Shown here: positions 1-64,000 of the stretch, in pieces
Numbering within the stretch: position 1 is the stretch's first letter
Layout: every line of letters starts with the position of its first letter
Position numbers and translations under genes: made by a program
Notes under the pieces: model-generated
Told to the model about the DNA's origin: nothing
Databases searched by the model: none
What the model saw: only the letters and a program-made list of their open reading frames with translations
Assembly (NCBI GenBank): GCA_030272155.1
Contig: CP126201.1
Coordinates: forward strand, 620,001 to 684,000
Length of the DNA stretch: 64,000 nt
Direction of reading: 5' to 3'
DNA from: Tetradesmus obliquus
Taxonomy: Eukaryota; Chlorophyta; Chlorophyceae; Sphaeropleales; Scenedesmaceae

Positions 1-125
1 TGCCATAGTGCTTTGATGGCCCTGTAGGCTGCGATATAGGAATCAACAGCAATAACAGTAGCAAAGGCTCTCACCTTATGCCTCTCGCCGCCAGGCAGTG
101 CCTTTATGGCCCTGTAGACCGCAAC
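1..125 (-). repeat. Ghost copies of GH1 exon 196-348 (3' part)
   Basis: Two partial, diverged copies of the exon end encoding AYRAIKALPGGERHK lie at about 1-40 and 70-125. The second keeps a donor-like ctcac on the plus strand. The true exon is at 196-348. Confidence 0.7.
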
Positions 126-870
126 AGGAAGCAACGACAATGTTATCAGCAAACCATAACAAAAGTGAACAGCCTGTCACTGAGTGACAACACACCTTGT
201 GCCTCTCACCGCCAGGCAGAGCCTTGATGGCCCTGTATGCTGCCGTGTGTGCTCGCAGCATGTTGAGCAGCGCCCTGCCTGCTGTCTCAAGGCCCAGCAT
301 CTGCCCTGGGGGGTAGGCCCCGAAGATGAAGCCCATGGTGGAGGAGGACTGCAGTCAAAGTCAAAGTCAAAGTAACAGTCAACAGTCATAGATAGTCAGA
401 GATAGGGTCAAACCCACCATCTGCCCTGGGGGGTAGGCGCCAAAGATGAAGCCCATGGTGGAGGAGGACTGCAGTCAAAGTCAAAGTCAAAGTAACAGTC
501 AACAGTCATAGATAGTCAGAGATAGGGTCAAACCCACCATCTGCCCTGGGGGGTAGGCGCCAAAGATGAAGCCCAAGGTGGAGAAGGACTGCGGTCAAAG
601 TCAAGGGCAACGGTCAGAGTCACAGTCAATCCTCTGCCACCTCACCATGGGCTCGTCGACTGTGGCCCACAGCTGGCATCACATGTGTGCTGTTTGCTGC
701 AGCTGCAGTGCAGGCATGCCAGCTGTTGGGTTTCAAAACACAGTGTACTGCTGGCGTGTGCCGCTGGCATTTAGGCTGCTTGGTGTGCTGTGTGCTGCTG
801 ACTCACCGTGAGCTCAATGTAGGTGGCCACAGCTAGCACTGCTGCTGCTCCTGGCACTGCTGCTGCTGGC

Positions 871-901
<31 letters not shown>

Positions 902-3900
902 TGCTGCTGTGCTGCCGGCTCACCGTTGGCTCGTTGAAGGAGGCCCACAGCTGGCACTGGTCGCCAAACAGCCGTACAGCATAGGCCCTAAACCCCACAA
1001 CCTTCCCCCCTAAACCCTAGCCCAGTCTTGCTGGCTCACCGTTGGCTCGTTGAAGGTGGCCCACAGCTGGCACTGGTTGCCAAACAGCTGCACAGCCTGC
1101 AGCAAACCACAGCACACCACAGCACAGTAACACTTAGCAAGGTTTCATGGCTTTGCTATACAGCTGCACAGTCTGCAGCCGACCACACGCAGCAGTAGCA
1201 TGCAAGTGCTGCTGATGGCTTCATCTGGCTATGGCCAGCGTTGGCCACTTTGTCATACACGACAGCAATAGATTTCACATGCCGTGCCTGCATGGACAGC
1301 CCACTTTGAGCGCCAGGAGCCTTGGGGCAGGGGGGCTTCTGGACCAGCATGCTTGCAGGTGGACGGTTGTACAGTTAACATGCCTGAAATTGTCATATCA
1401 GATGCAGCAGCAGCGCACCTTCACCGCGAAGTCCACAAAGATCTGGATGTTCTCCGCCTTTGTGAAGCCCCCAAGCTCATCAAACCACTGCAAGTGAGAA
1501 AATGTGGTGCAACAAAGGTCATGCAACGTGAGTACCAGCTTCTGTGGAAGCTGCAAATCTATTGCTGTGGGAAGCTGCGTTGCGCGCAATACTCAAGAGT
1601 ATTGTGCAGTGCATCATGCATGGCACTATGCATACGGTGCTGCAGTGTACATGGCAGCAACACCACCACTGCTGCTGCTGCTGCTGCTGCTGTGCCGCAC
1701 CTGCGGGTGTGTGAAGTGGTGCAGCGTGGCGTTGGGCGTCATGCCGCGCCGCAGCAGCGCGGCAAAGATGTCACGGTACCTGCAGGTGGCAGCAACAGTA
1801 ACAGCAGCAGCAGCAGCAGCGGCTGGGGCCGCTGGTGTCCGGTAACACCTTCTCCAGCCATGCCATATTGAATGTGAGTCTTATCACTGGCCTGTGTGTT
1901 ACCTCCGCATTGCTGCCTGGTGAAGCATCACCGCCACCAGCACATCAGTGCGCACTGCAAACGACCGCTGCACGGCTGCCTGGTCGAGCATTGCCAATTG
2001 ACGGTCAATAGCAGCACATCATTGGCAATCTAATCTTCACCACCAAAGCACATTATTGGGCATGAAAACACTCACCGCTGCACCGCGGCCTGGTCAATGA
2101 ACCCTCGGCGCGGCTCGATGCGGCTCCACTCCAGCAACAGCCAGAAGCCGTTGCAGCCCAGCACCTCATCTTCACAGCACCATGTCCCCTATTAACGCTG
2201 CACCCTGCGGGAGCCAATCTGCTTCTTGAAGCACACACCAGAACAGCCCAGCGCTGCGATGCTGCCTGGTCAACCACCACTGCCACCTTCACCAAAATGT
2301 ATATCAACCGTACATCAGCTCACCGCTGCACCGCGGCCTGGTCAATGAACCCTCGGCGCGGCTCGATGCGGCTCCACTCCAGAGACAGCCGGAAGCCGTT
2401 GCAGCCCAGGCTGGAGGATAAGGCGGCGTCCTCCTCGTACCTGCGGCAGCACAGCAGTACATCGCAACACAGCACAATGCACTGATCCTTCATTTTAACA
2501 TTTTCCAAAACGGAAGCCGTTGCAGCCCAGGCTGGAGGCCAGGGCAGCGTCCTCCTCGTACCTGCGACGGCGCAGTAGGCAGCATGCTCGAAGGGTCAGC
2601 CCAACCGGCGGCAGTGAGAGATGGTGCCAGGTCAGCTGTTGCAGCCCAGGCTGGATGCTAGAGCAGCGTCCTCCTCAAACCTGCTCAGACATGCATGTGG
2701 CAGGGCAGTAGGGCGTCTTCCAAGCAGTGAGGTTGGCAGTGTAACATTGCGCCACTCCAGCGACAGCCGGAAGACGCCCAGGCTGGGAGATAAGGCTGCG
2801 CCCTCCTCATACCCCATACCCGGCAGTGCAACAGACAGCACACCAGTCCGTGTAACGTCGCTCTAGTACGGTAAGTAGCCCTGCCGGACCCTCAGGTACG
2901 GTAGGGATGGTAGGAGGCGTGGAGGCGCATGAGGTACCCTCATCACCACCCACGTCCCCTTCCTTAACTTACGCGGTTGTTAAGTGTGAACACACCACGC
3001 GTAGCTCACTCACTCACTCACAGTGAGTAGCCTGCATAACCTGCACAGCTCGCAGCACGAACGCAGCACATGCATACTCATTGTAGTATGCTTGCTTCCT
3101 ACCTGTCGCAGCTGTGCTGGCAGTGCTCTAGCACAGAGAAATCAGGAACTTTGTTGAAATTCAGAGCCAGTGACACTAGTAACACACACCTGTGCCAGCT
3201 GTTGGGGCAGCGCTCCAGCACAGTGAACCCGCCAAGCAGCCGTGCCATGGCAACGCAAGGGAAGTTCAGCAGGCCCCAGCTCAGTTACCAACAACCCAAT
3301 TGCCACTGGCTTCGTTTGAATTTGAAAAGGGAAATACCCATACACGCACCTGTCCCAGCTGTTGGGGCAGCGCTCCAGCACAGTACAGCCGCCCAGCAGG
3401 CGCGCCATGGCAAAGCGAGGGCAGTTCAAAAGCCCCCAGTTCCGTTACAAAACCTCAATAGTAACAGAAATACACGCACGCACCTGTCCCAGCTGTTGGG
3501 GCAGCGCTCCAGCACAGTAAAGCCGCCAAGCAGCCGTGCCGTGGCAAAGCGAGGGTAGTTCAGCAGGCCCCAGCTCCGTTACGCAACCCCAACAGTACAA
3601 AATCGCACGCACGCACCTGTCCCAGCTGTTTGGGCAGCGCTCCAGCACAGTAAAGCCGCCCAGCAGGCGCGCCATGGCAAAGCGAGGGTAGTTCAGCAGC
3701 CCCCAGCTCCTCAAAATATGACTCCAGTTGCTGGACTCATCACCGCTGCTCTGCCACATGTGCGTGCCCACGCCTTTCACAAAGACTTCTTGGTTCAAGC
3801 TGTTCGTGAGGATTGGTAGTTCGAAGCTGCTGCCGGGCCTTGGGGCAGACATGCTGCTGCTGCCTGCAGGAGCAGGGGCAGCAGCACTAGGGCTGCCATC

Positions 3901-4371
3901 TGGCAGCCCGTTGGCGCCAGGCTGGGCCTGTAGCATATTTTTGAAACTCGAATCTGTGCGTTTCGTGGAAGAGCAGGAGATGAACTCGCTTTGGACGTTG
4001 AGTGCCTGAGGGCGAGCGTTGAAGGTGCTCGTCACGTCTCGCTGCCCCGCCAAGGGTTGAAGGTAAAGCTGTATGTAACCAACACAAACATATAAACGGC
4101 GTGTAAGAACAGAGCTGAGCAAGCACGTGTATGTAACCCAAAGCTTGGCACCCGCAGCAGAGTCACACTTGTCCAATGACGCTGCTGTGTTCCTCGTGAC
4201 GCGCAGCGTCAGCGGCAGGTGGGACGAGCGCACCCCATACTTCGACGGCTGCAAACGGTGTGAGTGGTAATATGTTATCTAGAAGGTGTGTCCCTTGGCT
4301 ACTTTAGGCTAACTCTGCAGCATTCAGGCAACCTTGGACATCAGCAGTGCCGACCTGCCAGGGCCAGCCAT
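1..4371 (-). CDS. Glycoside hydrolase family 1 (beta-glucosidase-like), 3' end beyond window
   Basis: A retaining glycosidase of family GH1, predicted to cleave beta-glycosides; substrate and location unknown. Exons that join in phase: 4333-4371 (inferred ATG at 4371), 3617-4248 (an in-frame 69-nt stretch at 4069-4137 may be an extra intron), 2324-2440, 1701-1779, 1419-1487, 1040-1096 and 196-348. Together they give about 360-380 residues. The family hallmarks appear in order: FRLSLEWSRIEPRRG, TLHHFTHPQWFDELGGF, then LWATFNEP, which holds the catalytic acid/base Glu, then GFIFGAYPPGQ. The nucleophile motif (ENG type) would lie past the left edge. The N-terminal region before the barrel is Ser/Ala/Pro-rich. 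Nearly every exon has diverged tandem copies beside it. The start is the weakest part of the model: a ttgcag acceptor lies just upstream of the ATG, so a 5' UTR intron is possible. Confidence 0.85.
298..640 (-). repeat. 120-bp tandem repeat over the 5' end of GH1 exon 196-348
   Basis: Three units begin at 298, 418 and 538. Each carries the coding segment for MGFIFGAYPPGQM, the ctgcag acceptor and then gtcaaa-type intron repeats. The first two units are almost identical; the third is more diverged. Only the unit at 298 continues into the full exon. Confidence 0.9.
640..1039 (-). repeat. Ghost copies of the GH1 TFNEP (acid/base) exon
   Basis: The functional exon 1040-1096 encodes QLWATFNEPT with a gtgagc donor. 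Diverged copies lie at about 918-985 (QLWASFNEPT, the closest), 800-835 and 640-690. All keep the donor junction and lose the acceptor side. Confidence 0.8.
2076..2830 (-). repeat. Ghost copies of the GH1 YEED/WSRIEP exon
   Basis: The functional exon is 2324-2440. A copy of its 3' part with the WSRIEPRRGFID segment lies at about 2076-2165. Copies of its 5' part (YEEDAALASSLGC) lie at about 2513-2572, 2635-2690 and 2750-2812. The copies differ at scattered bases, so they are not identical assembly duplicates. Confidence 0.85.
3095..3616 (-). repeat. Four tandem ghost copies of a GH1 exon end
   Basis: The exon end encoding LLGGFTVLERCPNSWDR with its gtgcgt donor (true copy ending at 3617) is repeated at about 3480-3586, 3347-3445 and 3185-3290. 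A short fourth copy lies near 3100-3138. Spacing is about 130-165 bp, and intron sequence is included in each unit. Confidence 0.88.
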
Positions 4372-5181
4372 GGCACGTGCTGCAAGTATAAAAGTTATTG
4401 TATACAGTTGCAGAAAGTATAATTGCTCACAACTCACATGTATAGATGGGGCCCCCGCCACAATGGCTGCAAGTTTTGAAGCTCAGACGTGAGTGCCAAA
4501 GATCTGCACTGCCACTCGAGCAGGGGTACCCAACCAGGCTGCACCGGGAAGCAAGCACCCGGTATTCAATTGGTACAAAGTGCAAGCAGGTCGATCATTG
4601 CAGGTCAATCATTGCATGCAACATAATGTGTAATCACATAGCAAGAAGGGCCCCCCAGGACCAGCATGGCTACTTCAACTTCAATGCCGGTGCTTCAAGG
4701 CTTGGAGCGAGTCGCTTTTTGATCAGGAACCTGCCTGTGTTAGTTCAAATCGTTACAAGGTCGTCAGCACAGCTGGCTGCTTTGCGTCCTCAACAGCAGC
4801 TGCCCGTACCAACGCTTGCAAGTTCAACAAGTGAGGCACAGCCCACAGCAGTCATCAGCACACCGCCACCTGAAAAATAACTATCGCCCAGAGGCAAACA
4901 ACGCACCAAGCAACACTTTGACAGGGGGATTGCAGGAGCATGTAACCTGGTTGAGCAACACGGTCTGGGCAGAGCATCCCAGGCACCTCCCACCGTGCCA
5001 CACACATCCGGGTCTTCTGGCTCAGCATTGCTTGAAGGTGCGCAGCTGTGCATGACCAGCGTGCTTCGGCATCCTGGCTTTGTCTAGAATCCGTCATTTT
5101 ACAGCCAGAGCAGCAAAACAACACCTACTACTGCAGGGACCATCTTTCTAGCAAAACACTCCCTCGCTGCTGGCAGCTGCA
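4372..5181. other. Intergenic, GH1 5' side / bromodomain gene 3' side
   Basis: No convincing coding exon is seen. Reading frames here lack recognisable motifs or an in-phase splice context. It should hold the GH1 promoter and the 3' UTR of the bromodomain gene. A minus-strand TGTAA lies at 5099-5103. Confidence 0.6.
5099..5103 (-). terminator. Candidate polyadenylation signal of the bromodomain gene
   Basis: TGTAA on the minus strand, 79 nt past the stop codon at 5182-5184. TGTAA is the usual green-algal polyadenylation signal. Confidence 0.5.
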
Positions 5182-5213
5182 TCACCGCCGCGGCCGCTCA
5201 GGCCTCCCGCTGC

Positions 5214-5247
<34 letters not shown>

Positions 5248-7063
5248 CTCCTTGTCTTTGCTAACAGACGCCGCCCGCACCCTGCTGCTGCTACGGCCCT
5301 GACCGCTGCCGCACGACGCCGCTGCTGCCGCTGCAGCAGCTGCATGCGCCCTGCGCGTGCCTGCAGCGATAGTGGCACCTGCTGCTGGTGTTGCTGCTGC
5401 TGCTGCTGCTGGTGGGCTAGTTCTGACCCCAGGGCTAGCACTCTTGCTGCGATCACGTGGGGTGCTGCCTGCTCGCTGCTCTCTTGCATCCTTAGCAGCA
5501 GCAGCAGCAGGCTCTTTTGCATCCTTGCCAGCAGCAGCAGGAGTAGCAGCAGCAGCAGCAGCGCCGCTGCCCCGCTGCCGGCTGCTGGAGCGTGACCTAC
5601 CGCTGCCACCAGCTGCTGCTTCTGCACCAGCAGCAGCGCCTGCTGCTGCAGCCTTCCCTTCAGCCGCTTCCTTACTAGCTACAGCCGCCTGCTTGCCACC
5701 AACAGCAGCAGCAGCAGCAGCAGCAGCGTACTTTCCAGCAGCCTTGCAACCAGCAACAGCGCCGTTGCTGCGTGTAGATGCCAAGAGTTGCGGAGTCACC
5801 CGCTGCGGCAGTTCTCTGCTGCTGCTGCGAAGCGCGCTGTTGCTAGTGGCGCCGCCAGCTGCTGCTGCTGCAGCGCCGCCGCTGCTGCTGCTGGCCGCAG
5901 GTGCCACCGCCTGCTTGCCGGCAGGCTGCTGCTGCTTTGCTGCAACGTCGGCTGCAGCATCTGCGTGCTGCCGCTGCTGCTGCTGCTGCTGACTGGGCGC
6001 TGCTGCTGCACCGTCTCCTACCACCGGCTGGCTTCCTTGCTGCTGCTGCTGCTGCTGCTGCTGCCCAGCCTGACCTGCAGCAGCTGTGCTACCACCGGCA
6101 GCAGCAGCAGCAGCCAGCACAGCAGCTGCAGCAGCCGCTGTTGCTGCCGGGGGCTCGGCGCTGCTGGGCTTGCCAGGCGAACCTGGGAGGCTGCTAGATG
6201 GCTTGCTGGCAGCAGCAGCAGCAGCAGAAGCATCTGGTGACGCACGTGCTGAAGGACCGCCTGAGCCAGGACCTGCTGCTGTTGCTATCGATGCAGCTCG
6301 TGCCGGTGCTGCTGCTGCTGCTGCAGCGACCTTAGCTGGAGGTGCTGCTGCTGCTGCTGCTGGGCTGCTGCCCCGCTCAGGTCCTGCTGCTGCTGCTGCT
6401 GCTGCTGCTGAGCCGTCTAGCAGCTCCCGCTGCTGCTTGCTGAACGGCGACTCCGGCTGCTGCTGCTGCTGTGACTGCGGCTGCTGCTGCTGCTTGGAGC
6501 TGCCGCCGGTCTGCTTTGTCTTGTTCTTGTTGCGCTTGCGCCCTCCACCTGCAGCGCACACACACAGCAGATTGACTTGAATCTGTCAACTAGGTGGCAT
6601 CCATAGAACAGTCTACTGTACACCGTCACTCGTACTCGCACAAACACAACTATGTATCACACCCACCCTACCCACAAATCAGCATGTGGCCTGTGCGAAG
6701 AGGCAGTCATGCACACACAGAGGCAAAAAGAAAGATAGACAGCAGCAGCACAACGAACACAAGCAAAGCCATTCTCCAGTGCAGCTGCACATAACGCCGG
6801 CATACCTGCGGGCCCGCTAAAGTGCTCGTCCTCTTCAAGGGCCCATGCGGGCTCACATCCGCCTAGATGCTTGCTGCTGCTATGGTATGTGAAAAAAGCA
6901 AAGCCTGCATGAACACACATGTACCTGCTGGCCCATTCAGCCGTATGTGCTCATCTTCCTCAAGCGGCGCATGCAGCTTTGCGTACGCCTCATCGCTGCT
7001 GTCCTCATCGCTGCTGCCATTACGCTCAGCAAGTTCGGCCAGCACCCGGCGAACCTGGTGTTT

Positions 7064-7097
<34 letters not shown>

Positions 7098-9449
7098 CAC
7101 GCAGACGCAGCAGCAGCAGGAACAAACAGGCAGTGGTCAGTTTTCACACCGCAGTAAGATTGCTGCTGTCCTCGTCGCTGCTGCCCTCCCGCTCAGCAAG
7201 TTCGGCTAGCACACGACGCACCTGACAATACAGCAGCAGCAGCAGACACACACAGAGCAGCGGTCAGTTCTGGCAGCGAGGCAAGATCGCTGCTGTCCTC
7301 GTCGCTGCTGCCCTCGCGCTCCGCTAGCTCAGCCAGCACACGGCGTACCTGATGATACAACGGCAATAAAACGGCGGCAGCAGCAGACACACAGAGCAGC
7401 GGTCAGTTTCCGCGGCGCAGTGAGATCGTTGCCCTCGCGCTCAGCGAGTTCGGCTAGCACGCGGCACACCTGACAAACCAGCAGCAGCAGCAGCAGCAGC
7501 GGCGGCAGCAGGCACAGAGAAGCAGCGGTCAGTTTTCACAACACGGTAAGATCGCTGCTGTCGTTGTCGCTGCTGCCTTCGCGCTCAGCCAGCTCAGCTA
7601 GCACGCGGCGCACCTGACATTACAACGGCAGCAGCAGAGACAGAGAGCAGCGGTTAGTTCTAGCAGCAGACACAGAGAAGCGGCGGTCAGTTCTAGCAGT
7701 GACAAACATTGCTGCTATCCTCTGAGCATCCAGCGCCGCACATCGAACCCCGCAATGCCACCAGCAACCAGCAACAGCAGTGCAGCAAAAACAGACACAG
7801 CAGGAGCAGCAGTTAAGTTACGCAGCAAAAGCTGGATCTCCATCAGCACTGCATGACGTGACCACCAATCACCACTGATGGAGGTGCACGAACAATCTAC
7901 GTAACAGCTGCTATGTCATTTATTTTTGGCGCCTCACCTCTGGAGGGGTTTTGCCAGGCCCTGCTGCTGCCCGTGTGATCTCACTGCTGCACGCCAGCTG
8001 GTGCCTGCTGCCAAAACTACCAGGAGCACAACAGTCGTTGCTGCCAAACCACATTCCTGACGCGCCACTGGCAGCACTCAGCCAGGTGTACGCTGCTCAG
8101 CACCACAAGGTATTCAACAACCTACACAACATCTGTTACGACAGTTAGTCCACCGTGCCTCACCTCTGGAGGGGGTTTAGCCAGGCCCTGCCGCTGGCCG
8201 TGTGCTTTGACTGCTGCGCGCCAGCTGGTGGCGGCTGCCTGCACTGCTGCCCACTCCTCAGGCGGGATCTCGCGCACACTGGGGATGTGGATTGAGGTGA
8301 CCTGCAGTGAAGCAGCAGCAGCAGCAGCAGGTTATTGCTTGATTCGGCTGCATTGTGCCTGTTTGCTGCTGTATATGTCATTAGCTGGTGCCAAGACTCA
8401 CATGTTCCCACCCCTCTCTCCTAAAAATGCACTCCAGCCGCCACTCCGGGCGACCGAACAGCAGAACACATGAAGCACCTAGAATGCTGCAAGCTTCCGA
8501 GTAAAGTTCACCGCACGCTCCATCAGCCGGGCAGGCAGTGAGGCACTGGGGCTCAGCACCCCATCATCCTCAACCACTCTACACCAACACCACAAGCACA
8601 GGCATGCGGCCGACACACCACAACTGCCAGCACTTCTGCTCACTTGGTGCTGCCAGCACTGCCTCAACATACAGCACCACAAAGCCGCCATCTTCCACTC
8701 TTCAGCAGGGCAAAACAGCAATGAAAAGTAACATAGAACATACACTTCACTCACCGCGCGCTCCATCAGCCGGGCAGGCAGTGAGGCACTGGGGCTCAGC
8801 ACGCCGTCATCCTCGACCACCCCACACAAAATACAGCAGCATTCGCACACAACCACAAAAGCTGCCAGCACTTCTGCTCACTTGGTGCTGCAAGTACTGC
8901 CTCCACATACGGCAGCAGACACACAAGAAGCCGCCATCTTTCACTGTTAACAGCAATGAAAACATAACGCTTCACTCACCGCGCGCTCCATCAGCCGGGC
9001 AGGCAGCGAGGCACTCGGGCTCAGCACCCCATCATCCTCAACCACCCCGCCAATTCCAGCAATGCCGCTGCGCTCCACCCGCCGCTTCTTCATACTGCCA
9101 GCCACTGAACCCTCTCTCTGTAAACCCCGCATGCCACCACCCAGCATCCCAGATCCCCCTCGCGACAGCCCCGCTGCCGCCGCCGCACGCTTCGACGCGC
9201 CGGCCGCACTGCCGCCGCGGCCGCCGGCAACAGCAGCAGCAGCGCCGGCGGCTGAGCCGTCCCCAAGCAGCCGAGCAGCAGTGTATTGCCCGAGCCTTAC
9301 GCCGGCAGGCGAGAGTGACACTTCGATGCCATATGCTCTGCTCAGGAGCAGGCGTGCTGCTACGATCTGCTGCTCCACTAGCTCGAGGCTGCTGAAGATG
9401 GAGGCGGGCTCGACATCTGCTAATGCTGCTGCTGCTGCTGTGGAAAGAG

Positions 9450-9480
<31 letters not shown>

Positions 9481-12400
9481 AGGCTCGACATCCATGGGCT
9501 GTGCAGCGTCTGCGGCAGCAGCACTTCCAGCAGCAGCAGCAGCAGCAGCAGGCTGATCTACATCCATGCTGTCACCTTGCTGCTGCTGCTGCTGCTGCGT
9601 GGCATCCTGCTGCTGCTGCTGCTGCTCCTCTGCTGCTGCATGCTGCTCCTTTGGCAGCAGCAGCGGCGGCGGGAGTGCATCAGCATGCGTGCCTGCCAGA
9701 TGTGCAGCATAGAAGGGGCTACCAGCTATGCTGCTGCCTTTGTACAGCACCGACTGCAAGTGCTGCTGCAGCAGCACCCCGCGCTGCTGCACCTGCAGCA
9801 GCTGCACACTGTCACTCCCACCGCCGCCATCTATACTGCTGCTTGCATTCACCGCCGTGCCAGCAAACGCTGCTGCCGTTGCCGCTGCTGCTGCTGCAGC
9901 AGTGGCCGCGTCGCTGCCGGCCGCGCTTGCGGCTGCGACGGCCGCGGCAGCTGCTGCTGCTGCCGCATCTGAGCTCGCTGCCGCTGCTGCCGCTGCTGCC
10001 GCCGGCGGCAGTACATTCAGCTGCACTGTACTTCCTGGTGACTGCAGCAGATTGACTAGAGAGCTCAGCTCCTGTATGCGATTGAACAGCCACTTGCAGC
10101 GCCAAGCAACAGGCTGCCTGACATGCCTCCAATCCGCAGAGCTCCGCTGCTGCTGCTGCTGCTGCTGCTGGGGGTCTGGCTGCTGCACAGTTGCTGCTGC
10201 CGCCGCAGCCTGCTGCTGCTGCTGCCGCCCAGTAGCACCATCTCCACTGCTGCTGCCAGTTGCTGTGCTATACGGCTGGTACAACACCGGCTGCTTCAGC
10301 TGCTGCATCAAATTGTCCAGCTGGGGTTCAGGCAGCTCCCGGAACAGTAAAACCCAGTCACCAGGGACAAGCTGCTCATTACCTGCATCCCAAAGCTGCG
10401 CTGCTGCTGCTAAGTCCTCGGGCACTGGGGGCACTACTGCCGGCAGCGGCAGCCCAGCAGCAGCAGCAGCAGCAGCAGGCAGTGGGAGCGAGCCGCCATC
10501 TTCCAGTTTGATCGCCTGCGGGTGCAGCGCGCTGTGTGCCGTGCCATCTGCTGCTGCTGCTGCTGCTGCTGCGTCTTCCGCGTCCATGCTCGCTGTTGGC
10601 GCAAGCAGCAGCTGGCTGCTGCGCGCATCCTCCTTAACACATAATATCTGCGCCTCCTCTTCTGCTGCTGCTGCCTTGGGGCCTGCCGGGTGCAGCAGGT
10701 GTATGCAGCGGCGCGCAGGCAGCTCGGCTGTCTGCAGCAGCTTGCGCGCGTTGCGCTGCATGTTGATGGCCAGCTTGTGGATGCGGTGCTGCGAGGGGTT
10801 GAACGTCCTGCGGCAGTGGTGCAAAGCGTGAGTTCAAGAGTTGATATGTGACGGCAAGAGTGAACATGAGCATTGTCAGTCTTGAGGCACTGCACGCAGA
10901 GCTGCAGCACTGCCGAGCAGCCGCTGCAGTGCAGCAACCATGCAGCAGACTAGGCACATGGCTCAGAACACAGCAAGCACGTGCACTAACAGCATAAAAC
11001 AGCATACATAACCGACACAAGAAACGAATGACACACAGGTATAACCAACAGCAACCAGCACAGAGAGCATGTGTCAACAGCAGATAAGGACATCTAGACA
11101 TTGACTACGTGCGCTATGTCACTCACTTTGCATTCTCAAAGATCAGATCCAGATCCTTTGCAAACTCCCGCCATGTCCTGCAAGCAGCACGCAACAGCAG
11201 CAGCAGTCCAGCATGGTCAAACACGGTCAAACGGTTGCTCCAGGTCTGTTGCATGCAGCAGCAGTTCACAGCTGAGGCAGAACAGCTGTTGCTGCTGCTG
11301 CCACTACTTCTGCCACAAGCTAAGCCAGTCAGCAGCGCCCTGGTAACCATCACCCCCGCACGCAACAGCAGCAGCAGCAGTCTTGTAGAAAGGGCATGTG
11401 TGTGCATCAGATCTGTTGCATGCAACCACAGTGTCACAGCTGAGGCAGAACAGCTGCTGCTGCTGCTGCTGCTGCCACTATTTCTGCAACCAGCTAAGCC
11501 AGCCAGCTGCGCCCTGTTGACCATCACCCCCGCACGCAACAGCAGCAGCAGCAGTCTTGTAGAAATGGCATCATGTGTGCATCAGTCTGCTGCATGCAAC
11601 CACAGTGCCACAGCAGATGCAGCACAACAGCTGCTGCTGCTGCAGCCACTGTCCCTGCCACAAGCTAAGCCAGTCAGTTGCACCTTAATGACCATCAGCC
11701 CCGCAGCTACATCGGGTGCTGACACACGACCCACGCTGCTGGCAGCACTGCCTGTGGCACTCGCAGCTGCCCCACTAGAAACAGACCACGAATCAAGCTG
11801 ATGCACCTGCTGCTGCTGCTGGTGTGATGTCGGTGCATTACGGATCTGCGCACCAGCAGCCGCTGTAGCAGCAGCTAATGCTCAGCCAAACGGTGCTGCT
11901 GCTGCTGCTGCTCTACCACTTGCTGCTGCTGCTGCTGACCTGTACTCGCGCGCCGCCAGCTTGCTGCGCATGCTGCTGAAGCACATGGGCTGCCTGATCT
12001 TGTCGTAGTAGCCCGGCACCAGCGCGCCGTCCTGCAAGCAGCAGCAGCAGCAGCAGGCTGCATGTGAGTAATGTGCTGAAGCACATGGGCTGCTTGATCT
12101 TGTCTCGTGATAGCCAGGCACCAGCGCGCCGTCCTGCAAGCAACACAGCAGAAGTTCGGCAATATGTGCTGCATGCAAGCGGCTTGATCTTGTCAAGCAC
12201 CAGGTCAGGTCCAACACCACGACATTTATTCGAACGCTTACATGCCAGATTGCAACATCCCTGTCATCAACATCATCCTGACATGGTGTGTGATGTGACA
12301 TGCCACCACACGACTTCACACAGCAGCGATTGGCAAGTGTGCCAACACATACAGCAGCTAGCTGCTGATGAGCTGCCGTTGCTCCATCCCCCGTCAGATG

Positions 12401-12912
12401 GGTTGTTCTGGTTCTGGTTTGCCAACAACAAAACTGGTTTGCCAACAACAAAATGGATTGCGGACAGGCGATCCGTGTGTGCTACATGCAACAGTTTCAA
12501 CAGACAGCAGCAGCTGCTTGCATGCATATGTGCAACCCGATGCACATAACAAGGCACTGGTCGAGTCAGCGCTGCTGTACACATACCACGCTGCTCTGTA
12601 GCTCTACCAACAGCTGTTGTGCGCAGCAGAGTACACAGCCTGTTGGCACTTTGTGGCAAGCCCTAGTCCACTGCTGATGCCTGGGCATTGCCAGCTCACC
12701 ACTGGGTACTCAAATACGCCAGTCGGATCATCTTTTGCGACCTGGCTGATGATGTCGAGCAAGTAATCCAGGCTCTGCTGCTGGGCAGGCTCCAGCTGCT
12801 GCTGTGCCTGCGAGTGGTTCTGCTGCTGCGCCTGCTGGACATGCTGCTGAGTTATTGGCTGGTCTGGAAAGCGCGCGGCGTGGCTCCCCTGCTGTGCAGC
12901 CTCACTCCCCAT
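5182..12912 (-). CDS. Bromodomain protein, Gln/Ala-rich, 1272 aa
   Basis: A predicted nuclear reader of acetyl-lysine. Seven exons join in phase: 12700-12912, 11940-12031, 11127-11177, 8980-10807, 8164-8301, 6925-7054 and 5182-6548, giving 3819 nt. The bromodomain spans about residues 46-145 over four exons. It shows VFEYPV, VPGYYDKIRQPMCFSSM, the helix LIFENAK and the acetyl-lysine-binding Asn in TFNPSQHRIHK. The usual PMDF is PMCF here. Downstream are long poly-Ala/poly-Gln tracts, a Trp-containing helix (RCKWLFNRIQEL), an acidic serine patch (GSSDEDSSDE) and a basic stretch (GGRKRNKNKTK) that could be a nuclear localisation signal. The ATG at 12912 opens exon 1; a codon at 12921 would be TTG. 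Which chromatin complex it joins is unknown. Exons 2, 4, 5 and 6 have ghost copies in the introns. Confidence 0.88.
6803..7615 (-). repeat. Array of ghost copies of bromodomain-gene exon 6
   Basis: The functional exon 6925-7054 encodes RRVLAELAERNGSSDEDSS. Copies of its 5' part lie at about 7150-7222, 7283-7350, 7424-7470 and 7551-7613, roughly every 130 bp. A copy of its 3' end (EEDEHFSGPAG) lies at 6803-6842. CAG tracts separate the units. Confidence 0.88.
7937..8010 (-). repeat. Ghost copy of bromodomain-gene exon 5
   Basis: A diverged copy of the 3' half of exon 8164-8301, keeping the gtgagg donor. The reading frame is degraded. Confidence 0.75.
8510..8815 (-). repeat. Two ghost copies of the end of bromodomain-gene exon 4
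   Basis: The segment encoding EDDGVLSPSASLPARLMERA is in the functional exon at about 8980-9050. It is repeated at about 8510-8582 and 8752-8815, with the shared intron sequence between. The true exon is the copy joined to the long open frame. Confidence 0.88.
11210..11720. repeat. About 180-bp intronic tandem repeat, three units
   Basis: Inside the 11178-11939 intron of the bromodomain gene. Units include gcatgcaaccacagtg, a CTG run and ccatcacccccgcacgcaac, and start next to the exon 3 acceptor. No coding exon is duplicated in the main units. Confidence 0.85.
12062..12215 (-). repeat. Ghost copies of the bromodomain exon 2
   Basis: Copies of the exon segment encoding DGALVPGYYDKI. The copy at 12062-12133 has an altered frame and the one at about 12165-12215 is fragmentary. 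The functional exon is 11940-12031. Confidence 0.8.
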
Positions 12913-14612
12913 CGGCCTCAAGAGAGGCGCTCGATGCTGGGGGGTGCAGCAGAGACACGGCCAGGGCGCTGAGCCCCGGCCAAAGAAGAGATCTCCAGAA
13001 GACGCGAAATGGCTATCTAAATCGACGCTATGGGAGGAGCTGCGGCCGGCCTTGGCCCATTAGAGGTGGGCACACCTCAACCGTGGGTTCAGCAGCCCGA
13101 CAGCGCGTTGGAGGTTTGAGATCAGACTTGATATACCAGCGGGAGCGGCAATACGGCCAAACAAGTCTCTCGTCAGCGAGAAGTCACACTCAGCACACTT
13201 GGCCAAGCACCAGGCTTCCACAGAAACAACAAGATCATTCAACAAACAATACTTTTGTTGCAAACAATGCCCGACCAACGCCTGATGCTGAACGCACACA
13301 TTTGTTGTTGACACGAGTGTGTCTGGCGCAGAGATGACATCTGACACAGCTTGCGGCCAAGGCAGAGCCAAGTACCGTAGCCAAAAGCTGATCGCAACTT
13401 CCCCAGGCACTGTAGGCTGTGACTTGACTCCCACGACAGGTACCCCTTTCGAACCCAGTGCTCTGTCAGACTCAGCATAAGCTGCTGGCTTGCCACCTGC
13501 ATGCCCCACCACAAGGACAGCCCAGCAGTAGCAGCAGGCTTGACGAGAGCCGGCACAACAGGCAACCACTGAGCTCTACTCCATATCGTGCTTAGCAAGC
13601 CAGCAGCAGCAGCATGAGCGCCGCAGGCAAAGCAAACACCATCAGGTAGTCTCACAGATAGGTAGGACCATGCAAACTGAACAGCAGCCAAACACCAGCG
13701 CCCCATTTCCAACAGGTCACCATCACGCAGTGCCCATAAATTAATCACTTGGCAGTGGTGTATGCTTGAATATCACCGCTTGACACCCATAAACAGCCTA
13801 TCTGTTAAACACATGCCCTAATAGAGCCCTTGGAATCGTCACGATTCATACAGTATACATACGTTATGTACCACCCACTGCACACGCTACTGTTTCTTCA
13901 GACTGTTTAGCTACCAACCCAGCCCACCCTGGAGTCACCAGCCCAATGAAATAACGCACAGGCACAAAAACCAGCACACCAGCCCACAGCACAGCGCGGT
14001 GCCCAGCAAAACAGACAGAGCACAGACCTGACCACGAATGATACCACCTGTTGCGTCGAGGCACAGTCCACAGCTGAACACGTGCCCTGATGACAAGCAG
14101 TGCCATGTTGCAAGCAAGCCGTATCTGCTGCAGCTATCGGTGCCAGGACCCAGTGATGCCAATACACAAAATGAACGGCACTGCCGTTGTACATAAGCCC
14201 GAATAGTAACACACAGTGCAGCATACTGCAGCAAACAGAATGGGGTACAAAGAGAACCACCAGCACGAGCTGGTGTGTGTGCAAAACAGGACCCTGGACT
14301 GCAGCAAAGGAATCAAAAACTGCCATAGCAAACCGCAGCATAGGTACATACAAGTACAGACAACGTAATCACAAGCTGAATATTTACTAACAGCAGTCTC
14401 ACTGCATGCCGCAACCACATGAAATCGTACACACACACACGACAGACTGCTCGACACGGCCTTCGCCACCAGCTGATGCCCAAACCATGTTTGCTTGCTT
14501 CCGGCCTGTGCCTGCTGCTGCTCCTGCTGCAGCAGCCTGCCAGCCTGATCCATAACAGCCGTCGGCAAGCACGCATACCCATGCGGCGATGCTGCAGCTG
14601 CAGCAGTGTTGG
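12913..14612. other. Intergenic, 1.7 kb
   Basis: Between the 3' end of the U-box gene and the 5' end of the bromodomain gene, both on the minus strand. Several frames of 100-170 codons exist (for example 13060-13569), but they begin at non-ATG codons and show no recognisable domain. It should contain the bromodomain-gene promoter and 5' UTR. Base composition is less GC-rich and less CAG-rich than the genes. Confidence 0.6.
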
Positions 14613-14821
14613 CTACTGCGGCGACTCAGGCGCTGCTGCCGCCGGCTGCTGCTGCGGCTGCTGTGGCCTGCCAGCCTGATCCACAGAAGTCTCCGGCAAG
14701 CATGCCGTGTCCGTGCTGCTGCGCCTGTCGCTGCTGCAGCGCCGCCCGCCGATGCTCCTGCGCCGGCCCCGCTCCTTCTCCTTATCACGCTCCTTATCCT
14801 GCACGCCTGCCTTGGCTACGC

Positions 14822-14861
<40 letters not shown>

Positions 14862-14972
14862 GTCCAGCAGCGCCTTGCAGGATTCAATCCACTCCTCTAT
14901 TGCTCGGTACAGCGCCAGGTTGGGGCTGACCTGCTCGGGGCGCAGCTCGCGGCTGGTGAGAGGGTCACGCCT

Positions 14973-15036
<64 letters not shown>

Positions 15037-16870
15037 TAACAGACAGTTTGTTCAGCAGCAAGGCAACAGCAGCAGCACACCGACAGAGAGCAGGTTGGGG
15101 CTGACCTGCTCGGGGCGCAGCTCGCGGCTGGTCAGCGGGTCGCGCCTATGAATGTTTTTGACATAGCAGCAGCAGCAGCAGCAGAAATTGCAGCAGCGGA
15201 AGTTAGCATCTGTGCAGCTGTCTCCTCGGGGCACAGCTCGCGGCTGGTGAGAGGGTCACGCCTGCAGCAGCAGCATCAACAGACGATTTGGTCAGCAGCA
15301 AGGCAACAGCGGCAGCACACCAAAAGGCACAAGGATGGGGCTGACCTGCTCGGGGTGCAGCTAGCAGCGGGTCGCGTCAAAAGAAAGTTGTTTGACACAG
15401 CAGCACAGCGGCAGAAGCAGCAGGAGGTAGCAAGTGTGTTGTTGGCTGCTAGGGGCGTAGCTCGCGACTGGTCAGCGGGCCGTGGGGGAGCAGCAGCAGC
15501 AGCAGCAGCTGCAACAGATGACAGATCTGATCAGCAGCAGCAAGTAAAAGTTCAAGAACACTGTGATGTGCTGCATGTTGAAGTCAAAGTGCGCTGGCAT
15601 CTGCTGCATGCACTCACTTCTGTGCTCGCAGCCACTCCATGATTGCCGCGCGCTCGTAAGTGGCCCCGCTGCTGGTCACTGCGGGCTCCAGCATGATGCT
15701 GTGCATGTGCATGTGCAGGTGCAGGCGACACCAGCAAGGTGCCGCTGTACTGCGCAGCCCCACAACTCGCTGGTAAAGCTCAGCATTGGACACACAAATG
15801 CAGCAAATCGAGGTCACAGCATGTATATAGACAGCGCATTCTGATGTAATACCAATACCACTCACTTCTGTGCTCGCAGCCACTCCATAATTGCTGCCCG
15901 CTCATATGTTGCGCCACTGCTGGTCACTGCAGGCTCCAGCATGATGCTGTGCGTGATGGGGCAGATGAAGAAGTGGGGCACGCTGCACGCCTCCTCCACA
16001 GTCTCTGGCACCTGCAGCAGCAGCAGCAGCAGCAGTGGGGCAGATCAAGAACTGGGGCACGCCCGCCACCAGCAGCATCCCCAGGCTGTCGCCGCAAACA
16101 TAGAAGCCGCAGCAAGCATTAAACATACTGATGTTACGCCCCTGCTCATACAATCAAAGCGCTCGCACAAGCGGACGTGGCACGCACAAGCGGCCGACAG
16201 AGGTAAGCGCCTAAGCTATGCAGTACCTGCAGTGGCTTCGGCCAGTGCACAGCCTCCTGCAAACTGCCTGCCCTGCGCCCCCAACCGCCACCACCAGCAG
16301 CATCCCCCAGCTTCCGCCACCATCCCCCCGGCAGTCGCAGCACACACAGAAGCCACAGTCATCCCTGCTCATATGATCAAACCGCTCTGTGGCATGAACG
16401 TGCCTAAAGAGGTAGGCACATCCCAAGCGCAGAGCTGCCCACCTGTAATGGTTTTGGCCAGTGCACAGGCTCCTGTGTGCTGCCTGCCCTGCGCCCCCAG
16501 CCGCCACCAGCAGCATCCCCCAACTGCCCCGCCCTGCCACCAGGTGCTGCCGCAAACGCAGAAGCCACAGCAACCCCGAACACAATTGCAGCAAGCCGCT
16601 GCTTCTATGATAGAGCCGCTCTGTCACATAAGCCATATCTTACCTGCAAGGGTTTCGGCCAGTGCACAGCCTCCTGTGTGCTGCCTGCCCTGCGCCCCCA
16701 GCCTCCGCCACCAGCATCACCCAGCTGCCCCGCCCTGCCTCCAGGTGCTCTCGGACCCGCCCCCACCAGAGCTGCCATGGCATCCACTGCACCCACGCCA
16801 CCGCCGCCACCATCCGCAGCAGCAACGCCTGCGGGAGCGTCGGCTCTGGCAACCTGCAGCAGCAGCAGAA

Positions 16871-16909
<39 letters not shown>

Positions 16910-17488
16910 CATTCAGCACGGGACTGAGTCATGCTTTCATGCTGCACTCAGAAATGAATATGCAAGATGCAGCAGCATGAACAGTTTCAGTCTTGCAGCG
17001 GGACTGGTGGCGCAGCACCACCTGCTGCCTTAGGTGTTAAATAACTGCCATATGACAATGAAACAAACCCTCAACCGCTGCCGCTCCGGCTGCCAGGCCG
17101 TTGTCATGAGCGCAATCGTGACCGGAGGACCCCACAGGAAGAAGCCACCACACACATGCACACCATTGTCACAGCACCGTCATGTAACAATGTAACAACC
17201 CTCACCCGCTGCCGCTCCGGCTGCCAGGCAGTTGTCATGAGCGCTACCATGACCGGGGGCCCCACAGGCAGAAGGCCACCACACACACATGCACACAATT
17301 GTTACATCACCGTCATATAACAATGTAACAAACCCTCACCCGCTGCCGCTCCGGCTGCCAGGCCGTTGTCATCAGTGCGATCATGACCGGGGGCCCCCAT
17401 AGGCAGAATGCCACCACACAGATGTGCACGATCCAGTACGGGAACGCCACACCCAGCAGCAGCAGCACCGCAAGGCTCTGCGAGGCAG

Positions 17489-17530
<42 letters not shown>

Positions 17531-18163
17531 TGTTGAAGCCGCGATCTAGTAGGGGGAGGCCACACCCAACAGGAGCAGCACTGCTAGGCTCTGCTAGGCA
17601 GCAGCAGCAGCCACACATATTGTCTCTGATCCATCGGCGGCTTTCTAAAAGGAGGTGCAACCACATGCACAGCAACGCGACAACCCCAGCAACATTGCTG
17701 CCCCTGCTGGTCTGCTGCCGTGCACCACTTGCCGCCAGAGTCTCCACATGCACGAGTGCCATACAGCACCAACACCAGATCGTGCGCTCACTTGCAGCGT
17801 TATGAAAAAAGGGCAGCAAGTAGCACCACCACAGCATCATGCAGGTTACCATTGCAGAACAGTACAACAGCAGACCCTGCCCCCACCGCTGCACGCAACC
17901 GCGCACCTGCACGTCATGATGAAGGGCAGCAGGTAGCAGCACAGCAGGCTGCTGCTGGCAGTGTGCTACAGTGCAACGTCAAAAACCTCACAAACCCACA
18001 CACAAAAAAACGGCACACTAAACCGCGCACCTGCAGCGTCATGATGAAGGGCAGCAGGTAGCAGCACAGCAGGCTGTTGACCACCGCGCGCGTGTTGCGC
18101 CGCGCCAGCGCCTGGCAGCACTTGGCCAGCGCTGACAGCTCCACACCCGTGCGCGCGATGCCT

Positions 18164-18242
<79 letters not shown>

Positions 18243-18440
18243 GAAATAATGGTTTGGCTACGTGCAGGCACATGTGTGGCAGCATTTGGCCAACGCAGAC
18301 AGCTCCACACCCGGTCGCGCGATGCCTGCAGCAGCAGCAGCAGCAGCGTCATGGAAATATGGTTTGGCTACGTGCAGGCACATGTGTGGCGGCACCTGGC
18401 CAGCGCAGACAGCTCCACACCCGTGCGCGCGATGCCTGTC

Positions 18441-18479
<39 letters not shown>

Positions 18480-20255
18480 AGGGCTGGTTTAACGACGTGC
18501 CGGCACAAGCAGGGCAGCTCAGCTATCTTGTATGATGATGCCGCACGAGGCGACCTGGGCGGCAGCATCAAATCTATCTTCACACGTGCGTAGTAAACTC
18601 TGCAACCATGCATGCCGACTGCTGACGGCGAAGCAGCGACCTACACGCCGGCGGCTGATGCTTACCTATGACGCTTGCGTAGACCACCTTGATGGGGCTG
18701 CGCTGCGCAAAGAACAGCATGATGTAGGCCGTCTGCAGCCCGGGGCACAGCAGCCACGCCCACCAAAACAGCGAGGCGCCATCCAGCTTCGACAGCAGCG
18801 CTGCCAGCCTGCTGATGGGGCTGTCATCTGCTGCTGCTGCGTCTAGCACGAATGAGGGCAGGATGTCGGGCACCACTGCATGCACCAGCCGCTTTATACT
18901 GTCCAGCACGTGAGCCTACAAGCAGTGGGAGAAGCAGGGAGGCAGCAGCACAGGCATGCCGGCGTGTGTGAAGTAAGATGCGGGCAAGTGCATTTGCAGG
19001 GCATGTGCAAGAGGCTGGCGGTGCACCAGCCGCTTTACACTGTCCAGCACATGAGGCTGCAGGCAGCGGAAAGCAGCAGGTGAAGAAGAACCTGCGCGGG
19101 TGCGTTAATGGGGCAAGTGCACGTGCATGCTATGCGATCATGCTGCTGTCCAGCACGTGAGCCTGCAGGCAGTGGCAGCGGCAGAGGACAGCCATGTTGG
19201 TGCGTGTTGGTGAGTTGCAGGGCAGCTCCAATGGCTCACGGCTGCTGTGCTGCCTGTCTGCGCGCGGCCGGCAACCGCCAGGAGCTGTGCAAGCAGCTGT
19301 GCACGTGCACCACGTGCTGCGCAATATACATCTCTGCATTGTCAGGTGCCCCTGAACTGTTCCCTGCTGCTGCTTGGATGGTCTAACAACAGCTTTTGTG
19401 ACTGTGACTAAACTGCACCTGGTGTTGCGCGATGTGCAGCTGCAGCAGCCGCAGCCCCGGGTCCCAGCTACATGGTGCGCTGAGTACATCACGCCTGCCC
19501 TGCTGCCACCAAACTACATGCCGTTGCTCACACTGATAGTCAACATCAGTTTCCAACTCGCCGCACTCGCCGCACCTGGTGCTGCGCGATGTGCAGCTGC
19601 AGCAGCCGCAGCCCCGGGTCCCTGCCACACAGCCATGCCCACAGCAGCGCCCAACGTGGCTACCAAGCTACATGCTGTTGCCTCGAATTATTAAAGGCTT
19701 ATGCAATTCCAGCTGCCGCACCTGGTGCTGTGCGATGTGCAGCTGCAGCAGCCGCAGCCCCGGGTCTCTGTCAAACAGCCACGCCCACAGCAATGCCCAG
19801 CGCGGCGAGCACAGCAGCCCCACTGCATAAAGCTTTGTTTTGAGCGGCTGTGCTTCAAACAACTCGTTTATGTTGGTCGGTATGATAGGTGCTGCTTTAA
19901 CCCAGCGCACGCGCACTTCCAGCTGCCAGTGTGTGAGCGGGAGCGTGATGTTGGTGTTGACTGCTTGCAGGAAAGTGTGAGGAGAGGGCGGCAGGTGAAG
20001 TGTGAGTGTGCATGGCAGCAAAGCAGGGCAGCAACCAGCTTCTGGTGCAAACAAAAGCATATGTCTGCTGCAGGCAGCCTGGACAACAAGTTGCTCACAC
20101 AGCAATACTTCAAGCAAAAGTTTTAGCAATAGGACCATAACAACGAGGTGTGCGCCAATGGCCGCTGCGAGCATGTCAGCAATGTTGTCTTTTCAGCAGC
20201 TGTACACAGCACACACAGCGGCCCTGTGCCTGATGATGCACTGCCTCGCCTCGTG

Positions 20256-20300
<45 letters not shown>

Positions 20301-20764
20301 GGTCAAATCAAGGAACTGTCAGCTGCAGCCTCACCTCTGTTGTGTGCCCAGCTGCGTATGCTGCGGTATGACCAGTCTGCTCCTCCTGCAAGCGTAGTAT
20401 GCAGCAGCAGTGGCTCACATCACTGCTGCTAGGCTTGCACAGCAACTGTTGCAACATGTCAGGCTGTCTTGTAGTTTGGTTTTGCTGTAGGCCTTTAGCT
20501 GCATGGAGTTTGCTTGCATCAAAGGCATTGAAAATGAAGGGGTAAGGTTCCTGCAAGCTGATGTGTGCTGACAACACCACAACAGCCACATGTTGCATGC
20601 AACTGGCGCTGCTCACCAGCAATCAGCAGCGTGCCAACTGTCAGAATCACTACAGTGCTGGCAACGTTGCGCCGCCAGTCCCTCAGCACCGGCGCCTGCG
20701 CCACCAGCGCACCCCATCCGCCGGGCTGCTGCTGCTGCTGTGGCTGCTGCTGAGGCTGCTCCAT
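14613..20764 (-). CDS. Multipass membrane protein with C-terminal U-box (putative E3 ubiquitin ligase), 539 aa
   Basis: Eight exons join in phase: 20617-20764, 19722-19960, 18666-18915, 18031-18161, 17340-17477, 16644-16853, 15866-16011 and 14613-14970. They total 1620 nt including the TAG stop. The ATG at 20764 is followed by a Gln-rich start. Hydrophobic segments follow: STVVILTVGTLLIAV, WALLWAWLF, SLFWWAWLLCPG, VVNSLLCCYLLPFIM, and SLAVLLLLGVAFPYWIV with VVAFCLWGPPVMIAL. A Gly/Ala linker leads to a U-box at about residues 382-455: VPHFFICPITHSIMLEPAV, GATYERAAIMEWL, DPLTSREL, VSPNLALYRAIEEWI. U-boxes bind E2 enzymes and act in ubiquitin transfer. The tail is charged and Gln/Pro-rich. The membrane part is not a family I recognise. 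Substrate and membrane are unknown. Ghost copies accompany all internal exons. Confidence 0.85.
14971..15036. repeat. (CAG)n tract abutting an acceptor of the U-box gene
   Basis: About 21 CAG units, CTG on the sense strand, directly before the acceptor of exon 14613-14970. Confidence 0.95.
15088..15485 (-). repeat. Ghost copies of the second U-box exon
   Basis: The segment encoding RDPLTSRELRPEQVSPNL (true exon end at 14970) recurs at about 15088-15150, 15225-15263, 15335-15375 and 15450-15480. The copies decay progressively with distance. Confidence 0.85.
15635..15712 (-). repeat. Ghost copy of the first U-box exon
   Basis: Copies the segment for IMLEPAVTSSGATYERAAIM with its donor. It lacks the upstream half present in the functional exon 15866-16011. 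Confidence 0.85.
16222..16510 (-). repeat. Ghost copies of U-box gene exon 6
   Basis: Two diverged, frame-broken copies of the Gly-rich linker exon 16644-16853, at about 16222-16330 and 16440-16560. Confidence 0.75.
17075..17300 (-). repeat. Two ghost copies of U-box gene exon 5 end
   Basis: The segment encoding ALMTTAWQPERQR with its gtgagg donor (functional exon 17340-17477) is repeated at about 17075-17160 and 17205-17290, with the intervening intron. The period is about 130 bp. Confidence 0.88.
17785..17955 (-). repeat. Ghost copies of the 3' end of U-box gene exon 4
   Basis: The segment encoding LLCCYLLPFIMTLQ with its donor, from functional exon 18031-18161, recurs at about 17900-17955 and 17785-17825. 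Confidence 0.8.
18162..18241. repeat. Longest CAG tract, abutting a U-box gene acceptor
   Basis: About 26 CAG units (CTG on the sense strand of the minus gene) end exactly at the acceptor of exon 18031-18161. Confidence 0.95.
18242..18480 (-). repeat. Ghost copies of the 5' end of U-box gene exon 4
   Basis: The segment encoding GIARTGVELSALA with its ctgcag acceptor is repeated at about 18265-18330 and 18385-18440. Each copy carries its own CAG tract in front. Confidence 0.85.
19010..19170 (-). repeat. Ghost copies of the 5' end of U-box gene exon 3
   Basis: The start of exon 18666-18915 (AHVLDSIKRLVH) recurs at about 19010-19058. A shorter copy with its acceptor lies at about 19146-19170. 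Confidence 0.75.
19290..19625 (-). repeat. Ghost copies of the 3' end of U-box gene exon 2
   Basis: The segment encoding DPGLRLLQLHIAQHQ with its gtgcgg donor (functional exon 19722-19960) is repeated at about 19577-19625 and 19425-19475. A weak third copy lies near 19300. Confidence 0.82.
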
Positions 20765-21297
20765 GGCACCCTCGGCTGGCTCTGCTGCTGCTCACTGCAC
20801 TGCTGCTGGTACTGCTGCCTGCTGACAAGGCAGCCAGCAAGGACCAGCCTGCCGGCTAGGCGCTGCCAGGCCCCAGTTGAGAGAGGTTTGTCGGTTGATA
20901 CGGGCAGGGCAGGGCCTGAAGTTGCTCCTGCAGGCCCTGCTAGCTGAAGTCCGGCAGAACACTGGCCACTGCAGTTGTCGCAAGCTAGCCTCAGGGCAGG
21001 TGCTCACAGGGTAGATTCAGTCATGTAAGGTACTTCAGCAGCCAAACATCGACAAAGATCGGAAGGACAGCAGCCGGGTCTCGCAACACTTTTCCTTGCA
21101 ACGGTGTACCTCTCGTGGCGGTGCTGCCAGCTAAGCCTCTTCAATTAAACAAGCTCAAGTGTAACAGCCAACCGCATTGCACATGCCTGACGCCAATTGG
21201 TGAGATGTCATTTCCGGTGTCCAGGTTTGTGCGATTTTCATGCGAACAGCAGAAGCAAACAATTGCTGATGAAAGCAACAGTGATCGATAAACCTAA
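20765..21297. promoter_or_regulatory. Divergent intergenic region, U-box gene / acetate kinase
   Basis: About 530 bp between the ATGs of two head-to-head genes, so it must hold both promoters and 5' UTRs. I see no clear TATA box or other named element. Confidence 0.5.
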
Positions 21298-22689
21298 ATG
21301 CTTGAATCCTGCTGCCAAAACTGCCGTTTCGAAAAGGCGGGCTTGAGTTCACGACAGCACCCCGATCTTGCTGCGCACGCCATCTGCATCGACAGACACC
21401 TACTGAGTGAACAATACGTCGTTGATCAACCTCTCGCAGCAGCTGCACGCCGTGCACACGTCAGGATGGGAGTTCTGCAGGAAGCAGGCAAGATTCTGGT
21501 GCTGAATGCGGGTTCCTCTTCCCTCAAGTTCAAGCTGTTCTCGCTTGCGCCTGGTCTAGTAGCTGGCGTGGGTGGCATGATTGACCGCATCGGCGACACG
21601 GTCAACAGCAACCTGGTAGCCAAGGGCAATGGCAACAAGTGGACTGAGAAAGTGCCCATCAAGGACCACGTTGCAGCAATGGAGTGCATTATGGGCTTTC
21701 TGAGCGATAAGGAATCCAGCAGTATCCATAAAGAGGTGCAGGCAGTGGGGCATCGTATCGTGCATGGCTTAGACATCCACCAAGCAGCGCTGTTGGATGA
21801 TAACGTCATCCAAAAGCTGCACCAAGCAGCCACGCTCGCGCCGCTGCACAACCCACCAGGACTGCAGGGCTTGTCAGCAGCCATGAAAGTGTTCCAGGGC
21901 GTGCCGCAGGTGGGCGTTGGGCTGCCTGTGCTGCTGGGCAGTACATCAGGCAGTACAGTGCACAGCACAGCAGCAGTACAGCAGAGCAGTGGAGCTGTCA
22001 TAGGGCGTGCCGCAAGTTGGTGGCTCCTATTTCTGGGATGTACAGCAGGCAGTGCAGCACAGAGCACAGCAGTACAGCAGAGCAGTACAGCACAGCTGTT
22101 CCAGGGCGTGTCGCAGGTGGGTGGCTCCTGTTGCTGGGCAGTAGCAGGCAGTACAGTACACAGCAGAACAGCAGTACAGCAGAGCAGTACAGCAGGCAAT
22201 ACAGCACACAGCAGAACAGCAGTATAGCAGAGCAGTACAGCAGGCAGCACAGCACAGTTGAGGGTGAGTTTGCCGCGGCTGTCCGCCAGACCATGCCCTG
22301 GTGCCTCAGCTTTATTGCTGATGCCTCTAACTGCGCTGCTGCTGCCCTCACTTGCTGTGCTGATTCCTACTGTTTTCCGGCTGCAGGTGGGCGTCTTTGA
22401 CACCGCCTTCCAAACAGAGCACGCCCTGCTGCCTTGCACTGCTGGTGCCTCAGCTGCGCGCTGATGCCGCACATGCGCAACTTATTCCTCACCTGCGCTG
22501 CAGATCACTGCCGGTGCCTCAGCTGCGCGCTGATGCCGCAAATGCGCAACTTATTCCTCACCTGCGCTGCAGATCACTGCTGCTCATACTCGGTACATTG
22601 TACCTCTGCGCCTGCAGGTGGGCGTGTTTGACACCGCCTTCTACCAGAGCATGCCCTGCTCCCTCACTTGCACTTCTGGTGACACACCT

Positions 22690-22733
<44 letters not shown>

Positions 22734-23097
22734 CAAACTTGTTTGCTGCAGGTGGGCGTGTTTGACACCGCCTTCCACCAGAGCATGCCGCCCAAGGCCT
22801 TCATGTACGGCATCCCATACGAATACTACACGCAGCACAAGGTGCGCCGCTGCCGCTGCTGATGCTGCTGCTTATTCGGCTTTACATCGCAACGCCATGT
22901 GCTAACGATGACACAGCAATGTTCAGGAACAGCCAGCCACACCAGCAGCTGCTGAGCGCAGCTGCCGCGCACTGCACATGAGTACCTCAGTGCAGCAAAG
23001 CATGCAACAGCAGCAGTAGCAGTCGCTTGAGTCACCAGCGCCTGCCCTTACATTACAGTTGTTTCTCACACCACAAAGTCTGGATGTTGTGATCACG

Positions 23098-23136
<39 letters not shown>

Positions 23137-23883
23137 AGATCCGGCGCTACGGCTTCCACGGCACCAGCCACAAGTACCTGGTGGAGACTGCTGCCAGCAT
23201 GCTGGGCAAAAGCCCGCAGCAGACCAACGCCATCACCTGCCATCTTGGTGCGTGGCTGCAGCGCGTTGGGCTAGCGCTACAGACACCAGCTGTCAGATAG
23301 CCTATGTGTGCCAGCCACTGTGTCATGCTTACGGCACACCAGCTGCGGTGCTGTGGCACACCAGCTGTCGGATAGCCACTGTGTGCCACCTGGGTGCGTG
23401 GCTGCGCTGCTGAGGGATGTTGTGGCAGAACTGCATGACATCCGCTGTGTCACATCACCAGGTAGACGTTGTAATGTACAAGTATCAACTGTGCGGTGCG
23501 CAAGAGGACCCACCCGATGCAGTTACTGCTGCAGATGCCAACTACAGAGCTACAACTGCCATTTGTGTGACATCGCCTTTTTGTGTGACATCGCCTGACC
23601 TTGCTTTGATTACCCCTTTGTGCTCTGCTGCAGGCAACGGCAGCAGCATCACAGCAGTCAAAAACGGGCTGAGCGTGGACACCACCATGGGCCTCACGCC
23701 ACTGGAGGGGTGAGGCACAGCAGCAGCAGCAGCAGCAGCAGCGGCAGCAACGGCAGCAGCAGCAGCGGCGGTAGCACCAGCAGCAACGACAGCAGCAGAG
23801 GTGGTAGCAGCAGCGGCAACGGCGTTGGGGGCAGCAGCAGTAGCAACGGCAGCAGCAGCAGCAGTAGTAGCAGCAGCGGTGGC

Positions 23884-23928
<45 letters not shown>

Positions 23929-26748
23929 CAGGTGATGAGCACTCGCTGGGGTGACAAGGACCTGTCAGTTACATTGCACCCGATGAAAAAGTAGCCGTCA
24001 GTAACAGCATGTCACTTTTTGTTATGCCTCTCTTGCAGGCTGGTGATGGGCACACCCCCGGGTGACATGGACCCCGCTGTGCTGCTGCACCTGAGCAAGT
24101 ACTGATAACAGTTGATGTTATGTCACTTTGTTACTGTCGCAGGCTGGTGATGGGTACTCGCTCGGGTGACATGGACCCCGCTGTGCTGCTGCACCTGAGC
24201 AAGTACTGATAACAGTTGATGTTATGTCACTTTGTTACTGTCGCAGGCTGGTGATGGGTACTCGCTCGGGTGACATGGACCCTGCGGTGCCGCTGCACCT
24301 CATGAACACGCTGGGGCTCTCTGCCAAAGAGATGGACACGATTTTGAACAAGAAGAGCGGCTTGCTGGGTGTGTGCGGGCACAACGACCTGCGGGCCATC
24401 ATTGATAACAAGGTGAGGTTTCAAGGTTTGCGATGGAGGCGTTGGTGGAAGTTTGTGGCTTGAGCAAGGACAGATGACCTGCACAGTTGCCTGGCAGCTG
24501 CCAGCAACCATTTACTACAGTAGCCAGAAGCCTGGGGCTATCTGCAGAACACGGATGCACACCATCCTGAACAAATACTAAGCTGCTGGGTGTGTGCGGG
24601 CACGACGACTTACGGGCCATCATTGACAACAAGGTGAGAGCACTGCTGCTTCGCTGCTGCTAGCTGCTGTAGCAAAGACAAATGTTAGCTGCTGTAACGA
24701 TGACAACTGTAGCACAGTCACGATGAGAGGGCGCTGGACATGTTGGCCTGGACCCATATGCAACCCACTCCACTGCAAGCTCTCTCATCACTGCAATTGT
24801 ATGTGCCTGCTTTCTGCAACTGCAGGCTGCTAGTGACGAGCGTGCCGCGCTGGCGCTGGGCATATTTGTGTACCACTGTTGCGGCTGGTGGTGTGCAACC
24901 GTTGTCAGCACTGTCGTTAATTCTGACATTATCACCTTCACTGCCATTTGACCCCTCTCCGCAGGCTGCTGGTGATGAGCGTGCAGCGCTGGCGCTGGAC
25001 ATGTTTGTGTACCCTGAACTCAAACCCTGCTTCCCGAATCACTCAAACCCTGAACCCTGCAGGCCGCTGGTGCCGAGCGTGCAGTGCTGGCGCTGGATAT
25101 GTTTGTAAATGGGTCAGAAACTGCCAGTGCCAAACACCGCTGCTGTAATGTGCTGCTGTTTGCAGGCAGCTGGTGACGAGCGTGCAGCGCTGGCGCTCGA
25201 CATGTTTGTGTACCGGGTGCGCAAGTACATCGGGGCGTATGCTGCTGCGCTGAGCGGGCGCGTGGACGCGCTGGTGTTTAGTGCGGGCATCGGCGAGAAC
25301 AGCAGCATCATCCGCGGCTTGATTTGCGAGGACATGCAGGTGACTGGTTTGACAATGGTTTTTTTGGTTGCTTTTGTTGTTTTTTCTTTTCAATGATCAA
25401 ACATTACAGTGGATTGGGTTCGTAGTTGTGTTCGGTTAGGAATGGTAAGCAAATAGAGGCAATAGTGGGTTAGCGCGGGCAATGGCGGGCTCTGTGGATG
25501 CGCTGGTGTCCAGTGTGTGTTCAGCGCGGGCATCGGCGAGAACAGCAGCATCATCCGCGGCTTGATTTGCGAGGACATGCAGGTGACTGGTTTGACAATG
25601 GTTTTTTGGTTGCTTTTGTTGTTTTTTCTTTTCAATGATCAAACATTACAGTGGATTGGGTTCGTAGTTGTGTTCGGTTAGGAATGGTAAGCAAATAGAG
25701 GCAATAGTGGGTTAGCGCGGGCAATGGCGGGCTCTGTGGATGCGCTGGTGTCCAGTGTGTGTTCAGCGCGGGCATCGGCGAGAACAGCAGCATCATCCGC
25801 GGGCTCATCTGCGAGGACATGCAGGTGACTTGTTTGACAATAGTCTTTGCAGCACAACACATTGAGCATCAGCAGTTGGTGGGGCCATGGCGACATCAGC
25901 GCGCCTGACCTCTCTCTTGAATTCTCGCTGTGACTGACGGAGCGGCGCTGTGCTGTGTTTATTTCTGTGCATCTGCAGGCGATGGGTGTATCCATCGATG
26001 ACGCCAAGAACAAGGCCACAGTGGGCGGGGCGGAAGGTGACATCAGCGCGCCTGACCCTTCTGTGACGCTTGCCTTGACTGACATTTTTGGCTCTGCTGT
26101 TTTTTCTCTTCTCTGCTCATCTGCACCCTGCAGGCGATGGGTGTGTCCATCGATGACGCAAAGAACAAGGCCACAGTGGGCGGGGCCCAGGGCGACATCA
26201 GCGCGCCTGACCCTTGTCTGACGCTTGTTGTGACTGACACAGGCGCCTCTGTTTTGTGTTTTTGGTTGCTGCTCTGTGTGCATCCCGCAGGCCGTGAATG
26301 TGTCCGTTAATGACGCAAAACAAAGTCATAGTGGGCGGAGCTAAGGGTGACATCAGCGCGCCTGCTACTAACATTGTTTTGACTGACAGAGCGGCTCTCT
26401 GCTGTGCAATTTTTGTGCATCCCGCAGGCCGTGGGTGTGTCCGTCAATGACACAAAAAACCACAGCCACAGTGGGCGGTGCCCAGGGTGACATCAGCGCG
26501 CCTGACTCATGTTTGACAGTTGCTTTGACTGACAAATGTATCTGCTCCTCTGCACCCTGCAGGCGATGGGTGTGTCCATTGATGACGCTAAGAACAAGGC
26601 CACAGTGGGCGGGGCCCAGGGCGATATCAGCGCGCCTGACTCCCGCATGCGCGTGCTGGTGGTGCCAACGGATGAGGAGCTGAGCATTGCACAGCAGACG
26701 CTGGACGTGGTCAGCAAGGTCAAGAGCAAGGTGGCGGTGGCAGCATGA
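21298..26748 (+). CDS. ACK: Acetate kinase, organelle-targeted, about 470 aa
   Basis: Interconverts acetate plus ATP and acetyl phosphate plus ADP, the last step of fermentative acetate formation with phosphotransacetylase (not in this window). Seven exons keep phase: 21298-21909, 22752-22841, 23139-23247, 23634-23709, 24247-24412, 25166-25339 and 26563-26748. Motifs seen: [15 protein letters not shown] (nucleotide fold), [19 protein letters not shown] with the catalytic His, [31 protein letters not shown] and the late AGIGENS. From the second in-frame Met (21466) the enzyme would be 414 aa, close to bacterial AckA. The longer start at 21298 adds 56 Arg/Ala/His-rich residues without a family counterpart, which suits a plastid or mitochondrial presequence. 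Six of the seven exons have ghost copies next to them. Confidence 0.95.
21910..22260 (+). repeat. Ghost copies of acetate kinase exon 1 end in an AGTACAGC repeat
   Basis: The end of exon 1 (FQGVPQ plus gtggg donor) recurs near 22002 and 22101. The spacing is filled by a degenerate cagtacagcaggcagtac repeat. Confidence 0.8.
22388..22665 (+). repeat. Ghost copies of acetate kinase exon 2 start
   Basis: [14 protein letters not shown] copies with a ctgcag acceptor lie at 22388-22430 and 22618-22662, ahead of the functional exon at 22752. Between them, a 68-bp unit with gtgcctcagctgcgcgctga is duplicated at about 22446-22580. Confidence 0.88.
23099..23138. repeat. (CTG)n acceptor tract of acetate kinase exon 3
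   Basis: About 12 CTG units end in the ctgcag acceptor at 23133-23138. Confidence 0.93.
23717..23935. repeat. Degenerate CAG/CAACGGCAG tract in acetate kinase intron 4
   Basis: About 220 bp of CAG, CGG and AACGGCAG units directly after the exon 4 donor. Here the sense strand is CAG, opposite to most introns in the window. Confidence 0.9.
23930..24246 (+). repeat. Three ghost copies of acetate kinase exon 5 start
   Basis: [16 protein letters not shown] copies with a gcag acceptor lie at about 23932-23995 ([10 protein letters not shown]), 24040-24104 and 24144-24208. The functional exon starts at 24247. The last two lie in 104-bp units that are nearly identical. They end in a TGA that the functional exon lacks. 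Confidence 0.92.
24540..24640 (+). repeat. Ghost copy of acetate kinase exon 5 end
   Basis: A diverged copy of [17 protein letters not shown] with a gtgaga donor, containing a stop codon. It lies 3' of the functional exon 24247-24412. Confidence 0.85.
24826..25110 (+). repeat. Three ghost copies of acetate kinase exon 6 start
   Basis: [20 protein letters not shown] copies at about 24826-24870, 24965-25015 and 25062-25110 come before the functional exon at 25166. The frames of the copies are shifted. Confidence 0.85.
25340..25825 (+). repeat. 242-bp tandem repeat of acetate kinase exon 6 end plus intron
   Basis: Two extra units, ending near 25580 and 25822, contain the [18 protein letters not shown] segment, its gtgact donor and about 180 bp of T-rich intron sequence. 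They are almost identical to each other. Confidence 0.93.
25978..26515 (+). repeat. Four ghost copies of acetate kinase exon 7 start
   Basis: [22 protein letters not shown] copies at about 25978-26050, 26134-26210, 26290-26370 and 26427-26510. Each has a gcag acceptor, and all end near agcgcgcctga. The functional exon is 26563-26748. Confidence 0.93.
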
Positions 26749-26759
26749 TAAAGCGGACT

Positions 26760-27532
26760 AAGAGGGTTTGAGTGCCTTTGCTGTTGAGCTGAGCGCTAGC
26801 ATTGCGCAGCAGACGCTGGACGTGGTGGCCAAGGTCAAGAGCAAGGTGGCGGTGGCAGCATGATCTTTGCTGAGGGTTTATTAGGGTTGTGCTGTCAGTG
26901 GCTGAGGAGCTGAGCATTGCACAGCAGACGCTGGACGTGGTCGCCAAGATCAAGAGCAAGGTGGCGGTGGCAGCATGATAAAGTGCTTTGAGTTGAGGGT
27001 TTGAGCGCCTTCGCTGTTGAGCGGAGCGTCCCGCAGCAGGCGCTGGACGTGGTGGCCAAGGTCAAGAGCAAGGTGGCGCTGGCAACATACTTTTGTGCAT
27101 TGCAGTGCTCCCTCTGTGCGCGCTTTGAGGGCCAGTGAGATAGGGCGGCTGATCGTGCCCAACGATGAGGAGTTGAGCATCGCGCAGCAGACGCTTGATG
27201 TGGTCGCCAAGGTTATAGCAAGGTGGCGGTGACGGCATGGTCATGTGCGTGAGGGTTGTTGACAGCATAACTGCAGATGCATGGCTGCTCTGCTTACAGC
27301 CGAGGGTCTGAGCATTGCGCAGCAGACGCTGGACGTGGTCGGTAAGATTCAAAGCAAGGTGGCAGTGGCAGCAGGTTTGTTTGCATTGTGGTGTTCCCTC
27401 CGTGCACACTCAATGCGGCATGATCTGTGCTGGAGCTTGTGCTGCCGGCCGATGCAGAGGGGCTGAGCATTGCGCAGCAGATGCTGGACGTGGTCGGCAA
27501 GATTCAGCACAGTGCGGCGGTTGCGGCGTGAT
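26760..27532 (+). repeat. Six copies of the acetate kinase terminal exon end in the 3' UTR
   Basis: After the TGA at 26746-26748, the segment encoding [17 protein letters not shown] recurs at about 26790-26862, 26905-26980, 27018-27090, 27168-27235, 27300-27370 and 27460-27532. Several copies keep gcatgata, the stop context. Confidence 0.93.
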
Positions 27533-28810
27533 ATACCCGTGCACTCCTGCACAAGTGCTTCAGCCGAGGTAGCCTTCCTCAATATTGTTGATGTTGACAG
27601 AACCCCTGAACTTGGTTGCAGCATCCCGGGTCCAGAATGTGGTGGGGGCAGAGTGCCTGAGCATTGGTCACTCGGGCTCAGCCGGCAGCGTGTTGCTGAG
27701 TGGATGTACAGTTTTGCATTGGCTAGTGTCATGTGCGCAGCGGCGTAGCGCACATGGTCCACAGCTGTGTGTAGAAAAGTCCATATTGAAATATGTGAGC
27801 TGCGATGGAGCAGCCTCCAGTGGCGCGATAGTTTTTGCATAGTGATTGATAGCATGGACAATGTAACAGCCGGTGGGCCGATTTGCAAGCAGCATGTGCA
27901 GGCATGGCTGGTGGTGTCAAATCATTTTACCAGTGGTATAGGCAGAGGCCGAAGTCTCTGTTTTGTAATATCAAAATAATTGAGTCCAAGACTTGACACT
28001 GTTGTGTAAGTTGCCCACATTCAATCATGGCTGCTCAGGCAGGCTTGCCCGCGCTCAACATGCCTGCAGTTCTGGTACAACGTTGTAGTTAACAACGTTG
28101 TTAACAGCTTGACTCGAGCCCCGTCCTACTCTTCTTTCAGCCACTCTAGTGCGGTGCAGGGTCGATTGCGACGTTCCTATGGCGTTCAAGGTAACATGAT
28201 TGCCCCCGTTCCAGAGTCGAGGGCAAGCCCCTTGCCTCCAGCACCCTTGACGGCCTGTCACAGGCTGTGCGGCTCAGTTTCCACCTTTTATCATATTTCA
28301 GGCGTGGAGCCCTGCGTCCCACTGCGACAAAATTCTACTATGGACAGCTGTTACAGGAAATCTTGCAGGACAGCAATAAGCGACGGATACCAGGCACTAC
28401 CTGGCAAGCAGGCATACATGCATCCCCCCACCTACAATTGCAATACCAACACTGCTGCTTCTCCTGCTTCTTTGCGAGGAAAACTATTGCATTGCACGTC
28501 TTTACTGGAGGTGACCACTGAGGATGTCAATGACACCGTGTCACCAGGGCTACCTCTGAGACTACAAAGGAGCAGACGGCAGTCAGTGCTCGTTCCCCCT
28601 AGTCATTGTGGTTGCTGCGGGAACAGCCCTGACCAGGTTTCGTTGTGCCCGCAGGTAATACTAGAGCAGGTAGCAGGAGGAGCAGCACATCTGTACATCT
28701 TATATGCCAATGGTGGCGAGGCGGCCTACCTTCCAGATGCAAGTACGCACTATGTTGCATTGATGCTGTCGCGATCTGCAATGTCTTTCCTGCAACTCAT
28801 TATACTGAGA
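27533..28810. other. Acetate kinase 3' flank, no confident gene
   Basis: Candidate polyadenylation signals TGTAA lie at 27862-27866 and 27964-27968. A small palindromic element with caacgttg and gttaac motifs lies near 28078-28105. A long open frame at 28109-28873 has no nearby ATG and no recognisable domain. Confidence 0.55.
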
Positions 28811-28813
28811 CAA

Positions 28814-29325
28814 CGTGTTTTGAGTGGCAAGTCTAATGGAGCAGAGAGGGCAGCAGTTTGTGCTGCCGATTGACGCTCTGAAACGCGGTGCTGTCAAAAC
28901 CTCTATATACACAGCTACTGTACCTGCACGCCCAGAGTAACTTTTTGGCAGTGTATCACGCGGGGAGACGTGCACACTGATGCTGTTAAGTCGTGTTTTG
29001 AATGGCAAGTCCATTGGAGCAGGGAGCAGGAAAAAGAAGTAACCTTGTCTCATCTGTTTGAAATGCTTAGAATCCCACAGCAAGTAGGAGCGGCTTCTCC
29101 TTCCTGCTCCCTGCTCCAATGGACTTGCCATTCAAAACACGACTTAACAGCATCAGGCTGCACGTCTCCCCGCGTGACCAACTGCCAAAAAGTCACTCTG
29201 GGCGTGCGAGTACAACAGCTGTGTTTCTCAGGGGCTGGACACAACCCCGCTTCCGAGCGTCAAACGGCAGCGGCTTCTCCTTCCTGCTCCCTGCTCCAAT
29301 GGACTTGCCATTCAAAACACGACTT
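28814..29325. repeat. Fold-back inverted repeat, arms about 220 bp
   Basis: The left arm 28814-29037 is the reverse complement of about 29095-29325. The best-matching 118 bp (28919-29037 with 29095-29215) differs at only a handful of bases. A spacer of about 57 bp lies between. Part of the spacer matches, in reverse, the satellite units further right. No transposase or clear terminal duplication is seen. Confidence 0.88.
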
Positions 29326-29432
29326 AACAGCATCAGACTGCACGTCTCTCCGCGTGACCAACTGCCAAAAAGTCACTCTGGGCATGCGAGTATAACAGCT
29401 GTGTTTCTCAGGGGCTGGACACAACCCCGCTT
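29093..29432. repeat. 180-bp tandem repeat, two units
   Basis: Units start at 29093 and 29272 with ggcttctccttcctgctccc. These units are also the right arm of the inverted repeat. Confidence 0.92.
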
Positions 29433-30250
29433 GGGTGGTTTATGCCTTGTGACGCACCTGGTGGGTCTGGAAAGAACACCGGTATTTGAAAATCCCCACT
29501 GCGACTTGGCAGGCGTACAGCTCAAAATATACTGCACTTTCTGTAGGCTTCTGTGCATTCCAAACAGATGAGACACAGTAACAGGCATGTATCATGCTCC
29601 TGACATCGACAGCTGGGTGGTTTATGCGCAGTGACGCACCTGATGGGTCGTGGGGAAACTCTGGTATTTGAAAATCCCTACTGCGATTTGGCAGGCGTAC
29701 AGCTAAAACAAACTGCACATGCTGTGGGCTTCTGTGCAATTGAAACAGATGAGACAAAGTAACAGGCATGTTTCATGCTCCTGGCATCGACAGCTGGGTG
29801 GTTTATGCCTTGTGACGCACCTGGTGGGTCTGGAAAGAACTCCGGTATTTGAAAATCCCTACTGCGACTTGGCAGGCGTACAGCTCAAAATATACTGCAC
29901 TTGCTGTAGGCTTCTGTGCATTCCAAACAGATGAGACACAGTAACAGGCATGTATCATGCTCCTGACATCGACAGCTGGGTGGTTTATGCGCAGTGACGC
30001 ACCTGGTGGGTCGTGGGGAAACTCTGGTATTTGAAAAACTGTACTGCGATTTGGCAGGCGTACAGCTCAAATGATACTGCACTTGCTGTGGGCTTCTGTG
30101 CATTTCAAACATATGAGACAAAGTAACAGGCATGTATCATGCTCCTGACATCAACAGCTGGGTTGTTTATGCCCTGTGACGCACTTGGTGGGTCCTAACA
30201 TCTCGAGCTACTGACAGCCATAATGGGACTTGGCAGGCATACAGCTCAAA
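29433..30250. repeat. 182-bp satellite, about 4.5 units
   Basis: Units start at 29433, 29615, 29796, 29978 and 30160 (period 181-182) with gggtggtttatg. They contain gacgcacctg, cttggcaggcgtacagct and aacagatgagacac. No coding sense. Confidence 0.94.
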
Positions 30251-31238
30251 AGTTGTACTAGGGTAAAGGATTTGTCACGGAACCACCCGGTTTGTCGCTG
30301 CGCTTGATGTGCACGTGAGCCCGGACAAACAATGAATTACGGCGGCGGCAGCAGGCTGGCATTGTGCGGACATTGCATCCACATAACATCACAAGCAGCA
30401 GTATCTTTGGCAACAGAAGCCACAAGCCCCAAGTGCAGCCAGCAAACGTCGGCATTGCAATGCTTGGGGCTGCTGTGGCATTATGTAAATGATGCTTTAT
30501 ATGATGCCGAAGCACATGCAGCAGCATGTTCAGTCGATCTACAGCAGCGCCAAACAGTGGCGACTGCACTCACTGAGCCTGTCAGTGGCAGGCTGTTGAC
30601 TCAGCAGACGCTCATGAGTGATCACTCTCAACACTTGCGCAGGCTGGGTGATAAATCTGCACTGCGACAACATCAATGGTAAAGCGGACAATGAACCCAA
30701 GTGCATCCTTCAGAGTTCACATCGAGCCAAACGTCAGCTGCTCGGCTGTTCAGTAGCCAAGTAGCACTGGCAGGATGACACAGGTGGTAGCAAGTGCTAC
30801 AGCCAGGGGTGACACACTGTTGTTCGCCACCCGTCACGTGCATCTAGTCGACGTTCATGATTATAATGTTTGTGCATTTTTGATTCGCGAAGTGTTCAGA
30901 GACAGCTAGCATTGACGGCCACCACATAGTTGTTCTTGCTGTTGTACGTTTTCCCCACTGCCATTGCAGTAAAGTCATTTATGGTTGCAAGATTGGCTTT
31001 GGTGGCATTTACGCTTGCACCGAAGCAGCAGGCAGTGCCACTGTGGTGGGCTTGGGCCTGAGAGCAGGTGCGTCAGCCTATCAATATCATGTTTGCACTA
31101 TATTGTCCCTTTAGTTATATTCAACGATTGTGTGGGGTCACTGTTAGTGCCATGTGGGATCGCAGATTGGGATCAGTACTGCTTCCTCGCCTCAAGAATG
31201 CGTGAATCGTCCCTTTCTTGCAGGAAGGGCGTCTGCTA
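30251..31238. promoter_or_regulatory. 5' flank of PHYLLO
   Basis: Must contain the PHYLLO promoter and 5' UTR. An acceptor-like cttgcag at 31217-31223 sits just before the ATG at 31239, so a 5' UTR intron is plausible. A 116-codon ATG frame at 30332-30682 has no recognisable features. Confidence 0.5.
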
Positions 31239-34200
31239 ATGCTTTCTGGGCGCTGCATAGCGCCATGCAGCGCAGCAACAGGCACAGCCAGGCATGGCAG
31301 CAGCAACAGCAGCAGCTGTACACTGCAGGGCCAGGCAAGGCCCATGCGTGTGGCAAGGGGCAACTGCAGCAGCAGGCATCGATTGCTATACCTTTTGGGT
31401 GACATCAGCTGCCATTCAGCAGCTGCAGGAGCAGCAGCTGCAGCAGGCGCTGCTGAAGCAAGCAGTGAAACTGCCAGCCTGACATCTCCTGCTGCTGCTG
31501 CAGCTGTAGCCGGCCTGCAGGAGCAAGCAGTCAATGGCAGCAATGGCAGCAGCAGCAGCACTACTGTGTCTGAGGCAGTTTTTGCAAGCAACAGCAGCAA
31601 TGGCAGCAGCAGCTGCAACAGCATCAGTCAACATGCAAGCAGCAATGGGTCAGAAGCAGGCCACGGCAGCGTCAGCAGCAGCAGCAGCAGTGCCAAGGCC
31701 TTGCTACAGCCTGTCACCTACTGTAACACACAAGTGCTGCCTCCTCAGCCAGACTGGCAGTCAGCAGCAGCAGCCCTGCAAGCAGCACTCAGTGACACTG
31801 CTACAGCCCTAAACCTCAGCCCTGCAGACTCTCTAAACCCCGCCGCAGCAGCTGGCAGCGGGGTTTTGCGCTGGGAGGTGCCTTTACCCCGCAGCAGCGC
31901 AGTTCAGGGCGTCGGCGCAGGGTGTACTGCTCTGCAGTGGCTGCAGGGCCAGGAGGGTTTAAAGGCCACACTGCATCAAGCTTATTTCAGTGGCAGGCAT
32001 AGCACAGCGCCAGATACACCAGGCACAGCAGCAGCAGAGGCGTCTGCTCAGGGTTGGGCTGCTGTGGCGGGTTTAGGGGCTGCGTGGCTGTGGCAGGGTC
32101 CAGCAGGCAGGGCTTTTGATGGCGGCGTGATGGCTGGGATGCAGCGGTTCCTGAGTGAGGCGCAGCCACGGCTGAGGGTGCTTGGAGGATCAAGGTGGGT
32201 CAGCAGGCGTCAGGCATGTACATGCTGTGTTGTTCACGAATCATTTGGTGGTAGTTGGGCAGTGTGATAGCAGCAGCAGCAGCAGCAGTAGCAACAGGAA
32301 TTGGGCCGCCTTTGGCTCCTTCCTGTTCATGATATGCATTGACAGTACGCTACTCTCTGCTGCTCTATACACTCCAAACCTGAGCTTTGAGCCCTGGCTC
32401 TCTGTCTGGTCAAACCTTCTGCATTTGCAGGTTTTACCCCAGCCAGGCCCCTTCCCCTGAGTGGGCCGCCTTTGGCTCCTTCCTGTTCATGATGTTCACT
32501 GACAGTACATGCTGTTATGTTCATGCTGAACCTGAGCCTTGAACCCTGGTTGTTTGGTCAAACCTTTGTTCCTGCAGGTTTGACCCCAGCCAGGCCCCCG
32601 CCCCTGAGTGGGCTGCCTTTGGCTCCTTCCTGTTCCTGCTGCCTCAGCTGGAGCTGCTGGAGGCGGATGGGGCACTGCTGCTGGCACTCAACGTGGCCTG
32701 GGACAGCAGGTGCGTGGACAGCTTGGATAAAGTTCCGCTGTATACCGATTGCTTGCTTGCATAGTTGCTGCCTGACTTGTAGCTGGAGCTGCTGGAGGCG
32801 GATGGCGCGCTGCTGCTGGCACTGAAAGTGGCCTGGGACAGCAGGTGTGTTGAAAGCCTGTGTTGGCTTGTTGCACAACAGCTACGGTAGCATAACAGCT
32901 ATGGTTTTGGGTGCAAACTCCTACCTGGCTGTTTGTTGGCGCAGCAGCTGCAGCTGCTGGAAACATGTGGCGGCCTGCTGCCGAACGTAGCAGGTGAGTG
33001 GGAGCTTGCATGCATGATACTGGTTGTGTGTGTTGTGTGTGGCAGCTGGAGCTGCTGATGCGAACTGGGCCCTGCTGCTGGCACTGAAAGTGGCCTGGGA
33101 TAGCAGGTGCGCAGAAGCCCTGCAGCAGTTGCATGTGGTTCTGGCTGCCTACCAGCTGCTTGCGTGCATAGTTGCTTTTTGCCCTCTAGCTGGAGCTGCT
33201 GGCAGCAGACGGCGGGCTGTTGCTACCACTAAACGTGGCCTGGGACAACAGGTGCGCGCGCGGTGCAAACGTTGTGACTTGTGGGAGGACGCCGGGATTT
33301 CATCCGCAGAACCTACGGCCTCCTGCATGGCTGTTGCCAGCACCAGCTTTGCTTCACGGGCGCGTAGGACAGCAGGCGGAGCAAACCTCAAGGCACGTTA
33401 TAACATGTTATATCACTGCCTTCTGTCTGGCGTCCGTGCTGCTGCCCTTGCATTGCCGCCCATGCTTGCAGGCTGCCACAGCAGCAGCAGCCCAACGCAG
33501 CAGCAGCCGGCCAGGGGCCAGCTACCCTGCAGGAAGCGTTACAACAGGCCGCAGCAGCGTTAGTAACAATGCAGCCGCCGGCGCGGCCCTGCACACCAGC
33601 ACTTGCTCCTGCCAGCGGTCCTGCAGAGCACACTCCAAATGAGGCTGGGTGGCAGGGTTTAATGGAGGACGCTGTCAGGGTTTTGCGGGGCGGCGGCGGC
33701 GCTAAAGCCCCAGGGGGTGTGGGCGTGGACACTGACTTGGCACGGCAGGAGTTCATTTCTGGAGGGCAGCAGGTGCAGCTGGTGGCAGCCAACATTTCCC
33801 TTCTAATGTTCGCCACTAAGTCTGCTAATGGGCAGCAAGTGCTTCTGTTGTTTTAAGCTGCACGTTTTCAAACGCTGTTGATTACATCAGCCGCTGCAAC
33901 CATCTCTCTGCCTTGAAAGCTTGTGCAGCAGTGCATTCATCAAAACTCTGCTGTCAACACCCCATGCAGCAAAGGCAGTGTCTCCGTAGGTCTGCGAAAG
34001 GAGCGCCTCAATGGTGTATGCCTGCACAATGCAACATTGCAATATGTATGCAGAGCCTGGATGCGCTGCTATCATTATTTCCTTATTATGTCTGGTTCAT
34101 GTCTTTGTTTTCAATGTTGCTGCCTGTCATGCATCAATCCTACTACGCAGAGCCTGGATGCGCTGCTGTCAGCATATCCTGTTCATTTTCTGTTCATGTC

Positions 34201-34466
34201 TTTGTTTTCAATGTTGCTGCCTGCCGTGCATCAATCCTACTATGCAGAGCCTGGATGCGCTGCTGTCAGCGCTGCGAGCCGGCGACCCCGACCCTACACC
34301 CCTGGCAACAGCAGATGAAGACACAGCAGAGCAAGATGCAGCAGCAGCAGATGCCAGCAGCAGCAGCAGCAGCAGCGCGCCTGCGACGCAGCAGCAGAGC
34401 ACAGCTGCAGGGTCGACTGCTGTGGATGCAGCAGCCCACACTGTCAAAGTGCCATCAGCTGTACAT

Positions 34467-34515
<49 letters not shown>

Positions 34516-34632
34516 AGTTGGTCAAAGTTGTGCTGGCGCGTCGCACAGCGCTGCCCTGGCAGAGTGGAGCAATCTCTCCAGTCAACAGCAGCGACCCACA
34601 GCAGCAGCAGCAGAGGCTTTTTGACAGCCAAT

Positions 34633-34669
<37 letters not shown>

Positions 34670-37600
34670 TGGCCTGAGGCCCGGCTGGCAGCGTGTGAGC
34701 GGCACAGTGCTGCTGCAGGCACTGCAGGAGAGGGACCCGCGGGCCTACCAGCTGTATCTGTCAACGCCACCAGGTGAGCTTTTAGCTGCATTGGGGTTTC
34801 ATTGACTAGAGCAATCAGGGTTCTGGGATGACGAGGGTTTGGATGGAGCGGGACCCCCGGGCCTATCAGCTGTACCTGTCAACGCAACCAGGTGGGCTTC
34901 TGGGTGCACCAAAAGTAAGCAGGGTTCAGTGTGAGTGAAGTGCAGAGTTCTGACCTGCTGTGTCTCTGTCGGAAGATCTGTGCACATTGGTGTGCCAGGT
35001 GCACTGAGTCATGCATTGCATGGCACAGCGCAGCATCATGTTGTTTATGGGGTAGTTGCAGGGGTCTTTCTGGCAAGGCTTATCATCTGCCTGAATATGT
35101 CCTAGTAGCATTACTGCCTCTTCACCGGCACCTGCCCTGCTGTACCTGCCTTTCTGTACCTTTCCAGGGGCTTCCTTCCTGGCCTGCACGCCTGAGCGGC
35201 TGTACGTGCGCAGCGGGCGGCAGGTGGCGAGTGAGGCTGTGGCTGGCACGCGGCCGCGGGGGCCGCCCGGTGACCTGGAGGCAGACTTCTACCAGGTGGG
35301 TTCGGTAGTTTCATAACACTGTGTGTGTTTGCTTTGTGCATTGTGCATAAATGTATGTGGTGACCGGACCAGTGAGGCAGTGGCCGGCACTCGGCCGCGG
35401 GGGGCCGCCCGGTGACCTGGAGGCAGACTTCTACCAGGTGGGTTCAGTAGGATCATTACATCTCTACATCTCTACGTCTGGATGCAACATGATAGATTTG
35501 GCGTCAAGGGTGTGCATTGTGTTCTACGGTGCTCACTCTCTTTTCTGGTCTCAGACCATGTGGTCAACCTGTTGTGGCTCATACCTGCGGGCATCTGAGA
35601 TGGTGCCAGGACCCACATGTAACTATCCTCTCTCATTACATCTATGTTTGCTTTGTGCGCTGTGCATCATGTTTGTGGTGGCGGGACCTGTGAGGCGGTC
35701 CAAGTTCACCCTAGTACACATTTCTGACCCACTGCTATGCGTGGTTTTGTGTGTGTGCCTGTTTCATGTGTGCCTGTTCCTGCAGGGCTTAAACCAGCTG
35801 CAAAGCCCTAAGGACCGCGCCAAGTCAGGCGCACCATCAAACAGCTGTGAAACGTCACCATGTCCCCTGCATGTTGCTGTGTTTCCTGCAGGGCTTAGAC
35901 CTGCTGCAGAGCCCCAAGGACCACTCCGAGTTCACACGCACCATCAACGGCTTCAAAACGCTACCATGTGTCCTGTATGTTGCTGTGTTTCATGCAGGGT
36001 TCAGACCTGCTGCAAAGCCCCGAGGACCACTCTAAGTCCTCGCTCGTGTGTGCTTGTAGCTTGTCACCCACCGCCATGTGTGGTATGTGTGTGCCTGCTT
36101 CCTGCAGGGTTTAGACCTGCTGCAGAGCCCCACCACTCTAACGCTGTCACGTGTCCTGCATGTTGCTGTGTTTTTTGCAGGGTTTGGACCTGCTGCAAAG
36201 CCCTAAGGACCACTCCAAATCCACATTTTTGCTCTCAATTCAGTGCCATGTGTTTTTGTCTGCTTCCTGCAGGGTTTAGACCTGCTGCAGAGCCCCAAGG
36301 ACCACTCCGAATTCACCCTTGTGCGAGAGTGGATCAAGCAGCAGCTGGCACCGCTGTGCACCGGCCTGGCCGTCGAGGTTCAAAAATCCGTTTTGAAACA
36401 AGCCACGGTGCAGCACCTGTATGGCAGACTGGCCGGCCTATTAAAAAGGGGTGTGGGGGATGCTGCATTATTAGCAGCGCTGCATCCCACGCCTGCAGTG
36501 TGTGGCAGGCCGAGGGAAGCAGCGCTGGAGTATCTGCAAAACAAGGAGCCGTTTGACCGGGGGTTTTACGCGGGGCCGTTTGGCTGGGTCAGCGGCCAGG
36601 GCGCGGAGTTTGCGGTGGCGATCAGGAGTGCGATGCTGCCGGTGGCGCCGGCAGCAGCAGCAGGAGCTGCAGGAGAGGCAGGAGTGACAGCAGCAGCACC
36701 AAGCGCCTCCAGCGAGCAGCAGGTGAACTGGTGTTAAATCAAAAACCAGGACAAGAAAGGTTTGCTGTTTGAAGTCGAACGGACAGCCAGCGGCCTGTTA
36801 TGTGTGATTGCACCGCCTGTCTCTGGTGAAAGGTAACGTCAATAAGCATCAACAAAACTGCATGCACTGTAGACTGGCGCAGGCAGCTGACTCCTAAAAT
36901 TGGCTGCTGCTGTTTCTGCAACCTCGTGCATCTGCTTGCTGCAGGGGCAGCTGCTGGCGTACGCGGGCGTGGGTGTGGTGCAGGGCTCACAGGTGGCGGC
37001 AGAGTGGCAGGAGCTCAACCTCAAGGTGGGCTGGCTGCGACTGCTGCTGCTGCTGCTGAGTGTGTGGTTTCTTATGCTGCTGCTGCTGCTACTGCTGCTG
37101 CTGCTGCTGTGGGTAGTGTGCAGCTGCTGCTGTTGGGTATCAATCAGCTGCACGGATGATTGGCCTTCTATTGTGCCATTCTGAAGGCTTTTTGCAACCT
37201 CATGCACTCAGCGCACTCGCCTGACATCCTCTGTGCCGTTGACCTGCAACATATGAAGATGAGTGATGTTTCTTGCTGTGCGAGATGCAGGTGCGCCAGT
37301 TTGAGGGCCTGCTGTCGCCGCTGCTGGCGCCGCCGCTGCGCTCCTTGCCCAACGCTGTCATGGCCTGGGCAGGCCTGGCCATCGACGAGCTGGCACGCCT
37401 GGGCATCAACACCTTTGCTGTGGCGCCAGGTGCGATTGCAGCAGTGGCTGTGGTAGGGCGAATGTGCAGTTGAATTCACAGCAGATGTGCTATGTGTTGC
37501 TAGTGACATGTTGGGGAGCTGTTGAAAGCACACGTGGGGCCTGGGCGGGCCTGGCAATCGGGGATCTGGCACGCCTGGGCATCAACACCTTTGCGGTGAC

Positions 37601-40600
37601 GCCAGGTGTGATTGCAGCACCATATCTCAGACGTTGGATGGAAGCCAATGTAGGGCAGGCAGCCCAGCCAGTTGCACAGCAGATGCTGTGTTGGTTAGTA
37701 TTCTGTGTCAGCATGTTGAGAGGTGCCAGAACCTGCACATGTGGCCTGGGCGGGCCTGGCAATTGAGCAGCTGGCACGGCTGGGCATCAACACCTTTGCG
37801 GTGACGCCAGGTGCGTTACTGTCAGAGCTTTTCATATTGTTATAGTAGGTTATGTTGAGGTCAGAGAGACAGCGCTGAAACATAGCAAGAGACTGCGCTA
37901 TCCCGCACGCGCGGAGATGGCCTGAGCGGCGCTTGCAGTTGAGGAGCTGGCGCGGCTGGGCATCAACACCTTTGCTGTGGCGCCAGGTGCGATTGCAGCA
38001 CCATATATCAGATGATGGCAATTCAAAAAGGCGGGGCGGAAACTCAGCCGATATTCAAGCAGATGTGCTGTGTGTTGCTAGTTCTGTATGTCACGTTGAG
38101 GGGTGAGCATATTGCACAAGTGGCCTGGGCAGGGCTGGCAATTGAGGAGCTAGCGCGGCTGGGCATAAACACATTTGCTGTGGCGCCAGGTGCGACTTGC
38201 AAACCTTTGTATTCACACGATGCTATCTGTGAAGACGCCAAACCCATAGTATCACCTGACACAGGCAAATGCTGCTCTAATCAGGCTTGGTTGTGGGCAG
38301 CATTTGATTTTCATTACAAAGCCATATGTTTATGCCGATTTGTTTTACCTTGCAGGCTCCCGCTCCTCCCCGCTGGCCCTAGCAGCTGCCAGCCACCCCT
38401 GCAGCCAGCTCACCATCGCCGTCGATGAGTGCCTGAGGTCACTCCACAAGTCACTTGTAGTACTGATTATCTGTGACTGTGCTGCCCCAACAGCTTCCAC
38501 CACAGCAACTCAGCAAACCTGAAGTGTCACCTGACACAGGGAACTGTTACTCAGAACAGTTCAGACGCGCACAGCAACTCACAAACGTATTTGTTGTATG
38601 TGTCTTGATCTTTACCATGCAGGCTCTCGCTCCTCGCCGCTGGCCCTGGCAGCCGCCAGCCACCCCCGCAGCCAGCTCACTATTGCCATCGATGAGCGCA
38701 GCCTGGGGTTTTGGGCCCTAGGGTTCAGCAGGTCAAACCCTGCCGGGCTGCCTGCTGCTGTGATCTGCAGCAGCGGCACAGCAGTGGCAAACCTGCTGCC
38801 GGCTGTGGTGGAGGCGAGCCAGAGCAACGTGCCGCTGCTGCTGCTGACGGCTGACAGGTGGGTGTTAATTCATGTCATTTGACAGTTATATGATGATTGT
38901 TACGTGTCGTAACATTCTGCCTGCTGTGGTTGAGGAGAGCCAGAGCAATGTGTCGCTGCTGCTGCTGACGGCTGACAGGTGAGTGTTAATTTACGTCATT
39001 TGACAGTTATGTGATGATTGTTACGTGTCGTAACATGCTGCCTGCTGTGGTTGAGGCGAGCCAGAGCAATGTGCCGCTGCTGCTGCTGACAGGTGGGAGC
39101 TTGCCTTTACTGCTTATGCTGTGTGGGCACGTATTTTATCACGTGCTTTCGGCGCTGCAGAAACCACCAACACACCAGGTGCTGATCATCTTCCATGTAC
39201 AATGCAGGAAATTTGCACCTGCTATGCGATACAGTGAAACGCTGATTATGCTTACAAAACACAAAACACATAAAACATATTTGTCTCTGCTCGGTGCTGC
39301 AGGCCGTATGAGCTGCGGGACACAGGCGCCAATCAGACCATCGATCAAGTAAAGATCTTTGGCGGTTACACCCGCTGGGCCTCAGATATTTGCCCACCCA
39401 GTGACCCCCGGCAGCTGCCAGGCAGAGTAATCCTCAGCACGGTTGACACAGCATTACGTCATGCCGTTGGCGGGCCGCGGGCGGGCCCGGTGCATTTGAA
39501 TTTTCAATTCCGAGAGCCGCTGGCGCCTAGTGCAGCGGCCTGGGATGCTGACAGGTTTTTGTGGGGTTTAGAGGCCTGGCAGGGTTCAGCTGAGCCCTAC
39601 ACCACACAGGTGCTGAACCCTGGTGTGGCTGCAAACAGCAGCAGCAGCAGCGGCTTGATGCCTGTGCTGCAGCCTCAGCTGGTGAACAGCCAGAGCAACA
39701 CAGCAGCAGCAGCAGCAGCAGCAGCAGCTAGTCCAGAGCTGGGCCGTGTGCTGCAGCTGCTGCTGACAGCTCAGCGAGGCCTCATTGTAGTGGGTGAGCA
39801 GCCTCACCCAGGCGCAGCAGCAGCAGCAGTGCAGCTGGCAGCAGCACTGGGCTGGCCTGTGGCAGCAGACGTGCTGTCAGGCTTGCGAGTCGGCAGCAGC
39901 AGCAGCAGCAGCAGCAGCAGTGTGCTGCATCACTTTGATCATGTGTTGCTGGGGGCTGGTGCAGCAGCAGGAGCTGATGTGGGCTGGTGGGGTGCACTGC
40001 AGCCTGATGTGGTGCTGCAGCTGGGGCCGCGGGTGACATCAAAGCGGGTCAACCAGTTCATGGTGAGTTCAAGGTGTCATGGTGTGAAGTTTGGTGCGAA
40101 GTATGGTGCGAAATCACATTGGGAGCTGATGTGGGCTGATGGTGTGTGCTGCAGCCTGATGTGGTGCTGCAGCTGGGGCCACGGGTGACATCAAAGCGCA
40201 TCAACCAGTTAATGGTGAGTTCACGGAACAACTATGAAGTTGTCTGTGAGGCTGGGTGTGAACTTTGGTGTGAGGTGCATTGCAAGGTGTGAGGGACGCA
40301 ATCTGCGCACATAAGCGCACAAAAGCACACATCTGTGCACATAAGCACACACAAGCACGGTTAAGTGCGCACACACATAAGCACACATCTGCGCACATAA
40401 GCGCACACAAGCACGCTTAGGTGCACACGCACACAAGCACACATCTGCGCACATAAGCGCACACAAGCACGCTTAGGTGCACACGCACACAAGCACACAT
40501 CTGCGCACATAAGGTCATACAAGCACGCTTAGGTGCGCACGCACATAAGCACACATCTGCACACATAAGGTCATACAAGCACGCTTAGATGCGCACGCAC

Positions 40601-41874
40601 ATAAGCACACATCTGCACACATAAGGTCATACAAGCACGCTTAGGTGCGCACGCACTTAAGCACACATCTGCGCACATAAGCACACACAAGCACGCTCAG
40701 GTGCACACGCACATAAGCACACATCTGCGCACATAAGCGCAGACAAGTTTTTGTTTGTTGCTGCAGCCTGATGTGGTGCTGCAGCCGGGACCGCGGATGA
40801 CTTCACAGCGCATCACTCAGTTCATGGTGAGTTTATAGTGTATTGGTGTGAAGTATGGTGGGAAGTATGTGGGCTGGTGGGGTGTGCTGAAGCCTGATGT
40901 GGTGCTGCAGCTGGGGCCGCGGGTGCCATCAAAGCGGGAACCAGTTCATGGTGAGTTGGTGTGAAGTAGGGTGTGAAGAATGGTCTGAGTGCAAGGTGTG
41001 TAGGCTGGTGGGGTGTGCTGCAGCTGGGGCTGCGGGTGACATCAAAGCGGGTCGAGTTCATGGCGAGTTGGTGTGAAGTAGGGTGTGAAGAATGGTCGAG
41101 TGCAAGGTGTGTAGGCTGGTGGGGCGTGCTGCAGCCGGGGCCGCGGGTGACATCAAAGCGGGAACCAGTTCATGGTGAGTTGGTGTGAAGTAGGGTGTGA
41201 AGAATGGTCCAAGTGCAAGGTGTGTAGGCTGGCGGCAAAGCACCTCTCTGGTCTCCGACCATGTGTCCACCCTGTTGTGGTCAAAGGTAAAATGTGTAAC
41301 ACATTGTTTGTTGCTCCTGCAGGAATGGAGTGCAGCGGGCGGCAGCGATGGCAGCCGCCCAGCCACGCCGTGGCTGCTGGCTTGCCCTGGCCCTGAACGG
41401 CACGATGCAGCACACCTAGTCAGCTGTCACCTGGCAATGCAGCCGCAGCAGCTGCTGCAGCTGGTAGCCAGCCACCTGCAGCAGCAGCAGCAGCAGTGGG
41501 GCGACATGGCGCATGGCAGCAGCAGCAGCAGTAACGGCAGGTCTAGCAGCAGCAACGGCACTCTGCAGCCATCTGAGCAGCAGCAGCAGCAGCAGCGGCC
41601 GGCTGCGGAGTATGCTCAGCTCCTGAGTCAGCTCGATGCTGTTGCAGCAGCGCAGATTGAAGCCAGCCTTACAGAGATGACTCAGCTCAGTGAGATGGCT
41701 GTAGCGCGGGTGCTGTCAGCGCAGCTGCCGGCGGGCGCTGGCTTGTTTTTGGGTAATAGCATGCCTATCAGAGACATGGATATGTATGCCGGGCCTAGGG
41801 ACAGTCAGGCGCCACTAGCAGCAGCAGAAGTGGCAGCAGCAACGATCAGCAGCAGCGATGGTGCGGCTGGAGAC

Positions 41875-41908
<34 letters not shown>

Positions 41909-44900
41909 CGCTAGGGTTTGCAGCAGCAGGGTTTGGGAATGCTGCTGCAGTTGGAGGGTCGTCATCACTGACCGCACCTGAGCTGTCAGCTGAGATGGAT
42001 GATGAAGATCTGTTAGGATTGGGAAATAACGTCACTTCCATCGGCTCCATGCCCCTTGGCGGCCTGATCAGCGGTGGCTTGGGCAGCCAGGGTTCAGGGT
42101 TCGGTAGCGGCGCTGGCCAGAAGGGTTTAGGGGTTGGATCTGGCGCAGGGTTCAATGGCTCTGGGGTTTGGGGCGGCTGTGTGCCTGAGGCGCTGGTTGG
42201 TGTGCCTGTTGCTGCCAACAGAGGGGCCAGCGGCATTGATGGAGTGCTCAGCACTGCTGCAGGTGAGAACTGCATGGGGCTCAACGTAACTGCTTGACAT
42301 AACAGGAAATTGTTGCATCAACAGTGTCTTGGATTGAGGTACAGAGCGCCTGGCGCGGCACTGTGGCCCTATGGCTTGTGTAGAGAGCCATTGCTGCACT
42401 GGCCCGCCATTTGACCAGCAGGCGACGTGTCATTTGGGTGAGCGTCAGCGTATGTCCGCTCATGTATCATGCGCCTTGCATTTGCCAATCCACGTTTCGC
42501 TGCGCTGCAGGCTTTGCTGCTGGGCTGCACCGCCCTGTTACCCTTGTGGTAGGCCACCTGTTGTTCCTGTATGACGTCAACGGGCTGTATTGTCCTTGCT
42601 TGCTGCTGCTTCTTACCATGCAGGTTTTGCTGCAGGGCTGCACCGCCGGTGACATTGGTTCTTGGTGACCTGTCGTTCCTGCATGACGTCAACACATCTG
42701 CTTTGCGCCTTGCATGTGCCACTGCAACATTCTGCTTGTTGTGCCGCAGGTTTTGCTGCAGAGCTGCACAGGCCGGTGACGCTGGTTGTTGGCGACCTGT
42801 CCTTCCTGCATGACGTCAACGGGCTGTATCGTCCATGCGTGCTGCTGCTTCTTACCATGCAGGTTTTGCTGCGGGGCTGCACCGCCCGGTGACACTGGTG
42901 GTGGGCGACCTGTCATTCCTGCATGACGTCAACGGGCTGTATCGTCCATGCGTGCTGCTGCTTCTTACCATGCAGGTTTTGCTGCGGGGCTGCACCGCCC
43001 GGTGACACTGGTGGTGGGCGACCTGTCATTCCTGCATGACGTCAACACCTGTTTCAACCCTTTTGCATGTGCCACTGCATGCTGCTGTCCTTTCCCTTGC
43101 AGGTTTTGCTGCGGGGCTGCACCGCCCGGTGACACTGGTGGTGGGCGACCTGTCATTCCTGCATGACGTCAACGGACTGTCGCTGCTGCGTGGAGGGGAG
43201 ATGGCGCCGCCGCTGACTGTGGTGCTGATCAACAACAGGTGGGTTTTGTTTTAAGAGATGGCTGTGATCTACTTTAGAGTATGGAGGCCAGTACATTAGT
43301 GATGTGCTGCGCATGGTGTTGCCCTCTGGCTGCAGACCATGCATGTGTCCCATCAAGGTTGAAATCCAATGTCTTGCGCACTGTTGGGCCCCACATGAAG
43401 TCACTCCTTGCTTGTTGATCGCGGATGGCGGATCCGCTGACTGTCATTGTTGTCACACTTTGTGGTCACAAACAGGGGCGGCGCCATCTTCAGCTTCCTG
43501 CCGGTGGCTGGTGCGGTGGGCCAGGAGGCCTTCGAGCGGCTGTGGGGCACGCCGCAAAATGTTGATCTGGAAGGTGCGCATGTTGTGCAGGAAATATCTA
43601 CATTGTTGGTTGGTAGGGTTTCTGTCTGTGTTGAGGTTGGTTGCCTTGTGTATTGCCATGCGTGGGGCAGGAGGCCTTTGAGCGGCTCTGGGGCACGCCA
43701 CAAATTGTTGACCTGGAAGGTGCGTGGAGAGTTCTTATGAGGCTGGGAGCTGTTTAAACCTGCCGTATGTTGTTTCTATGGCGTTCGCTGCATCTTCTTG
43801 TTGCCATGTGTGTGGCACGCCGCGAAATTTTGACCTGGGAAGGTGCGGTGCAGACTGCAGCCGCTGTATGAAAGCTCTGTATACCAGCTCTGTAAGCTTC
43901 TGGCGGGGTTGCTGCATCTCTCTTCGTGTTGCCATGTGGGTGGCGCTTGGCGCGGAGCGCACAGCGGGCGAGCCTTTTCACCCCTGCTGTGCTTCTGTCA
44001 TGTGGAAATGGTACGCAGTGCGCTGAATGCACTTTTCAACCATTTGAGGCGGTTGTGGCTTATCCCATCAAAGATGGTGCCAGGACCTACATCAACTATC
44101 TTTCTTTGATACTAATGCACGTGCAGGCATCTGCTGAGCACACGGCATACCACACCAGCAGGTAACCTCCCCAAATGACCTAGCCCCCGCACTTGCAACA
44201 GCCTGAGGTGCTGTGCACCAAACTCTGTGCAGGCATCTCACACCAGCACCCACCTTGCCCCGCCCCTGCTGTGCTTTGTCATGTGCGCATAAAACAAAGT
44301 GACTGAATGCACTGCCTGGTCCCATCTGTATTGCTTTCTCGCAGGTATCTGTCGCGCACATGGCATCCCACACCAGCGGGTAACCTCCCCAAATGACCTA
44401 GCCCCTGCGCTAGCCACAGCCTGGGGCATCAACAGGCACAGCATAGTGGAGGTGAACACAGACAGACACACCAACCTCGCTATGCACAAGCAGCTGCAGG
44501 CGGCAGTGGCAGCAGCTGTGCACAAGGCATACGGCCTCCTGACACAACGACCAGCAGCTGCTGCAGCAGCAGGTGCTGGATCAAACGGCAGTGCTGAAGT
44601 TGGCTGGCAGGAGCAGCAGCAGCAGCAGCAGCAGCAGTTGGCGCAGCTGCTGCTGCAGCCGCAGCTGCAGCTGGCTCCGCAGCTGGTCATCGCTGCAGCA
44701 AGTGTTTCCAGCTACAGCTTGAAACTTGCCAAGCCGCTGACAAGCACGGACAGCAAATCAGCAGCAGCAGCAGCAGCAGGGCCGCAGCAGCGACGGGGCT
44801 TGCTGCTGAAGCTCACCCTTGCTGCCTCTCACACAGCGGCAGCAGCAGCAGCAGCAGCAGCAGATGCTGATAGTGCAAGCTATATTGGAGTAGGCGAAGC

Positions 44901-45944
44901 AGCCCCTCTGCCAGGGCTTCATGCAGAGAGCTTTGAACAAGCATCTGAGCAGCTGCAGATGCTGAGTCAGCTGCTGCAGGGTTTGGCTGTACCCCAAACC
45001 CTGCCGCTGCTGGGATCTCGCAGCATGACACGGTGGTTTAGGTCTGGCTTGGGTTTAGACCCAGCCGCGTTGCACCCTAGCGTCAGGTTTGCAGTGGAGA
45101 GTGCTGTGCTGCAGGCACTGGCAGCAGCAAAGGGATGCAGCTTGCAGGAAATGCTGCTGCAACCGCAGCAAGTGTCTAGCAGCAGCAGCAGCAGCAGCAC
45201 TGTGCCAGTCAATGGCTTGTTGCCTGGATCTGGCAGCGTTGAGCAGTTAGTGGCTGCGGGGCAGGCGCTTGCTGCACAGGGCTACAAGGCGATCAAAGCA
45301 AAGGTTGGCAGGAGGTGAGCACTACTGTGCAGCACAGGCAGCACATGGATTCTTTATGGTACATACAATGCAGTACAGGCAGTGCGTGTATGATATTGTG
45401 ATATAATACGGTGCAGAGTGTACCTGAACATGGTACCTGCAATACATGCAGAACATGCTTGGATACAGCAGCGGCAGTGCCAAGCTGTGTGCAAGGTACA
45501 GTGCTTTATGCGGCGATACTGCGGCCCACACTTGCGTATCAATGCAGCATTCATGCCTAAACATCCGTCAAATATCATTATGTGTTCATGTGCAATCTGT
45601 TCCATGTGCGTGCAGGGAGGATCCTGCTGAAGATGCAGCAGTGATTCTGGCGCTCCATGCTGCACTAGCACCCCAGGGTGTCATTCTAACAGCTGATGCA
45701 AACAGGGCATGGAGCCTTCAGCAGGCCCTGCAGTTTGGCAGGGCACTAGCAGCAGCAGGCTCTGGCAGCAGTGGCAGCAGCAGCGACGGCAGCAGCAGCA
45801 GCGGCAGTGACAGTGACGTGATGGACTGCATTGACAGCATGATCGACTTCAACAGCAGGATGGACGGCAGCAGCGGCAGCAGCAGGATGCTTGACCATTA
45901 CAGCAGCAGCAGCGAGAACCGCGGCGGCGGCAGCAGCACAAATG

Positions 45945-45988
<44 letters not shown>

Positions 45989-47220
45989 TTGTTGGCTTAC
46001 ATCGAGGAGCCGACGGCAGACCCCTCTGACATGGCTTCCTTCTATGCTGAAACAGGTGCGACGACTGGGCCATGCTGATGTGGCACAGAGCTGCCTTGAA
46101 AACCCAAAGCTGAAGCAGCACATGCTGCTGCTTGTTCTGTCATTCATGCAGCACTGCGCTGGCAGGCAGCTGCACAAGAAGCTTGCTTGCAGGACAGGGT
46201 GTAAGCAGCTGGCTTGCAGGACAGGATGTAAGCAGCTTGCTTGCAGGACAGGGTGTAAGCAGCTTGCTTGCAGGACAGGGTGTAAGCAGCTGGCTTGCAG
46301 GACAGGATGTAAGCAGCTTGCTTGCAGGACAGGGTGTAAGCAGCTGGCGTGCAGGACAGGATGTAAGCAGCTTGCTTGCGGGACAGGCTGTAAGCATCTG
46401 GCTTGCAGGACAGGATGTAAGCAGCTTGCTTGCAGGAAAGTGTGTAAGCAGCTGGCTTGCATGACAGGACAGAATGTAAGCAGCTGGCTGTAAAAACAGA
46501 TGTACGTGGCGGCTACTGCGCTGTCGCATTCATCAACCACCTTTCCGGTGTACGGCATAAAACTTTTCTGTTGCTGCTTCTGTTGCTGTCGCAGGCATAC
46601 CAGTGGCAGTTGATGAAAGTTTAGATGAGGGCCTCATTGGGCCTCAAACCCTAAACCACCTCCGTAGGCAGCCGCAGGTGGCAGCCCAAACCCTAGACCC
46701 TGTTGAGCCCCTAACCCTAGATCTAAACCCTGCAACAGGCCTGGCAGCAGCAGTTATAAAGCCCTCTGTTGTGGGTGGCTTTGAGGCTGCTTGGGCTTTT
46801 GCTCAGTGGGCGCAGCAGCAAGGCATCAGAGCAGTGATCAGCAGCAGCTTTGAGAGCAGTGTTGGCTTGGCAGCATTGGTGCAGCTGGCAGCAGCAGTAG
46901 ATGCTGATGTAGCTGCTGGCAGCAGCAGCAGCAGCACTGCAGGACAGCAGCAGCAGGCTGCAGCTGGAAGCACTGCTGGGTCTGCAGCAGCATCCAGCAG
47001 CAGAACCAGCGGAGGCAGTGGCGTGAGAACACTGCCAAATGGGCTTTGGTCTGGACTTGGGGGATCTGTGCTGCCAAGTTCAAACAGGCCATGGCCTTTG
47101 GCGGAAGCTGCAGCGGCACAAGCCCAGCAGCAACAGCAACAGCAGCAGCAGCAGCAACGATGGCATGGGCTGGGTACACTGTCATGGTTTGCTGAGGATG
47201 TGGTGACAGCAGCACCCTCC

Positions 47221-47255
<35 letters not shown>

Positions 47256-47761
47256 AGCCGGTGGGAGTGCCTTGGCTGCTGCTGCAGTTCCTAGCAGTGC
47301 TGCCTGGCAGCTCCTGCAAGGCGCAGCAGCAGCAGCTGCAGCAAGCCGCCACCAGCAGCGGCAACAGCAGCCTAGCAGCACCCCTGCTGCTGAGATGCAG
47401 TTGCAGGTGCAGCAGCAGCAAGTGCAGACAGAGCAGGTGCAGTATGAAGTTCCCAGTCTTGTTCCTGGTGTGAACATCAGGGTCACAGGCCTTCGCACAC
47501 ATCCTCTACCAGCAGCAGTAGCCACCAGTGTGAGCAGCAGCAGCAGCAGTGATGGCAGCAGCAGCAGCAGCAGCGGTGCAGAAGCGCCTGCTGGCACTGC
47601 TGGCATGCCAGTTGCACTGCTGCATGGCTTCATGGGCAGTGCTACTGACTGGCAGCCGCTGATGTCAGCGCTTGCTGCTGCTGGCCACCCCTGCTTGGCT
47701 GTAAACCTGCCAGGTCATGGCGGTACTGCACCAGTACCAGGCAGTACAATTGGCAGTACAG

Positions 47762-47794
<33 letters not shown>

Positions 47795-49846
47795 CAGCAG
47801 GGGGTGATGACATAGGGCCTGGCTGCTACAGCATTGCGGCTGCAGCAGCAGCAGTAGAGGGCGCAGCAGCGGCAGTGTTTGGGCCTGGCACACCCTGCTT
47901 GCTTGTTGGCTACAGCATGGGAGCAAGGGTGGTGCTGCAGCTGGGTCTGAAATCTGAGCAGCAACAGCAGCAGCAGCAGCAGCAGCAGCAAGGTTCAAGG
48001 GTTTGCTGGGCTGGTGCTGTTGTTATTTCTGGCACGCCTGGCATGCCAGATGCAGATCTGCGGGCAGCCAGGGTTCAGAAAGATGCTGAGCTGGCGGCTA
48101 TGCTGACTCAGCAGGGTTCAGCCAGGTTTTTGGAGTGGTGGTACCAGCAGCCGCTGTGGACCTCGCTACGGCAGCACCCGGGGTTCAGCAGGCTGCTGCA
48201 GCAGCGGCAGCGGGAGCAGCAGGGCCAGGAGCAGCAGCTGGCGGCGGCACTGAAGTATGGCAGCACTGGCCGCATGGTGAGTGCAGGGGGTGGTGGTGCT
48301 TGCAGGATGCGCCTGCAGGATAGATGAATGGCAGCCTGGTGTGAAGTATGGCAGCACTGGCCGCATGGTGAGTGCAGGGGGTGGTGGTGCTTGCAGGATG
48401 GATGGCGGCCATATGTGAAGCTAGATGGATGAATGGCAGCCTGGTGTGAAACAAGTCAGCACCAGGCGGATGGTGAGTGCAGGGTGTGGTGATGCTTGCA
48501 GGATGTGCTTGCAGGATGGATGAATGGCAGCCTGGTGAAAAGCATGTCAGCAGTAGCCGCGTGGTGCAGGGGGTGGTGGTGCTTCCGTTTGGCAGGCTGC
48601 TGGCGCAGCGGCAGCGCGAGCAGCAGGGGCAGGAGCTGCAGCTGGCTGCGGCGCTGAAGTATGGCAGCACTGGCCGCATGGTGAGTGCCGGGAGTGGCGA
48701 TGGGGGTGTGCGGGTTATGTTTGTGCTTGCAGGATGTACTTGCAGGAAGGGTAGATGGCAGCCGTATGTGAAGCATGGTGTGAAGCATGGCAGCACTAGC
48801 CGCATGGTAAGTGCAGGGGGTGCTGGTGCTTCGCCTTTGCAGGCGGCTGCAGCACTGGCAGCGCGAGCAGCAGGGCAGGAGCTGCAGCTGGCGGTGGCAC
48901 TGGAGTACGGCACCACTGGCCGCACGGTGAGTGCAGGGGGCGGGGGTGCTTGCAGGATGTGCTTGCAGGATGCGTGAATGGCGGCCTGGTGTGAAGTGTG
49001 TCAGCACCGGCCGGACGGCAAGTGCCAGGGATGGTGGTGCTTGCAGGATGCACTTGCAGGCTGTGCTTGCAGGCTGTGCTTGCAGGATGGGTGGATGGCA
49101 GCCGTATGTGAAGCATGGCTTGAAGTATGGCAGCGCTAGCCAGATGGATTGCAGAGGGTGGTGATGGCTCGCGTAGGAAGTGATTGCAGGATGTGCTTGC
49201 AGGATGAATGTGATGGTCCCGGTTTGAGCAAGGTGTGAAGCATGAAGGGTGGCGCAGATGGCCAGCAACAGGTGGATGCCAGTCGGGTTGAGTATGCAGT
49301 TGTATGTCCTGTTCCTGTTTGTGCTTGCAGGAGCAGTGTGCAGCTTTTTCAACTATGCACGCCTGTTCTTGGCTTCTTGGCTGGTTTGCCTGCGTTGTAA
49401 AACTTTCGTGCCGTCTCTTGCGCCACTGGCCCCTTCCCTTTACATATGTACCTTCTGCGGCATGTGATTTGACATGTTACTTGCAGGAGCCGATGTGGGG
49501 CGAGCTTCGTGGCTGCCGGCTGCCCATGCTGCTTGTGGCTGGCCAGCTGGACGCAAAGTTTGCAGGAATCAAGCGGCGCATGTTTGCTCGGCTGAGGCAG
49601 GGCCTTGCTGCTGCAGGAGCAGCGGCAGAGGCTGGTGCAGCAGCAGTTGAGGAGCAAGGTGTTGACTTGAGCGCAGCAGAGCTCGGGGCAGAGGTGCAGC
49701 AGCAGCAGGGGAGTGCTGTGTCTGGTGCTGGTATCATGCATCAGTGGGCAGAGGTGCCTGGTGCGGGGCATGCTGTGCATGTTGAGGCGCCTCTGCAGCT
49801 GCTGCAGCTGGTGCGGGGCTTTATGCAGCAGCTGCAGGAGCCCTAG
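31239..49846 (+). CDS. PHYLLO: PHYLLO: MenF-MenD-MenC-MenH fusion for phylloquinone synthesis, 2799 aa
   Basis: Converts chorismate to o-succinylbenzoate in the plastid for the naphthoquinone ring of vitamin K1. Seventeen exons keep phase (8400 nt): 31239-32194, 32578-32709, 33472-33838, 34248-34773, 35168-35295, 36273-36722, 36945-37025, 37291-37429, 38623-38857, 39303-40062, 41323-42262, 43103-43238, 43476-43573, 44345-45314, 45616-46055, 46595-48276, 49487-49846. A transit-peptide-like start precedes MenF (about 205-880), which is complete: KLVKVVLARR, SEAVAGTRPRG, HPTPAVCG, GVVQGSQVAAEWQE. MenD (about 881-1720) has GSRSSPLALAAASHP, AIDERSLGFW, GDLSFLHDVNG and NNRGGAIF. MenC (about 1765-2225) has IKAKVG, TADANRAW, IEEP, VDES and IKPSVVGG. 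MenH (about 2455-2799) has LHGFMGS, GYSMGA and GAGHAVHVE. Gln/Ala/Ser inserts make it far longer than plant PHYLLO. Start choice is moderate; the rest is firm. Confidence 0.96.
32300..32510 (+). repeat. Ghost copies of PHYLLO exon 2 start
   Basis: WAAFGSFLF-type copies lie at about 32301-32335 and 32429-32505; the second has a gcag acceptor. The functional exon is 32578-32709. Confidence 0.88.
32775..33260 (+). repeat. Three ghost copies of PHYLLO exon 2 end
   Basis: LELLEADGALLLALKVAWDSR-type copies with the gtgcg/gtgtg donor at about 32781-32848, 33043-33112 and 33189-33257. Confidence 0.9.
34049..34247 (+). repeat. 99-bp tandem repeat before PHYLLO exon 4
   Basis: Two extra units carry a gcag acceptor, the SLDALLSA-coding exon start and the intron with tctttgttttcaatgttgctg. 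The functional exon begins at 34248. Confidence 0.93.
34840..34900 (+). repeat. Ghost copy of PHYLLO exon 4 end
   Basis: Copies the segment encoding ERDPRAYQLYLST with a donor. It follows the functional exon end at 34773. Confidence 0.88.
35350..35445 (+). repeat. Ghost copy of PHYLLO exon 5 end
   Basis: Copies the EAVAGTRPRG to DFYQ segment with the gtgggt donor. One base gain breaks the frame. Confidence 0.9.
35786..36272 (+). repeat. Five ghost copies of PHYLLO exon 6 start
   Basis: GLDLLQSPKDHS-type copies begin at 35786, 35892, 35998, 36108 and 36181, each after a tgcag acceptor. They precede the functional exon at 36273. Most lie about 100 bp apart. Confidence 0.92.
37500..38200 (+). 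repeat. Four ghost copies of PHYLLO exon 8 end (MenD N-terminus)
   Basis: WAGLAIDELARLGINTFAVAPG-type copies with a gtgcg donor at about 37535-37607, 37740-37812, 37915-37990 and 38120-38192. Functional exon 37291-37429. Confidence 0.92.
38350..38445 (+). repeat. Ghost copy of PHYLLO exon 9 start
   Basis: A near-complete copy of GSRSSPLALAAASHP with a gcag acceptor. It reads IAVDEC where the functional exon reads IAIDER, so it would break the thiamine-diphosphate site context. Confidence 0.9.
38905..39100 (+). repeat. Two ghost copies of PHYLLO exon 9 end
   Basis: LLPAVVEASQSNVPLLLLT-type copies at about 38918-38980 and 39033-39095, about 115 bp apart, following the functional exon end at 38857. 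Confidence 0.9.
40105..40215 (+). repeat. Ghost copy of PHYLLO exon 10 end
   Basis: Copies the LQPDVVLQLGPRVTSKR segment with a gtgagt donor, frame-shifted, after the functional exon end at 40062. Confidence 0.88.
40295..40745. repeat. About 60-bp CACA-rich minisatellite in a PHYLLO intron
   Basis: Roughly eight units with acataagcacacatctgcgc and caagcacgcttaggtgc. It lies inside intron 10, between ghost copies of exon 10. Confidence 0.93.
40760..41210 (+). repeat. Four more ghost copies of PHYLLO exon 10 end
   Basis: Copies at about 40765-40828, 40866-40955, 40995-41065 and 41112-41177, each with ttcatggtgagt or a close variant. The last two units are about 120 bp and very similar. Confidence 0.9.
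42510..43050 (+). repeat. Five ghost copies of PHYLLO exon 12 start (ThDP motif)
   Basis: Copies at about 42512-42585, 42624-42690, 42751-42823, 42863-42940 and 42976-43045 encode FAAGLHRPVTLVVGDLSFLHD variants after a gcag acceptor. The unit from 42841 is a perfect 113-bp tandem duplicate of the next. The functional exon is 43103-43238. Confidence 0.95.
43655..43850 (+). repeat. Two ghost copies of PHYLLO exon 13 end
   Basis: ERLWGTPQNVDLE-type copies with a gtgcg donor at about 43668-43725 and 43805-43848. Confidence 0.88.
44125..44245 (+). repeat. Two ghost copies of PHYLLO exon 14 start
   Basis: Copies of the HGIPHQRVTSPNDLAPAL segment at 44128-44210 and a short one near 44228-44250, both after gtgcag. 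Functional exon start 44345. Confidence 0.88.
46177..46485. repeat. 27-bp minisatellite in a PHYLLO intron
   Basis: About eleven units of the type cttgcaggacaggatgtaag plus cagctgg. Every unit contains a cttgcag acceptor-like site. It lies in intron 15. Confidence 0.94.
48330..49150 (+). repeat. Ghost copies of PHYLLO exon 16 end
   Basis: ALKYGSTGRM plus gtgag donor is repeated at about 48337-48370, 48588-48685, 48780-48812, 48840-48930 and 49115-49147. Two copies extend back to QRQREQQGQE. The spacing is filled with cttgcaggatg-type repeats. Confidence 0.9.
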
Positions 49847-50505
49847 CTTGCAGGACTGGTGCTTGATGCTGCGTGTGTGGCGTGAGGTTCCTGTCCAGCT
49901 ACCTCTATGTGTGCTTAGCAGGCTTTGCTGGCATGCCATCCAGCAGCAGCTGGCGGGTAGCACATGGCTTGCCAAGACGCAGTGTGTTTGATGTGCGCCT
50001 GCTGGGACATGGTTTTCCGCAGTTTCCGCGTCTGTGTAATGCAAAATATGGTGGAGCATGACTGATTGCCCGAGTTTCCAGCACATGCATGCATACCCTA
50101 CTGCATCTTCAAGAAGCGCTGGCTGCTACAGCAATCCCACTGCGCTACAACATCAGTGTGCTGCAAAGTCCCTGATCCAGCGGCTTATGTGGATCTTGCA
50201 CCCATGGCTCTTATTACCATTTGCTACTTAAATTGTCACCCTGCTAGCGTCGTCCGCGTGCGCGATTCGAACAATTAATCAACGAGTCGTCACTGACAAC
50301 GGTCACTGAAACCCTTATATTATTCTGTGTACTGCGACTATTTAACGCAAAATCAATCAATGAATTGCAACGTTTTACATCATTCGGTGTTGCTTCAAGC
50401 TCGTGCGCCTTTCCTTTTGACAGCTGCTCTCGAAGGCGCAAATTCACTCCCGCCCTGCCTTCCACACGCTCATAAGTGACGCAGCAGTAGTCAGGCAGCC
50501 TTGAG
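49847..50505. other. Intergenic, PHYLLO 3' flank
   Basis: A candidate polyadenylation TGTAA lies at 50035-50039, 189 nt past the PHYLLO stop. The remainder should hold the promoter of the next gene. No coding exon is recognised. Confidence 0.55.
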
Positions 50506-52110
50506 ATGAAGTTGGTGACTGTTTTGCTTGTGTTTGGATGCCTTTCAGCTGCACAAGCAGGCAACATCAGGCAGTTGACGCAGGATGACAGCAGTACTGC
50601 TGTCGAAAGTCAGCTCGGCACTGGAGCGATGATTTGCTACACTGACACCGCCGAGTTCTTCTCACAAGCAGTCGCTATTCCTAATGTCGACTCTTATGGC
50701 GAGAGCCTCAGCTGCTTCAGCTACGCTTGCACAGCAGAAGGCACCAGCAATGGCAGATGCCAAACACCTCTCAGCCATGGTTGGGAGCTCACCTCCGCAT
50801 GCAAGGCCCGCAGCGACAACCCTGCATTCACCGACGTCCAGTGCTGCGGTGGAAATGGTTGCAACGCTCCCACGGACACCAAGCTCTGGAACTACGTAGG
50901 CCCAGCAGACAACACAGCACACCTCAGCTGCTACTTCAATGGCCTGACTGGCCTCAACCCCAACGAAGCATACTCAGGTAGGCAGCTGCTGCGCTCCAAC
51001 ATCAGCCGCACATTCAGTAGCTACCAGATGCACTATCGCATCAGACCTCATGCATCATGGTGATTCCTGCAAGCTGGCAGATGTGCAATGTGTCAGCCTA
51101 GTGGTCTTGCCACGTGTACTTGGTAAGGTTCATGGCATTGTGCAAGCAGCACGTATAAGATTGTGTGCTTTCCTGCAGCTTAGCAGCACTGCTGCAGCAT
51201 GCCCATGCCTGCACCTTCTGCCGCTGCTGTGGATATCTGTGTTATCGCTTGTATCAACGCCTCTGCCCCTTGACCTGCTGCTGCTTCCTGCGGCGCTACA
51301 GTTGTCTACGGCGCCTGGAGTGGAGCAGCAGAGACCCCAAGAGAGGCTGCCTGCCTGCGCTACCAGCAGAAGAACTCCAGGACCTGTGCACCCCTGGACG
51401 CTTGGACCTATTCTGCAATCGACCTCGCAGCATGTAACCTGAAGACTGGCAAGCCCATCGGCACGACATACAACAGTGTGGCAGTCGAGTCCACTGTCAT
51501 GTGCTGTGCAGAGCCGGACTGCAACGCACCCACCCCCAAGCTGGACACCCTCACAAAAACCGGCCCTACCATCACCCAGGCCCTGCTGCAGCAGGATCCG
51601 TCCTTTGACGTCAGCACCATCAAGCGCGTCTACAAGGGCATCCCCGCAGAAGACAGCGAAGTTGTGCCGCTGCCACGTGTGATCCGCACATCCACCAACG
51701 GCAACACAGGCGTGGCAGGCATTGCAGATGCCAACGAGGCAGCAAACAACATGCTTGAGTACCAGCTGCTGCAGTCTGGTGTCATGCCGATGGGCGCAGA
51801 GGGCTATGCTGGCTCGTATGGAGGCTATGGTGCTGACTCATCTGTTGGCATGTACGGCAGCCAGGTCATCGTCAACGCCTCGCCAGCCCCTGCCACGTCA
51901 GCTGGTGACAACAACGAGGCGGGTACACTGGAAGATGGGCAGTACCCAACACCATCCTCCCTGGGCACCAGCAGCAGCTCGGCAGGCACAGCTTCACCTG
52001 CAGCAACGGCTGCCAGCAGCACCAAGACCAGCGGAGCCGGTGCTGTGCAGGCCTCTTTCACTGTGGTGGCACTGCTTGCAGCAACAGCAGCAGCTCTGGC
52101 AATGCACTAG
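50506..52110 (+). CDS. Secreted, probably GPI-anchored protein with two Ly6/uPAR-like Cys domains, 426 aa
   Basis: Two exons, 50506-50977 and 51302-52110, join in phase. A signal peptide (about residues 1-18, KLVTVLLVFGCLSAAQA) leads to two related cysteine domains. Domain 1 has Cys at 44, 70, 75, 85, 99, 113, 114 and 119. Domain 2 has Cys at 142, 175, 186, 202, 225, 226 and 231. Both begin CY and end CC-x4-CN (CCGGNGCNAP and CCAEPDCNAP), the ending typical of three-finger Ly6/uPAR folds. Domain 2 lacks the counterpart of Cys75. A Ser/Thr/Ala-rich stalk follows, then a hydrophobic C-terminus (ASFTVVALLAATAAALAMH) after small residues, as in GPI-attachment signals. Function is unknown; a cell-surface or wall role is inferred. 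The fold is a motif-based guess. Unlike its neighbours it has no ghost exons and no CAG expansion. Confidence 0.82.
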
Positions 52111-54038
52111 GGCCCATGAGCCGCTGCGGGCTTTTCTGACCTGGCGCACGGCAATTGTGCTTGTTTTTGGCGGGGCCCGTATGGGCTACTATATGCGACG
52201 TTCGCGGAAGTTGAACCGGCGTTCCAATATCTACTGTCTACTGCTGTCGATGTATGTTGACCGCGTGCGCCATTCGTAACGATGCAGATGTGTGCAGTTG
52301 ATGACGATGTCGTGCCGACTTGAGCAGCTGTGATGACGCCCGACCCGCTGTCTGCAATTGTGAAATAAATGCAGGGGCGACTGACAACTTCCTGAATACG
52401 CAACGATAAGCCACGACAAAACGAATTGAATTTGTTGAATTTGTACAGTTCTTGTTGTCTGACACCGCAGATCGCATCGATATGACCTCTAAGCAAACTT
52501 CGAACCAAATTTAAATTTGATTTGATGAAATTTCATCCTTGACCACTTTAGTCACTGTAGTCACTGCTGTATGTCGCTGCCATGTAACCTAAAAAAATTG
52601 CAATTCGTCTAGGTATTGTGCTCTCTGTTTACCGCTTGTAAATCGCGACTAACGGAGGTAGGACGGTATATTTCTCCGTGCGTAACCGTCCACGTCAGAC
52701 TTGGTCAGCAAACAACGTTTTCCAAACGCCTTGCAACTTTTAAATTTATGATATGTTTCAATCTGCATTTTTATACAAAAGACACTTGTCACTTTCCGCA
52801 GTTTCCAGGAGCAGACTTGCTCCTTGTTCGGCCATCCTCGTCAGACACGTGTGTGCACACTGCAGCATTCTACGGTTGAATACAGCAGTTTGCCTTAAAA
52901 AAAGGCTTACTGTTCCCTAACATAGTTGAACGACCTCGCGGCTCATGCTGTTGGTATTCACAACACTATCCCTGTGTAACAGCTGTTGTTGCTGCAGCAG
53001 AAGTTGCAACCTGCAACCGCAACTAGTAGTGAGCCCTGCCATGTAGGCGCAGCCAATTATTGCACCGTGCATTGGCAGCCTCTGTGGCTCTGATTGCGGT
53101 GCCATTGCCACTTGAGTGTCAACAGTCTTGAATGATGGATGGATGGGGACACCTTGCTTGACAATGAGCTGCAGCGCGACATATTGACCATCGGTTTCTG
53201 CAACAACGCACATGCTGCAGCCGATGCAAAGTGGCTTTACTGGGCTGAGGTGGCACAACTTGCAGCGATATGCACATGTTGCAAGGGAGTGCACCTCAGC
53301 AGCTGGTGTCGTGTTGCACAACGTTGAGCATATGTTCAGATGTGCATGCTACATAATGAGTGCGCTGTTCATCATCTAGCATTGTTTGTTTTCTCGGATA
53401 TGCAGTGATGGTTCGTGCATGGCAAGGTCTGGCAGCAAGATCAACGATGCCATTGCATGGCATGCCACGCTTTCACCAAGCCACATTCTGAGGAATGTTG
53501 TGGATTTTTGGTTGTGGCATCCAGCCTACACTTTGTGGCAATGGTCGCTCTGTCTTGACTGGTAACATGATGATACACCCGGCTTCATTCTCAGCAACGC
53601 ACGTGCTCAGGACCTTGCAGTTGTTGCAGCAGCTGATCTGGATTAGGGAGTATTTGGCAGGCTGCAGCGCCAGTTTTGCTCCGTGCATAACGCGCTGCCT
53701 GCTTTGAGCATCCCAGCTGTGCAAAGCAACGCAACCCTGCAAGCACGTGACGTGCCACGCACTGCAGTGCACTGCCAGCTGGCTGCTGCAGCAGCGCACT
53801 GCTGAGACTCAGGTGACGTCCCAGGCAAAAAAGCAGGGTACAGCACACGCTGCCCTAAATTTGGTGCACACGCCCAACTGCTACACTGTCTTCAACAGCT
53901 GCGTCTCCGTTTTCAAAACCTCTTCAACACCGTTAATTTTCTGGAGCCTGTAAAGCCTTGTCATACGGGTGCGCCTTTGTTACAAACATTCACATGACAA
54001 AACAAATGAACAGCATCATCTGGAACTATCTGTGGGTG
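52111..54038. other. Convergent intergenic region, 1.9 kb
   Basis: Lies between a plus-strand and a minus-strand gene end. TGTAA at 52583-52587 could end the Ly6-like gene. TGTAA on the minus strand at 53980-53984 could end the methyltransferase gene. It is more AT-rich than the genes, and I see no convincing exon. Confidence 0.55.
53980..53984 (-). terminator. Candidate polyadenylation signal of the FkbM gene
   Basis: TGTAA on the minus strand, 55 nt past the stop at 54039-54041. This supports that stop as a real gene end. Confidence 0.5.
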
Positions 54039-55443
54039 TCATCTGTCCGGCACAAAGTCTGGGTCATCGGAGAAGGGCGTCTTGCCAGCCTGTGCGCAGG
54101 CGTCAGCAATCTTCTCCTCCTTCTCACACGGCTTCTGGCTGCCACAGCGGCACCTGCAGCAGCAGCAGCAGCAGCCATGAGCTCAACAGCGCCATGTAGT
54201 GCACCTGTGCGCATGCATGGCATACACAAGTGCAAGCAGCACCTGCAATTCACATCCACACAACACAGGGGCGCTGTATGCCAGCCGGCCAGCCGGCATG
54301 CCGGACAGCTGCAGCTGAGGCTCATGTTTACCAGGCAAGCAACCGGCCAGGTGACCAGGATACGCGCAGTACCGCAGTGCAGCTATACTCGCGCAGCTGG
54401 AGCAGCAGCACCTCACCTGTGGCTGACCAGCAGGCTGGCCCTAGCTGGTGGCGGCATGGCCTCATCAGCCGCCACCTGCTGCAGGTTCTTGCAGCTGCGG
54501 CCGCCCATGGCAGCGTCCGACCACTCGGGAATGAACCTGCAATCAAAACATGGGCAGCGGCAACGCCGTGTGACCCAATTGAATCGGTGTGACATAGCTG
54601 GAGAACCGCAGGGTAGGATGATGCTGGTGCTTCGAATGCAGCTTGCCCATGCCAAATCTGGAAGCGCCAGAAAGGGTTGGCATGTAACACGTGTCAGTTT
54701 TGAAGCGCATGGATCTTGCACTAGAGGTGAGCGCTGCTGCTGCTGCAACAACCACAGCCATGACTCATGTTGTCACACACACCACAACACATCTGATGCG
54801 AATGCGCAGATGCATGAACGCCTGCAGCACAGCTCACCAGGAGTCTGTCAGCTTGCGCTCAGCAGGAAAGGCACCAACAGCAGGGCCCTGCACCAGCAGC
54901 AGCAAGCAGGGACATTGCAGCATGTTGTTTCAAGAAGGGTGCAGTCCGTGGCATCGCCAGAAATCAACCCAGCAGCATTTAGTGCTGCCATGACTTTGCT
55001 GCAGCAGAAGCCTGTTTCGCAGATGCTAGCCCGCATATTTGTGCTGTTTTCAGGCATCTGCGCTGCGCACACCCTCATGACCCTTGAGCGCCACCGTCAG
55101 ACACCCCAAAACCGCACCCACCTCCAGGTACGGTTTAAACCCCCGCTCGGTGCTGGCCAACACATCGTTGACGCTCACTTTGAAATGCGCTACGGAAGCT
55201 CCTCAGGTGCAGCTGCCACAAACAACCCGCCCCGCGCCAGCTCAACCACAAACCCCAAAACCCCGCCCACCTCCAGGTATGGTGTGAACCGCGGCTCCCT
55301 GCTGGCCCACACATTTGTATTGATTTCAAATGCGCTGCGGAAGCTCTTGGGGTGCAGCCGCTCCGGCACACCATCCAAAATCAGGTTGTGGCTGGTCATC
55401 TCGCGGCAGGGTTGCCGCAGCCACATCAGGCCCTGCTCGCTGC

Positions 55444-55495
<52 letters not shown>

Positions 55496-57425
55496 GCAGC
55501 AGGATGAGCAGCGGCAGATGAAGAAGGGGCAGCAGCATGGCGAGTGATACAGCAGTTCGTCAGCACAGCTGGCACGTAAACAGTCAAACGGCCGGCAGCA
55601 GCAGTAGCAGCAGCAGCAGTAGCTGCGAGCATGCTGTGCCGCAAACCCCTTGTGTATGCTGCAGCACTAGAAATGTTTCTGTACCCAGACAACGGTGCGC
55701 CTGTCACTCGCTGCACATGCAGGCATTAGCTCAGCCTCAAACTTCATTTGCAGATGGTCAAACATGCTGTCACACAACCATCACTCACACCACTTCCAAG
55801 CAGCCAAGCTTACAGTCAACCATGCAGGACTCGCGTCTTGCAGGCAGCAAAACATGCAGTCAAACAAGCAGTCAAACATGTGGTCAAACACACATCACTC
55901 ACGTCATTTGTAAGCAGTCGAACAGGTCAAACTTGAGGTTGGTGGCTGTCACTGCCGGCAGCATCTCCAACGGCTCCGACAGAGAGGCCACCTGCAGGGC
56001 AGCACAGCAGCAGTGGCAGGTGCTGTTCAGTATGTTTGCAAGTTGAGACTTTGACGTCTTATGCATAGCCCCGGGCCGGTAGAAATGCGCTATCAATCGG
56101 GACACTGCTGCAACCTTGGAGCAGTAGAAGCAAATGTGGTAAAACAGCTTCAAGCCGTTGCACTTGTCGGATCTTGCAGCAAGGCGTGCAGGCATGCACG
56201 CCCATATGGGCCGGCATCTTTGTGCTGTGGATCGACCCATTCACGGCAATCGAGAACATGCTTAAGCAACTTCAATGCATACATCATGCATTGGGCACCT
56301 GTGATTGTGCATCGGGGCGTGCATGCATGCAAGGCACCGAATCCAATGTAAAACCGTCATGCTAAAGGCGGCCTGCTGTCAAGTGCTTTGTAGTTGCCCA
56401 AATTGTCTGAAATATTACCAAACGCACTATCAACATCAATTAATTTCAAGTCTATCTACGCCGGCAGGACGATTTTCAGACAGGCAGTGACTGTCAGAAG
56501 CTCGTACTGCACAATGCACAGCTGCGATGTTTCAGTACGAGGCTTCTATAATGTTGAAAGTTTAATCTGTTCTCAATTATGCGTTATCAGGCTTCAAATC
56601 CAAGGGTGCAGTGGCAGCAGGCGTGAAAGCAGTAGCAGCACCACGACCAGCAGCAGTAGGTACAGCATGGATATGCCAGCACCTGCTCAATCGCAGAATT
56701 TGCATGTGCATTTGTTGTTAGGCTGCATATAGCGTGATGTACAGCGCGGCACTGCTGCCTGCCTGAGGCGCGAAGGCAGTAGCAGCAGCAACAACACAGC
56801 AACACGGCCATATGACATGGCTATCCCATGCGATCATGCGCTTGCAGCATGTACTATGTGCTGTACAACTAGTGCGCAGCAGCAGCCAGCACAACCTGCA
56901 CAACATGATGTGATGTCAGTGGTGCAGTCACATATTTCCTTCACAATAGCCAGCGAGAACCACAGCCCACATGTGCAGCACAGGCTGCTCCTGCTGCACA
57001 CCTGCGCCACGCCCACACTTGACAACACAGCACGGCTTAACTCAACTTGCCTGCCTCTAGTTTTAGTGTTCGGCCTACTTTCAAGGTGTACAATGGTGCA
57101 AGCTGGCAGGGCAGGAGCACACCAGAGCTTGTAAATAATTTAAGATAATCAATCATTGGACAGGGAGACATGGTCCATGCAGACATGGTCCTGCAGGGGC
57201 AACAGGCGCACGCGGAAGATGCTGTTCAGCACGCTGTTTTGCTGCCTGCCTTGAAGATACATGCATGCATGTTAGGAGTGTGTGTTGCGCGCATTGCTGT
57301 CACATCGTGTGTGGTATGCATGCATTAGGAGATCTGATAGTCATGCGAGCTAGCCGCCCCAGTACAACAGCTGCCGAGTGCCTTTCAGTGTCTGCCCAAC
57401 AATGCAGCGGCGGCTGGCATCTCAG

Positions 57426-57460
<35 letters not shown>

Positions 57461-60400
57461 CTGTTGCTGCTGCCAGCCGCGCACCTCCCGCCCTCCGAAG
57501 TCACGCCTGGCGATGTGTCCCAGCTTGAACCCCGCCGCCAGCAGCGAAAGCAGCATGCGCGGCATGGCGGCAAGTTTTGAAATGCTGCAGCAGGCACAGC
57601 AGCAGGACAGGTGCAGGAAGAGATACAAATGACTGCTTTACACGCTTGAATGCGCGGCAGGATCCAGCTGGTAGGCAGGAGTGCGAGGCTTGCTGTGCCA
57701 GCCAGCGCAGTCAAAGCGCGAGTGTGGCGTGCAGCTGATGTTAGAACAGGTTAGAAAGGCCTCGCTGCCACAGCTGGCATGCATGTTCCACTGCGCCACA
57801 ATGTAGACAAAGGATTTGCTATTTTTGCAGCCGCACAATCGGTACACCCAGCACACCGCCACCTGCTGGATCAGTCCTCCTCATGGCCATGGCTGCTGCT
57901 GCTGCTGCTGCTACTGCTGCGGCAGCTGCAGCTCAGCCGCCACTCACTCAGTTCGCTCCACAATGTGTGGCGAGTACTCCAGCAGAATGTTGTCCACCAG
58001 CTGCTTCTGCAGCAGCTGGGACGCCCCGGCAAGCACGTGAGGCTCATAGCCCTCCACATCGAGCTTCAGCAGCGCAACACGCTGCTGCTGCTGCTGCTGC
58101 TGGAGCAACTGCTGCAGCTCTTGGTCAAGTGTCACCCCGGTCACGTTGAACTGCAGGATGAGCAGCAGGTAGCAGGCCAGGCAGCAGCAGAGTGAGCAGG
58201 CGACACCCGCACACAACGTTTGGCCACCTGCTGTGTGCTGGCTCTGCCCTAGCTAGCTGAAACATGTCAAGCCTCACATGCCCCTGCTGCCGCTACTGCT
58301 GCTGTTGCTGCTGCCGCTGCTGCCCAGGACAGCTCATTTCAAGCTGACTCTATGTACTGCCCCTGTTTCTCCACGGATGTGTGATGTTGCTGCTGTTGCT
58401 GCTGCTTTGAATGCTGCTGCTCAAGTTACACCTCGTGCGATCACCTTATGGTACGGTCCTTGGTTGTCTACAGATGTGTCGATGTTGCTGCCGTTGATGC
58501 TGGCAGTGCCCCAATTGCCGCGCTGCGGGGCCACCACTGTATAATTTGCAGTGCCAGGCAACGAGGGATGCTGCATCACTGCCCTGCTGCGCACTTCGAT
58601 CCTATGGTGCAGCTTGTTGCGAGCGATGTTGTATTCAAGGAATGCTCGAAAGGTGGTCACAGGCTCCCAGGCAATCACCCTGCACGACAAACACATACAA
58701 CAGCATCAGGCCTTGTGCAGCAGGGTGTTGCGGCAGCAAAAGGCAGCAGCAGCGCAAAGCAGCTGTATAACGCAGCTGCTGTTTTGTCAAGCGTTGCTGG
58801 TCCACAAGCACGGGCCGCCTGCAGTAAGCAAGCCTGGCATCTGAAGGTTTTGCTGTTCAAAGAATGATGAGCAGCCACGTCCTGCTAGACACTACAGACC
58901 TCGTACACACGTACGGCTGCCAAGCAACACATGCTACACTCGGTTGCCTATACACAGCCCAACACAGATATCCAGAGCACAGTCTGCAGCTCTCTCACCT
59001 GCCGCCCAGCATGGCAGCCATGATGCTGGACCAGCCAGAACACACATAGCCTAGTTTGACAGCCCAGCAGCACACGTTGTACAGTAGGCACCACCCGCAA
59101 CCCATTGTGCACAATGCACAGCATGATGATCTCACCTGCAGCCCAGCATGGCAGCCATGATGCTGTACCAACCAAAGTTGGCGCCAACATCCAGCATCAA
59201 GCCCCCTGCCGCTGCTGCTGCTGCTGTCCCGCCCTGCTGCCCCACACCGCTGCCGCTGCTGCTGCTGCCGCTGCTGCTGCCCTTCTGGCAGGGCGCGTGC
59301 AGCACGTGGTATGCAATGTGGCTGATCCGCGGCTCAACGCTTCCGAGGTTTGCAAAGTGCGTACTCAGATCGATGTCGTGCGCAGGATCTGTCACTGCAA
59401 AGTAATACACGAGCGGCTCCATTGCGGAGCGGCGCGCCAGCACCGAAAGATTTGCCCGCCGCAGGTATTCGATGGGGCCGACCGGCTCACTCCAGGCTGC
59501 GCTGTGCTGCTTGCCCTTCCAGATGCCGCAGTCGCTGCAGGCGGCAGCAGCAGCAGCAGCGGCAGCAGCAACAGGAAGGTTTGAAGACATGCTTGTGCTT
59601 CAGATGCCGCAGCCACTGCAGGCGGCGGCAGCAGGCACACAGCACGAAGCCGGTGACGGCAGCAGCAGCATCAGCAGCAGCAAGGAGTCAGAAGACATGC
59701 TTGCCCTTTCAAGTGCGGCAGTTGCTGCAGGTGGCAGCCGCAGGCAGCGGTGTACTGCGGCTGACAAGCCAAAGCAGCAGCTGCAGTGCTGCTTTGTTCT
59801 TCACCTGCAGTCTGTCCCCAGGTCGCAGAGCACCCTGCTGCTCAGGCCCCGAGTCATGTTGGCCACAAAGCGCCCGTCATCACACACACCATCCTTGGCC
59901 TGCAGCAGCAGTAGCAGAGGACCCATAGATTTGCACAGGAATTAATTGCAGAAAGATTAGCAGCAGCGTTGGTGGTATACCTTGCACCTGCTGCTGCTGC
60001 TGTTGGGCGGAGGAAGCACGGCAGGCTGCCGCTAATGCTGGGCTTTGCTGCTGCTACAACAACAGAAGCTTGCGGCTACTGCTGTCCATGATTTCAGCCA
60101 CCAGCACAAGCGCAACAATGACACCACGCGCACTGCTTGGTGTTGCTGTCCTGGGTGGAAAACAGCACAAAACAATTGTACTCTTTAAATAGTAATGTCT
60201 CGCGCTTGCTTGCCTTGAAGCATGTATCCTCACACAGAGGCGGCTCTGCTGGCGCCTCTTGTGGGTTGAAGCTGCTTGGAGCTGCTGCTGCGTTTGTGGC
60301 GGCTGCTGCTGCTGCTGCTGCTGTTGTCGTGTTCCCCGCTGTTGCTGCTGCAACTGCTGCTGCTGCTGCTGCCTGCTCCACTCCGTTCCCTGTGGTTAGC

Positions 60401-60483
60401 TGCTGCGCGCTGCTGCTGCTGGCAAGCAAGCAATACACTGCAGCAGCGCAGAAACAGAAACGAAATCGGTTACTCCTGCCCAT
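54039..60483 (-). CDS. FkbM-type SAM methyltransferase with N-terminal signal anchor and Cys motif
   Basis: Exons in phase: 60214-60483 (ATG 60483), 59805-59899, 59136-59534, 58445-58679, 57948-58150, 57485-57584, then probably 55903-55991 and 55271-55439 (520 codons so far). Terminal exons around 54413-54540 and 54039-54154 end at TGA but their links are uncertain. An N-terminal hydrophobic segment suggests secretory-pathway entry. Next comes a Cys motif, CEDTCFKAKDGVCDDG...CDLGTDCSDCG, split over three exons. The methyltransferase core has LDVGANFGWYS (SAM binding), AWEP, FNVTGVTLD and LLKLDVEGYEPHVLAGA, the FkbM hallmarks. Such enzymes O-methylate sugars or related groups; the substrate here is unknown. 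The first intron uses a GC donor. The C-terminal part (PERLHPKSFRSAFEINTNVW) is not a domain I recognise. It could be a separate gene, with this one ending at 57422. Confidence 0.78.
55084..55200 (-). repeat. Ghost copy of FkbM-gene exon 8 end
   Basis: Diverged copy of the AFEINTNVWASREPRFTPYLE segment, reading ASTERGFKPYLE with the same gtggg donor. The functional exon is 55271-55439. Confidence 0.85.
55640..55900 (-). repeat. Ghost fragments of FkbM-gene exon 7 end
   Basis: Repeats of agtcaaaca and catcactcac-type sequence copy the donor end of exon 55903-55991 several times, too diverged to read. Confidence 0.6.
58985..59045 (-). repeat. Ghost copy of FkbM-gene exon 3 end
   Basis: Copies the SIMAAMLG-coding end and donor. 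The functional exon ends at 59136. Confidence 0.85.
59590..59750 (-). repeat. Two ghost copies of FkbM-gene exon 3 start
   Basis: Copies of the exon start with a ctgcag acceptor at about 59595-59640 and 59690-59745, about 95 bp apart. The functional start is 59534. Confidence 0.85.
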
Positions 60484-60569
60484 CGCCTGCTCTGTCTGAT
60501 GCAGTTCATTAGCATGTGCACAAAAAGACAAGGCCAGCTGGCACAGTGGTTGTCGTCCATTCTCCACTC

Positions 60570-60605
<36 letters not shown>

Positions 60606-61278
60606 TCGACAGCTGCGTGTCTAAATAAATTTCAATGATGACTGAAAGCCCTTTCATTGCAAAGTATACACCCCAAGCCCCATTCCACATTTCAAACTCT
60701 GAACATGTTGACTGGGCAAGGACAGGCGCATGCCAAAAGCAGCCACGGGGAGCCCCTGCCCCATGCTTGCAGGACCGGCCGTTGCTGGCATGACAAAACG
60801 ACAGCTTTTCGGCATATTCAACCAGTTTAATGGCTTACCTATGCCTCCTCCCACAATCATCCACAGCAGAGCTGCCACCAGAGGGTGCCTCTGCAGCCAC
60901 TGCAGTGACCCTGTGGGCCTACTGGCGAGCAGGCCCTTAGGCCGTGCACCATGCTTTGTTGCAATCAGTGGAGTTCCATCCATGGCATTCAATCGCTACA
61001 GCAGCCTTGCAGGCTTGTTTGCACTCAACCGACACTTCATACTTGGTGACCCAGTCAGCATCAAGTCACCGTCGCTTCTGCCAAGCAAATGTTGATTATG
61101 TTTTGTTTTGTAAAAACGAAAAGTTGAGCGTGAAAGTTAGCAGCCTGCTCTCGCAAGGCGACCCTTGTCTTGAAACACCCAAGTGACACCTTGGTCGAAA
61201 TCCGGGGCTGAAATCCGCCTCGAGCGTTCCTGAGGGCAGCACATTGGTGCAGATCTCAGCGAATCTGCAGGATCAACC
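60484..61278. promoter_or_regulatory. Divergent intergenic region, FkbM / dicarboxylate translocator
   Basis: About 795 bp between two head-to-head start codons. It must hold both promoters. No named element is recognisable. Confidence 0.5.
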
Positions 61279-63190
61279 ATGGCAACACTCGCTTGCCAGC
61301 GTGCTGGCCTTCTCAGGGCGCCAGCCCTCGCTCCCAGGAGCGTGGCTGTGCGTGTGGGGGCCCCTGGCTCTCGCCTGACCTCTAGCTTCGTTGGCAGGCC
61401 AGCCAGTGCCGCGCCAGTGCTGCCCAAGCTCGCATCTCGCGTTGTTGCGCGCAAACCACTCCAGGTCTGCAACTCGGCCGCTGGAGCCCCCGCCGCTCCC
61501 GCACCATTCAAATGGGGCGCAAACATGAAGGATCTGGCGATCTGCATCGGCCTGGGCGTGGCACTCTACCTGTGCCCTCACCCCGCTGGGGTAAGTTGCA
61601 GGGCCAGCAGGTGCACGTTGGTGCACGGGAAGCGTGGGGTATATGGAGCAGAACCCAGCGGAAGATGCAACGTAGCTTTGACGTATCCATGCAGCAGCGC
61701 TGCACGATGCCAATGTGGGCATGCAGCAGCAGTACTTCTGCTGACAGAGCAGCACAGCTCAGCAGGAGCACATGTGATCAGCGGGCTGCGCTGGCCGCTG
61801 CTGAATTGCATGCGCAGCGCATCACGAACATACAAATGTTTGGTTGCTTATGTACTGCACTTGCGCCTGCCCCTGAGCAGCCAACATGAACAACATCAGC
61901 AGCTTTGTTTCAGCATTTTGACCAGCCAGAAGCGCATCACATGTGCCCTGATTGTTGAGCATCATTCCCCCGGCAGAAACCCACAAACTTCTTGTGCGTA
62001 TCAACAATGATGGTGTGCGGGAAAATTCATTTCTCCTGCGTTGTGTTCATGTGCACTCTACAGCGGGTCAAGGCAACTGCTCATTCTGCATCCCAATCAA
62101 CCTGCGTGTTGTGCTGCGCTGCTGCTGCTGCTGCTGCTGCTGCAGGTGACTCCCAAGGCCTGGAAGGTGCGAGACGGAGTTTACCTTTCTCAGTGCAGTT
62201 GCTGTTGCTTTTCAAAAATGCTGCAAAATCTGGGGGAGTGGGACATGGCAGCATAGTACATGCAGCGAAGCAGCAGCACAGAGCGCGATGGTAGTTGCTT
62301 GCACGCATACTGCACAGCGTAAGCACTGCCGCACAATCGCGTAAAGCAATTAGAAGTGCTGCAGCAGGCGGACGGTGTTGTCCCTTTATGTTGGTTTGTG
62401 TGCAGCTGATGTTGATTGTGCTGTGCTGCATTGCAAGGAAACTTGACTTCCGGTCTTGGCCATTTTGATGTGTTGTGCATCATGCACTATGCGTAGCAAA
62501 GGTATCTCTGCAGCACCCCACATGTGTCACAGAGCGGTTTCAAAGCGTATTATTGCACATCACACATCGCCCTGACGCCTGCTGCTGCTGATGTTTGCCG
62601 CATGTTTCCTGCAGCTGCTGGCCATCTTCACCACCACCATTGCAGGTGGGTGCCACAGCAGCACAAGCACATCAGCGCACACACAGCAGCATAGCTCTTG
62701 TGCATACAAAGCGGCACAGGTCTTACGCATACACAGCAGCACTGCTCTGTTGCATGCACGGCAGCAAAGCTCTGTTGCATCCCGAGCAGCACAGCTGTTG
62801 TGCACACAGCACGATTCTTTAGCATACACAGGGCAGCACAGCTTTTCAACATACACAGGACAGCACAGCACATCACACTGCCTGAGCAGCAGCTAACACA
62901 CAGTGTGCATCACACGCAGCACTGCAGGACGGCAACCAAAACTGCATTCAGCTTGTGATTGTGTCACCCCTTCTGCCAGTCCCAAGCACCCAGCCAGCTT
63001 GTCACTCCTGCTGTGCAGTGCACCCACTTGCGCATGTATGCAGCCTCCGCAGAACCAGCCATGGTCCCAGCATATAACATACAGCAATCTTACAGCCAGC
63101 TGTTGTCACTCTGCATTTGGCAGGCTCGTGCCTGCCTAGCACCAATGCCTGGCAGCTGCTTCAGTGCTGTCGACACACTGCTGTTGCCTC

Positions 63191-63241
<51 letters not shown>

Positions 63242-64000
63242 TGTGTATATCACCCCCAGGCATCATCACCACGCCGCTGCCGCTGGGTGCTGTGGCCATG
63301 CTGGGCCTGGGTGGTGCCATGCTGACCAAGACGCTCACCTTTGCCGAGGCCTTCTCCGCCTTCGCCACAGAGATCCCGTGAGTGGCATGTTACATGCTGT
63401 CATATGTTACATGCGACACTGATGTAACACAAACAGCACCAGTCGTGACTGCTGACTTGGAATTTGCTCTGCAGTTGCTTTGTGGGGCAAGGAGGAAGGA
63501 GCAGGTCGCCGCTGTCTCACACACCCACTAAGCCACATCTGTGTCATCTGCACTTCTGCCGTTCAACCTGCAGCTAGCTGATTGCGATCGCGTGCTGGTT
63601 GCTGGCGGCCTCATGAACTATGCACCTCCGCACACCTCCTCTTTGTCACGGAGTGCCACCTGTATCATTGCTGCTGTGCTGCCGCAGCTGGCTGATTGCG
63701 ATCGCGTACTGGCTGGCTGGCGGCTTCATCAAGTCTGGCCTGGGCAACCGCATCGCCTACTCCATGGTGGCGGCATTCGGCAAGACCACCCTGGGCCTGA
63801 CCTACTCCCTGGTGGGTGGCCTGGTGTAATCCAACCTGTGTTTCTGGACATGCTTTGCAGTATCTGGGTGTGCTCTTCCGTTGTCTATGTGGTGCCAGAT
63901 TGCTGCTGCTACTATTGATGGGCGCGGCATGTGCAGCTGCACTTGATGTATTGCTTAGCGTGTGCTGCTGCTGCTGCTTCTGCGGCTGCTGCTGCTTCAG
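61279..64000 (+). CDS. Plastid dicarboxylate (2-oxoglutarate/malate-type) translocator, 3' end beyond window
   Basis: Envelope antiporter of the DASS (SLC13-like) family that exchanges 2-oxoglutarate or glutamate for malate, linking plastid nitrogen assimilation to the cytosol. Exons in phase: 61279-61590, 62146-62166, 62615-62645, 63260-63377 and 63688-63811, giving 202 residues, about a third of the family length. The start is an Ala/Arg/Ser-rich transit peptide (MATLACQRAGLLRAPALAPR), consistent with the inner envelope. Next come KDLAICIGLGVALYL, PLPLGAVAMLGLGGAML, TKTLTFAEAFSAFATEIPWLIAI and GGFIKSGLGNRIAY, all characteristic of plant DiT proteins. Whether it is DiT1 or DiT2 cannot be decided from this part. 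Exon 2 is a 21-nt microexon. The last 189 bases are intron; the final bases (ctgcttcag) may be the next acceptor. Confidence 0.94.
62119..62145. repeat. (CTG)n acceptor tract of translocator exon 2
   Basis: An uninterrupted CTG run merges directly into the ctgcag acceptor of the 21-nt exon. Confidence 0.92.
63574..63612 (+). repeat. Ghost copy of translocator exon 5 start
   Basis: Repeats the first 40 bases of exon 63688-63811 (WLIAIAYWLAGG) after a ctgcag acceptor, with a few changes. Confidence 0.88.

What the first reader, a model, noticed from the sequence alone, without database searches (positions are those of the whole stretch)
1..64000. Genome segment riddled with ghost exons: tandem partial copies of exon-intron junctions in eight of nine genes
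Beside at least 30 functional exons I find 1-6 diverged tandem copies of one end of that exon together with the adjoining intron. Each copy normally retains one splice junction (acceptor side or donor side, rarely both). The functional chain stays in phase through every gene checked. This points to an ongoing local duplication process tied to exon edges, not random satellites. It could feed alternative splicing, decoy splice sites or exon evolution.
Basis: partly seen in the sequence, partly recalled or inferred. Interest (0 to 1): 0.9.

Follow-up and report, generated by a model that had tools for sequence, protein, structure and literature searches.

The report
Exon-end copies kept inside introns
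In the genes examined of this green alga, introns hold partial copies of the end of a neighbouring exon that mostly still look like working protein code and still carry a good splice site, which is not what dead duplicates should look like.

Summary
Of 46 local repeat arrays in the window, 37 cross a working exon's edge. 52 partial exon copies attach to 27 ends of 21 exons. All 25 acceptor-end copies lie upstream of their exon; all 22 donor-end and 5 stop-end copies lie downstream; 45 of 47 keep AG or GT. A 200-kb stretch of contig C1 repeats this: 20 copies, all on the expected side, 19 with the dinucleotide. Profile searches find the layout in some Cpn60/TCP1, HSP70 and kinesin genes.

'Ghost' fits only some of them. 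The exon part stays near 90% identical while the adjoining intron is often unrecognisable. At splice edges differences are mostly synonymous: 164 to 100 nonsynonymous, and 54.5 to 22.5 in C1; neutrality predicts 73% nonsynonymous. Seven of 27 families, including the stop-end copies, look neutral. Copies show signs of exchange. My best reading: old short tandem duplications whose exon ends trade sequence with the working exon. Direct use in splicing, edge-targeted birth and artefact remain open. No RNA or reads were available; gene models are home-made. Seven literature searches listed no report.

The parts
75..628 (-). GH1-like gene: working exon 196-348 with two acceptor-end copies (413-468, 533-588) and a donor-end copy (75-116)
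2071..2813 (-). GH1-like gene: working exon 2324-2440 with acceptor-end copies (2511-2561, 2749-2812) and a donor-end copy (2076-2161)
8508..9048 (-). Donor end of long exon 8980-10807 with copies 8512-8568 and 8755-8811 (counted among full-exon rows because I had cut the exon to 57 bases)
14617..15508 (-). U-box gene: exon 14617-14970 with acceptor-end copies 15091-15145 and 15222-15261
15611..16011 (-). U-box exon 15866-16011 with donor-end copy 15618-15707 (9 synonymous, 1 nonsynonymous change)
23924..24638 (+). acetate kinase exon 24247-24412 with acceptor-end copies (24039, 24143) and a frameshifted donor-end copy (24532-24633)
24820..25848 (+). acetate kinase exon 25166-25339 with three acceptor-end copies (24826, 24965, 25063) and two donor-end copies (25517-25582, 25759-25824)
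25873..27533 (+). acetate kinase last exon 26563-26748 with acceptor-end copies upstream (25979, 26134, 26291, 26432) and stop-codon-end copies downstream to 27531
32302..33257 (+). PHYLLO-type (menF-menD-menC-menH) gene: exon 32578-32731 with an acceptor-end copy and donor-side copies that stop short of the junction in the strict count
35777..36722 (+). PHYLLO-type gene: exon 36273-36722 (chorismate-binding) with acceptor-end copies at 35786, 35892, 36181 (35786 is not in the strict set)
37291..38201 (+). PHYLLO-type gene: exon 37291-37429 with four donor-end copies (ending 37605, 37810, 37986, 38189); mosaic among copies
38344..39090 (+). PHYLLO-type gene: exon 38623-38857 (MenD) with an acceptor-end copy (38356-38432), a donor-end copy (38911-38978) and a third that stops short (39032-39090)
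39303..41235 (+). PHYLLO-type gene: exon 39303-40062 with five donor-end copies (ending 40214, 40826, 40950, 41062, 41174); 8 synonymous to 16 nonsynonymous changes, so this family looks neutral
42470..43238 (+). PHYLLO-type gene: exon 43103-43238 with five acceptor-end copies; exon parts of 42863 and 42976 nearly or fully identical to the working exon while introns differ
43476..43724 (+). PHYLLO-type gene: exon 43476-43573 with donor-end copy 43662-43719
55103..55439 (-). Gene model that also holds the FkbM-type domain: exon 55271-55439 with a frameshifted donor-end copy 55122-55216 (4.5 synonymous, 10.5 nonsynonymous: looks neutral)

Best explanation
Short duplications (offset to the nearest copy mostly about 90-250 bases, often near 120) over exon edges left partial exon copies inside introns. 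The outer copy stays in the mRNA; the inner ones are skipped because each has only one splice site (inferred). Most splice-edge copies then keep exchanging sequence with the working exon end, by gene conversion or unequal crossing over, so selection on the working exon keeps their codons and splice junction intact. The intron beside them is not held and drifts away. Shown: the layout, the codon bias at splice edges, the retained splice sites, the step in identity at the junction and statistical signs of exchange. Inferred: the exchange route, the origin of the first duplication and exon-definition skipping.
For: Layout: 52 of 52 window copies and 20 of 20 C1 copies lie on the expected side. 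Conservation: in 50 hand-listed working-versus-copy pairs the first 36 exon bases are 0.91 identical, 30 intron bases past the splice consensus 0.55, random sequence 0.37. Ungapped over 47 copies: 0.94-0.96 within 10 exon bases of the junction, 0.98 at the splice dinucleotide, 0.57 at intron positions 6-10, 0.40 at 21-40. Codons: nonsynonymous share 0.417 over 52 copies (family bootstrap 0.32-0.51), 0.379 over the 47 splice-edge copies (bootstrap 0.29-0.47), 0.29 in C1, 0.46 copy against copy (47 pairs); neutral expectation 0.734, and neutral copies budding from a constrained exon cannot go below 0.579. Exchange: exon and intron topologies conflict in 11 of 38 resolved triples, all in three families; 31 of 86 informative site pairs in eight hand-picked families are incompatible with one tree, against 3-4% on average without exchange. 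Exon identity is alike with and without intron homology (0.91 in 17 copies, 0.90 in 20; 10 of 47 lie between).
Against: The exchange route was not observed, only its pattern. Seven of 27 families reach 0.579 or more, among them the five-copy family of exon 39303-40062 (8 synonymous, 16 nonsynonymous) and the stop-end copies (15 to 28). Exchange should act at the stop end too, so its neutral look speaks for a constraint tied to splicing. 11 of 52 copies have a frameshift or stop. Exon identity falls with distance from the junction (0.84 at 21-40, 0.76 at 41-60, ungapped), as a splicing-centred constraint might also give. The exchange tests rest on few arrays whose copies are not independent. 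Working exons come partly from a home-made gene finder.
Confidence: 0.44

Rival explanations
1. The copies are used: their splice sites and codons are under direct selection because some transcripts splice to or from them (alternative or regulated splicing).
For: Copy splice junctions score like functional ones (acceptor median 7.3 vs 7.4, donor 6.2 vs 6.5; the scoring matrix was trained on models that include copies). 45 of 47 and 19 of 20 keep the dinucleotide. Splice-edge copies are codon-biased while the stop-end copies are not.
Against: No second splice site at the truncated end clearly above random (p=0.19 and 0.77, although very weak donors are rarer near acceptor-end copies, 8% vs 28%). 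Offsets are multiples of 3 in 13 of 47 and 4 of 20 (my count), as by chance. Inclusion would repeat peptide segments inside acetate kinase; four relatives' proteins show no repeats.
Confidence: 0.22
2. Duplication is targeted to exon edges at birth, by a process coupled to transcription, splicing or RNA, and copies only the exon end with its splice site.
For: Edge enrichment beyond random placement. Several young C1 pairs stop within a few bases of the junction, for example 116728 at 100% identity over 51 bases with unrelated flanks.
Against: 17 of 47 copies have intron homology, including full-length recent repeats (25274, 293, 38790). The stop-codon end is copied as well. Birth bias alone cannot explain the synonymous excess.
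Confidence: 0.14
3. Plain random tandem duplications; only those over an edge or in introns are tolerated, and the copies decay neutrally.
For: Seven of 27 families fit, for example 32431 (2 synonymous, 4 nonsynonymous, intron homologous), exon 39303-40062 (8 to 16) and the stop end (15 to 28). An intergenic array and an intergenic C1 duplication exist.
Against: Over all splice-edge copies the nonsynonymous share is far below 0.579 (p=8e-11 treating changes as independent; no family resample of 4000 reached it), and in C1. Exon and intron decay differ; splice sites are kept; edge share is above random.
Confidence: 0.1
4. Assembly artefact: pieces of diverged haplotypes or strains joined in tandem, so the copies are alleles of working exons.
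For: Allele-like differences: synonymous bias, diverged introns, intact splice sites.
Against: Up to five copies per end; 11 of 52 broken; a fine scale near 120 bases; patchy spread (30% versus 3.8%); a single locus in the assembly for acetate kinase.
Confidence: 0.1

Closest known systems
Small tandem duplications made at DNA breaks (Pol alpha-primase or Pol theta routes; PMC8355091, PMC5730883: title and start of abstract seen)
   Same: Short local head-to-tail copies
   Different: Here copies concentrate at exon edges and mostly keep codons and splice sites while the intron part is lost; breakpoints were not analysed
Intron gain or shift by tandem duplication (PMC2891723, PMC4974935: title and start of abstract seen)
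   Same: Tandem duplication that involves splice sites
   Different: Here existing introns are lengthened and the reading chain stays the same; no new intron was shown
Tandem exon arrays with mutually exclusive splicing, such as Dscam (PMC3236188: title and start of abstract seen)
   Same: Arrays of coding copies between constant exons
   Different: The copies counted here are one-ended fragments without a clear second splice site, many in enzyme genes
Pseudogene donors for gene conversion (immunoglobulin V genes; recalled, not looked up)
   Same: Unexpressed copies that exchange sequence with a working gene can stay code-like
   Different: Here the units are mostly 40-90-base exon ends within one gene, and no diversifying role is seen

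Membership tests
Simple tandem duplication | Repeated unit as long as the offset, homologous through intron and exon | tested here: inconclusive
   Met by some arrays (25274, 293, 38790); 17 of 47 copies have clear intron homology, 20 none, 10 between
Mutually exclusive exons | Each copy has both an acceptor and a donor | tested here: not met
   One-edge copies have no second site clearly above random. Full-exon copies (8 rows of GH1 3484, 7545 and 22.6 kb) were set aside and could be such exons
Mutually exclusive exons | Alternative inclusion in mRNA | not testable with these tools
   No RNA data for this genome
Introners | Near-identical introns dispersed over many genes | tested here: inconclusive
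   All 128 window pairs are local. Only one 1.6-kb stretch was searched genome-wide for this (35160-36730, 40 of 707 candidates scored): elsewhere it matched a separate ~160-bp dispersed repeat and three short weak matches, not the exon copies
Neutral relics (pseudo-exons) | Nonsynonymous share at neutral level, exon and intron decay alike | tested here: not met
   Splice-edge copies 0.379 and C1 0.29 versus at least 0.579; exon 0.91 versus intron 0.55. Seven of 27 families taken singly do fit
Concerted evolution by exchange | Copies trade sequence with the working exon | tested here: inconclusive
   Topology conflict in 11 of 38 triples and 31 of 86 incompatible site pairs versus 3-4% support exchange among copies; statistical only, few arrays

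The most novel reading that the evidence does not exclude
The genome keeps intronic reserve copies of exon ends that exchange sequence with the working exon. Noncoding DNA is thereby held code-like and splice-competent by selection acting through exchange, a long-lived state between exon and intron, present also in housekeeping genes.
Probability: 0.33. Interest if true: 0.85.

Novelty: new variant of a known kind. Interest (0 to 1): 0.7.

Why it matters
Dead exon copies should lose their codons. If these do not, selection is reaching DNA that is not in the main mRNA, either through exchange or through splicing not yet recorded. It would also be a natural test of how a spliceosome picks one of up to six similar splice sites, and a warning for gene annotation, since a naive gene finder strings the copies into the protein.

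Tried and rejected
Pure neutral decay was rejected for the splice-edge copies as a set by codon counts and the exon-intron contrast, not for every family. A second gene copy as the source was not found for acetate kinase: one locus only. Inclusion of copies with retained spacers is unlikely because offsets are not biased to multiples of three. Introners: no sign in the one stretch searched. Rfam (gathering threshold) and tRNA scans of the window were empty. An early count held three families in the wrong frame and three misaligned; I replaced it. and totals include full-exon rows (and one search's listing low-complexity rows) and are not used. An early null for edge crossing compared whole arrays with single units; one search compares segments, and both are quoted. 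Literature searches listed no report of this; titles and starts of abstracts were seen, no paper was opened, and the library lacks most subscription journals.

Full report
Setting. The window is C11:620001-684000 of a 104.66-Mb genome in 17 contigs. Pfam marks acetate kinase at 24-27 kb, pieces of a menF-menD-menC-menH fusion of the PHYLLO type (name recalled) within 35-48 kb, U-box and bromodomain exons at 12-16 kb, a weak GH1 match near 2.4 kb and an FkbM-type domain near 58 kb (not every frame and strand of the window was scanned).

Gene models. No annotation or RNA was available. I wrote a small gene finder, trained it on the window and on 200 kb of contig C1, and chose working exons by hand from its output. 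It strings many copies into the protein and fuses genes, so the choice matters. For acetate kinase the chain of working exons was checked against four relatives' proteins, the nearest 96% identical over the aligned part, with no repeated segment. In one region my chain took a copy (22618) for the working exon and lacks 14 residues; the better match lies at window 22731-22853.

Layout. 74 matches were found for 26 of 27 chosen exons within 1600 bases; 52 are one-edge copies on 27 ends of 21 exons (10 full-exon, 6 internal and 6 low-complexity dropped). All 25 acceptor-end copies lie upstream, all 22 donor-end and all 5 stop-end copies downstream; 45 of 47 keep AG or GT. In C1 an automatic version found 21 matches, 20 of them one-edge, 20 of 20 on the expected side and 19 of 20 with the dinucleotide. 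This orientation is what a duplication over an edge must give, so it confirms the layout rather than a mechanism.

Spread. Profile searches show overlapping neighbour hits in the same orientation in four or five of 11 Cpn60/TCP1 loci (C12, C14, C16, C17 and perhaps C15), two of nine HSP70 loci (C13 and C17) and, clearly, one of about 34 kinesin loci (C2 near 7.43 Mb, three copies). These counts are mine from the listings, with different E-value limits (1, 0.1 and 0.001); short copies are easily missed and a few further overlaps are ambiguous. The window is far denser than C1: 30% against 3.8% of bases in local repeats. So the copies are not evenly spread.

Edge enrichment. Random segments of the same lengths give 31% edge among edge plus intron in the window; 34 of 41 were seen. 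C1: 36% expected, 22 of 26 seen. At 92% identity or more: 10 of 12 and 7 of 7 against 25%. The random placement used the present sequence; in a collapsed version with whole units the expectation is 49% and 35 of 39 were seen. C1 exons come from the gene finder and may include copies. Exon constraint also lengthens the detectable life of edge copies. The enrichment therefore cannot be read as birth bias alone.

Codon constraint. Working exon against copy, 52 copies: 179 synonymous and 128 nonsynonymous differences, by codon position 78, 45, 184. The 47 splice-edge copies: 164 and 100, share 0.379, family bootstrap 0.29-0.47. The 5 stop-end copies: 15 and 28, share 0.65, above the 0.579 bound and not significantly different from it. 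C1: 54.5 and 22.5, positions 9, 13, 55. Copy against copy: 185 and 159. The substitution spectrum measured in noncoding repeat pairs (291 substitutions) predicts 0.734 nonsynonymous; a constrained exon with neutral offshoots predicts at least 0.579. Splice-edge copies without frameshift or stop give 0.35 (38 copies); the 11 broken copies 0.48. Seven of 27 families reach 0.579 or more: GH1 807, the GH1 2324 donor end, the acetate kinase stop end, exon 32578, exon 39303-40062, and two of the FkbM-type model; four of the seven hold six changes or fewer.

Intron contrast. Identity of the exon part averages 0.91, of the adjoining intron 0.55, with random sequence at 0.37 under the same alignment (50 pairs listed by hand). 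The drop is at the junction, just after the splice consensus. 17 of 47 copies keep intron homology, 20 do not and 10 lie between; exon identity is 0.91 and 0.90 in the first two groups. Hence at least part of the copies arose with their intron; others may have lost it or been born without it.

Exchange. In the exon 43103 array the working exon equals copies 42863 and 42976 over the compared exon part, yet its intron is nearest to copy 42750. In the exon 37291-37429 array copy 37810 groups with 37986 and 38189 at two middle sites and with 37605 at the two last ones. Over the families with two or more copies 11 of 38 resolved triples conflict between exon and intron, all in three arrays. In eight hand-picked arrays, two of them full-exon, 31 of 86 site pairs are incompatible; simulations without exchange give 3-4% on average and reached that level in at most 0.25% of 400 runs.

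Why skipped. The truncated end of a copy has no splice site clearly above random, so a copy is unlikely to be defined as an exon of its own. That is an inference about exon definition, not a test.

Weighing. Exchange explains the mosaics and the exon-only identity. It does not by itself explain why stop-end copies and the exon 39303-40062 family look neutral; a constraint linked to splicing would fit the former. I keep exchange as the best single reading, at 0.44.

Limits. The frame of some GH1 and U-box exons rests on the gene finder alone, the copies in one array are not independent, no relative's genome could be read, and 264 kb of this genome were seen as sequence apart from short loci. 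The literature statement rests on seven searches of an open-access library, listings only.

Noticed in passing
window 35477-35635: A dispersed repeat of about 160 bp inside a PHYLLO-gene intron: 40 of 707 first-look candidates were scored and lie on many contigs at 84-89% identity. No Rfam match at gathering threshold. Nature unknown.
   Followed up: partly
window 40316-40747: A 56-bp satellite-like array (7.7 copies, 92% matches) sits between copies of the donor end of exon 39303-40062.
   Followed up: no
window 46176-46468 and 48493-49206: Arrays of 27-bp and 13-bp units containing acceptor-like TTGCAGG.
   Followed up: no
window 29089-30251: Intergenic tandem array of 180-182-bp units, up to 97.6% identical, between acetate kinase and the PHYLLO-type gene.
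   Followed up: no
window 5186-10807 and other exons: Long CAG/GCT runs in predicted exons give poly-Ala, poly-Gln and poly-Ser stretches.
   Followed up: no
window 50549-52368: The gene here has long predicted exons, and no local repeat pair lies between 49.3 and 55.1 kb.
   Followed up: no
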